A DNA stretch of 64,000 bases, taken from Terana coerulea. Its lineage: Eukaryota; Basidiomycota; Agaricomycetes; Polyporales; Phanerochaetaceae. The stretch is taken from contig JAKOGH010000733.1 of assembly GCA_024811115.1 (NCBI GenBank), forward strand, positions 356,642 to 420,641, in the 5' to 3' direction. The notes under the pieces were generated by a model. The model ran no database searches. It saw only the letters and a list, made by a program, of their open reading frames with translations, and was not told the DNA's origin. Position numbers and translations under genes: made by a program. Shown in pieces: positions 1 through 64,000 of the stretch; position 1 is the first letter of the stretch, and each line of letters begins with the position of its first letter.

Positions 1-1883
1 TTCCTCTTGCACTTGCCGTCTTTCCGCTCCTCTGTAGTCTTGTACCACCAGCTCCCATGGTGTTCGGCGAAATGGGGATCAAGCCCTGTTTCGAAGCCCG
101 CGGAGAGCTTCACGTTGCATCCGCCGATGGGGCAGTCGACCAATTCTACGTCGTCGTCATGGTCGGCAACAGGGTCGGTGGGAGGGTGGATAGGGGTATT
201 GGGAGAGTGTACGGGGGTATTGGGAGAGTGTACGGGGGTGGTTGGTATTGTGGGAGGGAGCGAATGGGTATCGGAGAGGATAGGAGGAAACTCAGGGGTA
301 TTGCAAGCGGTTTGAAGTGTGACGGGTGCGCCACGAGAGGGCCCGCTGGCAGGCAAGGAAGAGGGGCCGGCAACAGGGCTTGTGCGCGATGACATAGCGG
401 TCCTGTAACAAGCGGAAGGTCAGCGAGAAATCTTCGTTGTAGACGCAGTCAGACGTACCGAGGACGGTACCGCCGCTGTGCTCTGAGGCTAATCGGAACG
501 CTAGGCGTGCTAACCGGGAACGTAAAGCCCTCCATGCCTTCACGAGTTGAGTGGTATGGGAGTGTATCTTGGCTGCGAGCTTCTAAAGGGGCCAACGGGA
601 GAGCCGGACGCATTTGCATGTGTTCAGGAGAGTAGTATGGGATGGACGTGCTCAACCTGGGATGCATGTCGGCACTGTGCGGATAGTGAGAAAAAGCGGG
701 TGCCATGGCGGGTTGTAGAGGCGGCATCGCGCTGCTTCCATAGTTGAAAAGGGGCAAGTCCATGGGATTATACAACGCGTAGGGATGGTTGCGATCCATG
801 GGACGGGCCACCTCATTGAGACAGTCGTTCCAATGGACAGCTTGGCGCGGAGGTGGTACGTGGAACCCAAAGGCACTCGACGATTGCCTACTGAGTGGTT
901 CGGGGAATGGGGTATCAGCGGCAGTCGGGTGGAGGGTAGCTCCGAAATAATAAGCACTTGGGCTTCCAGTGTTCGACAAAAGCCGCCGTTCTCCTGGTCC
1001 AGATCGCCAGCAACTTCATTGAGGGGAAGCGCCTGGAAGCCATCCATATTATTTGCAGCGAGGGTGCGGGGCTCGGGCTCGTATCTGGGTCCGGAGTGGG
1101 TGTTGGCGATGTCTTGGGCCCGCCATTCAGAATCGGAAGGCAGCCCAAAGCCTTCTCCTGACTCGAGGAGAGACGGGACCGGGTATAGTCGCAGGAAGTC
1201 CTCAAGGTCGTCGAGGTCGTGAATGGAGGGGGTGAAAGTGGGTTGTGTGTTATTGGCCACGCTGACAGAGTGACTTGCTCCTGTATCAAACGAGGGCTGT
1301 GGTACGTAGTCGGAGTGGCCTGTAGCAAACGAGTGAGTTAACCCAATACCTTGGCCACGAAGACAAGACATACCGGACGGGGGCAACGTTGCAGAAACCT
1401 CCTCATGGCGACTCTCTGGCCTCATAGAACGAGCATCTCGCTGTGGAAGATGCCGCATAGGACGGCGAGGAGAAGCCAAGTCTGGCCACCTTGTCATGTC
1501 GGACTCAAAGGCGACTTCCTCCCTACTTGTGCTAGAGCGACGGCTAGTTGTCACTGTTTCAAGAGTGTGCTGGTCGTCGGTGAGGACCGGGGAGGAGAAA
1601 CGGAAGGGGAGGGGTTGGGAGGGCGGCGGAGACGGCGGATGCGGATTCTTCGACGGTTGCCGGCGTGTTCGACGGGTCTTGAGAACCGGTGGCCGGCACT
1701 GAGTTGCGTTGAGTGATGAGTGAGCAGAACACCAGGAAGGCTTCCTTGAATCTCTGGGGACCCCATTCTGCCAGACTAGAGATGTAGAGTGTCAATGCTG
1801 CTCGGTGTATGCATGGTCGGAATCGTAGGGTGCACTCACCCGTCGACGGTGGCCTCGGAGTTGGATTGTCCTTGGTTTGACAT
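1..1883 (-). CDS. C2H2-type zinc-finger protein, paralogue A (3' end outside window)
   Basis: Probably a nuclear DNA-binding regulator; target unknown. Exon 1 (1883-1840, 44 bp) starts MSNQGQSNSEATVDG; intron 1834-1839 GTGAGT to CTCTAG; exon 2 (1775-459) is long and Ser/Pro-rich; donor GTACGT at 458-453, acceptor TTACAG; exon 3 runs from 402 off the edge. Exon 3 carries a PVHSPNT repeat, an acidic DHDDDVE stretch, then CPIGGCNVKL and HFAEHHGSWW, the start of a finger. The paralogue at 19210-21252 has the same 44-bp phase-2 first exon and the same finger block (CPIGECN, HFAEHHGGWW). The frame needs one-base corrections at A4 (978-981) and near the G-runs at 1606-1614. The family is inferred from the finger and its paralogue; specificity cannot be read. 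Confidence 0.72.
193..240 (-). repeat. 21-bp in-frame tandem repeat inside paralogue A
   Basis: Two identical 21-bp copies (193-213, 214-234) and a partial third. On the coding strand they give the heptapeptide PVHSPNT in tandem, in the linker before the zinc finger. The number is a multiple of three, so copy-number change would keep the frame. Confidence 0.85.
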
Positions 1884-2730
1884 CTCGCAAGTATGTGAAA
1901 TGTGGTGGATGCGTTAGTAGTTGAGTGTGGTCGGGATAATCAACAAGGGTTGCGTGGAGAGGAGGATCGGGGTGCAGTTGATAGTGGGTGTTCGGGGCTT
2001 GACAGGAAGGGTCACTCGGAGACGCGACTTGGGGGAATGGCCCGTCGCGTGCACAAACAACGCGTACACACAAGTTGCCAAACAGAGGCCACCTGACGTA
2101 ATACGCGATAATGCGAGCGTGTCGCAGACAGACCAGCATATTCATGCACTGCTGGCAGCCCTCGAAGATGTTGGCGAGCTGTCTAACGAACATGAATATC
2201 AGTACTGGAGTTGTCGCATAAGAATATTCGGATAAAGAAGCGATTCATGTCCGCCAGCGCTAGAGGTAAGCCGACGCTCTACCGCCAATGTCGATCGAGC
2301 TCGCGCAGTATGTTGCATACAGCTGGCAACCGCGGCGGGGAACGGTGAGAGTCAAGGCAGCATATACCGCGCATGAACAGAAGAATATGCAGGATATGCA
2401 ACGCGACATGAATATGCCCCCGCACAAGTCCACTTGACCGTTCGCCTTGCAAGAAAGTAATGAAGAGCGCCCAGGGTCCCGGACACTGCACATATAACAG
2501 TCCCATGACACTTTATCCATAACCATAAATCGTCGCATAGCGTATAGGAGACCAAGAAGAGCCACTTGGTCGCCCGGAAAGCGCAAATGTCGTTCGAGCA
2601 ATGCCCAGCAAAAACTGATTCTAAGCGCACGAAGCACGGATACTTACCTTCTTCAAAGAGAGGCGTTGTATTCATCGTAAAGTGCGTGCTTATATGCTTC
2701 TTTTTGATTCCATGGCTGACTATGACGTCC

Positions 2731-3322
2731 CTAAAGAAGAACATGAGTACACATCAAATATATACAGTATATTGACTGCACTGACCACTGGTTGCAATAC
2801 GCCACCATACACGAAGGGGCTGGGCCCATTGGGCTGAACGGGTCAGCTCCGAGGACTGCCAGTCCGTCTACATGATTCATTTTGACGTCATGGCGGTCGA
2901 CACGTCTGTTCTCCTTGTCCTTCCGTCCCTCTGTATCATCGGGATGGCATTCTTGGAAATCCCAGCCCTGACAGTATGTTAATGAGCAGATATGATGGAC
3001 TTATGGAATAAACGTACTGCATTCTCTACCGAGCGAGCGTGATAGTCACGCGGGTTCCCCAGGTTTCGCGTGTAGTAGTCAAGCAGGACCGCTTTGAGCC
3101 CGGCATCTTCATCACAACTATTGAACGCATTTTATGAGCAAAGCGGACGAATCTGTTACTAGAGTTATAAGCTTACCGAGCGAACGAGTCCGTCCGAGGT
3201 TTGGTGAAATCAATGTCATGACGGTAGGAGCGAACCTTGAAGCGAAGCGTCCAAGCGATGTAGCGCCCGCCGCTGGGTTTATCGCGGACTTGCGGTTGCT
3301 TTCTTGCCACATCCCCCGACAT
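2731..3322 (-). CDS. hypothetical protein, three short exons, about 160 aa
   Basis: Exons too short to stand out alone: exon 1 3322-3177 (ATG at 3322, MSGDVARKQPQVRDKPSGG), intron 3176-3118 (GTAAGC..TAG, 59 bp), exon 2 3117-3018, intron 3017-2968 (GTACGT..CAG, 50 bp), exon 3 2967-2731 ending TAG. Exon lengths 146+100+237 = 483, an exact multiple of three, and the frame stays open across both junctions. The middle reads like ordinary protein (FARCDEDAGLKAVLLDYYTR, then GWDFQECHPDD). I do not recognise a family. An upstream exon is possible because TTTTAG just before the ATG could be an acceptor. The start is therefore tentative. Confidence 0.55.
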
Positions 3323-5035
3323 GGGGATGCCGGTCTAAAATTCTCTTGCACAATCTTTGGGCTGTCTTGACGTGTTCGTGAACCCTCGAGGAGGAGGAGG
3401 AATGCGGGTGTTTCTGTGATTGGCTTGCTGCCGTTACGCCAGCATGCATACGAGGCGGACGACATAGACGTCGACTTGCAGGGGGTAACGACAGGGCCTT
3501 CCATGGTGGGGCACTCACTATCTTCTCTAGGTGTCTTATGTATCTCGGCACAGCGTGTCTTGCTGAAGTCGCTCGTCATGCAGCGCAAAGCGCGAACATT
3601 TGATAAAGTGAGTGGCTGGTACGAGTCAATGCCCACAAAGGCTCAGCTGCTTACTTTGTGAATGATACGCAGACAAAACACTGCATGATAATGAGGTGAA
3701 TCCCTGAAGGTCAAAGGAACGTTGGTACAGCCAACCTCAGATTGAGCCAAAGCTCCGGTGTGCGTAGCCTAGCATACAGTATATCGATTGCAAGGCCGCC
3801 ATACGAGTCCGGCTCTGTCCTACTACGCCTTGCCCGGCTCTGTCCTAGCAAAGTCGCGCAATTCTGGACGAGTCAATAGTCAGGTCCGCCGCACAGACCA
3901 GGAAGAAATCACAAGAAGGTATGTGTTCTCGCCGGCATCCTTCGCGTTGAACATGCCCCACAGGCCACCACAAGTCGCTGAAGATCGCTGATGAAAACCC
4001 TCCTTTACGCTTGGAAGGCGTTATTTCCTCCCGGTTGCAACGTGTCCCCGCGCAACCCCCGACCGCCACTCACACCCGACTCTTTCGCACCCGCCTCAAA
4101 CCCTCGGCGCACCGCGCACCCGCACCGAGACTCGGGCGAGTTATCTCGTCGCCACGCACACGCAGGGGCCCAGAGCGTCGCCACTCGACGGGACCATTTC
4201 GGCCTCGCCGATTGGCCAGGCAGTCGTCCGGCAGCGCAGGCGGCGGCGTCGCACATCCCGCTCCACCTCCACACGGCTTTCGGATTCCGAGATCTTTTGC
4301 CCCTTTCCGTCCTTCGTATTTTTGTTTTATTTTTGCAGAGAATTTACGGACTCTAGACCGTATCGCTGTGCGCCGTGACCGCGTGCTTTCCCCAGAGAAA
4401 TCGACTGCCCCACTGCGTTTTGAAGGTCAGCCAGACAAACGGCAGCACGGAGCTACGAGTAGACAATCACGCGGCGTCGCCGACATTTCGAGTAGGGCAT
4501 GCATATTCTATTGGACTCCAACCACTACTCGTATGACATGAAGCAGAGCTCAAGAAAGGATACAGCGTTCGTGAACGACATAAGAGACAAGGAATTGGGG
4601 AACACTCAGTTGTGCCAATGTGTGTATGAGATTGCGAAGCGATGTTGCAAGGAGACATGTTGTAATAATGCAAGGGGGATATCGGCAGAGACGGCTATAT
4701 GCGTGCAAGAGTCCTTCGAGGGGTAGGGTTAAAGTCATCGTACAATAACTAATGAGCACAGTCTATGAGAGCTAGTAAGGAGCGTGGGGGTCGGGTATAT
4801 ACAGGACATGCCGCAACCAGGTGGCGACGAGGGGTAGTAGGAGGCGGTAGCACAAACAACGACTAGGGTAGGGAGTATACGGAGACAACAGGGATAGTCC
4901 GTGAGTGTCTCTATTGAACACCACGTCTAAGCAATAAGGAGGGAGACGAGTCCGAACGTATGTGCATAGGGTTTTGAACTTCCGTCGTGAGGTCGTCAGA
5001 CAGTCAAGGAACCAAGGTCGGAGTGCAACGGACAC
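3323..5035. other. no gene seen
   Basis: A plus-strand open frame of 176 codons at 4011-4541 is Arg/Pro/Ser-biased, lacks domain features and looks like chance in GC-rich DNA. The part near 5000 is probably the 3' flank of the Kre6-like gene. I see no RNA gene or mobile element. Confidence 0.5.
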
Positions 5036-7589
5036 TTAGCACTTGCCGCCCGACTTGAGCTTGTACATCTTCACAGAGTCACTGTACCAAATGATTAGCA
5101 TCGCGTCATGAGCGGGTAGAATCAAAGAAACTTACATCCTGAAGGCGCGCTCATCCTGACTGCTAGGCCACGTCGATGACCAGTCATCCTGCTTGTTTGC
5201 GAAGGCCGTCATGGCTGCGTCGTTACCAGAAGCATCGAACCAGGGCTTGTCGCCAACACCGTCAGGGAACCATCCACTGGTGCCGCCGACCGCGAGGTCG
5301 AGGATCAGGTAGAATGACTTGTCGAATGGCGCCGCATCGGTGCCGCCCTCCTGCTCCCAGATGTTGTCGATGACGACCTCGGTGTCGGAGCCGTTGTGCG
5401 CCGTCGCAGGATAATGCGCGCGGTCGAAGAACGAGTGACCGCCGCGGCCGGTAATGGGAAGGGTGAGCGTAGCCTGCAGACGGGTGTCGACGTAGGTGCG
5501 GATGAAGTCAGGCGACCACTCGAGGGCGAAGGTGTGGAAGTCGTCCGCGTAGCTGAACTGCTTCTGCTGCCACCAGCCAAAGATGTGCGTCTGGAGTGAC
5601 TGGATCACGCCGTAGTTGAGTGTCGAACGGATGAAGTTGTTGCCTTGCGCGGTATACGACGGGCCGTTGCCACGAGCCTCCATGATCTGCAAGACCATAT
5701 TGTCAGTCAACAGTAATGCAAGAAATCGAACAATGACTCACATCAATCTCGCCCGACAGAGGCCAAGCACCGTACTCGTTGTTCTCAGGCAACATCCAGA
5801 TGGCCGGCCAGAGCCAGTCACCAGTGGGAAGCTTGGCGCGAACCTCGACACGTCCATACTGAATGCTGTAGTGGCCCTTTGTGCTGATCCTCGCGCTCTT
5901 GACCGGCGGGATGACCGTAGAGCCCTTGCTGGAGGTCGCCGTGCAGTTCGCAGAGGTCGAGCCGTCGGAGGAACCATCCTGGCCTGCGGTGCACCCGTCC
6001 AGGTTGAAGGTGAAGCCATCCATAACCGAGCTCTTGCCGATGTCGTCCGAGGTCAGCGTCGGCATGATGTACAGCTGGTTGTTCTTGATGAACAAGTTCT
6101 TGTCCTCAGCCGTGGTCATCTGGAACTCTCCGTTGCCGAAGCCCCCGAGCTCGACGTCCCGATTCCAGGTGTTGCTTAGGTCGAGGGAGTTAAAGTTCTC
6201 GTTCAGGACAAGGCAGACTTGCGAGTCTTTGATCTGGCGGACGCCGATCCAACCGAAGTAGATGACGATGCCGGAGCAGCCGATGCCGATGAGGGCCATG
6301 AGCAGAGTCAGCCAGTAGCTAATGCGCTCGCGTGGCTCCCTCTTCCTCATCCAGGGCTTGTCCTCTGCGGACAGCTTGGCAGTGAGACGAGATGACGGCA
6401 TGGGCGCCTTACCGCGCTTGGGCTGGTAAGGGAAACGCCAGAGCCATAGGGCGAGTTCGGCATGTAGGAAAGAGATGGCGGGTACGTCGAAGTCAGGTGC
6501 TGTGGGCCACCTGCGTGGGGAAGGGATGGGTAGGAGGGAGGCGACCATAGGGACGACGTCGGGCGGGAAGCAGGAGACAGGAAAGGCGCGCGCATGGCAA
6601 TGGTTGGCTGCGAGTTCGTGCGGGGAAGTGTACCTTCTATATAAGTAGAAGAAAGTTAGACACAGTTATAGAGGCCAAGAAGAGATGAACTGACCACCCG
6701 CAAGTGCAGCAGAACTGCCGGTCATTGCGCCTGCAGCGCTGTTTCGATACACACCTCCCTGACCACTCGTGTAACTCATGCGATCGGAGTCGCCCATAAA
6801 CGGTGCATATGGTCGGCCAAGCTCGTCGCGCTCTACGCCTTCAACGGGAGCGTAGCCATACCCGTCAGCAACATCCATGGAAGACCTGTCGCCGCGTATT
6901 TGGCTGTATCCTCCGGCATTTCCAGGCACGTTGGGATAGCAACGCCGGCCACGGTTCCTGGGGTCATAGGAACGTGGCCTTCACCTGACAGGCGGCGGAA
7001 GGACTCGAGGGAGGCGCGACGCGCCATGCTGCCTGGAATTGCCGTGCCGGGATCTGGGTTCCCTGCGTGCGAAAGGAAGGGGAAAGAAGACGGCGGGGCA
7101 CGGGCACCGGCTGATGGGGTCTGAGCGGGCGTGTCGAAGGGGTTGGCGGCCGCACCAGCTGCTGCATTGCTGGTGGACGATCTCCGACGGTGGTGGTTCC
7201 GCGTCCGAGCGGCACCTGCGCCAGTGGAACCGGCAGTGTTCGCCCGCACGCGACGCGCGCCTGGCTGAGCGGCCGCTGCCTCGCGGTCAGTGTTGTCCGA
7301 GTCGCTTGCAGGGTCGACCTCAGTCGCAGACGACCACGATCCTCGGTCGGAAGCGTTCGAGTTCTTGCGCTGTCCGGCTAGGAAAAAAAGGCCGGGGAGG
7401 CGAGAGCGGGTCGTGCTCGGGGCTGTCTGTGCGAGGCGAAGCGAGGTGTGCTTCTTCCTCTGACGATGATGAAGGGGCTGCATGCGACGTCGACGAGCCA
7501 GGCGAGACAGGCCCGGCCGTTGAAACTGAACGATAGGCGTCCGCTGAGGAGTAGACCGCACGGCCAGAGTCGCGCTTGCGGTAAGCCAT
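5036..7589 (-). CDS. KRE6: beta-glucan synthesis-associated protein, Kre6/Skn1 type (GH16)
   Basis: Type II membrane protein of the secretory pathway needed for beta-1,6-glucan in the wall. Start MAYRKRDSG at 7589; about 330 residues of cytosolic low-complexity tail; a membrane anchor (SYWLTLLMALIGIGCSG, GIVIYFGWIG); then the GH16/SKN1 domain. The catalytic block GEIDIMEARGN is split by the 55-bp intron 5741-5687 (GEID | IMEARGN). Further exons 6636-5742, 5686-5136 and 5081-5036, ending DSVKMYKLKSGGKC. The tail needs three one-base corrections: A7 at 7383-7389 (one too many), beside GGG 6933-6935 (one missing), and near 6412-6417 (one missing). With these the exons total 2388 nt, 795 aa, usual for the family. 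The catalytic half is uninterrupted, so I take the shifts as sequence errors. Confidence 0.93.
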
Positions 7590-10500
7590 CCTGGTTTACC
7601 TGAAAAAGCGGTCAGCATTGTTCGAAATCACACCGCCGTCGGCGGGACTCGACGCAGCAACGCACCTCGTCGTCGGGGAAGGTGAGGAGGAAGGGGGGAA
7701 AGTCAAGTTCGAAAGCGACCGCCGAGCACCTGCCTTTCAACGTGCGAATTGATAACGAAGGACGCCCAAATTCGGCAAATTGCTCTTGAATCTCCCATCA
7801 CTTACGTCAGGGGCTGCTCGGGCGCATATGTCCCACATATGGAAATACGCTCATATGATAGCGTTGCCGCCACCACGCCCGTCGTCCAGCATGCTCTCGA
7901 CGACGTATTCCGTCACGTCACCGCCGCCGTTGCCGACGCTTTTCATCCACAATCGATTGACGGTCTGGGCAGAATTCAGACCTTTCTGCAGCCAAAACAA
8001 CTCCTCCTCACGTTCTGAACCCCGCCGCTCCACTTTGGACCTGGTCGTCCTAGCAATTTCCCATGTGCAAACCTCACGCTCTTGTGCTCATCTCCGTCCG
8101 ACCAGGACCTGGAACACCGCTAGGTCCATCTCTGCTCCGTGAAAGCCTGCCATCTTTGGACAGCTTGCGCGGTCGGAATCCTCCGTGTGTGCGGACTGTT
8201 CCAGCGTGGAGATAAACCTTCCATTCTGCTTGTGTGCCATGTGCCGATCCCGACGCTTTGCCCTGGCCGCCTCTGGCCAATATTGCCCGCTGCCGCCTAT
8301 GCGCACGATTTCGCCCGCCCTCCTCTGCGCGCCGTTAATTAGCAGACAAAACTCTGCGGGCAAGAACTGCAGGGCCGGCGGCCGCCTACTGCGAGCTTCT
8401 CGGTGACGTCGAAACATGAGATCTAGGAACGCGACATAACCGAATCTAGAGCCTGTGTTGCCGGTGACTTGCGCGTATGACGACATTTGATCGCTGAAAA
8501 GTACGCTAAGCGAGCCGACACTGGACGTGATCGACCGCCATCAAAACATCGATCTTCTGCACAACCCGACAGCTCGCAGCAACGCCTGGAACCGCGCTAG
8601 CGCGCGTTGGCCGACAACGCCGGCGGCGGCCATGACGCAGGAGTGCGCGCCCGCTTCGTGTGCGCGCCGAAGCGTAATCAGAACAGACGGGACGTAAGGT
8701 CGGGCATCGACGTTGGCCAAGCCGTCGAGCACGGCCGCAGTGGCCTTATCGCTATGCGACAGTGACGGCGGCTAGCACATTCCCGCCGCATTGCTGCCTT
8801 GCTAGTTTATCAAAACCCGAAAATACACGAAGACGTTTCATGCGCGATGTCCCTGAACCAGCCGGCGTACGGCAGCCTCTTTTCGAGTCCAGCGAGCCAG
8901 CGAGATGCCAACGTCCGTGCTTTTACGCGGACAGCGTACCTTGTTGTTTGTGGTCAGCGCTTCGGTCCCGAGCAGACCTGAGGGGCCAACTCCGATGGGG
9001 TGCGACTTGGGAGCGACCGGTCGACCACCGACAACTCCATGCATGGAAACGGAACCAGACCCAAGTCTACTCCGTGCAGCGAGCTCCTGTCATCTTCGTA
9101 TTTACGTCCTATGTCCCGCCCGGCGTCTTCTCCTCTTGTGCCAGAATCCACAAGGTAGGGAGCGTGAGACCAACGTGAGACCGAGCGCTGGCCTTGAACT
9201 CACGAAGCTGCGGCAGCTTGGTGGACTGGCTCTCGACCACATTGAATGTGTCTCAGAATGTGCGACCCTATAGCGAACAGTAGGCGTCCGAAAAATAGAT
9301 GATAACCAGACGAAGCAACAGGCTCTTCGCCGCCCAGAGCTGAATACGGCTCTCCGAGGCCCCTCACCGAGCCAGTTCTCCCGAGAGACGCGCCAGGTAA
9401 CGTCGGCGATTATGCGTGCTCGATAACACCGTGCAGGAGCGGGTTCACAGGTCGAAGTGGATACCGCCTGAGCCCTGTCTTCTGTAACGAATAATCACCA
9501 ACAGCCTCGACGTTGACGCCCTTCTGAAGCTGGGAAGTACTCACGGACGACGCTTCGCCAAGCTAATAAAACGCTCGAGCTCCCTTTGGACGTATCTCCT
9601 CGTCCACCGCGTTTAATGATAACGGTGACTTAAACGTTGTCTACACTGATCGGCACCGTTGGTTCATGGGAAGCGTCTGAGCAAGCGTAAGCCAGGATGC
9701 GGGTGCCTCTGGTTAAAGAAGCGAAATGCACTTGCCTCGCCTACGACACGCAATTTCAATGCAGCGATATGTTTCTTCTGGTTCTAAGAACGCGAGAGAA
9801 GGATACGATATGAGCTCGAGATGAACAGCTGGCGGCATACGTGCAGCATCTGTAGATGCGATGAAACACTATTGAGCAATGTATATATGGGCCGCAAGGC
9901 AGCAAGCAACATACCGAGTATCCAGATCCATGGAAAACAAATCGCTTGCATGGATGGGAAGCGTACTCTATCTCAACAGCCCACCGGCCACCAAGCCACA
10001 AGGGATGCGCATGGGCCTAGTGCTGATAGCTAGATATACGCCATATTTCTTGGGCAGTCACAGAGTAGAATTCTACTCGCCGATTGCTCAAGAACAATGC
10101 GTTAACCAATCCCATCATACGCGCCAGGGGCAGCGCGTGGATTTGATTATGCGACAGCTTGAGCGATTTGTGGCGTACCTGCATCACCACCGATAGTCCG
10201 GACTTGGTGACTGAAGTATGCTGCAGCACCGTCCGCCACGGACCTGGATGGCATATACGTCAGCCCGCCGATAATCGGAAATGGAGCAAATCCTCTATTT
10301 ATAAGAATATTGTCTCCTTAGCTAGTGGATCAGCACGACCCTCGACGAATGGTCTGCCTTTAATTGGTAAAACACAGCACGACTTGCCACGACCCCTTGG
10401 CTTGGATTTGCCCATGATCGTCGGCATAAGGCGCCCGAAACAGAGCGGAGGCGAGTTTGTTTTTTGAGGTTTGGTATTGATCGACAGCGAACTGGAAATT

Positions 10501-11217
10501 GGAAAGGCAAGTTGTCGATAAAGAGAGAAATGTCGTGAACAAAAGCGATCTCTGGGATCTGCTCGCGTGCCATATCTTGCACGCCATCTACAGCACTTTG
10601 GCCTTGCGCGCCGCGGTCGGGATCCGTGCCATCCAGCTGCTAAGTCGGCGACAAGGCTCGGTACGTGCCTGCTTTCCTGTCGTACGACGGGCTGCTCGGC
10701 CAGGCCATTGCACGGGAGCTCTGGCTGAACTGCGCGCAGCGGAATAAATTGCCGGCGTCTTTTCTGGAAATTCGCTCCGACGTCATCCTGCATTTGTTAT
10801 GTAAGAGGACACGATTGGTTGATGATGGGATCATTTTTGATTTCGTCCACGCGCATCGCGCTGCAGCCTCGGCAACGAAAATATATTTGCGAGACGGGAT
10901 ATAGGGTTAGGTTTACTACGCATCGTTATCTGAGTTGTGTACGCACCTTGTATGGACCGTGGGCAATCCCATCCTACAAAGTTCAACCGTGCCCACGCTT
11001 TCAGCTCGTCCTCCTCCTTTCTTTCCCTTTCTCCCTCGTGCTCTCCGTCTCCCGCCTGTCCGACGACGACGACAACCTCCCCGCACCCGGCGACGGAGTC
11101 CATCACCAGGAAGGCAGCACCCACCACCACCACCGCCTGATACAGCTGTAGCAGCGACCCGACTACCGTCTCCCGTATCACCAGTCTTCGGAAGTTCCAC
11201 CGTCCCTCTAGGCCGCG
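7590..11217. other. 3.6-kb stretch without a convincing gene
   Basis: Holds the upstream regions of the Kre6-like gene (left) and the GT2 gene (right). The 200 bp before 11218 are pyrimidine-rich (TTTCCCTTTCTCCCTCG), typical of a fungal 5' leader. A minus-strand open frame at 8541-8732 has protein-like composition but no start, splice or domain support. Nothing else can be supported. Confidence 0.5.
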
Positions 11218-14200
11218 ATGGATTACGACCGATACGACGCCTTCCTTCACCACATTTTCAAGCAGACGCAGGGCGACGCGTGGTTCCGCCCAAACGAGGA
11301 CAACCTCTCCGCTGGTGTTGCTCTCCGTGTCAACGATGGTGTCAACACCTCGAACGGACTCCCCGAGTTCAGGGTGTTCCCGTACGAGAACCTGGCGCTC
11401 GAGCCCTTTGAGACTGCCATAGCGCGGTTGAACCCTGCGGTCGCCGTCAAGGTGCGAAGCGCGTCGGTGCACGCTGCATTCTCTGAAGTGTAAGTCCGCA
11501 CTCTTTTCGCCCTAGATTCATCTCGTCCTCGGGGAGTTGTCGAGGGGATGCTGTTTCCGAGCGTTTTGCGTGTGGTCGTTTCAAGACCTTGATGGCGCGC
11601 GTTCCTCACCTCCGACCGGCTGGCTCGTCCCGGCGCTTCTGTCTTCCCACGCTCATCCGCCTTGTTTTCGTTGCCCCCGCTCTGAACGTACACTGACGAG
11701 CCATGGCTTTGCAGGGGCCCGGACGACACCTCGATCTATGTCGACGCAAATACTCGCATTCAGATTTTGGAGACGATGATGGACTTGCCAACGGCAGATA
11801 AGGAGCAGCGCGCGGCGTTTATTGTGAGTATCTTCTGTTCTATCAGGAAAAGATGCCCGGACTGGGCAGCATCTGGAGTCCTGCCGCTGGCTCAGTTGCG
11901 AAGCTGGTGGGCGATAGCGGCCGTGGGGTACGCCCGTTATGGGAATATGCGGGGGCTAGAGGCCAGTCCCCTTGGGTACATGTTCCCGTTAGCACCGCAG
12001 CGGGCTTGCCCCGCCTGGTCAACTCATAGGCATCGCTTCATACGCAAATCCTTCACAGCATGCCAGAAATAGTCGTGGTTGAGAACGCAGTGCTAACAGT
12101 ATATTACAGCGTGACGAGCGTGTTCTTATCGTGTGGTCGGACGACATCGACAGTATCATACCGACATGTCGAGACTTCGAGGAGCGGCTCATCAAGCTCC
12201 TCTGGAGATCACGACCGAACGCCGCCAACCAGCCAACAAGCTCGAGCTCACATCCGGCCAGCGTGAACGGTACGCACACGTTTACCCACACATTGCACTC
12301 TCTCGCTAATTGTTGATTTGCGTAGGCTCGATGTCGGGTCACGGATCACTCACGAACCTCAACGCTCGCCTTTCCGGTTCACAGCCGTTGAACGGCTCGC
12401 GCATCAACTCGTTCCTTCCACCTGGCACTCCGCGAGGTGTGCACGGAATGAGCATGGAGGACCTTACCGACATGGAGAAGGGTGACGAGCTCATGGAAAA
12501 GGATGCTGTCAAGACGAAGTCGAAGCGGACATGGTACGGCAAGAAGAAGACCATTGTCGTGCCGGAGTTGGTCGATGGTCAGCCTGAACCGCGGCCAGCC
12601 CTGCTATATGCGCCAATCTACAACGGTTTGGCCTTCGGTCTGAGTATCTGTGAGTCCCATATTCGTTTTCTCGCTCGTTGGCGGGCGCCTGACCGGATTT
12701 TACAGTCTTCATCGGTAACGGTGTCAACACCCTCTTAATTGAGTGGCAGTTGGACCAAAACTTCACTCGTTTTGCACTATGCGCCATCATACCGCTGCTG
12801 TTCGCCGTGTCCCTGGTATGTGGCAGTCATTCGTTTTCTCATGGGCTTCGGCAGCTCATTTGTCATAACTCGCACAGTTCTTCTGTTTGCAAATTGTCCA
12901 AAACATTTGCATGGCGATCGGTCCCATTGCGCAATACCACCAGAACTCGAAGTACTACTCGGCTATTCCACCTCGCCCGAACAAGCTGGTCGACAACAAC
13001 CTGCCGCACGTCACCATCCAGATGCCCGTCTACAAGGAGGGTCTCGAGGCCGTCTTGTAAGTAGTTTCCGAACCGCATACACACGCCCTATATTGACGCT
13101 CTGCCGGTTGCCAGGGCACCATCTATCGAGTCCTTGAAGAAGGCCATGCAGACCTACGCTCGTCAGGGCGGTACCTCCACGATCTTCGTCAACGACGACG
13201 GTCTTCGTATTCTCTCTCGGGAAGACCGCGATGCTCGTATCGCGTTTTACGCCAACCACGGCATCGGCTGGGTTGCTCGTCCCAAGCACGATAGCTCACC
13301 CGGCGGCTTCTTCCGCGCTGGTCGCTTCAAGAAGGCGTCGAACATGAACTACGGTCTCCAGCTGTCCCTCGCCCTCGAGAAGCACCTCGAGCAGCTGCAA
13401 GTTCAGGAGAAGCAGCGTCCCTCGCGTGAGAACAGCATCGGCGTTAACCGCAATGCGCGCGAGGACAGGCAGTACGGCATGCAGTACCAGGACCGCGACG
13501 GCGAGGAGCAGGGTATCGTCGAGCTTGACGGCACCTCCACCAACATGGGCGACGACTGGGAAGACCTCGAGGAGAAGGCACTGATGCTCGCTATCGAAGA
13601 GGTCTACGAGAGCAGCGGACGCAAGTGGAGGCCTTGGGCTGCGAACGGCCGCGCGTGCCGTGTCGGAGAGATCATCCTCATCGTTGACTCCGACACCATC
13701 GTGCCCGAGGACTGCCTCCGTGATGCTGCCCGTGAGATGGCTGAGTGCCCGACCGTCGGTGTCATTCAGCACGAGTCCGGTGAGTTTTCAGTGTGCACGC
13801 AACGCGAGCCCCTCCTGACACTTTCCCGTAGATGTCATGCAGGTTTCCCACAACTACTTCGAGAACGGTATCGCCTACTTCACCCGCCGTATCAACAAGT
13901 GCATCTCGTTCAGTAAGTCGCTCATTTGCCGCTAGCAGTTAATCTTTACTGATGGCAAACTAGCTTGTGCGAACGGTGAGGTCGCTCCTTTCGTCGGTCA
14001 CAACGCCTTCCTCCGCTGGAAAGCTGTACAAGATGCCGCCTTCATGGACACCGACGGCGTCGAGAAGATCTGGTCTGAGTCCAACGTGTCCGAAGACTTC
14101 GATATGGCCCTTCGTCTCCAGCTCAAGGGCTACATCATCCGCTGGGCCACCTACTCGCTGGGCGGCTTCAAGGAGGGTGTCTCGCTTACCGTCGACGATG

Positions 14201-15089
14201 AGCTCAACCGGTGGCAGAAGTACGCGTATGGTTGCTCGGAGCTGCTGTTCAACCCCTTCGTGCAGTGGTGGCGTAGAGGCCCGGTCACCAAGCAGATCCA
14301 CAAGTTCATCTGGTCGAGCGCTCCTGTTCACTACAAGATCTCGATGATGGCGTACATGTTCTCGTACTGTAAGTACTGTCGGTTCATGGAGTGATTTGCT
14401 GATGCTAATGGCGTATCACAGACGGTATTGCTGGCTCGATCACCATCGCACTTGTCAACTACATCCTGCTTGGTTGGGAGTTCCCCGTCGACGGTTTCTA
14501 CCTCCACAGTTTCGAGATTTGGCTGGCGACAACCGTCGTCTTCTTCGGCTCGGGTAACCTCGGCTTTGGTTTGCTCGAGTACCGTCTCGGCCTGAAACCG
14601 CTGCTGTGGGGCTTGTGCGTCAACTTCTTGTGGATCCCATTCTTGTGAGTTTCTGTCGGTGCTCCCTTAACGTGCGTGCGCTGACGTAAACATTTCATCC
14701 AGCTTCTTCTTCTTCGGTGGTCTGTCGATTCCCGTCAGCCAGGCTATCTTGGCACACTTGTTCTCGTACAACATCACCTGGGGTGCCACCAAGAAGGAAG
14801 TCGAGCGGTCGAACTTCTTCAAGGAAATTCCCAAGATCCTGAAGCGGTTCTGGTTCCCTCTGCTCGCGTCCGTCATTATCCTCGCTGGTATTGCGATCGT
14901 GTCGACGCCGCTCCTGCCACCACAATGGCGCATCGACGGCTCGGCTTGGGCGGTTATCTTCCCTCTTGCGTGAGTTCTACTGCCTGTACGTTTGTGTTTC
15001 GTAAGCTGACTGTTTTTAGTCTCGTCGCCGGCTGCCACATCTTGTTCCCGATCGTCCTCAACCCGTGGTTGATGGTGTTCTCGTATTGA
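11218..15089 (+). CDS. family 2 glycosyltransferase, multi-pass membrane (fungal GT2 hyphal-growth type)
   Basis: Processive-type GT2 enzyme expected at the plasma membrane, building a surface polysaccharide; homologues in ascomycete plant pathogens are needed for hyphal growth on solid surfaces. Twelve exons: 11218-11489, 11715-11823, 12110-12269, 12326-12649, 12706-12815, 12878-13056, 13115-13779, 13832-13912, 13964-14368, 14422-14644, 14703-14969, 15020-15089; total 2865 nt, 954 aa, no shift. Order: Ser-rich N-terminal part, membrane segments (SIFFIGNGVNTLLI, CAIIPLLFAVSLFF), catalytic core with MPVYKE, NDDG, IVDSDT, SEDFDMALRLQLKG and ELNRWQKY (the equivalents of the D, DxD, TED and Q/RxxRW motifs), then at least five C-terminal membrane segments. 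Not a classical chitin synthase: QRRRW and the CHS1/CHS2 domain order are absent. Product chemistry is unknown. Intron 2 (286 bp) is unusually long. Confidence 0.93.
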
Positions 15090-16584
15090 GCGCGCGCTGC
15101 TGCCCATATACCCTTGCTGTGTATACCACCTAGTACGGACATCCCTCGTACATGCTCTTCTGAACAGTGTTCGGTTTCGCGTCACCACCGTCGTTTCCCC
15201 CCACGCTCCTTACCCTGCTGTAACCTTCCGGTCTCTTTCCGGTGTGCTCCCTCCACCTGTTGTCATCATACCTCTCATAGAACACAAAGACTCTCCTCTT
15301 GTAATCCTCATTTCGGCCGCTTACACGGACACTGGCATTCACGATTACCTTCTTACATGCTTCGCTTTACCTGCAGAACGTTGTCTGAAGGACTTGCTTA
15401 CTCTTATTTTCCCCTTGTGTTTATCCCTCATGAATGCAGAGACTCATTCATCGGCTTGGATACATTCTAGCGTATTATAGTAGCATGCCGCCTACATAGC
15501 AGTACACTCTCGTACATAAAATATCATCATATCGCATCTCGAATGTTCGAGCCTTGTCTGACCGTCCCTCTGGATGACTTCAGTTATGACGCACAGCTCC
15601 AACTCTTCTGGATGAGTCTAAGATATTCAGGCTGACATGGCAACACAGCTCGGACACAGCGTCCATGCGTGGAAATGCCGCGCTTGAATACCCGGGTCAA
15701 GTGGATGATCACACGGGGAAAGCAGCAGCGAACCTAGACGTCTCGGGGAGCTCGGGGGCCGCTAGTTGGTCCCCTATTCGAGCGTAGTCTTGTGCGGGGG
15801 ATGGCTCTGGATAAGCCTCGGACACAAGGAGGCTTTCAAGCTCGACGGATCATTTGAAGCCTCTACTTGATCCCGGATCCGCTGTGCGAGGGTTCGACAA
15901 GGCACCGCCCAGTGCGGTCGTACGATGCGTAGAGCGTGGCACAATGTGGGCGTAGGGCTCTCACTGAGTCCGATGAATTCCGCGAGAGGGCTGGGTCGTC
16001 GTTCTGCAGGATGCGGTGGATTGTGGCTCGCTCCGCCACTCCGCGCCAGGTACTCTATACATTTGCTGGAGCGACGGCAATAGTCATGGAAGTTGGTGGC
16101 ATGACATTGTTCAGTGTCTGCGTAGAGGCTCCCACCACCGTCAGCCGGAGCGCAGCGCTAGCCCCTGCCGCCGCCCTGGTTTCCATCGGAAAACGCGTGA
16201 GATATGTGCACAGTGGGTGTGTGTGTGCGCAGTACACTCCGAAACTAGGGTTTCGCTAGGGTTTCGGGCGAGGACCCTGGACAGTCTGTGTCTAACCATC
16301 TTCCCGGCTCGGCGAAATCGTCCACGACGCATGCGGCAGATGCAGCGTTCCCCAAATGACTGGCTGAAACGGCAATATCAGCACCGTGATGCCCTCCATA
16401 TGGGAACCCAGCGCAGCGTCAGCAACTATCGGAGAGACAAGAGCCTCCGATGGCCCATGGGAGAAAGCGCACCTATGCAGCGCGGCAGCATGGCAACCGT
16501 CAGCTTTGGACGATGCGTACGGCACACAAATGAAAGCGCTGATAGACCACGGTCTCGGCCGGCTACTGCCCGCGATTTGTGAGT
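15090..16584. other. no gene seen; short direct repeat at 16245-16266
   Basis: First about 400 bp is pyrimidine-rich and is probably the 3' UTR of the GT2 gene. The rest has only small overlapping frames on both strands. An 11-bp unit CTAGGGTTTCG occurs twice in tandem (16245-16255, 16256-16266); two copies do not make a telomeric array. Confidence 0.5.
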
Positions 16585-17660
16585 AAGTCTGAGTACGTTA
16601 CAAAGTCCACATGAATCCCAAAGCATACCTCAGTGGTCCCCTTCAAACGATACCAGAGTTGTACGCTTTCTTGAATGAAGCGCATTGCTTGGACAGAACT
16701 GGTCTTAGAGGCGTTGGAATTGTTACGAACGCACGACCAAGTACTGCTGCACATCCCGGATAAAAACATCCTGCGGTGGGTGTAGGGTTAGCGGCACAAC
16801 GCTCTTTACAGTACTCACGCTGCAGTGTTTCAAGTAGATGATCCGGTGCCGGGGAGGCTGCTGTCTTCCGCGAAATGCGCTGATACTGCGAACATATGCC
16901 TTTATTCACAGCCCAATCGTGACGAGGTGAGAATTACCAAGGAACTCACGGTCAAGTGCTGCGAAAGCACTGAGAGGCGACCAGGGTAGTTGTCTACCAC
17001 GAGCCTAACAGTTGGGTAGTCGAGCACGCGGAGTAGGGCGGCATACAGGGTACAAAAGTTGGTATATAGGGGCCGCCCGTGGTAACTGTGTGTCCCCTCC
17101 ACGCCATATTTTCTCGGGCGATCTTCGTCCAGCGTGAAGACAGTCATCGCGCGCACCGTCAGGGCAGTGTGCACCGGCTAGAATGGCCTATTGATGAGCA
17201 GTAAGTTACTCTACCCACAAACACTGTCATCCAAAGCGACTCACTGTTGGTGAAGTGAAGGGTCTGCCGACGATCCGAACAGGCCGTGCAATACTTGTGC
17301 GCGACCATCATGTTCGCCGAGCCCAGTGTTGTCGATGAGGGGCCGCACAGCCTGAGCTTCTCGGTTGCCTCTACACAAAGATTATAAAATATAAGCTCGT
17401 CCATGCATATCAACGGGCACTACGGTCAGGCTGAATGGTACGTTGGCGGGTGTCGGTTCCCGCCACTTTGTGTGAGTTAGTGTTGAGAAATTACCACAGC
17501 TCGTCGGTCTCCAAAACCAGAAGCCGTTCCAAAGCCTCGGTGCCAGCGGACATGAAGGTGTATATCAGCATCGGGTTCAGAACCCTGATCCCTTCGTACG
17601 GTGCCGCTACACACAAGCGTTCGTGGTGCCCCACGTTGATAGAGCCCCTGTAATGGGCTG
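16585..17660 (-). pseudogene. unresolved multi-exon gene or gene remnant, function unknown
   Basis: Several minus-strand stretches read like protein and are bordered by plausible splice sites, but I could not join them in one frame. From 5' to 3': near 17635-17500 HHERLCVAAPYEGIRVLNP and IYTFMSAGTEALERLLVLE, then GTAATT; near 17365-17235 EATEKLRLCGPSST..HKYCTACSDRRQ; near 17180-16950 TVFTLDEDRPRKYGVEG and LLRVLDYPTVRLVVDNYPGR, then GTGAGT; 16870-16810 SPAPDHLLETLQR, then GTGAGT; near 16770-16630 VFIRDVQQYLVVRS and, in another frame, SSVQAMRFIQESVQLWYRLK. The last change is a one-base shift near 16725. It may be a decayed gene or a real gene with sequence errors. I do not recognise the family. 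Confidence 0.4.
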
Positions 17661-19209
17661 ACTTCCAACTCGAGCAACATTATTTGAGACGTTATTGTTT
17701 ACCAATGGCCTCCGTCTATTGATGCTCCAAGCTCAAAGGCTTACAGGCACACTGCCTCATATACGAGCCTGTATATTATAGTAAGTTTCAAGCTGAAGAG
17801 GTGCAGTTAGTTTGGAGCATGCTCACCGACTCTTTGCGTTGAGCTTTCCTGCGCATGCTCCGTCCGTCCGAGGGCAAGGAAGCGCAAGTGTGTTATATGT
17901 TCTGCAGAACGCAGAGTAGGTGTGTTAATTGAACGAGGCCAGCATGTGAGTTGAGCAATTATTCGGACTGAGCTGGGGGCAGGGAAACTGAGCCTTCCGC
18001 ACATGAAAGTCGACGGCAAGCCCCGGGGACCGGCGGCGGCCGCATAACAGGCGCATCAAAGCGCATCAAGGCGCATCACCGCCCAAACCGATCACAGCGC
18101 CGAGCGCTTGCACCAACGTCGCTTTCGTTTTCTCCTCCAATGTTCAACTTGGCACAGGCCGTCCCCCCATGTATGGAAAATCCTGCGTGATTCTTCATCA
18201 CACATTGAGCTAGCAATTCACGCTGCAGTGACTCGGATAAAGTGGCTTTGTACCCCGGACGGGCTGATTTCTGCTCAGGTGTGAAGGCACAGATCATCCC
18301 CCGTTGTGCATAGACGTGGCTGATTTTACTTTCTACAGCTGCTGAAGTCCAAACCATGCGCTTGTACTACTAAAGTACGCGGTATAGGTGCTGGGATAGG
18401 GCCTAGAGAGCATCTCATGCTTCACCTCTGCCAGCGAACCCTCATCGACGAATGCCCCAATCGGCAGTCGTGCATTCGTTTATTCCTCCACCTCTTGGAT
18501 GGGATGTGGCGAGGTGAGTGGTCATTCATCTCCTGTGTTTCCTTGCCGTTTGCTTCTTCGAAGAATGTTTGTCAACTGCACACTACTCAGGCTTGTACTC
18601 GTATCACCACAGATACGGGCGCAATATCTGACCTCCAGCTGTCATGCTCCAAACACTAGTGTCCTTGCCTCTTCTCATCTGTTCTTCGTTTATTTATTAT
18701 TTATTCTTTCATTTCATTCGATGCTGTGTGAGTTCCCAACGAGAGCACTGCGGCTTGGTTTATGACCGCTGTCAAATACTCCCTCCATACCAAAGGTTAA
18801 GGCTTTTCCTTCACTTCATCTTTTGATTGGTCTGAAATGTAATTTAAACTGACCAGAGATTTTCTAGGTCGTCCACCCGATAGCAATGAAACTCGGAAGG
18901 TGGCCGACGACGAAGGGGACGGTCAGTCGCAATTGACCAGAAGTTAACGCCAATCTGCGTGTAACGGAATGCTGGTATTTGCTGTGTCCAAGCAAGCTGT
19001 GTTTGGCGATATGTGCGCGTGGACTATTTGGTCTGATGGGGGCCACTGTGCTTAAACCGATCTTTGACTCACGTCTCCGCGCACGTCTTGCTCTACCTTA
19101 AACCACGACTACCTGTATCCTCGCAAGCATCTGCCCCTTCCATCTGTGCATCCCCCATATTACCAAATATACCCCAATCTCGTCATCCTACGACACATTT
19201 GTATATCTA
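17661..19209. other. no clear gene; minus-strand stretch at 18076-18357 resembles part of the neighbouring remnant
   Basis: A 93-codon minus-strand frame at 18076-18357 contains KATLSESLQRELLAQCVMKN. DNA at 18218-18235 (CACGCTGCAGTG) matches 16816-16828 beside the LLETLQR exon of the remnant at 16.6-17.7 kb, so it may be a second fragment of the same gene type. The remainder is AT-richer and carries no supported feature. Confidence 0.4.
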
Positions 19210-21252
19210 ATGGCCGACCAACTTCCCTACCTACCTGAGAGCAGCTTCACCGAGTAAGTACCATCTATAACTCTGCCACATTAATCAGCTGTTTTTAACG
19301 TGCTCTACCCTCAGATGCCCCGATACGGACAACAAGTGGTGTCTCGAGACTCTGGAACGCCTCTGCGCGCCCCTCAGCGACGGAGAGTTGGAATCAGGAG
19401 AGTTAGCACCGGCCATCCCTACCTCGAGCGCGTCAGACGCGTCAGAAAGTCCACGACACGAAGGGGCCACTGCCCTCCCTTTCGCCGACGTTGAAGAGAA
19501 CTACGACGGCGCGAGCACGCATGTGGCCGGCATGGCCATCCTTCCGAGCGGCTTAAACTCTTCAGGTGACCACCACAACTCAGTGGCCGACGCGTTTCAG
19601 TCGTTGGACTCGCGACCTTACAACTGTCCTACGCAGAGGAGACGTGCTCTGGACGAGTCTTCCTCAGTGATATCGTCACCAGGTATGTCTGTTGCCAATT
19701 CAGGCTCCCCCAGGCTACTTAATCGGCGCATCTACAAAGGTCATGCGCTCCAGAACTCTTACTCGGGAACTACAGCAAGTGCAAGTACGGCCCTTTGCGC
19801 GCACAGAACATCCACCCCGCGCCGATGGCCATGCAACAATTCAACGCTCTCAGTGCATATATGTCGGAGCCGGAGGGTGGATGGTCACTGGATACCAGCA
19901 ACCTGGAGCACCCGGAGTTCAGGAACACATCCCTCCGCCGTGGTCTTGATGGCCTTCCCGGTCATTCGTCTTTTGCGCAGGATGCGCTGGAAGGTTTCGA
20001 GGCGCTTCCATTCAGTAATGCCTACTCCGATATTTGGACGACCACCCCTGCTGATCCACGGCAGATGCCCTCGTTCATCCCGAGCGTAGCTCACGCCTAC
20101 AACTTGCACCAAGGTTCCATACGGCAGCCCCCTCTCTACGACAATAGGCAGCTCGACGATGCGGCCTCACTTGAGCGTTTTGCGGAAACCGAGGCGCCGT
20201 CCGTTCTACTCGATCGCCTGCTCGAACTTGAGCTGCCGACCGCGCCACTATTTCCGCTTGCTGCACCACCTACTTCTCCGAGACGTTCGCACAGCTTTTG
20301 TTCAGGGTGGAACGTCGGTGGACAGGGGGTCTACATCTTCTGTCCCGTCATACCCTCAGGACGAGTCAGCAGTACCGGGTACTTCCTCACATCAATCCTC
20401 CCCAGGTCCTTTGGTACGACACAGTTCCAGGCCAGCTCCCGTACCAACACTCCCCATCAGCGCGCCCCCACATTACCTGACTCACGCTCCCGAAGTCCCA
20501 GACGCTCGAGGACATGAAGGCTCCGCTGTCATTCACATCGAGGGCATGGAAGAATTACTATCGCGGCGGTAGGTACGCTCACAACTTAGAAAATCCCATC
20601 GCTGACGTCCTGCTGGTAATACTAGGGGTGCTTCGTTTACGTTTACGCACGCAAGCCTCACCAATGAGTCCTCTCTGGCTGGCCCCTCTCGCACTACTTT
20701 CTCCTCTCCCTCCGCCACTCTCAGCCACCCCTAACCAAGTTACTGCCGTTTCTGCTGCCGATTACGACAACACCGAAGAGATGGTGAGATGCCCTATTGG
20801 CGAATGCAATGTGCTGCTTCCCTGCAGGCGTCGAAGTAGGTCTTGAGTCCCATTTTGCCGAACACCACGGGGGCTGGTGGGAGAGGAGCCCAGGGGAGAG
20901 GAAAGCTGGCAAGTACAAGAGGAAGTGCCCGGCCCGGGTGTACAACAAGACGACCGGAGAGTGGAAGGAGTGCCGAAAGGAGATGTCCCGGTCGCATGTC
21001 CGTCGGCACATAGCGTCGGACCATATTGCGCGCACGGACGGACAAGGGTCCCATCTGTGTCATCTATGCGACAAGAGGCTTGCGCGCAAGGACACGTTGA
21101 CGAGACATTTGAAGGAAACGCACAAACTTCAGATGGGGAAGACGAAGGAGAACAAGGAGAACGATGGAGGGGCGAGGAAGCGCAAGAGGAAGGATCGTGA
21201 GGATGACGAGCGCGAGCCAGGCCCTTCGAAGAGGATAAGAGATTGTAACTAA
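19210..21252 (+). CDS. C2H2-type zinc-finger protein, paralogue B
   Basis: Probable nuclear DNA-binding protein. Exon 1 (19210-19253, 44 bp, MADQLPYLPESSFTE) and intron GTAAGT..CAG to 19314 match paralogue A in length and phase. Then a long Ser/Pro/acidic region, an intron from about 19681 (GTATGT), and an intron at about 20571-20626 (GTAGGT..CTAG). The C-terminal part has three finger-like units: CPIGECN..ESHFAEHH; CPARVYNKTTGEWKEC..HVRRH; and a canonical one, CHLCDKRLARKDTLTRHLKETH less its ends (C-x2-C-x12-H-x4-H). A basic KRKRKDRED tail follows. Apparent one-base shifts at G3 19765-19767, T4 20296-20299 and just before GCAGGC at about 20824, the last inside the first finger relative to paralogue A. 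Either sequence errors or early decay; the intact last finger favours a working gene. Confidence 0.7.
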
Positions 21253-22082
21253 GATTGTTTCAAGCTACGAAGGTTTTCATCACTTTGGATTCGGTTACTT
21301 GTCTCAGCAAACGGGTACTTGCAATATTTATGATGCTCGCGTGGTAGTCTTACGTAATCCAACGCCACAAGGGCGGAGGCGGCTAACTTTCTCTCTGCCA
21401 CGTCGACGTCGACGTCCTCTTCTACTATCGACTTCCGAGTCGCTGTTCTTGAAAGCCCATCGCTCAGTGACAACGTCGTGCACCTACGAATATCCTACAC
21501 CATTATGTAAAATGATGCGCTTTCGACTTTCAGCCCAGACGACTCGGCCACATACTGAATGCGACCGCACCCGACTCGCGTTGCTATCACCGTGACTCGA
21601 TAGGAATTCTTGAATCTACACCTAACAAACATGAGTTCTTACAAAGAACCCGCACACAATACATGGCACAATTGCTGTCCGGAGGTGCACAATGGATGAG
21701 TCACGTCACGTCGTAAGCATCTCCACTGTCTGGCTTGTCTCCCGGCCTGACTTCTCTTATCCGTTACAGCGCACTTTCAACAGAACATTCAACCGCTGTC
21801 ATATTCTTTGGTGTTGGCTTGTGCTCAACGTCAACGTTTTGGAATCATTGCGCGGCGTCTTCGTACGGATACTTCGATATCTAAGGCATAAAGGTATGCG
21901 TTAGCACTGTACCACCCTTTCATCCTCTTTCGCCTTTGTTTCTTTGCTCCGAGGAGCATTTCCACAACAAATAAATCCCATCAATAGCTTTTTCATGATG
22001 TCGCGGAGATCATCTCGCGTACCGCATACGTGGAGCGCGGCCACTACTAGGCCATTCGGAGGCCACAATCAGGGAACTACAC
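21253..22082. other. no gene seen
   Basis: Downstream flank of paralogue B and upstream flank of the next gene. Only short frames on both strands, without splice or domain support. Confidence 0.5.
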
Positions 22083-23130
22083 ATGCGGCATGACCGAGCC
22101 TTATTCACTGCTTCCACTCACTGCTCACTCCTTTATCTTCCTCTCCAAGCTCCTCAACCTATCTCCCCACATTGTAATCATGGTGAGGATGCCTACTCCT
22201 GCTTCAACGTATTAGATACTGATTGCTCTCTCAAGCCTCCTCGTACTCGCAGTCATGCACATTCTGCTGCTCGTCGATTGTCTAGTACCGCTCGTGGGCG
22301 TGCAAATGGTGTTGGAGGCACTAGAAACCCACGTGCCTCCTCAAACATCGGAAGGTCGTCTTCTCTGCAGGTAAGTGTCGACGTTTTGTATAAACTCGGG
22401 AGCATCAATCAAATATACTTGTGGTGGGCACAGAGTTCGGAAACTACGCCACCCTCTGTTCGCAACAACGGTACACATCTAGTCCGGCAGCCGTCGACGG
22501 GCTCCTTGCCGACGTCCTCTGAATCGTCTTCCGCCTCCTCCGACACAGTATTGACATCCGACAGCACATCCGACAGCGAGTCCGGGCTCTTCACAAGTGA
22601 AGATGACAGCGACGAGCACCGCGCTGAGAGTGACAATGTGCGACACACTATGCCTTGTGGAGCCTATCAACCTTCTGAAACGGATTCTGATCCAGAGGGT
22701 GAGATATTTCCTCATTTTCCTGTCCTTGACTGTAACATTCACTTACTCTATGCAGTCGTTTCATTCGACACCTGTGACCCTTCAGGACGGAGTGGCGTTT
22801 ATCGTGTGTCGTTTCGAGACGATAACCACCCCCCCCCCCGAGCTACCTCAGATGCCTCCTCTGATAGGATTTGCCCCCGGAGCTTTTGTGGTAGGGGTCT
22901 CGTGGGACTACGCCAATCCCGATCCGCACGTTTCGTTGACTGCAGGTGACAATGGTCCTCAGCAGTGGTCCAACACTGTCCCGGATATGGATCCTGAGGG
23001 CGGTTTCGCGAGTAATGTAGACCCTGGAGCGACTCCACTGACTATCGAAGACCTCTTATATGAGAGTAGCATGCTGCCGTCAAACGCGCCAGGCCCCGCC
23101 GCTGGGGACGTCGAAATGCGATTCGTCTGA
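22083..23130 (+). CDS. Ser-rich hypothetical protein, about 308 aa, with a C11 tract
   Basis: Three exons: 22083-22370, 22434-22698, 22756-23130, with introns GTAAGT..CAG and GTGAGA..CAG. Exon 2 is Ser/Asp-rich (SSESSSASSDTVLTSDSTSD). Exon 3 has a protein-like, partly hydrophobic segment (MPPLIGFAPGAFVVGVSWD) and ends with EDLLYESSMLPSN..GDVEMRFV. Joining exon 3 in one frame requires ten instead of eleven C residues at 22829-22839; with that the total is 927 nt, divisible by three. No domain recognised. The initiation codon is the first Met of the open exon and is uncertain. Acidic Ser-rich composition would fit a regulatory protein, but this is not evidence of function. Confidence 0.55.
22829..22839 (+). 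repeat. C11 homopolymer in coding exon
   Basis: Eleven C residues in a row at the point where the reading frame of the Ser-rich protein changes. Long homopolymers are prone to both replication slippage and sequencing error, so this count decides whether the gene is intact. Confidence 0.9.
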
Positions 23131-23480
23131 ATCCCGTCTCCACCACCCATCATCCGGGTTACAGTGATATGCACGGAGAATCTCCGCCGAGACTTTACCA
23201 AGAAGCTTCCACCGGGGGGTCGATCGAACAGAACGGTGTGGCCTGAACTGGTATCGAGGACATAATGTATTGGATTTACCGTTGTATTTGTACCGAACAC
23301 TATTGTCTGTAATAATGAGAGCATAACACCCCCATAGTTTCAAGGTGTGTCGGCTTTACGCCAAGTATTATCTTGGTATGAGCAGAGCCACTCCCTGCGA
23401 TTGGTAAAATAGAATGACACCCAAAAGTGATGTAAATACAGTGGTGTAAACTGGCCCTAGGACCGAGAGAGCGAGAGCGC

Positions 23481-26189
23481 TCATACGTCCTCGATGTCGT
23501 CGTCGTCTAGCCAGCCCCCTCGATGCTCCTCTTCTGCAGTCATGGAGTCTGTAATCGCATGACTATCGCCCTGGTCAACTAGATGGGCTTCGTCGGGTAT
23601 CGGCTCAGTGTCGTCGGCAACCTCGCCAGTAGAATGCGTGTTGTGGATGAAAGACATCTTGGAGAAGGTGCGATGGGTGGACGGAAGCCCCGTATGTGGA
23701 CCTGTCACACGTCGCGGTCAGTGTGCGAAAAGTCAACACGGAAAGCAGGCGACACTCACCTCTCGCGTCCAGAGCTTTCAATATGCCGCCCATCTCAAGG
23801 GCTATATCCTGTCTCGTCCACCCTGAACCCAAGTCTTCCCGCTACAAATGCACGATTAATTCTCAAACGCATATACCCACACGAAGGTCACTCACCAGGC
23901 GTAGCCAGCTCTGCACATCCCGAAGCCCGTCCTCAGCCTCCCGTTGCTTCTTGAGGACGTCAAAGAACTCGGGCTTGTACGATTTCTGTCCTTTCCGAGG
24001 CACCGGATGTGGAAGCGAGTGCATGGTTCCGAGGGTAAGGAGGTGGAACCGGTGAGGATTCGCTTGTAGCCACTGCACGAAAAGGAATCATGTTAGCACG
24101 ATGTAAGATGAAGGTCACATAGGAGCCGACTTACAGAATCACCGCCGCTTGAATCTACCCAGCTCATCCAGTCGACCACCCCTCGCACTCATCCAGCTCG
24201 GTGCAATACTGGGTGTAATTCTGATGGAGGTATAGGGAAAGCAGCGATGAGTCGATTGGGGTATCCGCGTACAATGTCTGGGTAAGCCAAACGGTCAGCC
24301 AATAGCACGTGTATGAGATGAGGGCACGGGCGTACGTCAACGTCAACTCGACTGGGCTTCCGCGTGTGCTCACTGAGATGCGGGGGTAGTGCCATGGGGT
24401 TCTTCAGTTGCCTGTCAATCTCGCGGTCACGCGCAATGTCTGCTTTCTTCGCGGACGAAGATGGCTGGTCGCCCTTGCCTGTTCGTGAGCCACAATCAGC
24501 TCTCCAATCTTGACCAAGTGGCTGCATATATGCGCCTGGAAACGAGAAGACGAACGTTTGTTGTACAAAATCTTCCCGACAAGATGGAATAAGGCCAGAC
24601 TCTGTTCGCGGCGGGTAACAGCCTCAAGTAGTGCTCTTGTCTCGCCGCTGCCTCCGGCCTTTGCACGACTAGACTTTGTCTTCTTCCCTTGTTTGCTTGT
24701 AGTGCGCATTGCGCTCGAACCGGAATCGAGGCAAGCGAATTGCAGCGCCATGATAGCGCTGCGAATGTCTCCATGGGAAGACTCGACGATCAGATCCAGC
24801 ATTTCTTTGCTTGGTTGGCGGTGGTAAGACGTCGGGGCCAATGAGGATGTCGAGAAGTGCGTGGTGAGGAGGGCTTGTAGGGCCTTTTTCATAAGCGTAG
24901 GTGCAATAGGATTGAATCTAAGTGAGATAGAAGGGAGTGTGATGAGCAACATAAGTACGGACGAGCGGAGCTACGCGCATATACCCACTGTATGTTGGTC
25001 ACCAAAGGGGAGTGCCACAACTTGGGCGGCATGACCGTCCGGAAATCCACAGCTTCTTTCCCCCTCCACCCACTTCCGCTAGCATTGACGTAGCTGCTTG
25101 CATCATCGCCCGTTTCGCCCCGCACACCCGCATCGGTGATGATAATTACCAGCGGGGACGCGGAGGAAGCGGCATGCTCGAGGAATGCTTCTATGGACGC
25201 GTGAAACGCTTGCTGGGTGGGCGGATGCAGAATGTTGGGAAGGTCTTCCAATAGGATGATTTGCCGCTTTGAGGTCGAGGACGAGGCCGTTGTTGAGTGA
25301 GAGCCGAAGACGGAGCGGTTGCTCGAAGCACGGGTGAGGAATTTGTGGAATTTCGCTGAGAGGCCTTCGTAGTCCACTCTCTCCTCTGAAGAACCTGTGC
25401 ACCCGGTTCAGTGCATGTATGCAATGGCCAAGACAGCGCATATACTCACCTAAGCCTTCATCACGAACGAAGGTCTCGTCTGCGTTATTTCTCCATTCCA
25501 GTATTTCATAGTTAAGTTCTCTGGACAGCACGCGAATCGTAGCTGTCTTGGCGGTGCCTGCGGGTCCGGTCAGAGCAAGAATTCGCTGCATGTGCGTCAG
25601 ATCAACAGAGACTAGCCCGACGAACCAGCCTACATACCCTATATTTCCTGAGTCGATCGGAGGGACCTCTTTCAAATGCTTCAACAAGCCATTGGCGCAC
25701 GTCGCGTACTTTACGTGCATGAACAGCCAGTTCTGCCTGCGCCCAAGGATTAGACTTTAGGACAGGGGGTGAATGCAACTGTGGCGCACCTCAGTCTGAG
25801 GCTCATAAATATCTACCCATAGTCTTCCGTCTACCTCGTCCGCATCCTCATCCTCTGATACCACACAATATACCTTTGCCTTTTCTTTGCCCTTGCCGTT
25901 TGAGTTCTGAGACAGCGACTCGGAAGGCAGCCTGTCTGATTTCTGTGACGACGACTGACTGCTGCCAAGCTCAAATACAGGAGGCTTAGATAGCTAGCAA
26001 CTGACCTTCGTTAACCTCAATTTTAAAATGGCTAATGAACACTGGGAAAGAGATGCTCACAGCGGTTAGAGGCTTCAGCTTTTTCTTTGGTGGGCCACTC
26101 GTCGAAGGTTCGAGCTTGAGTGTGCTTGTTCTGGAGCTAGTTGAAGATGCTGCGGATTTCTTCTGTGAGTTGGGAGCTTGAGATGGCAT
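23481..26189 (-). CDS. RAD17: checkpoint clamp-loader subunit Rad17
   Basis: AAA+ protein that, with Rfc2-5, loads the 9-1-1 clamp at damaged DNA in the nucleus. Eleven exons: 26189-26061, 25984-25790, 25736-25638, 25585-25450, 25394-24989, 24917-24556, 24478-24336, 24277-24135, 24072-23896, 23841-23760, 23701-23481. Start MPSQAPNSQ; family signature LWVDIYEPQTEAELAVHARK; Walker A GPAGTAKT; Walker B ILLEDLPN; then SSHGDIRSAIMALQFACL (sensor-2 region), HRFHLLTLGTMHSLPHPVP, and an acidic end GGWLDDDDIEDV. Donor of exon 6 is GTTCGT, unusual. In exon 8 the run C4 at 24179-24182 is one base short (frame needs VVDWMSWVDSSGG); with it the total is 2094 nt, 697 aa. As all domains are present I treat this as a sequence error. 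Confidence 0.94.
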
Positions 26190-27452
26190 GAATTCGAGGA
26201 GGTATGGAAAAGATGTGTGAAATGGGTGTCTGCAGTTGCTCGTGTCCGCTACTCGCGGACACGCTCTCCTGCTGAGCGTGTCGGACGCGTAGACGCTTAA
26301 AGCACGTGGTAGCTAGCGCCCCATTTTCATGGGCTCGCATTAATTATAATCATATAGCTCTCAGTAGATGAGAAATTGGCACTTCGTATGTCAGGGATGT
26401 CTGAGCGGTACGTGTCTAAAAATGCGATGAAGCATCTGCTGACCTTTTCCTATGGCATGTTGCGATTTTTCCAGAAATATGGCGTTTCCGGAAATGGGAA
26501 ATTGCTCAGAGACGCGGCTGAGGTGCTCTTCATTTCTTACCACCATGTCAATTCAACTAGAACGTTCTCCCCGCCTCCTCCACCCAGTCACCGTCCACAA
26601 TTCAGACGATGTTTTGCACGGAACCCACGCTAAGACACAGCTCCAATTTCCATGGCTCGGCGAAAGCTCACGACCGCTGTTCACGCAACTCCGACATGCG
26701 TTCACGTTCGTGCTATGTCTCTCTCTTCGATGAACCAAGAGATCGGCATTCGGTAGTCTCGTGGTAAGTTTTGCTTATGTCCCGTCCTCTCGCTCTCGAT
26801 GGCGTGTTGATATCTCGAAAGAACTGGCACCAGGGTCTCATTCTGATGAAACATTTGCTCACCGGCAATGCTTGGGAATCCCCGCTATCTCCAAGATGCA
26901 TGGCACCGACGTCACTGACATATATTATGCTCGGAAACCTGCATAGCCCTGCAACGCGCGCACTAGAATTCGGGTACCCGAAAGCTTCCAAGCTTCAAGT
27001 CTTGCTCTACGCATGCTGGGCTGCTTACCGACTGAGCTCTCGTGCTGCGCCATGTTGCCTGCGGTATGGCAGTAATATTGCAGGCACTAGTTCCGATGCA
27101 TGCCTGGATGAGGCCAGACCGTTTGTCTCCGCTTCACGCTTTGCTCCGTCTCACCACATCGGATGGTGCCTGAAGGTCATGGGATAACTCCCGCTTCATA
27201 TGGCTAAATCGTTGCCCACCGCATTTGGGCTGCAACATCGCACATGCTACGTGTTATGATGAAAGGGCTCAATATCATTCCACGTTCTACGGCTTCCCAG
27301 CTTTGGGCCATCCGTGCGCTGGTGCCTGGACAGCCCGCACTCTTATCCCGACACCTGGAAAGTATTTGAGGACCACCCTCGCAACTACTCATCTCAAGCC
27401 CCAGATCCCCCAACTCATCACCCTCACCACCGAACGTCTCTCTCAGTCCATC
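26190..27452. other. no supported gene
   Basis: Contains the upstream region of RAD17 and of the Gly/Ser-rich gene. Several frames of 60-140 codons occur on the plus strand but none shows a domain or a coherent splice pattern. A perfect 14-bp palindrome TTCGGGTACCCGAA lies at about 26969-26982. Confidence 0.45.
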
Positions 27453-28457
27453 ATGAGTGGCTACGACAACGACAGCTATGGCTCTGATCGCCGCGACCGC
27501 GGTGACAATAACAGCTATGGCGGCAACCGCGACGGAGGGTCTGGCGGAAACGACAACAGTAGCGGTGGAGGGTATGCTGGAAGCAACAACAGCAGCGCTG
27601 GAGCTGGAGGGTATGGCGGAAGTGCCAAGAACAACAGTGAAGGGTATGGCGGAAGTGACAACAGCAGCAGTGGAGGGTACGGAGGTGGATCCGATAACTA
27701 CAGTGGCAGCAACAACAACAGCCGTACCGACGGAGGATATGGAGGCAACTCCAACTCGAACGACTACAGTTCGAGCAAGGGCAATGATTCCTATGGCTCT
27801 AACGACCTTTCGAACAACGATTCGCACAGACGCGACCAGTCCTCCGGTGACAGCTACGGCTCGTCGCGCAACAATAACTCGTACGGTTCGGGCAACGACT
27901 CTTTGAACAACAACACCAACACCAACTCGTACAGCCAGGGCAACTCCGACTCGTACGGCTCCCGCGCGAACAACAACGACTCGTACGAAAAGAAGACCCA
28001 GTCAGATGATACCTCTGAGTCGTACGGCCAGTCCAACCTCTCTTCTGGCGGGAATGACAACTCGTATGGATCCAGCACGGACAACGCGTATGGATCCGAT
28101 AACACCAACACCAACTCGTCTTCGAACAACAGTTCCAATGCGAGCAACAACCAAAGCGGGGGCACCGGAGGCTCCAACTACGGTGCTGGGTCGACTGGAG
28201 GTGGCGACTGGTTGGACAAGGGTATCTCGTATGCCGCCGAGAAGGCCGGTTACAACGTCGTCAGTATTATCATTTCTTCGCTTGCTTGGTGTCGCTGAAG
28301 AGGTTCATCATCAGGATAACTCCACCGCGCAGAAGATTGGCGACGCTGTTCAAGGCCAGTTCAAGAAGTTCACCGGTTAGTCGCCTCAGCATGCAAAATA
28401 TTCCTTCATAATCTGACTTGACACCCTTTAGGTCGTGATGTCCCTGGTAGCAACTAG
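27453..28457 (+). CDS. Gly/Ser/Asn/Tyr-rich protein with C-terminal DWLDKG module
   Basis: Three exons: 27453-28259, 28315-28375 (61 bp), 28432-28457 (26 bp); 297 aa. The first 245 residues are low-complexity with many SYGS, GGYGG, NNS and DSYG units, hydrophilic and without signal peptide or membrane segment. The C-terminus is a compact module: GGGDWLDKGISYAAEKAGYNV | DNSTAQKIGDAVQGQFKKF | GRDVPGSN. The genes at 54569-54976 and 55690-55994 share this module, the 61-bp and 26-bp exon lengths and both intron phases (0 and 1). Function unknown; composition suggests an intrinsically disordered cytosolic protein, perhaps stress-related, which is inference only. Confidence 0.88.
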
Positions 28458-29660
28458 GCGTGATGTCTGAATCTCCTCTTAGGTCACAACGAGGATGAAG
28501 TTGAGGGAAGTGTACGAATAGCGTTGGGCTTGATAACCAATATCGGATATATCAGAGCATGGGAATTGTAACTAATCACATCAAGCGAAACCGTCTGTCT
28601 TGCCGCTAATAATGAGTGCGACGCCTGCCTAACCTCTTCATGGTCCGTTGAAGAAGCGGCGACATGTGGGGGCAATTCGGGGAGGTTGCTTCATCTAGAC
28701 TCGCCAGCCCCTTCTATTTGAATCTATGCATCGCAATACCGACGGCTACCATCAAGGCGTGGTGGAGAGGCCCCAACAACCTCGGAGTAGGGTCTCGGAC
28801 CGTCAACGCTTATCTCTCCGTCGTAAATCATTCAATTTCACTGGTGAGCTCTGTGCTGCTACGTCTGAACTGGCGCTTCATCAGCCATTCAACCATTGCG
28901 AGCTGGTGAGCCGATGTAAATTTTACGCATATGCTAATTGCTGCTCGCTTTCTGATGTCCCGCCCTTTGCGCCTCTCAAAAGGCACAGTAATGTCGAGCA
29001 GGTGGAGAGAGGGCTCTGCAACATCTACGACGAATGGGTCCTACGCCCCAATTTCTCCGCTGTGGCCAACGCCTGCTCCCGGATCAGCCAGTAGTCAAAC
29101 GTCTAATTTTACTTGCAGAACATACAGGAGTGTCCATGATCCACACTCAGGCTAGCGTCAAGCACAGTATCGCTTACTTTACTGCTGCTTGCTCATTGCA
29201 TCTATATAATCCATAAACCAGGTTCATCATTTTCTGAAACCCTACTGCACTTGCATCCAGGCAATATCAATGTGATATCGTCAGGCCTTGTGTTCGAGCT
29301 TTCAGGTTGAAGGAGCCATGATGAGATCACTGGCAAGTTCACACGCCACAAAGTCATTGGCCCAGGCGCGAGGCCGGCGTGCTTTTGCACTGCGTAGACA
29401 GCTCTGCCACAGCTTCTGCTGAAGAGAGATGGATTTTAACCCCCAGTTGGCCGTGCTCGCGACCTCCTGCTTCTTGAAGCGGGGAGGTCGGATGCGGGCG
29501 CCTAGCTTACAGCCAAAATGGCAGTTGGCCGAATTGGCTCGTTGACTGCCCGATTTGGAGCCTGAACGCAATCGAAGCACACTCAATTCAAACTCAGCCT
29601 CTCGCAAACATATAAGAAGGGCGACCGCGACCCGACCTCTCTCTATCCCCAACGCCCATC
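28458..29660. other. no supported gene
   Basis: Near 28980-29095 two plus-strand frames both look somewhat protein-like (for example ERGLCNIYDEWVLRPNF), so a decayed or unresolved exon is possible. No start, splice chain or domain can be assembled. The last 100 bp before 29661 contain a TATA-like CATATAAGAAGG at 29608-29619, fitting a promoter for the next gene. Confidence 0.4.
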
Positions 29661-30427
29661 ATGTTGTTCAGCCTCCCGGTGACCCTCTTGCTCTACATCA
29701 TGGCGCCGTATCTCGGTTACCTCTCGGGCCCGGTCTTGGACTTTGCTGGTATCGACACCTACGACATCCTTGAACTCGTTGGCATCTTGTCTGTCGTCTT
29801 TGCAACTCCCGTCGTCTATTATGGGCTTTATCCAGAGCAGAAGAAACTCGATCTCTTAGTAAAACCCCATCTCCGCGAAGATATGATAGATCTCTACTAC
29901 ATTGTCTACGAGATCTGCACAGGGAAACACATTCGCCGCACCATCCAGTACGCCGTTTTTGAGCCATACCTCGAGATCGCCGGCTCCGATTTCGTCGCCC
30001 TTCCTCCAGTAAATACTACGTTCTGGATTGATATAGACTCCGCGTATGACCATGACGAACCCGCGACTTGGACCGCGCCAAAGTCTGACGACGACGACGA
30101 CGAGATCTCCTATCGCTTCGACTTCGCTGCTGTACACGAGGCCGATGAGGCCGACGAGCCTGTGGCGGACTTCGACGACGACGATTTTGTCAACCGGTTC
30201 GGTATCGTCATTTTGCTCCTGGTTGCTGCGATGTTTATCGTTGTAAGTCTCAGCCATTGTCCATCCGTGATTCAACGGACTGATGGTGTGCACAGCTGCC
30301 TGAGCTCTGGTGCCGCGCCCACGAATGGTGGATCAAAGCGATCGCGGAGAACATAGATGACTTCGGCAAGGGTGACATCGACATCGACTTGTCAGGTGAT
30401 CGCCCCAAGGAACTTCTGGAGATTTGA
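29661..30427 (+). CDS. membrane protein with acidic central region, 237 aa, unknown function
   Basis: Two exons: 29661-30242 and 30296-30427, intron GTAAGT..CACAG (53 bp), 714 nt in all. Residues 1-50 form hydrophobic segments (LFSLPVTLLLYIMAP, ILSVVFATPVVYYG). A middle region follows with KPHLREDMIDLYYIVYE, then a strongly acidic part (SDDDDDE, ADFDDDDFVNR), and a third hydrophobic segment at about 181-196 (GIVILLLVAAMFIV). The C-terminal 43 residues (LPELWCRAHEWWIKAI) are partly aromatic. Family not recognised; looks like a lineage-specific membrane protein. A TATA-like motif lies about 45 bp upstream. Confidence 0.7.
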
Positions 30428-31485
30428 ACGCCCAGGTGAGGATCAGAAAGTCATTCGTCTTCATCTGTGTGCTCACCGCTTCGAAGGATCGAGCTACTAA
30501 GCCGCTGAGCCCGCCGGTCTTTGATGACATCGGGCCGCGCTTGGCTGCGCGACCACCGACACTCGTTGTACTCAGACTTCGGACGACCACGTCGACACCA
30601 AGACCAAGGTTTCTTGCGTCTTTGCTGACTCAATGGCCGCCAACTTGAGGCAATCTAGTGAGCATGACCATTTGAGTGTCCGCCTTGAATGCGCGGCACT
30701 ATGGTCCTAGCTCGTGATGATTGTCCGAAACGGCGTGTCAACGAGGAGGTGCGGGCGTAAAGGCACTTTGCGACCGGCACTGTTGACGCTGCAAATGGCC
30801 GTCGTCGTGCAGAAGAACGTCGGAGTCGAGGATGGCTTACCCGCGCGAGCCCGCCATTTGAACCCGCCAATTGAGACCTCCTGAGAAGGAAGGAAGTTGA
30901 TGATATCACATGGATTTTCTTTCTTTCTATAATTCTCCGTAATTCTGTAACTCTCCATAATTCTGTAATTCTTCATGATCGTATAATTCTCCATGACCCT
31001 GTAGTTCGCCATACTTTCATAATACGTCGTCATCCTCTAATTCATCATATAATTGTGGAACATCCGTACATTTGAAGTGTGCTCAGATAGTCGTATGAAC
31101 AGCGAAGTTCGTGAGGTCCTCATGCGTCTTGATCTCGTCGGCAGAGTGACCCGGAATACCGAGAATCGGTTGTCTCTATCAAGGCTTGTGTTGTACGGTT
31201 TGCCGAGGGATATCCCTTCAGTCGCGATGAGATCATCGTCGGCCTGGTTCAACTCTAGCACTGCCGGGGGAGTGACTTACGAGCTCGACGTACTGCTGTG
31301 AAGGCAACGCAATCGTATGGGAACGCGCTGTCTCCGTGCCAGAGCAATGCAACCAGCCAAAATCACCCTTACATCCTCGCAATGTTGCCATGAAAACATT
31401 TCAATCAACCGAGGGCTGCAGCGCGTAACACAATGTACATACTCTCCGTTGTTGACCATTAACTGCCATCGATTCGTCCGAGCAA
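30428..31485. other. intergenic, includes a degenerate short tandem repeat
   Basis: Apart from the AATTCT-type repeat at 30925-31060 nothing is supported. The right end is the 3' flank of PUF6. Confidence 0.5.
30925..31060. repeat. degenerate tandem repeat around ATAATTCTCCAT
   Basis: Units such as TAATTCTCCGTAATTCTG, TAATTCTGTAATTCTTC, ATAATTCTCCATGACC follow one another with an approximate 18-bp rhythm. If read on the minus strand this gives a run of hexapeptides like ENYRIM, but no start, stop or splice context supports a gene. Confidence 0.6.
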
Positions 31486-33900
31486 TCACTTCGATAGCGA
31501 AGCGATCTGTACCAGTAACATCGACCTGCCCCTACGCTCTTTGTCCTCCTCGAGTTCCTTCACAACCTTCTTGTCAAACCATGCGCGAAGCTCCGCTTTC
31601 AGCTCCTCGCTCTCCTGCGCCCGTTCGCACAGTACCGCTACGATAAACGCGCCATCGTCCTTCGCCATCGAGATCGTGTTATCCTTACCCACGATCTCGA
31701 CGTACTGCTTAGCGAACGCCAGTGGGTCCCATAACGGCGAACGCACAATCTCCTTCGTGGTGTGATTGAACGAGCCGCCCTGCAGCAGAGCTTTGTAGAG
31801 ACGTGAGACATGGGCGAGGGTGATGAGGTGGGGGCTGGCGGCGTCCGATGATGGATAGGGAGATGCAAGGGCTTGGAGAAGGGTTGTTGACGCCGCGGAC
31901 TTGTCTATAAATGAGCGCTATTAGTCAACGGAGGATACACGATGTTGTGAAACATGTACGTACCTCCCTCGGAATACAGCATCACTTCGCCAACGACGAG
32001 ACTTCCACCTGGATCCCGAGCAACCTCGACACCCTTGTCGGCGACCCAGGCAAGTAGGCCTTCACTGGCGGCTTTCCGAATCTCCTGTGTACGCAGGTGC
32101 TCGTCTTTTTGCTCGTTTGCGCTCGTAGCGAGTCAGTCTCAGCGAGCAATGCAATCTACACACAACCGTTATACTGCATGCTTTTACACAAGAGCAAAAG
32201 GGGAGACATACCTGTGCAGGTGTGAAATGCCGCCGTGTCCGTGGCGACACCAGGTAGATCAGCGAACGACGACCTTGAGGGGTTTGGTACAGTGTTGGAG
32301 CCGCAGCTACCACGTCCGAGACGAGAGACTTGGCAGTAAGCTTGGTATCACTGCGAGAGATGCTATGTTAGAAGTGGAAGTAGGAGCAGTTCTGCGGTGG
32401 ACGAACTCAATGACATCTAGCGCCGTGAACAGCACTAATTGTGCCTCATCATCCTTGCACATACGTTCTACATGAGGCTTCACTATCTTCACGATATGTT
32501 TCCGATCCTGTGAAAGCTTAGGTTGACATATCCACGGACTAGTCAGAAGCTGGCGTACCTTCGCGGTACCCTGGGCGATAAACTCGCGAACGACCCGGCT
32601 GCCGTCCTTGGTGTGGACCATCTCAGCCAGGACATCTTGACAACTGGGAGTAGATTAGCATATATGCGGGTGGAATATACCAAAGGGATATTCACGTTTC
32701 GAAGATGTCCCTTCGGAGCTTCTCTCGCTCTGCTTCGTCTTCAATCTTGTTGATCGCGACCAGATATTCCCATAATACACGGTGGACGATAGCATGTGAG
32801 ACTGCGCCCTTGTCAGAGTTGTTGAATCTGTGGGAAGGCTTATGAAAACTACCCGGTTAACAGCGAAATGCCAGCTTACATGGTGGACAGATTCTCCTTC
32901 ACAGCATTCATGATGCGCTTCCTCCTCTCTTTATCAGAATCTTCCAAAATGCCTTGCAGGCCCTTCTTGGACCGTTCCTTCTCTTCTTCACTTCCTAACG
33001 TCACAGTGAACAGACTCGCTTCCTTGCCGTAGAAGTCCTTGAGAAGGATAGAGCGCTCGTAGGCATTTCCGTATAGCTCGAAGGCATCAGCGAGGACGCT
33101 AGAAGCTTCACGATGGAGCAGGAGGCGCATAACAGATCCCTGGAATTCTTGGAGGATTGAGGTACGGTGGGCGGGGCAAAGGCGGATGAGCTTGGTGACA
33201 AGAAACTGCACAGCAATGAATTAGCCGTCATGCACCCATACTGCAGGACGGCTTACCTTCGAGTATTTGTTTTGAGCCAACTCTTTATATTTTCCCTTGA
33301 GCTCCTCCGCGATCTCGTTTCTCTCTTTCTGGCCTCCGTACTTCACAGCCGTCTGCACAATCCTGCTGGCATCATGCTTGAACACGATATCCTTCACTTT
33401 GCCCCGCAAAACCGTCATCAGCGCATTGACGTGTTTTGTCCTATCCGCCTTCGAGAGGTTCTTTTGCCGTGCCGAAGACCACGCGCGTTTTGCCTCGATA
33501 AGCAACTCGGAGTGAGGTTTGGCAGCACGACGCTGCTCATGCAGCACTTTTTGGGCTTTGTGCGACTCGCGTGCAGCTACGTGAGGTTGTCAGACTCTCG
33601 AGCGGACTCCGACATGAAATCCAGGTGCGTACCATTAGCGTCCTTGGCAGGCTGCGATGGCCCCTCCTCCGCTACGTCCACGTCCATCTCCACATCCTCA
33701 TCCTCTTCGGCCTCACCTCCTTCATCTGAGCTGGTGTCGCTCTCGTTTTTCAGAGGGAGTGTCACAGGCTGTGCCCGCTTCTTGCCCTTGTCCGAGCTTT
33801 TTGGCGCAGGGTCGTCCAAGCGAGCCTTCTTGGGATGTTTTGTGTCTGACAGCGTGGTGCTGCTTGGTTTTGATTTGCGCTTTCCAGCCACTGCAGCCAT
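31486..33900 (-). CDS. PUF6: Pumilio-domain protein Puf6/PUM3
   Basis: Nucleolar RNA-binding protein for 60S ribosome biogenesis; in yeast also represses ASH1 mRNA. Nine exons: 33900-33633, 33576-33257, 33205-32882, 32829-32696, 32643-32559, 32507-32407, 32350-32212, 32137-31964, 31904-31486. N-terminus is Lys-rich with an acidic EDEDVEMDVDVAEE tract (nuclear type). PUF repeats include KHDASRIVQTAVKYGG, FQGSVMRLLLHREASSVLAD and MVHTKDGSRVVREFIAQG; then YQTPQGRRSLIYLVSPRTRR, a family hallmark, and a CPL-type end (SEGLLAWVADKGVEVARDPG, SPLWDPLAFAKQYVEIVG). In exon 8 T5 at 32106-32110 is one base short (A6 needed for SKKDEHLRTQEIRK); with that the total is 1965 nt, 654 aa. Exon 6 donor GTTCGT is atypical. 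Confidence 0.95.
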
Positions 33901-35019
33901 AGTAGATGTGATGGAAGAGAATATCGGGGTGAAGCGGTCGGGTTCACGTTGTCATTCGCAGGCTTCAAGGGGTGAGATCTGCAAAGCCGATCCCAAAATT
34001 GCGAGGCGCGCATCTTTGATCGAGTCGGGAGACCAAGCGCCGGAGGATACGACGCTTTCTTAAACCCCGTCACCGTCGACCAAGCTCCCAAGCTCCGTCT
34101 ATCCATCCTGCAACTTATAACTATCCAGCCTGTCCGTTACATGCAGGCAATCCAAATGAGACCTTTAAGTGCCGAGTAGCTAAGAACAACAATCTGAATA
34201 CACCTCAAAGCATGCGACATTCAAGAGAACCTGCTTGTGCTTGCAGCATGTAGTCTTCATGCTTGAACCTACGAAAGAGCATCATTGCAGGCTCTTTTTA
34301 GCGCATGCGATGCTCAGTAAAACTTTATGCAGCACTCGAAACTAGATCCAGAAGACAGGTTGCGCCCACCACCACTGTATGTGCTGTTTTCGAGCTATCT
34401 TCCTTGACCTACTCACCGATCAGCGGTATAGGCTGTTCCATGGCTGTTGCAGTGATCACTGTCTTGGAACGCTACGACGCCTTGAGTTTGAAGTTCTGCG
34501 TTGGGATTTTTCGCGTTTTCTGTGGTCACGAAATGACTTACCATCCAACTGTGTTTCACAGTCGCGGGAAGTTGAATCGTTCACCCTGAGGTTAGCTCAT
34601 GGAAATTTTCCTCCGCTATCTCTTTAACGATATCATATTTTATCCTAGACGTTCACAAGGATGATTTTCATAGCCCCCGATAGGTGATCGCTTCCGAAGT
34701 TCAAGCATGTGAGCCGTATGAAGTATTTATCGGCAATGCAGCGTCCGTTATTGCGTTGGCCAAGCTCGCTCTCTACTGCACCACTGATGTTTATGTTAGA
34801 TCGTTCTTACGCAACCATACACGCGTATAAGCGATAGTTCCTGGACAGCCACTGAAAGACACCAGAGCAAGCCGACGCCACGTGCTAAGACGCGTCGCGT
34901 CGCGTCTTCGGCTATTCCCGAGAGGCCATTTATTCCTCTGCTTTGTGGGCCACACACTCAACAATCTCTTTCTCCTCCCACTACAACCCCCTTCCCCCGT
35001 CCCTGCGCAGCTCTCCAAC
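33901..35019. other. no gene seen
   Basis: Upstream flank of PUF6 on the left and of the zinc-finger gene on the right, with CT-rich leader (CTCTTTCTCCTCCC) just before 35020. No supported feature between. Confidence 0.5.
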
Positions 35020-36143
35020 ATGTCTCTGACGACCTCATACACCCAAACGAGCTTCTCCATAGCCGACCGGCATTCCTTTACCCAGCAAGACCCTTCCACA
35101 TCGCATCGGCAGAACACCACACTGCGGTCCCCACCACCTGTTGTGCTACTGCCAACGCCATTACCCGGAAGATGGTCGCCCAGCTACCTCGGAATTTGCA
35201 AGGAGATCGAGAGGTTGTCGAGAGGACGAAGACGCGAGGCGGTGACTGCGCAGGCGACACCTCGACGCCGCACCGACTTCTTCGAGGCACCACCGGAGTC
35301 GGACTTGCCTACGCCGATGTTTGCGACGGAACGCGACATTGGCAGTGGTGGCATCCTGGGCTCCGAGAACGTCGCTAGCGAAGACCTTAGCTGTCTGCTG
35401 CCACCGACGTTCTACAACACGGCGGTCGGGCCTCGAACGGCTCCGTTCGTGACCGCTGGGCCGCGGTGGCCGCCCGAGCCACTACAACCTGGCGAGATTA
35501 TAAACTTGTCAGAAAGCTCGAGGGAGATCGCACATGCTCTGCAAGACGTACGGGCAACGAAGAAGGCGGAGACGGGGCGACAAGGTGTTCGAGGGAGGTG
35601 AGCAGCTTCTTATATACTTTCATGCCTCGCGCAGAATTTTCATTTGTCTTTGATTATAGAAAGAGATTGTCTGGAACGCATGCGCAGTGCGCCACTCCGG
35701 CGACGCAACAAAGCATGAATGGCGCATGTTGTGTGGCCGAAGCACAAAGGCCTGCTTTGACCTTTTGTCGAGCACCAGGAGGTCCAGTCTTCTCGTTGCC
35801 CAACAAGACAACAAAGTCATCTTTGGGGCGTGCGACGCTGGCTTCCATGCGTAATACTTGGACCAGGCCACCTGTTTTCACAATCCCGCCCAAGACCGTG
35901 GCGTCGTCTCATGTCCCCCAACCACCGGCGAAGGAGTCCCCACCTTACCGACGTCTGATCGACGTTAAAGAATCACTACCCAATCTATTCTCGAAGAAGT
36001 GCACTGTGACACAGACTGATGCCACGTCTGTCCGTCTGCGGTTGACGCCGGAGGAGTTGGCGGGGAACCACGAATGCCTCGTCTGCCACCGACAGGTTAT
36101 GGGTGCGCGGGCGTACCTGGACCATATGTGCACTCATGTGTAG
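35020..36143 (+). CDS. hypothetical protein with C-terminal C2H2-like zinc knuckle, 353 aa
   Basis: Two exons: 35020-35597 and 35660-36143 (intron GTGAGC..TATAG, 62 bp); 1062 nt. Start MSLTTSYTQTSF. The protein is Pro/Ser/Thr-rich and mostly disordered, with a basic patch (LSRGRRREAV) and segments such as LLPPTFYNTAVGPRTAPF. The last 25 residues NHECLVCHRQVMGARAYLDH..CTHV give C-x2-C-x12-H-x3-H, a single C2H2-like finger at the very end. This would suit a nuclear or protein-binding role, but a single finger is not enough to call DNA binding. No family recognised. Confidence 0.7.
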
Positions 36144-36420
36144 TCTGTTTGCATTCTGGGGGTTGATAGATTTTAGGCTCAGTAATGATGTAAGGATTCT
36201 GTGCGTTCCCCAGTGCGACTCCAGTACTATAGACTGCTTCATTGTCACGTTATAATCTGATATTCTGCTATATTCCATGATAACATCTCGCGCCGGTGTC
36301 GAGCAGCTAAGAGTACTGACGTGATAAAGGTTATGTGGAACGCATTGCTGATCTGGTTGCAGGACTTTAGTGCAAGGGCTGGCATAGTAGTCATAACCTG
36401 TCTTCCAGTTATTTGCACGC

Positions 36421-36975
36421 TCAGTCTTCTCTGCGCACTGTACCACAAGACGTGCATCTGGGAGAAGACATCAGCCTTCCTAAAGCGTCGCAAGGCAATA
36501 GTTAACACACACTTGTAAACTAGAAGAAGTCCGCTAGTAAGCCTAGTGTCAGGCGTAGCTCAGAATGTGGCGTACTCACAAGTCGACATAGGCTCGTCGG
36601 CAGACCTGATCTGGATCTGCCTGAAGTACGCCTCACTATTCCCACATCTCTCGCACGTCGCTGCTTATCCTCCGTTAGCATATAGTCGATAGGAAGTTTG
36701 TGAGGAGGAAAAAATGCACCCGCCGTTTTGGGCTGTCCGGCGAACTCATCGGCAGCAGATCTCACGTCGTCCTTCTGCTTCCTGCTTATCTTGGTTCTGG
36801 AAGTGATCTGTTCAGAACACATCAGCCATTGGCTAGGACAGTGATATCAGATCAGAACGACAAACCTGCTTCGTAATTGGAAACTGGTATGGACAGGTTT
36901 GGCAGACCCACTGGTTGGCACCAGACTGCTCAGAAATGACCAGTGTGTTCGCACAAGACGGACAGAACAGCAGGT
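36421..36975 (-). CDS. RPC11: DNA-directed RNA polymerase III subunit Rpc11/Rpc10 (first exon not located)
   Basis: Small Pol III subunit for termination, reinitiation and RNA 3' cleavage. Exons 36975-36866, 36807-36720, 36660-36580, 36519-36507 (13 bp) and 36457-36421. N-terminal zinc ribbon LLFCPSCANTLVI..WVCQTCPYQF (C-x2-C, C-x2-C); linker KISRKQKDDVRS; C-terminal TFIIS-like ribbon CERCGNSEAYFRQIQIRSADEP with the conserved RSADEP hairpin, then FYKCVCTSCGTVRRED at the end. The exons sum to 329 nt, so an upstream exon ending in phase 1 must add at least the Met; total near 110 aa matches the family. I found no certain ATG for it. The micro-exon and the 49-bp last intron (GTTAAC..CAG) are needed to recover the second ribbon. 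Confidence 0.9.
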
Positions 36976-37534
36976 CTGCATGAAGAGTGGAGGTAAGCGC
37001 ACTATGGTGAAGCAAAACAATTTGTAAAGTCTGAGGCGTACAAGAGAAGGATCGCGGCCGAGCGGGATGACTCTGAGGTGCGGGTGGTGGTCCGTGTCAG
37101 ATCTCAGAAGTCCAAACGGCGAGGCAAAAGGATAGGGCAAATCTCTTTGAGCTTACAGCCAACGCAAATACTGTCAAGTGGATAACTCTTCACTCAAGTC
37201 GGAGATTCGCTCAGCAAATCCCGTCGAAATGTAACCCCTGCCACCATTCGGATCGACATCCCAGCAGTGACAACGTTTGGATCCTTGAGGAACTTGGCCA
37301 AGTTGACTCGGCCACACGCAAAGTGAATCGTGAAAGAAGCCCTAGGACATGAGTAGGAGCCTCCGAATCTACGGAATAGAAACAAGACGATGAGCAGAGA
37401 GCAAGGGGGATCATGGCACTGCGTTGCGGAGCTGGCGCTGGCGGAGAACACCATGAACCGGGGCCTCGGACCCCGCTAGACGCCACAACGCTTTCTTTCG
37501 TTGATCACCACCATGCCGACCTTCCAGTCTATCG
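36976..37534. other. divergent upstream region of RPC11 and ferroportin
   Basis: About 560 bp between the mapped 5' part of RPC11 (minus) and the ferroportin start (plus). It must contain the tiny first exon of RPC11 and both promoters. No other feature seen. Confidence 0.5.
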
Positions 37535-39206
37535 ATGTCCTCGTCACGACCTTCCAACGAAATACGCGTGGAGACTGAGCCACTGGTCCCCCAAAGACAT
37601 GGTTCTATTGGTCGTAGTCAGTCAGCATCAACAAGTTCGGGCACCCTGACTCGTCTCTACGTCTCTCACACGCTATCTACCTGGAACTCCCGCACCTTCG
37701 AGTTCGCCTCAGTCCTCTTCCTAGCATCTACCTTTCCTGGCACACTGTTTTATGCGTCATGTTACGCTCTTCTGCGGGCCACCTCAGCTGCCATGCTTTC
37801 TGGATCTGTTGGTGCGTTCGTGGACAAGACGGAGAGGCTCAAGACCGTACGCATAAGTATCATCGCGCAGAGGTCCTCGGTCGCAGCAAGCTGTCTTATA
37901 TTCGCCATATTGAAGACCGCTGGGGGAGAGGAGGGTAAGGGAAGATGGGCGATGTGGGCGTGTTTCAGTACTGCTGTGCTGTTAGCCTGCGTAGAGAAGT
38001 TGGCCATTGGCGCAAATACGGTTGCAGTCGAGAGGGACTGGGTGAGTCTTGGTCAGTCTTACATGTAAGACATGGCTCATGATACTACTTTAGGTGGTTG
38101 TGATTGCTACAGACGTGGGGATTGAAAGAGACAGTATGGAGTCTGGTAGCGAAAGGCACGAGCTACCAGTGCACTAATCCTATGCTATAGGACTCAACGC
38201 TGTGATGCGCCGAATCGACCTCCTAGCCAAGCTCCTTGCTCCGGTGGCCGTCTCCTTGGTCGATGGGATGTCGCCCATGCTCGCTATATGGGCAGTCTTT
38301 GGCCAAAATGCACTCTCAGTGCTTGTTGAGTACTACGCGATTGAGCAGGTGCGTAGGTAAAGAACATGTGTCGGATGAAATACTCAGTTTCTGCCAGATT
38401 TATGACCAAGTGCCGTCGTTGAAATCTCTTGACGGTAGCAGGAGGCTTTTGCGTCCTGACGAACTTCAACCAGTCACTCCGACCGCTTCCGGCCGAGTGC
38501 GCACTTTCGTCCAGTGCCACCTCCAACCTTGGCTTGAATACGTCCATAACCCTGCTTTCCTTGCCTCCCTCTCCCTCTCGCTCCTCTATCTCACCGTTCT
38601 CTCGACGGGGATGCAAATGCAAACATACCTCTTCACACTCGGCTTCACCCCACTGTCCGTCAGCCTCATGCGTCTCTGCGCCGTCGCCGTCGAGCTCCTC
38701 GCGACCTGGGTGGCACCATTGCTGATGCGACGCATTGGTGCCATCCGCGCCGGCTTGTGGTTTATCAACTCCCAGCTCTTTTGCCTCCTACTGGCTACCA
38801 CGGTATACCTCACGGCACCGCTTGGTGCCGCGCTGGCCGGATACAGCCTTATCGCTGGTGTCACGGCCAGTCGGCTGGGACTCTGGGGCTTCGACCTAAG
38901 CGTGCAATATATCGTGCAGGAGGATGTGCCGGAGGCGAGCCGCGGGAGATTCTCTTCGGCGGAGATGGCGCTACAGAATGTGGCCGAGCTGCTATCATTT
39001 GCAACGACTGTGGTTTGGGCGAACCCGGGGAGTTCAAGTACCCCGTGCTGGTGAGCACTGCTGCAGTAGCCGTTGCGGGTGCTTGTTACGCAGGCTTTGT
39101 GAGGAAGAGGAGGAGGCACCTCTTGCATACAAGCAGGTGTTTGCGGAGAGAAAAGAAATACGCACTGTTGTCGCAGGAACAGGAGCCGGAGTCGACGGAG
39201 ACGTAG
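37535..39206 (+). CDS. ferroportin-family iron exporter (SLC40)
   Basis: Multi-pass carrier that in the family exports Fe2+ from the cytosol, at the plasma or vacuolar membrane. Exons 37535-38041, 38094-38133 (40 bp), 38191-38348 and 38398-39206. Start MSSSRPSNEIRVETEPL; helices begin at LYVSHTLSTWNSRTFEFA, a ferroportin-like first helix; then SGSVGAFVDKTERLKT, VMRRIDLLAKLLAPVAVSL, a cytosolic loop, GMQMQTYLFTLGFTPLS, LWGFDLSVQYIVQEDVPEAS and SAEMALQNVAELLSFATTVV. Run G4 at 39027-39030 is one base short; with it the last helix (EFKYPVLVSTAAVAVAGACY) is read and the total is 1515 nt, 504 aa. Ends in a short cytosolic tail (LLSQEQEPESTET). Substrate is inferred from the family. Confidence 0.9.
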
Positions 39207-39300
39207 GCTTAGGAGAAATCTTCTAGGATATTATGTGCAAGCAATTGGGAGGGTATATGTAGTTATACTGATGTACATCGAATGTTCAATACGAAATAAG

Positions 39301-40152
39301 CTATTTGACAATTGGGTTTACGCCTCTCGCAGATAGGTAATCCTTGGCTGCGCCGGCGCTCTGTCGAAGTTCATGGTACATGAGATGGTAGAGCTGCAGT
39401 AAAGCGTAGAGAAGACGTACCAAGCCCTTGATTAGTTCGTATATGCTCTTGTCATGATATCGTAATCCGGTGGCTGGATCGGTATATGGTCCCTGAAAGA
39501 AAGGTTCAGCTGTGAGAATGAGATGTCATGTAATAGACGCACCTCAAGCCCAGTGATATCGCAGTACTTCCGTTGAGGCAGCACGGATGGTGGTGCTTCA
39601 ATGGAGGAATCTATGGGAGCGTAGGTATGCTATTTTCACGTTGGAAACATATACAAACTACTCACATGTAGGCAAGTCTTCCTCTTGAACCTCATCCGCA
39701 GTCGTGCCGTCTACGTCCATCTTCTCTTCCCTTTCTTGTCTTCTCCGCTCCCTGTCAGCCCGTTCCCGCTCCCGCTCATTCGCAAGTACAGCCTTTATGT
39801 TCTTCGCCCTACGATTGACATTCTTCGTGTAATTTGGGTTCTTGAACGGCCTCGGGTAATGCAAGTACGACAACTGCTCTGCCAGTGACTGCTACACGTC
39901 AGACCACTATTGAGGATGACGAAGGACGAAGGCATACAGGTACCGGCGGAGTAGATGGGTCTGAATCAGCTGTGGATGCGAGCTTTTTCTTCCCTGAACC
40001 TTTCGGAGGCCTGTAGACTGCGTTAGGCTCCTGCTTAGTGCTGTGAACTTTGTACTCACATGGTGTTTGGTAGCGACCTCAGAGCTGAACAGAGACCGGG
40101 GAACGCGTTGGACAGGAATTGATGGGATCTGAGATGCATTCCGATCAATCAT
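39301..40152 (-). CDS. IES6: INO80 chromatin-remodelling complex subunit Ies6 (YL1_C domain)
   Basis: Nuclear subunit of INO80, in the Arp5-Ies6 module. Exons: 40152-40056 (or -40060), 40017-39944, 39891-39666, 39610-39543, 39492-39421, 39393-39301. Start MIDRNASQIPSIPVQR; YLHYPRPFKNPNYTKN is the Ies6 signature, followed by a charged helix (ERERERADRERRRQERE); then the YL1 C-terminal domain APPSVLPQRKYCDITGLE, GPYTDPATGLRYHD, SIYELIKGL, end YLSARGVNPIVK. Exon 1 has two possible donors: GTGAGT at 40059 is the better consensus but breaks frame; GTACAA at 40055 keeps frame (total 630 nt, 209 aa). Head-to-head with UTP7, 173 bp apart. Confidence 0.92.
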
Positions 40153-40325
40153 CGGCGTTAATTATTTCTACACTTTCCTTCCGTACACTGAGCAGGGCTG
40201 CAGGGGCAAAGAGGGCTCAGCTTGACTACTCACCCTACATAAAAGAAGTGAGTATTGGGCTGATGACATGCATTAACGCTGTAACTCATCTTGGTCAGGT
40301 CTTTCCACTCGTTGGTGGTACTATT
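40153..40325. promoter_or_regulatory. shared divergent promoter of IES6 and UTP7
   Basis: Only 173 bp separate the two start codons on opposite strands, so both promoters must lie here or overlap the first exons. Co-regulation of a chromatin remodeller and a ribosome biogenesis factor is an inference from the spacing. No TATA box seen. Confidence 0.6.
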
Positions 40326-42489
40326 ATGGAGGCTCTATTCGCGAAAGCGGATGCCATTGCACCTGCTTCAAAACGGCGCAAGATTGACCAGCATGACCGC
40401 CGCAACAAACCAGGTAGCTCTAAGCAGCCCGACACTGCCAACGACAAAACCTTAAGCTCCATTACCCAGCACACAGCACTCCCTCAGTCCCTTCGACCTA
40501 CCGAGCCATTACCAGAAAACACGCCGAAGTTCAATCATATCGCAAATAAGAGACTTCGTGCGCAGCTAACACGGCAGTCTCAGCACACGGCGAGAAATAA
40601 GGCATTGGTGAAGGATGCAGAGCTGCTGCTGACAGAGGACGCGGGTAGGATAGAAATTGAAGGCGAGCTGGAGAGGACATGGAGGGTCGGGCAGAAAGAG
40701 CTAGCTGCAGCTGCGGGGCAGGAGGCTGCAAGAGGGAGGAAGGAATGGGTGCTAGATGGTGGCCCGTATAGGTCGAGGTATACTCGGAATGGCAGGTACG
40801 CTCTTGAGATTCCTACAGAGAAGAAAAAGATATACATCCTCTGACTTGCGCTTCACAGGCATTTAGCGGTTGTGGGGCGAAAAGGTCATGTAGCGACTTT
40901 CGACTGGCAGATCGGCACGTTACATGCTGAACTGCAGCTGAGAGAAACATGTCGGGACATAACGTAAGGTGCATACTCATGCTTGGTAGAGGCACCGCTG
41001 ATAGCCTTACTCTCAGTTTTCTTCATGACCATTCGCATTTTGCTGTCGCGCAGCAGAAGTATGTGTTCATTTATGATCGTGACGGCGTCGAACTACATCG
41101 ACTGAAGTCACATACTGAGCCAACGCGGTTAGAGTTTTTGCCGTACCATTGGCTATTGGCCAGCGTAGTATGTTTTCACAATGTTGGCCTACCCTCTTTA
41201 TACTCATTTACTCTAGGGCACGGGAGGATACCTGAAGTACCAGGACACATCAACAGGAAAGCTCGTCGCTGAACACCGCACCAAGCTTGGCGGATGCACA
41301 ACCATGGCCCAAAATACGCACAATGCCGTCATCCACCTTGGCCACCAGAATGGCACCGTCACCTTATGGACACCAAATTTACCACACGCGGCTGTTCGGT
41401 TACTGGCGCATCTGGGACCTGTCGTCGGCGTTAGTGTGGACCCAAGTTCTAGTGGACGATACATGGCAACGTCAGGCCAAGACGGTATCGTGAAGGTGTG
41501 GGATTGCCGGAATTGGAAGGGAGCAGTTAGACAGTGGGGTACGAGGGGTGGAGGTGCTGAGTTGGATTGGAGCCAGAAGGGTATTTTGGCTACCGCGACG
41601 GGTGGTAGCGTTAACGTGAGTACAATGCGCATATAGTCACCATAAACATTGACATCAACGTTCGTGTATGCGTATAGACTTACGCCAAGCCAGGCATAAC
41701 GACTCCGTTTACTGGCTCTGTCCAAGCGCCACTATACCTTACGCACCCTATACCACATCGCCCCCTCACCTCCGTCCGCTTCTGCTCCTTCCAAGATATT
41801 CTTACCGTCGGTCACTCTGCTGGTCTGTCAAGCATATTGATTCCTGGCGCGGGAGAACCCAACTTCGACAGCTCAGAAGCCGATCCCTTCGAGAATAAGA
41901 GGGCCAGAAGGGAGAGGGAGGTCAAAAACCTGCTCGACAAGGTACGTTGACTCAAGACATATATATGCGTACATTGCTGATACTGCTCATCCATAGATTC
42001 AACCGGACATGATCACGCTTGACCCTGAGTTCGTCGGCTCCCTCGCACCGCAACCGAAGCTCACGACCGCCATCGATGACAAGTCCGAACTACCCTTCGC
42101 GCGACTACCTCGGTTGGAGAGGCTTCGTGTGTCTGGGAAAGCGGACGGGACAGAAGAACATGCCGAAGATGAGAGCAGTGGCAGCGAGGGTGAAGCTACT
42201 TCGGGCCGAACCTCAAAGGCAGAGAAAGAAAAGAAGAAAATGCGAGGCAAGAATAAGAGTATGAAGAGGTATCTCAGGAAGCAGAGGAAGAACGTGATTG
42301 ACCCCAAGGCGGTAAGTGCAATTCCTGACGTAAGAACAAGAAGGAAATTGACAAATTTGCTCATAGGTTGCTGTCCGTGCGAAGCTGGAGAAGCAGAGGG
42401 AGGAGAGAAAGAAAGCTATCGCTGCTTCCAAGGGAGAAGTGGTAGAACGAAAACCATCTGCTTTGGATCGATTCAAGAGGTCGACTTAG
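40326..42489 (+). CDS. UTP7: U3 snoRNP / SSU processome WD40 protein Utp7 (WDR46)
   Basis: Nucleolar factor for 18S rRNA maturation. Seven exons: 40326-40795, 40859-40963, 41017-41167, 41217-41615, 41678-41941, 41997-42311, 42367-42489; 1827 nt, 608 aa, no shift. Start MEALFAKADAI; basic N-terminal part with KFNHIANKRLRAQLTRQS; WD40 blades HLAVVGRKGHVATFDW, YVFIYDRDGVELHRLKSH, HLGHQNGTVTLWTPN, YMATSGQDGIVKVWDCRN; then the BING4CT/NUC141 C-terminal domain (HPIPHRPLTSVRFCSFQDIL, VGHSAGLSSILIPGAGEPNF, DPFENKRARREREVKNLLDK, IQPDMITLDP) and a Lys-rich tail RYLRKQRKNV..FKRST. Length and order agree with the family. Confidence 0.96.
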
Positions 42490-42808
42490 TCTTTTGCAAT
42501 CTATCCCATCCGTCTAAAACCTTTTCAACGTCTCAAGCTACGAGGAGCTAGCAACTACAGGTGTAAAGGTGTAGTTTATCCCTTTTTATTCTCAGTTCCA
42601 TGAATCGTGGCCGTGATTGTCAGTTGTTGTTGGATGTTGGAGCTTTCGCGAAGACCTCCCTGAGTATCGTGCAATCATCGCTCGGAATAGCGCAGCGTCG
42701 TGAAGCGAAGGCGTAGCGTCAGAGCGCGGGGTGGCCACCATCCCCGAAGTGGCCTGAGCCCCGTAAAGGTGAGTACACTGCAACGAGCGAATCTTCAGTC
42801 TTCTTACC
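42490..42808. other. intergenic
   Basis: UTP7 3' flank and upstream sequence of the BTB gene. No separate feature seen. Confidence 0.5.
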
Positions 42809-44172
42809 ATGTCTGTCTCACAAGTCAACGAAGGCACCGATGCCAAAGACTCTCCGACCACAGCAAGTAGTCCGTTCGACAAACCCAATGCCGACGTCAT
42901 CTTGCGCACCTCCGATAAGGTCAATTTCCGCGCACACAAGGTGATCCTGGGGTTGGCCTCTCCGGTGTTTGAGACAATGTTCTCGCTGCCTCAGCCACCT
43001 GGGCCAGATGTGCCGACAATCCCGATTCTCGACGTTTCGGAGACGAGCAAATACCTGGAGCTGTTATTGCGGACATGTTATCCGGTGGTTCAGCCAACCT
43101 TGGACGACCTCGCCGACGTGATGCAAGTCTGGGATGCCGCTAACAAGTACGATATAGCCCATACTGCAGCGATGATGAAGACCCGGTTCGAGTATCTCGC
43201 GCAAACTGAGCCACTACGTGCTTGGGCTCTGGCGTGCGCATCACACAGAGGCCAAGAGGAAGAGGCCCACTTGGCAGCGGGGATCTGGCGAAAGCAACTT
43301 ACCAAACGTGTGCCGCGGCCCATGTATGAGGACTATGTAGACGAAATGGGCGACGTGTCGGCTGCGACTTACTATCGACTGCTACAATTCCGCGCGGGCT
43401 TTCGCGTCAAGTTCTGTACGCCCTTCAACTGCCCACCCCCTGCCACCCCCCTGCCCTACGAAGAACCATCCATTCAAGTTCAATGACGCAGACGTCGTTC
43501 TTTATTCATCAGACAACGTTCAATTTGAGGCCCACGGCGCGGTGCTGTCGCTGTTGTCCCCTGTACTAGCAGAACTAGTCGTCAGGGCGAAGACAGAAGC
43601 TACCGATGCACACATACCGAAGGGCCACCTCAACGCACTCAGCCAAACAACTCAATGGCTCCTTCAGATTTGCTATCCCGGACCCTACGAGGAACCCGTC
43701 ATTCCAGTCGACGACTTCACCTCCCTTCACCGCCTGATACTTGCGGCCCGCTGCTTCAGTCTCGTCAAGGCCCTTGCATTCGCGCGTCGTCACATTGTCG
43801 CATTCGCGGCAAGCCATCCCGTGGGTGCGTACCTCGTCGCCGCTGACCTCGGGTGGACGGAGGAGGCCCGGGCGATTGCACTGGACTATGCTATCCTGCG
43901 GTGCTGGGACTTACAGGATGAGCCCGAGTTCACCAGGGAGATGGAAGACATATCAGCAAAGCATTACCACAAGCTTTGCCGATTCGTGACGGCTACCAAG
44001 CGGCACTTCATGGGAATTCCAAAGTTGCGGCTTGAGGCGACAAATCTCGATGTCGCAGCTGACAGGTATCGCAAGATGGAAGTCTTGGAAAAGATTGCGC
44101 CAAATGTGAGTCTTCAACTCACCCTGGGACTGGGACTAGATGAAGGCTGAATTGCGATAGCTCGGGTTTTGA
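42809..44172 (+). CDS. double BTB/POZ-domain protein
   Basis: BTB domains mediate dimerisation and often recruit Cul3 ubiquitin ligase. The protein has two successive BTB plus helical-tail units: unit 1 NADVILRTSDKVNFRAHKVI..SPVFETMF; unit 2 DADVVLYSSDNVQFEAHGAV..SPVLAELV. Tails also match: MGDVSAATYYRLLQFR against MEDISAKHYHKLCRFV. Exon 1 42809-44105, intron GTGAGT..ATAG, and a 12-bp last exon (44161-44172, LGF stop). Between the units the frame changes in a C-rich stretch (C5 43436-43440, C6 43446-43451); removing one C gives 1308 nt, 435 aa. An intron with weak donor GTCAAG (about 43407-43463) is an alternative, and two separate genes a less likely one. Such BTB genes are expanded in Agaricomycetes; partner unknown. 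Confidence 0.85.
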
Positions 44173-44256
44173 CCACAGACATTATCCCTGGTCGTGTCTA
44201 TATCATATGATATCCTCTCGACACTTGAATATCTTTGTTCATTGACTGCGCTAGTA

Positions 44257-45771
44257 CTACAGCGGAAGAATATCATCGAAGCATGGCATACCACTGTTTG
44301 CCATCTTTCCCCCGTTCAAGCGATAGATTATATCGGCCCACGCACAGCACATGCCAGCAACGCCCTCATAGAGGCTGTAAGGCCGATCCGGCGAGGCCAT
44401 TTCGCCCCTCTCGGTCATCCGATCGTACTCACATGCCATATCCGCGATGTGTACCGCTCGCATGAACCATTTGCCGTGGAGGCCCTCGTCCAGAACATTC
44501 GCTACAGCGAGTAGTGTGTATACGGTGCCGGCGACACCATAGCAGAGACCAACGCCCTTGGTGAGGAAACTGCGTGTGTAGACAAGCTCCCCGCCATGAG
44601 CGAGTGCGGTACGCGAGGCTTCTATGATAGATTCGGGTACAGTGAGGGTGTTTTGCCCTGTGCCGTTTACCCGCGAGAGCGTGGTGAGGATGAGGATGCT
44701 TGGTGCGCCATGGCACCATCTACATCGGAACTTTCAGTCCGCTCTGCAGAAAGTAAGGGTTCTGAGCACGCAATGTACGAGCTGCTCGCCGTCTTCTGGA
44801 TCGTGCATGCGTCTGGCTGCCTTGTGTGGCCAGTTCCCGGACGGAGATTGTACGGACAGTAGCCACTCAACGGTCCTCAGTATATCGTCCCAGTGAGGCG
44901 CCACAGTCTTCGTGGGTGCGCAAAGAAGTACTTGCAAAATCCCAGCTGAGTAAGCCTGTCATTTAACCTCATGTTGGATTAACGCAGCCGCTGCATCAGC
45001 GCACCTACGCCATGTGCACCTCCAAGGTATCTTTTCCCGTGCCAGCTCCACATCAAAGCCGGCACGAGCTTTGGGCCGTCCTGGCTCAAGCTGCGTGTGT
45101 AGTCCTCTGCGCCGATCTTGCCTCGCGCAACGATATCATCAACCACTGCCCGTATGCTTGGGCTTGATGTAAGTGGGCCGAGAGCGATGCTCACATCATC
45201 CATGCGGTCGACTTTCGCCTTGCGGAGTTCACCTCGTAGGAAGAGTAGTGCGTAGAGTAGGCCCGCACGGCCGTACAGCAGCTCGCAGCCGTCATCGTCC
45301 AGCGTTTCCTCGGAAGACACTTGGATGGCTTGTTGTATGAGTGTGAGCGCAGCTGTTCCTCGTGTCTCGGTAGCTTTCGTTTGTGAGCGCAAGTGCTGGG
45401 CAAGGGTTAGTGCAGCGGTGCCCACGCCCGTCTCGAGGAAGGAAGCCTTTGATCCGAAAGACGGTGCCGCAAGTGGCAATGACCCCAAATCTACTGTTGG
45501 AACACGAAGCCGAAACTCAGAGACAATGTCCGCGAGTTTCCAGTTCAACAGAAGATGCCCTGTTTTCCCAAGGTAAGAAGATCGCAGACAAAAATAGCGC
45601 AGATGGGTAAGTTGGCGACATACCTCCGGCGCCGATGTAAACGCCAGGCTTCGTCGAGGGATGCCGTTGTATACGGGCTAACCCTGACTGCATGGCCTCA
45701 ACGAACTGTTCCCGCAGTCCATCAGACTTTGCGGGCGGATTGCCGTCGTGATGAATGTAGCGTTTTGCCAT
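44257..45771 (-). CDS. LanC-like protein (eukaryotic LANCL type)
   Basis: (alpha,alpha)6-barrel zinc protein related to bacterial lanthionine cyclases; animal LANCLs add glutathione to dehydroamino-acid sites in proteins. Exons 45771-45624, 45559-45005, 44945-44779, 44730-44257; 1344 nt, 447 aa. Start MAKRYIHHDGNPP. Barrel repeats CELLYGRAGLLYALLFLRGE, WHGKRYLGGAHGVAGIL, GLCYGVAGTVYTLL and YSLYEGVAGMCCAW. Zinc ligands expected from the family are visible: Cys and His in WCHGAPS and Cys in LCYG. The third intron uses GTACAT and acceptor AAAG; a GTGCTC donor is also possible. No lanthipeptide-like precursor lies next to it, so a proteome-maintenance role is more likely than peptide synthesis. 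Confidence 0.9.
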
Positions 45772-47419
45772 TCTCGCAAGCCTGTCGAGCGTAGCAGTCA
45801 ACAAACATACCGTAACCAACAGATGGTGGACGTACTGACTGGCGTCGTGGTTGTACAAATGCAATACCGAAACAGCGTGGCAAGCTCCTGCGAAAACGCA
45901 ACAGGATTGAATGTTACTGATGACGTCAGCACTGGGGTAACGGGGAAAACCCAGTTGCGATACCTGCCCTGGTACAAATTCAACGATAGCGCAGAATTTC
46001 GAGACTGCTTCGAGGAAGCAGAACATGTCCTACTGAGAAAATCACATTAACAACTTGAACCTTCGTCAACATTCACGTAGTAAGCACTAGAGAATATTAA
46101 GGGAGATCACGCCGTTGTCAGTTGAACTTACCGTTGAAGTTATGCGAGCAGACCTACTCAAGCGGAGTACCGCACAGTGCGTTGCCGGTGCCCATCCATG
46201 AGCGGTAGAAACTAATCTGAGTCCAGCGATCCGCTCCAGCTACGCTGCACTCTGAGAACTGCGCTGCAAACATGCCTTGCTGTGCATGTTTGCACTATTT
46301 ACGACCTCAAGCGAACCTCAGGGCTTGAAAACGCAGACTCAACGAGTCATCGTGTTACACCTGAGGCTGTTACAGTGTTGAGGTTCAAACATTCATGGCT
46401 ATGGCTTGCGCCTGCAGGACCGAAATGACCACCCAGGCCCGACTTGCGATCCTACACTGGGACCCACAATGCGGAATTAAAGTGGAACCCGTATGCGCCC
46501 GGATCCGTCCATATGGCGCTGATATTTTGCGCCTCCGGCGAGTTCGTCAAGAATCAAGATCATGCACAGCTGTGTTCCAGTGTGTTCCGTATGTACATAC
46601 TGCACAAGAAGGCTTAGTTGTTCGGCGGGATTATGACAGCGGCTAACCAGGGACTCTCACCTGCAAATCTTTGAAGGCCTTCCGCTTGTGGTAATTGCAT
46701 CAAGAGACAAGCTCTTCTTCCGTTGTCCGCCACAATGCGCGGGCTGTTTCGGACGAAGAGCAAACTCGCCTGCACGTAACATCTCGGAGGTTCGAAAGTA
46801 ACTAGGCTAGGAGGTGGTGGACGGATATAGACATGAAATTGATTGATCCGCGACGCTCCCTAATCCTGGCCGCTCCGACCTCCGGCTGCGGCTTGCGACC
46901 GCCGCAATTCCGGCCTTGTTACGGCAGCATCGGCGGCACTGTTCATGACGCTTAACACGGCCTAAATCGGCCGTCGCGCCTTTTATCCTAATGTGGTCCA
47001 CCGACGCCAGCGATTTTACATCCTGGTACGACGTTGAGAGCCGTAACAACATCCATGGGCTCGTCTGTGGTCGAGTTGTGGCGAGGCAGATCTCGGAGGG
47101 TCTACGCTGGACATCCCAAGATGGACATAAATGATGGGATGGGGTTATTGGATATTACGTAATACGTTGCCGAGAAGTTAGCCGACGACAAAAGCGGGCT
47201 GCTCGTTCATAAAAGCTGGCGAAGTCTTGTCCTCACCTTCATCTTTCTCTCCACCCTCCGTCGTCGTCTCCGGTCCCCTCACTCTCCTTTCTTTTACCAC
47301 ACATCCTGGACCTTGGTTCCATCGTAATTCTGTCTTTCTCGTTCTAATCCTCGTAACTTTCGACCTACAACTCGATAATTCACCAGCCTAGAAACGAGAA
47401 CACACGATTGAACCACGCG
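45772..47419. other. no supported gene
   Basis: Left part is upstream of the LanC-like gene; an upstream frame (46026-45964, MFCFLEAVSKFCAIVEF) could be a leader exon but is not needed. Right end is CT-rich leader of the oxidase gene (TTTCTCTCCACCCTCC), with a TATA-like CATAAAAGC at 47210. Middle has nothing. Confidence 0.5.
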
Positions 47420-49880
47420 ATGCTCTCTTTGCTCGCTCTCGGCTTAGGAGCCTCGACAGTCCTTGCACAGGGCTCGAAAGGCGGTGAAGGCCACGTTGGT
47501 GGTAGCTTTGAAGACGGAGGAAACACCCAAGTCAGCGCCATGATGGTATGTCGCGCGTCTGGTCGCATCGTCATGTCCTTGAGGACAGTAAGGCTCACAA
47601 ATCCCTAGATGTTCCTCGGTAACGAGGACACAGTCTATATTCTCGACAAGTCTGAAGGCAACGCCGCTCAGATCAACGGTCATCCTGCTATGGGCTCTGT
47701 TTACGATATCGCGTCACGACAAGCCACCGTGGTCGAGGTCCACTCAAATCCTTTCTGCGCGTCCGGCATGCACATGCCCAATGGCTCCTACATTGCCTTC
47801 GGTGGTAACGGTGCCATCGGCCCCGGCGGAAACGTCGGCGACACCAACAATGGCGCTTTCGACACCTCCTACAACGATCTCGCCGGTCAGACCGGTGTGC
47901 GTGTTTTGAACCCCACCGGCTGCGAGGGCAGCGACGCCGCCACCACGGATTCGTGTAAATGGTACGACGACGCAAGCACCGTCCACCTAAAGGCCATGCG
48001 GTGGTACTCGACCGCCGAATCTCTCGGCGATGGATCCGTCGCTGTCATCGGCGGCTTCTCCAACGGTGGCTACATCAACCGCAACTACCCTAACGGGAAC
48101 GACCCCATTTACCAAGGGGGCGCCTCTCAACCGACTTACGAGTTCTGGCCCCCACGGATGCCACTCCCCCTCTCATGCAGTTCTTGGTCGATGCAGGCGG
48201 CTTGAACTCGTATCCCCACACTTTCCTCATGGCGTCCGGCAAGATGGTGCTCCAAGCGAACGTCTCCACCAGTATGTGTCGCACGGAATCATGTATCCTA
48301 TGATGCTAATCGCTTGCTTTAGTGCTTTGGGATCCTGCCACCGGTAATGAAACTCCGCTGCCCCCCATGCCCGATAACCTCGTCCGTGTCTACCCTGCCT
48401 CGGGTGCCGTCGCCATGTTGCCGCTAACTCCCGCCAACAACTACTCGCAAACCGTTCTTTTCTGCGGTGGCAGCGACATGCCTGACAACGCCTGGGGCAA
48501 CTACTCGTGGCCGTTCATCAACACTTGGGACTATCCCGGCGTCGAACAAGTGCCACCGCTTGGAGCCTGAGCCTCAGGACGGTTCTGCTCCTGCCTACGT
48601 TGAGGACGACGCCATGCTTGAGACCCGTACCATGGGCCAGTTCATTCTCCTGCCCGACGGTACGATGCTTGTCATCAACGGCGGTCTGAACGGCACAGCT
48701 GGCTACTCAACCCAGACCCTTGAGACGCTCTCCTACAGCGACATGCCCTACGGCATGTCCCTCGCATCCGGCCCCGTCGGCCAGCCTGCCATCTACAACC
48801 CCAAGAAGCCCGCTGGTCAGCGGTGGTCGCACGACGGTCTCGCCACGTCTGACATCGCTCGTCTCTACCACTCCTCCGCGATTCTCTCCTCCCCAGTGGC
48901 GCCGTCCTGGTTGCCGGCTCCAACCCCAACGTCGATGTCAACCTGACCACCGTCTTCCCCACCCAGTACAAGGCGGAGGTCTTCTACCCCCGTACTTCAG
49001 CGCGCCCCAGCGCCCCGTGCCCTCTGGCGTGCCCAAGACCATCTCGTACGGTGGCGACGCGTTCGATATCACTGTCCCCGCCTCGTCATACTCGGGCTCT
49101 GCTAACGACGCCGCGGACAACACCACCGTCGTCCTCATGCGTCCTGGCTTCACGACCCACGCGATGAACATGGGCCAGCGTGCGATGCAGCTCAACAACA
49201 CCTACACAGTCAACAAGGACGGCTCGTTCACCCTGCACGTCGCGCAGGCGCCCCCGAACGCCAACCTGTTACAGCCCGGCCCTGCGCTGCTGTTCGTCGT
49301 CGTCGACGGCATCCCGAGCAACGGCACCTACGTCACTGTCGGTAGCGGCAACATCGGCACGCAGCCCACCGCCGCCGCCGCGTCGCTGCCCGCCAGTGTC
49401 CGCCTCGACAGCGTGACTGGCACGGGCTCGGGCGCGTCTTCCAACAGCAGCAGCAGCGGCAGCGGGTCGAGCAGCAACCAGAACAACGGTGCGAGCTCGC
49501 ACACGGGCGCGATTGTGGGAGGCATCATCGCGGCAATCGCGTTGGTCGGCATACTCGGTGCGGTTTTCGGTATTTGTATCACGAGGCGGAGACGCGCCGC
49601 CGCACAGCTGACCGCGGGGGCGGCGTACCCGATGGGTGCGTCGTCTGGTGCGGGAGGCGTCGGCGGGGCCATGGCCCGTGGTGGAGCACGCCATTCTGAC
49701 TCGAGCGCTTTCGTCCCTCTCCAACAGGATAATCACAGCGCGGCCTGGAACGCCAGCTCCGTCTCGCTCAACACACCCTACTCGCCGTACCGGGACGACG
49801 CGCGGAACACGTCAGCGGAATTCGATCCGTACCACCAGAACGCACCACCGATGGCTCCGGCGGGCGCCGGACGATACTGA
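47420..49880 (+). CDS. copper radical oxidase (glyoxal/galactose oxidase family) with C-terminal membrane anchor
   Basis: Secreted copper enzyme that oxidises aldehydes or alcohols to make H2O2, feeding peroxidases in wood decay. Exons 47420-47545, 47609-48271, 48323-49880. Signal peptide MLSLLALGLGASTVLA; SNPFCASG with the Cys that crosslinks to the radical Tyr; RWYSTAESLGDGSVAVIGG; ETRTMGQFILLPDGTMLVIN; copper ligands Tyr-His in RLYHSSAIL and His in GFTTHAMNMGQR; a Ser-rich linker; a helix (GAIVGGIIAAIALVGILGAV) and RRRR, so it may be anchored with a cytosolic tail. Four one-base shifts: C5 48149-48153 (short), 48535-48540 (one extra), C4 48891-48894 (short), C5 48987-48991 (short). With these counted the total is 2349 nt, 782 aa. 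Sequence errors are likelier than decay, but four in one gene deserves a check. Confidence 0.92.
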
Positions 49881-50394
49881 GGCGATGTGTTTTTGTGTAC
49901 ACGGATGGACTTGTCTCTACTTCTCCCTCTTCATTTCATCATTGTCGCTTATCATCATCATCGACTCATTCAATCACATTTGCTTTCTTATCCCATTTCC
50001 TTCCCGTCTCGTCATCGGCGGTTGGGCTGGCGGGCGTCGTGTACCCTACAAGGCTGCTTACTATCGGACAGTACATTACAACGAAGCAATCTCGCACAGA
50101 ATCTCACTCTTTGCATCCACCTCATTGCATTGTTCGTTGTGTCCGCTAGACACCGGTCTCGCCGCTTTGTGATGACTTGACGACGGTCCCTTGCATGGAT
50201 TCTTGCACGACTCCTTTTGCACTGGCTATGCTTTCCTGTTGCAGTGTGCGGACCGTTCCGTTTTCTCCACTTAGTACTGTTCCTGTTCATGCTTTACGAA
50301 CCCCTTACGACAGTCTATTCTTTCTTCTCTTAGTACGATAGTCTGTTCTTTACTTCTTGCATTGCCACGAATCAAATCTACACCAGTGTAGCTA
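49881..50394. other. convergent 3' ends of the oxidase and GH71 genes
   Basis: Pyrimidine-rich 3' flank of the oxidase gene on the left and 3' flank of GH71 on the right. No gene. Confidence 0.55.
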
Positions 50395-52521
50395 TCAAGG
50401 AGAGACTGCCACAAATGCGTTGAAGTTGTATGAGGGGGGCTTCGTCTGGAAGGTAAACCCCGCTGGTGCGAACGTCGACGCGTTGGTGCCCCTCGCGATC
50501 GAGCTCGTGACATTGCAGTCGTTCATCAATGGCAGCTTGAGTTTCGTAAGACCTGCCGGCGCCGCCGAGACCATTGTCGAGCTCCCGCACGTCAGCGTGA
50601 CGTTCGCCGGTGCGGTGAGCAGGACGACGGCCCACAAGTAGTCCTCAGTCTATGCGAAAGAGAAAAAAAATCAAGATCGGAATTAGCATTCGCGAGATAA
50701 ATATGCATGCGCATGCGCATGCGAGGGCACGGAGGACATACCCATTGCCAATTCGTCGGTTTGCCCACCGGGTCTGCGGAGCTGGCCGCAGCAGGGTACA
50801 GGCGGGCCCACAGAAAGGTACGGTCCCTGGCTATCGAGGGGTACACCCCCGTTTTGAAGGCGGTGATGTAATAGCTCATCAAGTCGAGCCACCCTAGAAA
50901 GATATTTTTATCAGCTCGCTGTCAAGTAGACTGTTGATGCAGATCAAGGGCAAATGTAGTATTGGCGCAACGCCAAACGCAGTGGTGCTTGTTGCAATGT
51001 GTCGCTCACGAAAGAGCTCCCGAGGCGTACCTTGGTGGTCAAAGCCGTTCACCCACGCCTGGGACATGGGCTGCTGGCCCTCGATCGGCCCGATGTAGTG
51101 GCTCTCGCCGTAGTCGTTCCAGGTGTTGACCTCCACGAACGGGACGGCGCTCCTATTCTGAATCAGCGACTCCCAGCGCTGGGAGAAGAGCCAGTCGTCT
51201 CCACGGTAGATAAAGTTCTTGTTGTAGGTGTCAGCGCCGTAGTGCTAGTGAAGCAGAAATACGATAAGTTGGAGTGAGCGGGCAGATCATAGCGAAGGTG
51301 GACGTACGGTGAAGAACCAAGGAGAGACCGCTGCCATGTATGACTTATTTCCGAGGTTCGAGATGTACGATTGGTCCGGGCCAAACGTGATGTTGTAGTC
51401 ACCCATGGGCCAGCCAGAGTTCCACTATACGATGTACGTCGTCAGCCGCATGTCAGAAAACAGTTTTCGCTACGTACGCCAAAGGCTCCGTCCAAGACAG
51501 AATAGCTTGGGAATGTCGCGGGGTCGATGAAGAACGACGGCACGAAATACGCCGGCGTCGTGAGCCCCGTCTTCACCGTGCTCGTCCACCCCTGGTCCAC
51601 TGAGCTTGCGCCGAACGTGCACGACTCCCCAGCAAACGTCGATACGAAGACTTTGCCGTTGTACAGGAGTTGGTTCGGATGCGATGCGTACTCCGTGATG
51701 TAGGTCCTTACGAGCTGGGCATCGCCAGTGGCTGCGCATGGGAGAGAAGTCATGTCCAAGGAGAGGAAGAGCTTGAAGGACGTCGAGAGAGCCTTCGCGG
51801 CGGCATAGGCGTTGGAAATCTGGCCAGGCTCCCAGCTGTCACTGCCGACGTTGAGGGCAAACGCATCAATTCCCTTCGATGAGGCCAGCTGGATGTCTGT
51901 TGACAACATTGGGTCAGTATGGAACATTTTCGCAGAAATGGGTGGCTGACCGCTCGCCCAGGACGCTTGAGTGTAGTTGTACGTGTTTCCAACGATGTGG
52001 TGCGCAAAGACCAGCTTTGCGGGCTTACTAGGCTGGGGAGCAGAGGTGCTGGTGCCAAGGATCGGCGTCGTAGAGCTCGAACTTGTAATGCCTGTTGAGG
52101 CTTTCGTGGTGGAGCTGCTGGTTCGCGCACTCGAGCTCGTGATACCTGTCGAGGTCTTCATGGCAGAGGTGCTCGTTCGCACACTCGAGCTCGTGGTACT
52201 TGTCGAGGTCTTCATAGTAGAGCTGCTGGTTCGCGCACTCGAAGTAGAGGCAATCTCCGAGACGGTAGTAGTACTGCGGTTCGGAGGCCAGACCGCCGTA
52301 GTTGACGTGGATGTGGTCCGCGCCGCCGAGGTAGTCGACGTGCGACTTGACGTTGTACTTGTCCTCGAGAAAGGATTCACCGTGAGCGGCTGCATATATC
52401 CTCCTTGCGCGTCCAGAAGCACCAGTGCTTGCGCATCGAAATTGCCTTCTCGCTGGATCATAGCCGCCTGGGCTGCAAGCACGCTCGAGAGGAGAACACA
52501 GAAAGCAACGTCAAGCTGCAT
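50395..52521 (-). CDS. secreted alpha-1,3-glucanase, GH71 (mutanase)
   Basis: Hydrolyses alpha-1,3-glucan, acting on its own wall during remodelling or on other fungi. Exons 52521-51951, 51896-51478, 51424-51308, 51244-51031, 50893-50742, 50649-50395; 1728 nt, 575 aa. Signal peptide MQLDVAFCVLLSSVLAAQA; then a Ser/Thr-rich linker with three 18-residue repeats; GH71 domain from KLVFAHHIVGNTYNYTQ with SKGIDAFALNVG, YFVPSFFIDP, WNSGWPMGDYN, SPWFFTHYGADTYNKNF, VEVNTWNDYGESHYIGPIEG, WLDLMSYYITAFKTG; a C-terminal beta-rich part (LLTAPANVTLTCGSSTMV..FVAVSP). The 54-bp intron 51950-51897 keeps the frame if unspliced. The linker-first order differs from enzymes with a C-terminal carbohydrate-binding module. 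Confidence 0.95.
52076..52237 (-). repeat. three 54-bp tandem repeats in the GH71 linker
   Basis: Three copies of an 18-residue Ser/Thr unit (ARTSSSTMKTSTSTTSSS, VRTSTSAMKTSTGITSSS, ARTSSSTTKASTGITSSS). Likely heavily O-mannosylated spacer; the copy number may vary between strains. Confidence 0.85.
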
Positions 52522-53647
52522 GGCTCAGGTCAACTGAAGCTAGAAGATGGGGAAGTTGTTGGTCAAGAGAGGGAGTTTGGAGTTAGAAGCTCAGCCCCGA
52601 GGTGGATATGACATGCCAGCGAGACTGGCACGTATAGGGTCAGCCGAGTTGCTGACACTGCTGACCGCTGGAGTCGTCAACCGCTGCAGCTGGTACGGGA
52701 TGATCCCATATTCACACTGGCAGCTTCCGCAGTGTAAACATTACCAAGCCTCTGGGTTTAAAGCCTGGTTAGTGCTGTCTCGGGATGGAGAAAACCAAAA
52801 GACATACCTGACAAGCTCACGACTCGCCCCCAACCGAATATTAGACCACCACCTCAAGGCTGCAGAAGTCTGGTTTGTTTCTCCGTTGAATTGTGGCATT
52901 ACGAGCATGTCAAGAGTTCAAATCAAGTGCGAGTAGATGTGTATATAGTTCTAGTGACTCGATTTGCTGAGCGACGGTTAAGTTACAAGCTGAGGCACTG
53001 GCGCTTTCGGTATGCGGGATTACGGCTGTTGATGGCGCATCAATAACACCGACGATCGTCTTCTGCCACTGAGCGCTAATTGCAGACACGTATTCCGACT
53101 TCCTTCTTTCCAGCTATTACTGTCTTCTTGACTGTCTTTCGTGCGGTCCCGCAAAGCACGTAGCGCACTGAGTTTCACGGCCAGTGGGATTACCCACCAT
53201 CAATATTTGCTGTTGTGACTCGGCGTGCTGCTGGGTCGGTTTGGACTCAGTAAGATCGCAATATCCACTAACTCGGAGTTACTAGTAAGTGTCAAGGACC
53301 AGTACACAAAGTTATGAACGCGATTTCTTGTTTAACGCGATAGCCTTCTAGACGAAATGGCTGACCTTCAGCCCTACCGCCTGCGAAGTCGTCGGAACGC
53401 CTTCTCGTCTGGTTCCCGGCGAGGCTGACTCAAGCGGACACTCCCGTCAGCCGTCAGCCGCTACAAATACTATGTAGAGTATGACGACTGGCCAGAAAGG
53501 ATCGCAATTTGTGCTGGCACACTTCCCTACCCTCAGTAAGTTTTGGCCGTTCGTCGCATTGCTTCGGGTTGAGCTCACTCACAGCCTAACAGCATCGCCA
53601 CTTTCTACGAAGACCTTATTATCTTCCGTGTCATACGCAGTGACAAC
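52522..53647. other. no gene seen
   Basis: Upstream region of GH71 on the left and of the small Ser-rich gene on the right. No supported feature. Confidence 0.5.
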
Positions 53648-54181
53648 ATGCCCTATGGTAGACGGCGGTCGTCTGTCTGGAGCGTAGGCTCCAGCTCCTC
53701 CGGCTCATCTGGATCCTCGTCCTCGTCCGCACCATCCTCACTCGTCCAGCCCTCTCCTCTCTCCGACCCTGCCTTCTCCTGCCCCGACATCGTGGAGGAT
53801 GACGAGAACGAGCCTGAGTCGCGGCCCGTCATCGAAATTGGCGACGAGCAAATCGAGGAGTCGCCTTTCGACCCGAGCATCCCGGACGAGATCTATTGGC
53901 AGATGATGCAGCAGGCTGCGTCGTCCGTGCCGACGGCGTCCAAGGGCTCTGCCTTCCACGAACGTCTCTCGCGCCTGATATCCGGGAACAAGGGCAGCAT
54001 GGGGCACGGTGCGACGGCCAACGCAGGAAGCTCGTGGCGGTCGAAGCTGAAGCTTCGAAGAGACGACGTCCAGGAAGAATCGAGCGAGTCGAACGGCGGT
54101 GCTCGCAAGACAGAGCGGCGGGTGCGGATTCAGGAACCCGGAGTCGTTATTTCCTGCAGCAGGGGACCTAGGGGAGCCTGA
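53648..54181 (+). CDS. Ser-rich hypothetical protein, 177 aa, single exon
   Basis: ATG at 53648 in ACAACATGCC context. N-terminus MPYGRRRSSVWSVG, then a Ser/Gly run (SSSSGSSGSSSSS), an acidic region (DIVEDDENEPESRPVIEIGD), a possibly folded helix IPDEIYWQMMQQAASS, and a basic C-terminal part (SKLKLRRDD). No signal peptide or membrane segment. Codon use and the single intact frame suggest a real gene; family unknown. It could be longer at the 3' side by splicing. Confidence 0.55.
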   Translation: MPYGRRRSSVWSVGSSSSGSSGSSSSSAPSSLVQPSPLSDPAFSCPDIVEDDENEPESRPVIEIGDEQIEESPFDPSIPDEIYWQMMQQAASSVPTASKGSAFHERLSRLISGNKGSMGHGATANAGSSWRSKLKLRRDDVQEESSESNGGARKTERRVRIQEPGVVISCSRGPRGA

Positions 54182-54568
54182 CGCTGATTCCGCTGGACCA
54201 GGCACAAGCCAGAAACGACATCGTGCGCTTCCCAGAAGGGTTCGAGATAGCCGAGGCAAAGAGTGGGAATAGGGCGTGATGTCCTACGAGACACTGTCAT
54301 CATCCTGCACAACAGCCTCCCTTGTAAGGACTGAAGGCTTGTCAGACTTACCTTACTATCCATGAAAAATGTTCACTCATTCCTCATATGAGTGCGATGG
54401 CCTCGATATACGTGACAAAAAGGCACGTAGAGATGAAAAATCCGTACTTGTGCTTGACATCACACGCTCGGCCTGGGTAATAGTGAGGAGGATTACAAGG
54501 TTCGTTTGCGTCTAAAAATTAACTCTAAGATTACACGTTGTGATTGTCCAGTACGATGCATAGCGAAT
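54182..54568. other. intergenic
   Basis: 3' flanks of two convergent genes. Nothing else seen. Confidence 0.5.
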
Positions 54569-54976
54569 TTAATTTACACCGGGAAGTCCGAAGCCTGACG
54601 TAGGCGAGAGTCAGGTATATGCATATCGAGACAGTGGATGGGCTACATACCCTCCTTCGAGCGGAGCTCCTTGTTGATGAAGTCACCAGCTTTGTCCGCG
54701 TTCGCGTTGCTCTACACATGTCCATTAGAGCCAGGCGAGAGATGATTGCTGTAGAGCACTCACGACGTTGACTCCGAACTTGTTTCCGGCCATTTCTATG
54801 CCCTTGTCGAGCCAGTCCTGCTTCTCGCCGGACTGCTGGGTGGTCTGCTGGGTGGTCTGCTCGGTGCTCTGCTGCTGGTTGCCCTCGTAGCCGCCAGCGA
54901 CGCCGGAGCCGTGTACGCCATCTCCTCCTCCTATAGCCGTCTGGGTATTGGAGAGTTGTTCAGTGGCTTCGGACAT
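54569..54976 (-). CDS. small DWLDKG-module protein (tandem copy 1)
   Basis: Exons 54976-54764 (213 bp), 54711-54651 (61 bp), 54594-54569 (26 bp); 300 nt, 99 aa. MSEATEQLSNTQTAIGG, then a Gln/Thr-rich stretch with repeated TEQTTQQTTQQ, then the module: KQDWLDKGIEMAGNKFGVNV | SNANADKAGDFINKELRSKE | GFGLPGVN. Hydrophilic, no signal peptide. Same 61/26-bp exons and phases as copy 2 and as the gene at 27453. Its promoter shares exact 14-mers with copy 2. Function unknown. Confidence 0.88.
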
Positions 54977-55689
54977 GATGGATTCGTGAGGTCGTCGGGG
55001 TGGTTGTGAGGAATGTCGTGCGCCCTTGAGGTCTTATATACCTCGCTGGTGATTGCATCATAGACATAGCTCATGGTCATGGCAGGAACGGATGACGTAG
55101 CTCAGGGTGCGGAAGATCGGACGCCACAACGCTTCCCACGCCACATTTCTGATTCGGGCGCCGGCCGTATATCGCTTTCCCCACGCCAAGGGCGTATATT
55201 CCACATGCCAAAGCTGCGGATGACAAGAAACCCATTGGGAAAAGAGATAGAGACGTATGGTTATCAAAGCTGGTACCGGAAGATCCGTAGCGTGCCGGAC
55301 GGCTGCGGGCGCGGGGGTTAAGGTCTTGGTCGCTGTGCTGGCAGTGTACCATAAAAACTTGATAAAAACGGTGGCGCAGTATGCCAGCAAGCATTGCATA
55401 ACGGACGTCTACGGTGACTATACTTGCCTATATACCGCTTGCAATAATATTGTACACCGCGTTGTTAACCGGATCAACACCGACCCACTCGACGGCGTTC
55501 CCAAGCGTCATACAGACTCTTACAGTTAACCAACACACGTATCTTAGGTCCAAAGAAATATCGTAGCGAAATCACACGTCTGACGACCGTTTTGGAAGCA
55601 CAGATGAAGTTGATGACACGAAGTTACTTTCCGGTTTGGGCGTTCTAATGATACATTATATATTTGTACAGTACAAATCCGTTATGCGT
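54977..55689. other. promoter of copy 1 and 3' flank of copy 2
   Basis: Apart from the promoter elements near 55033-55098 no feature is seen. Confidence 0.5.
55033..55098 (-). promoter_or_regulatory. TATA box and TGACGT-type site upstream of copy 1
   Basis: CTTATATACCTCGC at 55033-55046 gives TATATAAG on the coding strand about 60 bp before the ATG; GGAACGGATGACGT at 55085-55098 contains TGACGT, a bZIP/ATF core. Both 14-mers recur exactly upstream of copy 2, which supports function or recent duplication. Confidence 0.6.
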
Positions 55690-55994
55690 TTAGTGAACAC
55701 CGGGGAGGTTGAAGCCTGGAGGTAACAAATCAGAAGCGGGTAGGAATGACAAAGGATGTATCTACGTACCCTCCTTCTTGTCGAACTGCTTGTCAGCGAA
55801 GTCACCGATCTTGTCGGCGTTGGAGTCACTCTACAGGTGCGTGATGTTAAGCTAACCATCCTGGATGTATGTGTGAGGAGACTCACGATGTTAACACCAG
55901 CGTCCTTGCCAGCGGTCTCGATGCCCTTGTCGAGCCAATCCTGCTGCTCGCCGCCCTGCTGCTGGTTGCCCTGGTTGACTGCGTTGTCGGACAT
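55690..55994 (-). CDS. small DWLDKG-module protein (tandem copy 2)
   Basis: Exons 55994-55887 (108 bp), 55830-55770 (61 bp), 55715-55690 (26 bp); 195 nt, 64 aa. MSDNAVNQGNQQQGGEQ, then QDWLDKGIETAGKDAGVNI | SDSNADKIGDFADKQFDKKE | GFNLPGVH. The shortest family member in the window: only a brief Gln-rich leader precedes the module, so the module itself is probably the functional unit. Lies about 700 bp upstream of copy 1 on the same strand. Confidence 0.88.
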
Positions 55995-56518
55995 GATGAG
56001 GTCGTGTAGTTGAACGGTGGAAGTGGTGTTTATGAGGTAGGGGTTGGCTTGTTGGTGAGGAATGACTGGCGTGCTGCTCAGGGCTTATATACCTCGCCGG
56101 GGAATGCGGTGCGATTGCATCATCGCCCTCGTATTCGCTTGTGTTTGCGCTGAGAGCATGCCCACCATGTCATGGGAACGGATGACGTTGATCAAAAATA
56201 CTATCGGGGTGCGGAGTACCAACGCCACGAAGCTGGCCCCTCGCATTTGTCCACTTCGTCATCGTAGGTCATCGTCCGTAAGTCGCGATCGCTTCCGCAA
56301 CGCAGCCTGGGCCGCAGATAAGTGGATTCTTGAGCTGCAACGCTTTGCATACCTTCACAGGTTCGAGTACTACAGATCACGCGCCAGGTTTAGGGAGCAG
56401 CAGGTGTTACGATATACTCACAGTGGATGTTAATCAGTACAATACATTCTAGGGCTCTGATCTCAGGTCCCCGTGACTCGCCGTTGCTATGCTGAGTGCC
56501 ACGGTCGAATGCCCGACA
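55995..56518. other. promoter of copy 2 and 3' flank of BNA1
   Basis: Besides the elements at 56084-56188 nothing is seen. Confidence 0.5.
56084..56188 (-). promoter_or_regulatory. TATA box and TGACGT-type site upstream of copy 2
   Basis: CTTATATACCTCGC at 56084-56097 and GGAACGGATGACGT at 56175-56188, identical to the 14-mers before copy 1. The spacing between them is about 40 bp larger here. Confidence 0.6.
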
Positions 56519-57239
<721 letters not shown>

Positions 57240-57562
57240 TTATAGCTGGCCGGTGCTAATGCTTGTGTATATGGTGGCAGTGGTCGTATGACGCAAGTTA
57301 TAAACCGGGTGCTCTGAGTCTGACTCGCGGGCTAAATCCGAGGTCTGACTGAGATTAGATAAGATGCAATTCGTTCCGGCGTCCGGCTTCGCCGAGCCCG
57401 TCCTGTACGAGTATATAATACTGTGCGTAGTACCCAAACACTTGATGTATTCTACCCAGATTCTACAGTATGCTGTGATCTACTTCGCTGGTTACACAGA
57501 ACGTATCGACTTCAAGGCGATAAAGGCTCACCGTTTAACCGTATAAACCTCAACCTTCCCGC

Positions 57563-57770
57563 TTAATGTAGGTCCGCGAACTGCTCTTGCACAAAGTGAT
57601 CGAAGTCCTTGCCTACCTCCTCTGCATCCCCAACATCTCGCACCCACTCAAAGCAAAGTGTGCAAGTTGCCCTGGCCTTCATTACAAACTGCAATGAGCC
57701 CTGAACAGTCCCAGCACAGAGTGTGGAGCACATGAGTGTCAGTAGCCCGCTTCTAGGCTGCTTCAAGAGA
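57563..57770 (-). pseudogene. possible 3' gene fragment at the repeat border
   Basis: Minus-strand reading to a stop at 57563 gives a protein-like C-terminus (FEWVRDVGDAEEVGKDFDHF, VQEQFADLH). No start or upstream exon can be found before the repeats begin at about 57.88 kb, so it may be the surviving end of a gene truncated by the repeat, or an unresolved last exon. Family not recognised. Confidence 0.3.
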
Positions 57771-57879
57771 TAAAGTCGTATGATGACCCGTCGGAGGGTG
57801 GATGGTGCTACCAGCGACCAGCGATGCAGCCAGTGCGATGGCCAAGTTTATCAGCGGCGATGATATGGATTGCCACGGA

Positions 57880-58279
57880 GATATAGAAATCCAGAGACAC
57901 AGCAGGCAGGTGCATGCCACTATTGTCATAAATTTCCCTCAGTGCTAGTCCACAGCACTGGGCCTAGACGGTGCACGCGAGAACAATGCACGTGGGATGA
58001 ACAGCACAGGCGAGCATGGCGTAGGTGCGACGCACACCTACTTGGCCAAGCATGGCGCTGGATGTGCTGGCTAGCCTGCACAATGCTGGTGAGTGCAACA
58101 TGGTAAGTGCGATGCAGATAAACACAGTACAGATACTAAACCAATATACATACACCCTCGCAGGCATGCAGGGTGCAAGCAGGCGGGCACAGCATAGGTG
58201 AGTACAGCACCTGGTCTGCATGCTTGCCTGCACTGTGCAAGCTGGCACAGTGCAGACAAGTGCAGGACTTGAAGCATAG
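57880..58279. repeat. GCACAG-rich degenerate repeat
   Basis: Words such as GTGCAAG, GCACAGT, CTGCAC and AGCACAGG recur at irregular spacing, with short palindromes (AGTGCT..AGCACT at 57941-57959). The same kind of sequence stands at 63780-63880, in front of the direct repeat, so it belongs to a dispersed element. Confidence 0.6.
57927..57960 (+). repeat. 34-bp repeat motif, copy 1 (copy 2 at 59692-59725)
   Basis: AATTTCCCTCAGTGCTAGTC with flanks matches AATTTCCCTCAGCGCTAGTC at 59697-59716; five differences in 34 bp. Both contain a stem (AGTGCT / AGCACT; AGCGCT / AGTGCT). Same orientation. Confidence 0.75.
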
Positions 58280-58400
58280 TACAAGTAGTCTGCTCTGTTG
58301 GGTAGTTTGGTTTTGTATGTAGATAACTGACCATGCAATATGATATATTAGCTTAGATTAGCAAGGGGGATTTTCGGATGACTGGCCAAGCAATAGCTGT
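58280..58400 (+). repeat. direct repeat, left copy (right copy 63882-64000)
   Basis: Begins TACAAGTAGT in both; shared blocks TTGTATGTAGATAACT, GGGGATTTTC/GGGGATTTCT and CAGATGACT/CGGATGACT in the same order and orientation. Distance is about 5.6 kb and the right copy runs off the window. Suits long terminal repeats or two copies of a dispersed element. Confidence 0.75.
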
Positions 58401-58730
58401 ATTGTAGCTTAAGGGATACAAAAGCAACTAGATAGTGCATAGTTAGGAACAAAATAGGACAGTAAGGATAAAAATAGCAGAGAAGTAGCACTAATTGCCC
58501 TAATATATAGAATAATTAAGACAATTAGCAAAGAACCTCACTAAACTGCCTTATTGGCCTTATGTATCTATTTATCTAGTTGTGCTACTTTGATGCTTAT
58601 GTGCAATAAATTAGTGTTTATCAGTAGGCATTAGGTAGAAATAGTAGGGGTTTTTTTTCAGATGCAGCTACTGAGATTCTGCACCAGCAGAACACTCTCG
58701 TTATTCAGCTAGTCCGCCTATCCTCATTGA
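58401..58730. other. AT-rich sequence, no gene
   Basis: Composition differs sharply from the gene-bearing part; no frame longer than a few dozen codons. Probably decayed mobile-element DNA. Confidence 0.5.
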
Positions 58731-59680
58731 TATCACCTCTACATCAGGGGACGGTGACGATGGTGCACCAGAGGAAACAAGCTTACACTATGATCTTGAA
58801 GTGCCACAGTCTGAGCTTCATCAAGAGCCAGTGACTGTATCTGAGGTCCAACCTTCAGATGCATTACTGACTAGCATGTGACAGACTAGTGCCACATCGC
58901 ACACTACAGTACCACCTATGCAGCTGACGCCGATAGGGCGTGCAGATGATTTCAGTATTGCTGGAGAAGACCTCAAATGGACATCGCTCATATCTCGATT
59001 TGAAAGCAGCAAGCCAGCTCGTAGCGGTCAGCGCCGGATCCCGACTAACTTGCACTTTGTTGGCTGCATCAGATTATGCGAAAATGGATGTGAAGAGGGA
59101 ACAATGGTACAATGCAATGAGTGCTTCTACTGGTCTCACATGGACTGCATAGAGGAGCAATTTAGTCTGCAGAATGATTATGCCGATGACGGCGTCCGCT
59201 GGGTTTGTCCTGAATGATGTGATAATGCACAAACCCCTATCTGGCACAAGCAACTATACATCAGGCTCAACAGACGCAGATTAGCGCCTTTCTATCAGGG
59301 GAGATAATGACCACTAATACAAACTTTAATTCCTCCCAGTGTTGGAAAATATACCTTCCTTTCACCGACACACCCTGGGAGTCGACGACTCTGTGCGGCC
59401 AAAATCCTACAACGCGAGCGACAGTATGCCATCATTGAATGGTACTATGGCAATGTTTATGTGTTTGGTGACAAGGCTACCAAGAAACAGAAGTTACAAA
59501 CCACGGACAAAATCTTTGCCCATCATTGTGCTGCGCTATGCATCAGCAAAGGGAGAACTTTCCTGATCCACCAAAGGTAGGAGTTCCTGATGGTATAATA
59601 TATGACCGTAAAACTGAATATGTGAAAATAGCCTCTAGGACTTCTTGGGTGGCCTGTCCAGCTAAGTGATGCTGCAGTTG
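58730..59680 (+). pseudogene. decayed mobile-element gene with PHD-type zinc finger
   Basis: Plus-strand frame 58918-59217 contains CIRLCENGCEEGTMVQCNEC, YWSHMDCIEEQ and VRWVCPE followed by a stop and C: a PHD-like Cys4-His-Cys3 pattern, broken at the end. Further on (59341-59570) another frame gives QYAIIEWYYGNVYVFGDKAT and IFAHHCAALCISKGRTFL, then a shift to VGVPDGIIYDRKTEYVKIAS. An upstream stretch (58750-58860) is also open until a stop. Several stops and shifts interrupt the whole, unlike the single-base changes in the housekeeping genes. Which transposon class it came from I cannot tell. Confidence 0.55.
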
Positions 59681-59688
59681 ACCCCATG

Positions 59689-60235
59689 TGTCACAAATTT
59701 CCCTCAGCGCTAGTCTACAGTGCTTAGAGTGTAACATCAAGTCACAGGACATATCACCAAGTTGTCACACAGCGTTACAAGATGCTAGATCAGTTTGCCA
59801 TGTGCTTGTTGCATGGACATCAGGGATATGCCTTATATGAATATAAGATCTAGAACTCTGGTCTGGAACTGTTCTGAACTATGACCTCAGTATAATGTCA
59901 GTATGACATCATGGACTGGTAGTGTACAGTAGCTCGATTAGGACATCTAGATAGTGTTGATGTTAGCATGATAGCTAGGTCAGATCTGATAAGGGAGTTA
60001 GAGCGGTAGTATGCTCCTGGAGCCTTAGTCAGACATCACCTGACTGTATCAGTCAGCATATGGTATTGGAGGTTTTAGATAGTGTCTGGGGTCCCTCTAC
60101 ACATGTATATAAGAAGGCTGGTCTGTGGGCTAAACCCCCAAACTCAACAACATTATTGATTCATACCTACTCTACTAGCTCTACTCAAGTCCCTCTGCTT
60201 TCCCCATCTCTTTCAAGTCATCCCAGCAGGTGAGT
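59689..60235 (+). mobile_element. LTR-like segment (possible solo LTR)
   Basis: Begins TGTCACAAATTTCC and ends near CATCCCAGCA. Contains a TATA-like GTATATAAGAAGG at 60104-60116 followed by a CT-rich tail, the layout of a retrotransposon LTR. Its first 34 bp match 57927-57960. No primer-binding site is evident after 60235, and no second full copy lies in the window. Confidence 0.35.
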
Positions 60236-61600
60236 ATTGTAGTTTTGTGATATCATGAGTACACAAATCCAGCCATCACAAAGGAGCTAGAGAACACAGT
60301 CTGGGCAATTACACAAATTTTGGCTGGCCATACCGTGCATCTGATCATCAAGCAATACGAGGATGAAGTGTCTACAGTGGACTCCCTCGGGAGTCAAGTT
60401 CGAGCGCTCCGTGCAAAGCACAAGCAACTGGTACCAATCGTACAACTTGGCGATCCTTCACGGCAACACTGCGCTTGTACAGCCATATCTTCGAAGAAAT
60501 GAAGCACTGCCTCCGTGCTCAACACACAGAACTGCGGCTCGACATTCGAAGTGCCATCTCTCGTCTGGGGCCCTGGTCATATCCTGTGTATGCTCGTGAT
60601 CTTGGCGGGTATATCTTGGTCGAAAGCCCTCGCGATGACAACTCAATATATTAGCTAGTGGTCACAGCAGTAGATGAGGTTAGAACGGAGGTCAGGCGCC
60701 ATGAGGAAGAGCAAGAGAGACGCAAAGCACAGCGTATAGTGCGAGAGCAAGCTGCTTGGTCTGGGAAGACATAGCTGATGCTTCCGGTGTATTGCTCTCA
60801 GACGACAAAGATCTTGACATCTCTATCTGGCCTACATACTGGATCTCCCGCACCTTGACAATTCCGGAGCAGGCATTAGCAGCACGAATCAGATAGACGG
60901 ACACAACCAGGAGAGTCATAACATCAAGAAAGTGTTCAAACCCTTGGAACCGGAGGAGGGGATGATACAGTTGACCACTTGCTAGAACTCCGCTACAATG
61001 GGCCTTTGGCTGATGTTAAGTGTAAGGATGATGTCCTCGACTGCTACATATAGCCAAGTTCAACATCGTCAGGCCTCGTTGGAGGGCCTCCTTACCAGGC
61101 ATTTATTGGCATGGCCACTTCAGCCGGACAAAGTTCTAGTCTGAAGCCCCCAAAGCCCTCGTCATATACCAAGACCGCGGTTAGAAGATTCAGCTTCCGG
61201 AGCGAGCCCTGCAGCTGCTATTGCGTCATTGACACAGATCATCATACCACACTGAAACAGACGGACACAACTATCAATGCTTCAAGAGTTCAGAAGGCAG
61301 TGTAGATGGGCGCAGAGAGCGCAGATCGAGCGGCTCAAGTGAAGGGCCAGGCGGACTGATGAGGAGGCGACTTCGGCCAAGAACAGGAAACACGGTGCTG
61401 TAAAAATATATGTACTAGATAGACGATACCATTAGCGCATGACTTACAGATATTATGGTACGAGACTCACTCACCAACTGGTCATGGTTAGAGTATTGCA
61501 GCGCGGCCAGGGCGCCCGAGTGTGTTGCCCTGGAGGCTCAGCTTCACGAGCTTGTCTTCATCTGGAAAAACCCCCTCTTCTAATTCATACCTTATGCTTC
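60236..61600 (+). pseudogene. decayed coding sequence of a mobile element
   Basis: Fragments on the plus strand look once coding (60510-60650: ELRLDIRSAISRLGPWSYPV, YARDLGGYILVESPRDDN; 60680-60760: a charged helix EVRRHEEEQERRKAQRI) but are interrupted by stops and shifts. No reverse transcriptase, integrase or transposase motif could be found, so the class stays open. Confidence 0.4.
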
Positions 61601-62216
61601 TTTTCCAGTGCTAAGTCACTTATAGTGCCCTTTTTCACACTTTGCCCAAATGCTTCACTAAAATATAGATCATTTAGCTAATCTACCCCTATTAGTTGGC
61701 TAACCAGTTTTTTGCCTTTTAACATTCTAATCTGCTATTTACTCACAGCTTTTTATCAACTAATTCACTTTTTATCACTTACTAATGCCTTAGTGCATAC
61801 TTTTATTAGCTTATCAACTAAGCTTCTTTTTACCTAATTTGTCACTATTCTATATTTTATCAATAGCTTATGATTATATTCTTACCTACTTGGATGTTAT
61901 TTGTGCCTCATTTATTACATTATTTAGAGCTTATCCAACATATCTTGCTATTGCTCTTATTTATTACTTAGATCCTTATTCTTATATTGCTTAGAGCTAA
62001 TTTAGTTTTATTTTGTACTTTTGGGCTAATTAGCAAACTTGCATACTTACTGAAAGCCAACCACAGGTTAACAATACTCAGGCATGCAATAAGAGAACAG
62101 AAATAAACTATGTTCTTTGTTATAGTAGTGTAAGTCTAATAATACATATAAGCACTGTAGAATAATAACGTACCTTTGTCATAGTGGTGTAAGTCTGAGG
62201 ACCACAACAAAGGAGA
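61601..62216. other. AT-rich sequence with a short direct repeat
   Basis: T-rich strand without genes. A 22-bp unit TTTGTTATAGTAGTGTAAGTCT (62117-62138; shown here minus its last two bases in any one copy) recurs as TTTGTCATAGTGGTGTAAGT at 62175-62196. Confidence 0.45.
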
Positions 62217-62232
62217 CTGTCTTTCAAGACAG
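62217..62232. repeat. perfect 7-bp inverted repeat
   Basis: CTGTCTT TC AAGACAG; perfect arms with a 2-bp loop. Only 24 bp from the next hairpin. Confidence 0.8.
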
Positions 62233-62255
62233 AATCCCAAAAGGAAAGGGCACTT

Positions 62256-62276
62256 GTAACCCTGCACCAGGGTTAC
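62256..62276. repeat. perfect 9-bp inverted repeat
   Basis: GTAACCCTG CAC CAGGGTTAC; perfect 9-bp arms, 3-bp loop. Could be an element border or a hairpin in an RNA. Confidence 0.85.
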
Positions 62277-62518
62277 ATTTACACTATTATACTTTTAGAG
62301 TTAATGCAGCCATTACCCTATATTCTAACCCAGTTAGCATATAAATGCATAATGGACTCCTTATTAGCTTATTTCTGGAAATATACAAAGCTTTCAGAAT
62401 ATTCTCAAAAGCACTAATTTTAAAGAGTGACGGCTTTGAAAAAGAGCAAAACAGCATACTAAGTGTGTTTTTGAACACAGGTCGAGGCTTGGTATGGATT
62501 TGTGGCCAATAAAAGTAT

Positions 62519-62592
62519 GCCCATGCGGGGACTCCGAGCCCAGAGTCGCCTGGTTATAATCTTGTGCAGAGTTAACAGCTGCGCCATAGCGG
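62519..62592 (-). ncRNA. tRNA-like sequence, possible Pol III-type (SINE-like) promoter
   Basis: On the minus strand TGGCGCAGCTG (62586-62576) fits the A-box consensus TRGYNNANNNG in full; GGGCTCGGAGTCCC (62541-62528) has the shape of a T-arm (GGG stem, 7-nt loop, CCC) but the loop CTCGGAG departs from TTCRANY. The anticodon stem is poor, so it is not a working tRNA. A degenerate tRNA-derived SINE head is possible. Confidence 0.25.
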
Positions 62593-62850
62593 CTTAGGCA
62601 CAAGCGTATCGGACAAGTATTCATAGTGGTCAGCACTTTGAAGCGCCTTCACGCCCTAGTTGTCCGAGTCGTTCATCTCCCTTCGTCCCCTATCACTAAC
62701 CGACGTGTCGCCAGCGTCGTGACCCCCTACCGCGACTCTAGGATCCCAAAAGCGCCACGCGAGACCGGAGGAAATGAAGGAAAGCCTGAAGGGGCTCGCC
62801 TGGAGACCAGGTATGTGCCCCACTCGTCGCGTCCACCACTAATACACTGC

Positions 62851-62887
62851 ACCATCCACAGCCGTGCTTGCACGGCCTGTGGATGGT
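62851..62887. repeat. long hairpin, 17-bp arms with one bulge
   Basis: Left arm 62851-62867 (ACCATCCACAGCCGTGC), 2-bp loop TT, right arm 62870-62887 whose complement is identical except for one additional G. Stands at the left border of the GC-rich array. Confidence 0.88.
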
Positions 62888-62919
62888 ATTCTTACGACTA
62901 GGTCTCACCCATGGACACC

Positions 62920-63775
62920 GCGCGCGAACGCCCGCGTAGGCAAGCATAACGCAGCAGGCCGAAGACTGGCCGACGCGCGCAGGGCGACGCGGGGAGCGCC
63001 GCCGACGCAAGAGGCTGCTACGCACCATGCCAAGGGTCGGGACAGCGACCTCAGCACCCACGGTACTGATGCACACAACACGCCGACGGCGGCGCGCGAG
63101 AAGTGGCGAAGCACGGCGCGCGCAAACCGACGCAGGCGAACGCGCCGCCGACGGGGACCGGTGCACAACAGGAAGGGCCAGGCAGCGACATACAAGCACG
63201 ACGCCAACCAATGCAGCCCGCGCACAACGCCAACGCCGGCGCGCGGGACGTGGTGAAGCACAGCACACGCAGGCCGACGTAGGCGAGCGCGCCGCCGTTA
63301 CAAAGGGCCGACGTACGACGCGAGGGACCAGCGCAACAAGCTACACAGGCGCGACGCCGAGAACGCAGCACGCGCATAACACCAACACCGGCGCGCGGGA
63401 CGTGGCGAAGCACGACGCGCGCAGACCGACGCAGGCGAGCGCGACGCCGACGCACAAGAAACCGGCGTGTACAGCACGACGCGCAAGATACGCAGGGCGG
63501 GACAACGGCGCACGCACGTACGGTGCCGACGCGCACCACGCCAACGCCGGCGCGCAGGACGTGGCAAAGCACCACGCGCGCAGGCCGACGCAGGCGAGCG
63601 TGCCGCCGTTACAAAGGGCCGATGCACGACGTGAGGGACCAGGGTAGCAAGCTACCCCAGCACGACGCCAACGAGCGCAGCACGCGCACCGCGCAGGACG
63701 TGGCGAAGCACGACGCGCAGACCGACGCTGACAAGTGCGCCCCTGTCAGAAGGGGCTGGTGCACGACACGAGGGC
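62920..63775. repeat. GC-rich tandem array, period about 150 bp
   Basis: The landmark GTGGCGAAGCAC (or one-base variants) occurs at 63103, 63250, 63402, 63561 and 63700, spaced 147, 152, 159 and 139 bp, each time followed by GCGCGC.. CCGACGCAGGCGAGCG. A degenerate earlier unit is visible at 62930-63050. Long open frames on both strands here (up to 206 codons) are a by-product of GC-rich repeats lacking stop codons, not genes. Confidence 0.85.
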
Positions 63776-63881
63776 CAGGGTAGTGGTGTACGTAAGTATG
63801 TTACTGACAGATACAACACACAGGTGGGCATGGCGCAGTGCAGGTGAGTATGGTGCATGGTGCATGGGCTTACCTGCACAG

Positions 63882-64000
63882 TACAAGTAGTTTGTTGTGT
63901 TAGGTAGCTTAGTCTTGTATGTAGATAACTAAATATGCACACAGAGCATCAGGTTAAATTAAGAAGGGGATTTCTCAGATGACTAGTCAAGCAGTAGTTG
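63882..64000 (+). repeat. direct repeat, right copy (cut by window end)
   Basis: Matches 58280-58400 in order and orientation (TACAAGTAG, TTGTATGTAGATAACT, GATTTCTCAGATGACT). Preceded, like the left copy, by GCACAG/GGTGAGTA-rich sequence. Confidence 0.75.

Follow-up and report, generated by a model that had tools for sequence, protein, structure and literature searches.

Three genes in the window (the whole stretch of 64,000 nucleotides of Terana coerulea DNA analyzed here) end in the same DWLDKG-containing unit, which raises the question of whether this unit defines a genuine protein family and what it might do. All three lie where a preliminary description had placed them, gene 1 on the forward strand and genes 2 and 3 on the reverse strand. 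Gene 1 (27453..28457, +; exons 27453-28259, 28315-28375 and 28432-28457 of 807, 61 and 26 bp) encodes 297 aa, namely a 251-aa S-Y-G-rich, DDR48/Cprp-like leader followed by the 46-aa module (28206..28457, +), which is split by introns 28260-28314 and 28376-28431. Gene 2 (54569..54976, -; exons 54764-54976, 54651-54711 and 54569-54594 of 213, 61 and 26 bp) encodes 99 aa, with a 53-aa leader of the SGVAGG type and the 46-aa module (54569..54817, -; two introns inside). Gene 3 (55690..55994, -; exons 55887-55994, 55770-55830 and 55690-55715 of 108, 61 and 26 bp) encodes 64 aa, with a short Gln-rich leader of 18 aa and the 46-aa module (55690..55940, -), again with two introns inside. These leader lengths replace the range of 16 to 245 residues given earlier. 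All six predicted introns, as read from the sequence, are of the GT...AG type and 52-56 nt long; they are placed in phase 0 after module residue 18 and in phase 1 within codon 39, and the previously noted final exons of 61 and 26 bp with phases 0 and then 1 are true of all three gene models.

The module runs from D-W-L-D-K-G to the C-terminus and is ungapped among genes 1-3, whose predicted spliced modules also align without gaps to 30 full-length database modules. In these 33 modules (30 database and three window sequences), W2, L3, D4, K5, G6, G15, A23, G27, D28, G39 and P43 are invariant, and the tail pattern formerly written as G-x(2)-PG-x-N/H is properly G-x(3)-P-G-x-[N/H]. A profile was built from the 30 database modules, 22 of them from named species, with the window sequences left out. 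Gene 2 scored E 1.3e-26 against it, gene 3 1.9e-25 and gene 1 3e-13 (E for 15,000 sequences), and by these scores chance as the source of the likeness is excluded. When the window was scanned with the profile in six frames, the five frames above the inclusion threshold all belonged to genes 1-3 (the first exon of each, and in genes 2 and 3 the second exon as well), while exon 2 of gene 1 (E 5.9) and exon 3 of gene 3 (E 0.35) stayed below it. The modules of genes 2 and 3 differ by a dN of 0.26 and a dS of 1.42, a dN/dS of approximately 0.18 (NG86). As judged from these codon substitutions, purifying selection acts on the module, and the part that had been singled out as conserved is thus a selected one as well.

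A database search with gene 2 returned 65 relatives (E 3.7e-24 to 1.6e-3), 27 of which are species-named and come from 20 genera; four of these genera were placed in the Polyporales by lookup, and we take the remaining 16 to belong there too. Of the relatives, 32 show no spliced exon 2, and in every one of these 32 the family similarity stops exactly at the intron-1 site, at V followed by S, R, C or G. Matches are therefore not confined to the source species, a restriction that would have refuted the preliminary description, and the numerous polypore matches with the same intron sites bear out its proposal of a real family rather than a peculiarity of one species. On sequence grounds, we regard the DWLDKG-module family as secure, and so far it is known from Polyporales. 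A contig search of the genome found no further loci except on contigs near-identical to the window; the copies of genes 2 and 3 in contig C638 and of gene 3 in contig C639 encode identical proteins. One additional locus on contig C7 (E 0.15) was rejected, its frame being F-box-like by eye.

All 27 named relatives are annotated as hypothetical, uncharacterized or unnamed proteins. Pfam scans of the three genes, the 33 modules and the 30 proteins found no family covering the relatives: genes 1-3 gave only matches below the cut-off, the best E values were 0.02 for the modules and 0.087 for the 30 proteins, and neither HSP9/HSP12 nor any LEA family was listed in these scans. DUF5384, ALN and DUF7542, seen below the cut-off in genes 1-3, were rejected as differing between members, as were MT0933_antitox, KTSC and others, each of which matched only one to four members of the module and protein sets. 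NCBIfam gave no match for genes 1-3. No paper on the DWLDKG/WLDKG motif or the GSGVAGG block was found in the literature covered, outside which most subscription journals lie; a broad keyword search of it yielded no pertinent titles or abstracts either, and neither that literature nor the Pfam scans supplied a named function for the module. Since the relatives are unannotated and no covering Pfam family was found, a named module would offer a handle on small polypore genes. The one outside likeness concerned gene 3 alone, which matched colicin and klebicin chains over approximately residues 18-54 (13 sequences, E 0.017-0.56), as if the module were derived from the N-terminal region of the DNase domain of HNH colicins and had kept a nuclease or inhibitor-binding function. 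We give this virtually no credence, because there is no room for the HNH part after the module, and none of 84 matches to two short peptide patterns in prokaryotic genomes was confirmed as a relative. The likeness to the colicin/pyocin HNH DNases is also effectively refuted by the 33-module profile, which listed 11 chains at E values of up to 10, none of them a colicin.

What precedes the module differs between the genes. The gene 1 leader contains eight SYG (six of them within SYGS), one SYS and four GYG motifs, and this DDR48/Cprp character (eight SYG, four GYG) had been overlooked previously. Like Cprp of Clitopilus passeckerianus and yeast DDR48, it is of low complexity, rich in S, N, G and D, and carries SYG/SYGS motifs. 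According to the portions of the Cprp paper available, DDR48-like proteins are listed for species throughout the Dikarya, Trametes versicolor among them; many stresses elicit a response from them, and they influence growth, secondary metabolism and the response to azoles, with Cprp/DDR48 being linked to stress and starvation (PMC10512284). Repeated S-Y-G is found in gene 1 only, at the low end of the 6-45 SYG per protein in the fungal rows of Table 1 of that paper (PMC10512284); genes 2 and 3 lack such a leader, with no SYG by sight, and no other DDR48-like gene was found in the genome. Further differences are that cprp has three introns and gene 1 two, and that the main text of the paper, as far as available, mentions neither a conserved C-terminal module nor WLDKG; a weak helicase-domain match is the only structured part that this text assigns to DDR48-like proteins (PMC10512284).

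The leader types themselves recur. The block G-G-G-x(4)-G-S-G-[VI]-[AS]-G-G is present in 52 of the 65 gene 2 relatives and the looser SG[VI][AS]GG in 55, both shares being biased upwards because the query itself has the block. A linker, SNYGAGS-x-GGG, is common to gene 1 and the database protein P0066, which shares seven 5-residue words with gene 1 residues 250-297. P0066 was the single match among 1360 candidates in a search for gene-1-type proteins, a figure that does not measure their rarity, the module search with gene 1 residues 250-297 having missed P0066. Thus, of the earlier picture of a conserved module with interchangeable leaders, the first half holds and the second is not supported, given that SGVAGG-like (55/65) and SNYGAGS-x-GGG leaders recur across species. 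Could the leaders nevertheless be the working part, binding RNA or forming condensates through their S-Y-G and Q/N-rich stretches, with the module a partnerless tail for solubility or against aggregation? The S-Y-G motifs of DDR48/Cprp have indeed been proposed as RNA-binding, prion-like elements in the text available (PMC10512284), and GRAVY values of -0.6 to -1.06 in 30 relatives mark the module as hydrophilic. However, the module and not the leader is what all types have kept, W, P and several G being among its 11 invariant residues, and the gene 3 leader has only 18 residues, so that we consider this explanation unlikely.

In composition, the proteins resemble hydrophilins and LEA-type proteins in their high Gly, absence of Cys and, in most members, low GRAVY. 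The hydrophilin criteria are given as Gly above 6%, GRAVY below -1 and mean hydrophilicity above 1, and in the portions of the source available the three together are called an insufficient definition (PMC4190154). Gly amounts to 14-20% in genes 1-3 and 9.9-26.3% in the relatives, exceeding the limit in all three genes and 30/30 relatives. Whole-protein GRAVY in genes 1-3 ranges from -0.91 to -1.52, with genes 1 and 3 below -1 and gene 2 (-0.91) above; both limits are passed jointly by 19 of the 30 relatives and not by the other 11. The Hopp-Woods value is only 0.23-0.44 in genes 1-3, and 0/30 relatives reach 1. HSP9/HSP12 is likewise a small, hydrophilic, helix-prone fungal stress protein, but its conserved motif differs from that of the DWLDKG module. 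Cys is lacking in genes 1-3 and in the 30 relatives. Small size and a conserved C-terminus might suggest that secreted or signalling peptides are processed from the short proteins; this is very improbable given the missing Cys and the N-termini, which begin MSE, MSD or MSG, continue with polar residues and show no hydrophobic signal stretch by eye.

Structure prediction tentatively points to helices. AlphaFold models of two database relatives, not of window proteins, place helix at 17-60 in P0011 and at 43-65 and 69-86 in P0022, both with low confidence (pLDDT 59.9 and 54.5, pTM 0.26 and 0.19, which is poor). Small-xxx-small pairs (i, i+4) number 5.43 per module versus 2.91 in shuffled columns, with 8/2000 shuffles as high. 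Hydrophobic periodicity peaks at 92 degrees (13/5000 shuffles as high), a value that differs from a regular helix; taken by half, it is borderline in the first (149/3000) and not significant in the second (544/3000). Hsp12 illustrates membrane-type anchoring of a stress protein by an amphipathic segment, and the module might similarly bind membrane or septum and hold these proteins at the cell periphery. The hydrophobic moment at 100 degrees is raised in both halves (0.38 and 0.39 versus 0.24 and 0.21 in shuffles, matched by 68/500 and 12/500 shuffles, respectively), and by analogy the septal and cell-edge location of Cprp-GFP, as given in the available text (PMC10512284), would fit. Over the first 40 residues, however, the moment at 100 degrees all but vanishes (0.056, reached or exceeded in 496/500 shuffles), many residues are charged, and the net charges of the three window modules are 0, -1 and -4, which makes such an anchor distinctly doubtful.

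The function that we infer for the family is a different one. At just short of an even chance, we favor small, hydrophilic, Cys-free, largely disordered intracellular proteins of the stress type, in which the module serves as a conditional two-helix tail for sticking or targeting. Each protein consists of one low-complexity leader (S-Y-G-rich, SGVAGG-type or Gln-rich) and one 46-residue module; the latter would fold on demand into two helices, divided near intron 1, which may pack through their small residues against another module copy or a cellular surface and so gather or place the disordered leader. The leader would then be the protective or condensate-forming part, as proposed for DDR48/Cprp. 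A bolder version, which appears rather unlikely, is that the polypore DDR48-type protein is bipartite, with an S-Y-G leader and a helical self-association module, and that the small paralogues are module satellites tuning stress-granule or septal condensates by joining or capping them. If the module does end basidiomycete DDR48 and also forms stand-alone small genes, its function can be tested by deleting 46 residues.

In this explanation, the module family is probably induced by stress or dormancy. The 800 bases upstream of gene 1 contain no TATA box and one CRE half-site at -544, and co-regulation of all three genes is therefore not indicated. No heat-shock element of the strict pattern was found in the three promoters, and STRE-like words occur in that of gene 3 only. 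The promoters of genes 2 and 3 have four words of 10-14 bases in common, with their order kept, and none of 287 random pairs has a common word of 14 bases or more. One of these, ACGTCATCCGTTCC, lies upstream of gene 2 (55085..55098, -) and of gene 3 (56175..56188, -), contains ACGTCA, which we take to be a CREB/ATF-type hexamer, and has six matches genome-wide, two of which lie at genes 2 and 3 and the others at the copies of these genes in C638 and C639. Another, the TATA-type word GCGAGGTATATAAG, is located at 55033..55046 (-) in the gene 2 promoter and at 56084..56097 (-) in that of gene 3. Genes 2 and 3 appear to be tandem duplicates that share a promoter of the TATA type. One result points towards exchangeability of leaders: gene 2 joins an SGVAGG leader to a module nearest those of short-leader proteins (39/46 identities to P0007, support 82/95), a pairing that could be due to gene conversion with the adjacent gene 3 or to leader exchange.

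The C-terminal module shared by genes 1, 2 and 3 is a real feature, and a conserved family, as yet without a name, is well supported. The window forms the end of contig C572 (356642-420641) in an assembly of 48.4 Mb. A profile of 30 full modules from database proteins (22 rows with a species name), which contained no window sequence, recovered gene 2 with an E-value of 1.3e-26, gene 3 with 1.9e-25 and gene 1 with 3e-13. When the window was scanned with this profile in six frames, five frames exceeded the threshold, all of them inside the three genes. Gene 1 (27453-28457, plus strand) encodes 297 residues after splicing of exons of 807, 61 and 26 bp, with a leader of 251 residues; gene 2 (54569-54976, minus strand) encodes 99 residues (exons of 213, 61 and 26 bp; leader of 53 residues), and gene 3 (55690-55994, minus strand) encodes 64 residues (exons of 108, 61 and 26 bp; leader of 18 residues). 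The first intron follows module residue 18 in phase 0 in all three genes, and the second lies inside the codon of module residue 39, after its first base, i.e. in phase 1. The preliminary description of the genes thus stands overall, with its leader lengths corrected to these values and its tail pattern to G-x(3)-P-G.

Database proteins lend support to both intron sites independently of the window. Among 66 such proteins (65 plus P0066), 30 carry the full 46-residue module and 32 depart from it at residue 19, continuing in every case with V and then S, R, C or G, as would be expected of a GT donor read in frame. These departures appear to be intron read-throughs; the gene-1-like P0066 runs on through a first intron in this position, and its sequence stops after module residue 39. 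The other four contain exon 2 and then diverge: P0014 and P0029 lose the family sequence directly beyond residue 39, the fragment P0046 stops at that point, and P0037 departs at residue 38 or 39. The earlier suggestion that shared intron positions would mark a family is supported, with 32 of 32 departures agreeing at the first site. The 32 deposited proteins resembling read-throughs fall within P0030-P0066 (P0052 is from Trametes sanguinea), and truncated versions of the family therefore sit in predicted-protein catalogues.

The module was found at three loci in the genome. The DWLDKG DNA pattern occurs seven times, three times in the window and four times in contigs C638 and C639, which match the gene 2/3 region at about 98% identity across 3.1-3.4 kb and are probably haplotype copies of it. 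The gene 2 and gene 3 proteins of C638 are identical to those of the window; in C639, the gene 3 protein is identical and gene 2 lacks one base in its last exon. A search of the genome for a second copy of gene 1 found none. Protein searches of the genome yielded no other credible locus among the best-scoring candidates, from which more diverged members could escape; one extra place, on contig C7 (E 0.15), appears unrelated.

The modules of genes 2 and 3 have 18 codons in common; a further 12 carry silent differences and 16 encode another residue (dN 0.26, dS 1.42). Four words of 10-14 bases (ACGTCATCCGTTCC, ATGATGCAATC, GCGAGGTATATAAG and CATTCCTCAC) recur, in matching order, in the 400 bases upstream of both genes; none of 287 random pairs of 400-base segments from the window shared a word of at least 14 bases. 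Because all six genomic matches of ACGTCATCCGTTCC lie at the two promoters and their C638/C639 copies, this word is a mark of the gene pair rather than of a regulon spread over the genome. The core ACGTCA of the word is unspecific, with 40 occurrences in the window on both strands. No TATA-type word was found upstream of gene 1.

Relatives outside Terana coerulea, as had been anticipated, do exist: gene 2 as query matched 65 database proteins, in a search that relies on shared 5-residue words and says nothing on absence from other fungal orders. The 27 rows with a species name represent 20 genera, four of which belong to Polyporales by taxonomy look-up and 16 of which we take to belong there as well. 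Prokaryotic relatives were looked for and none was confirmed. Three species in the list, Cytidiella melzeri, Polyporus arcularius and Trametes coccinea, have a long as well as a short member; since the two rows agree in longest-contig value in each species, the linked long/short pair may well be old.

Judged by sequence, the leaders are conserved types, since a block, a Gln-rich type and a linker recur between relatives. Of 65 relatives, 55 carry the SG[VI][AS]GG block (52 in the fuller G-G-G-x(4)-G-S-G form), as do 24 of the 30 full-module proteins; these shares are biased upwards because the query, gene 2, itself carries the block. Gene 3 has the short Gln-rich leader, and the linker SNYGAGS-x-GGG is common to gene 1 and P0066. 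When 33 modules were placed in a tree built on 46 columns, in which 5 of the 30 inner branches have good support, gene 3 grouped with P0024 (support 88/71) and gene 2 with P0007 (82/95), both proteins of the short type, so that in gene 2 an SGVAGG leader is joined to a short-type module. This combination would fit gene conversion with the neighbouring gene or a single leader exchange, and it is the one weak sign in favor of leaders being interchangeable, as first proposed; otherwise they keep to conserved types.

AlphaFold2 models of two relatives (not of the window proteins), whose quality was too poor for a fold search, place a single helix at 17-60 in P0011 (mean pLDDT 59.9) and two helices at 43-65 and 69-86 in P0022 (mean pLDDT 54.5), suggesting no more than a tail that is prone to form helix and folds conditionally. 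The 30 database modules hold on average 5.43 pairs of small residues four positions apart, versus 2.91 in shuffled columns (8/2000 shuffles), and their hydrophobicity has its periodicity peak at 92 degrees per residue (13/5000 shuffles). A regular helix turns 100 degrees per residue, at which the signal is almost nil over the first 40 residues; tested singly, the first half of the module is borderline (149/3000 shuffles) and the second not significant (544/3000). Helices that pack closely typically show small-xxx-small spacing, which is why self-association is proposed: the family may comprise stress-type, disordered proteins whose conditional helical tail would serve self-association or placement.

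The gene 1 leader, with eight SYG and four GYG motifs, resembles yeast DDR48 and Cprp of Clitopilus passeckerianus. According to PMC10512284, conditions of pleuromutilin production upregulate Cprp, an S-Y-G protein; its GFP fusion accumulates at septa, and cprp silencing lowers pleuromutilin and enlarges colonies. Ddr48/Cprp are considered candidate RNA-binding proteins in the accessible part of a review (PMC8783092), and a DDR48-annotated gene of Lentinula edodes rises under blue light (PMC7100940, in part). No mention of the module was found in the portions of these three sources that were consulted. Since no second gene with a gene-1-like leader was found in the genome by searches that can miss low-complexity sequences, gene 1 is the best candidate for a DDR48-like gene of Terana coerulea. 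The proteins show only some of the hydrophilin traits set out in PMC4190154.

Around these genes, two overlapping frames that match Pfam Rad17 above the cut-off identify a gene for a Rad17-type checkpoint clamp loader upstream of gene 1 at 24889-25756 (minus strand), and an exon with a CPL (NUC119) domain scoring barely above the cut-off lies at 31486-31917 (minus strand). Near genes 2 and 3, a weak match to 3-hydroxyanthranilate dioxygenase, barely below the cut-off, was observed at 56487-56993 (minus strand), and a glycosyl hydrolase family 71 frame (E 4.6e-39), whose N-terminal half contains a long Ser/Thr-rich stretch, at 51442-52524 (minus strand).
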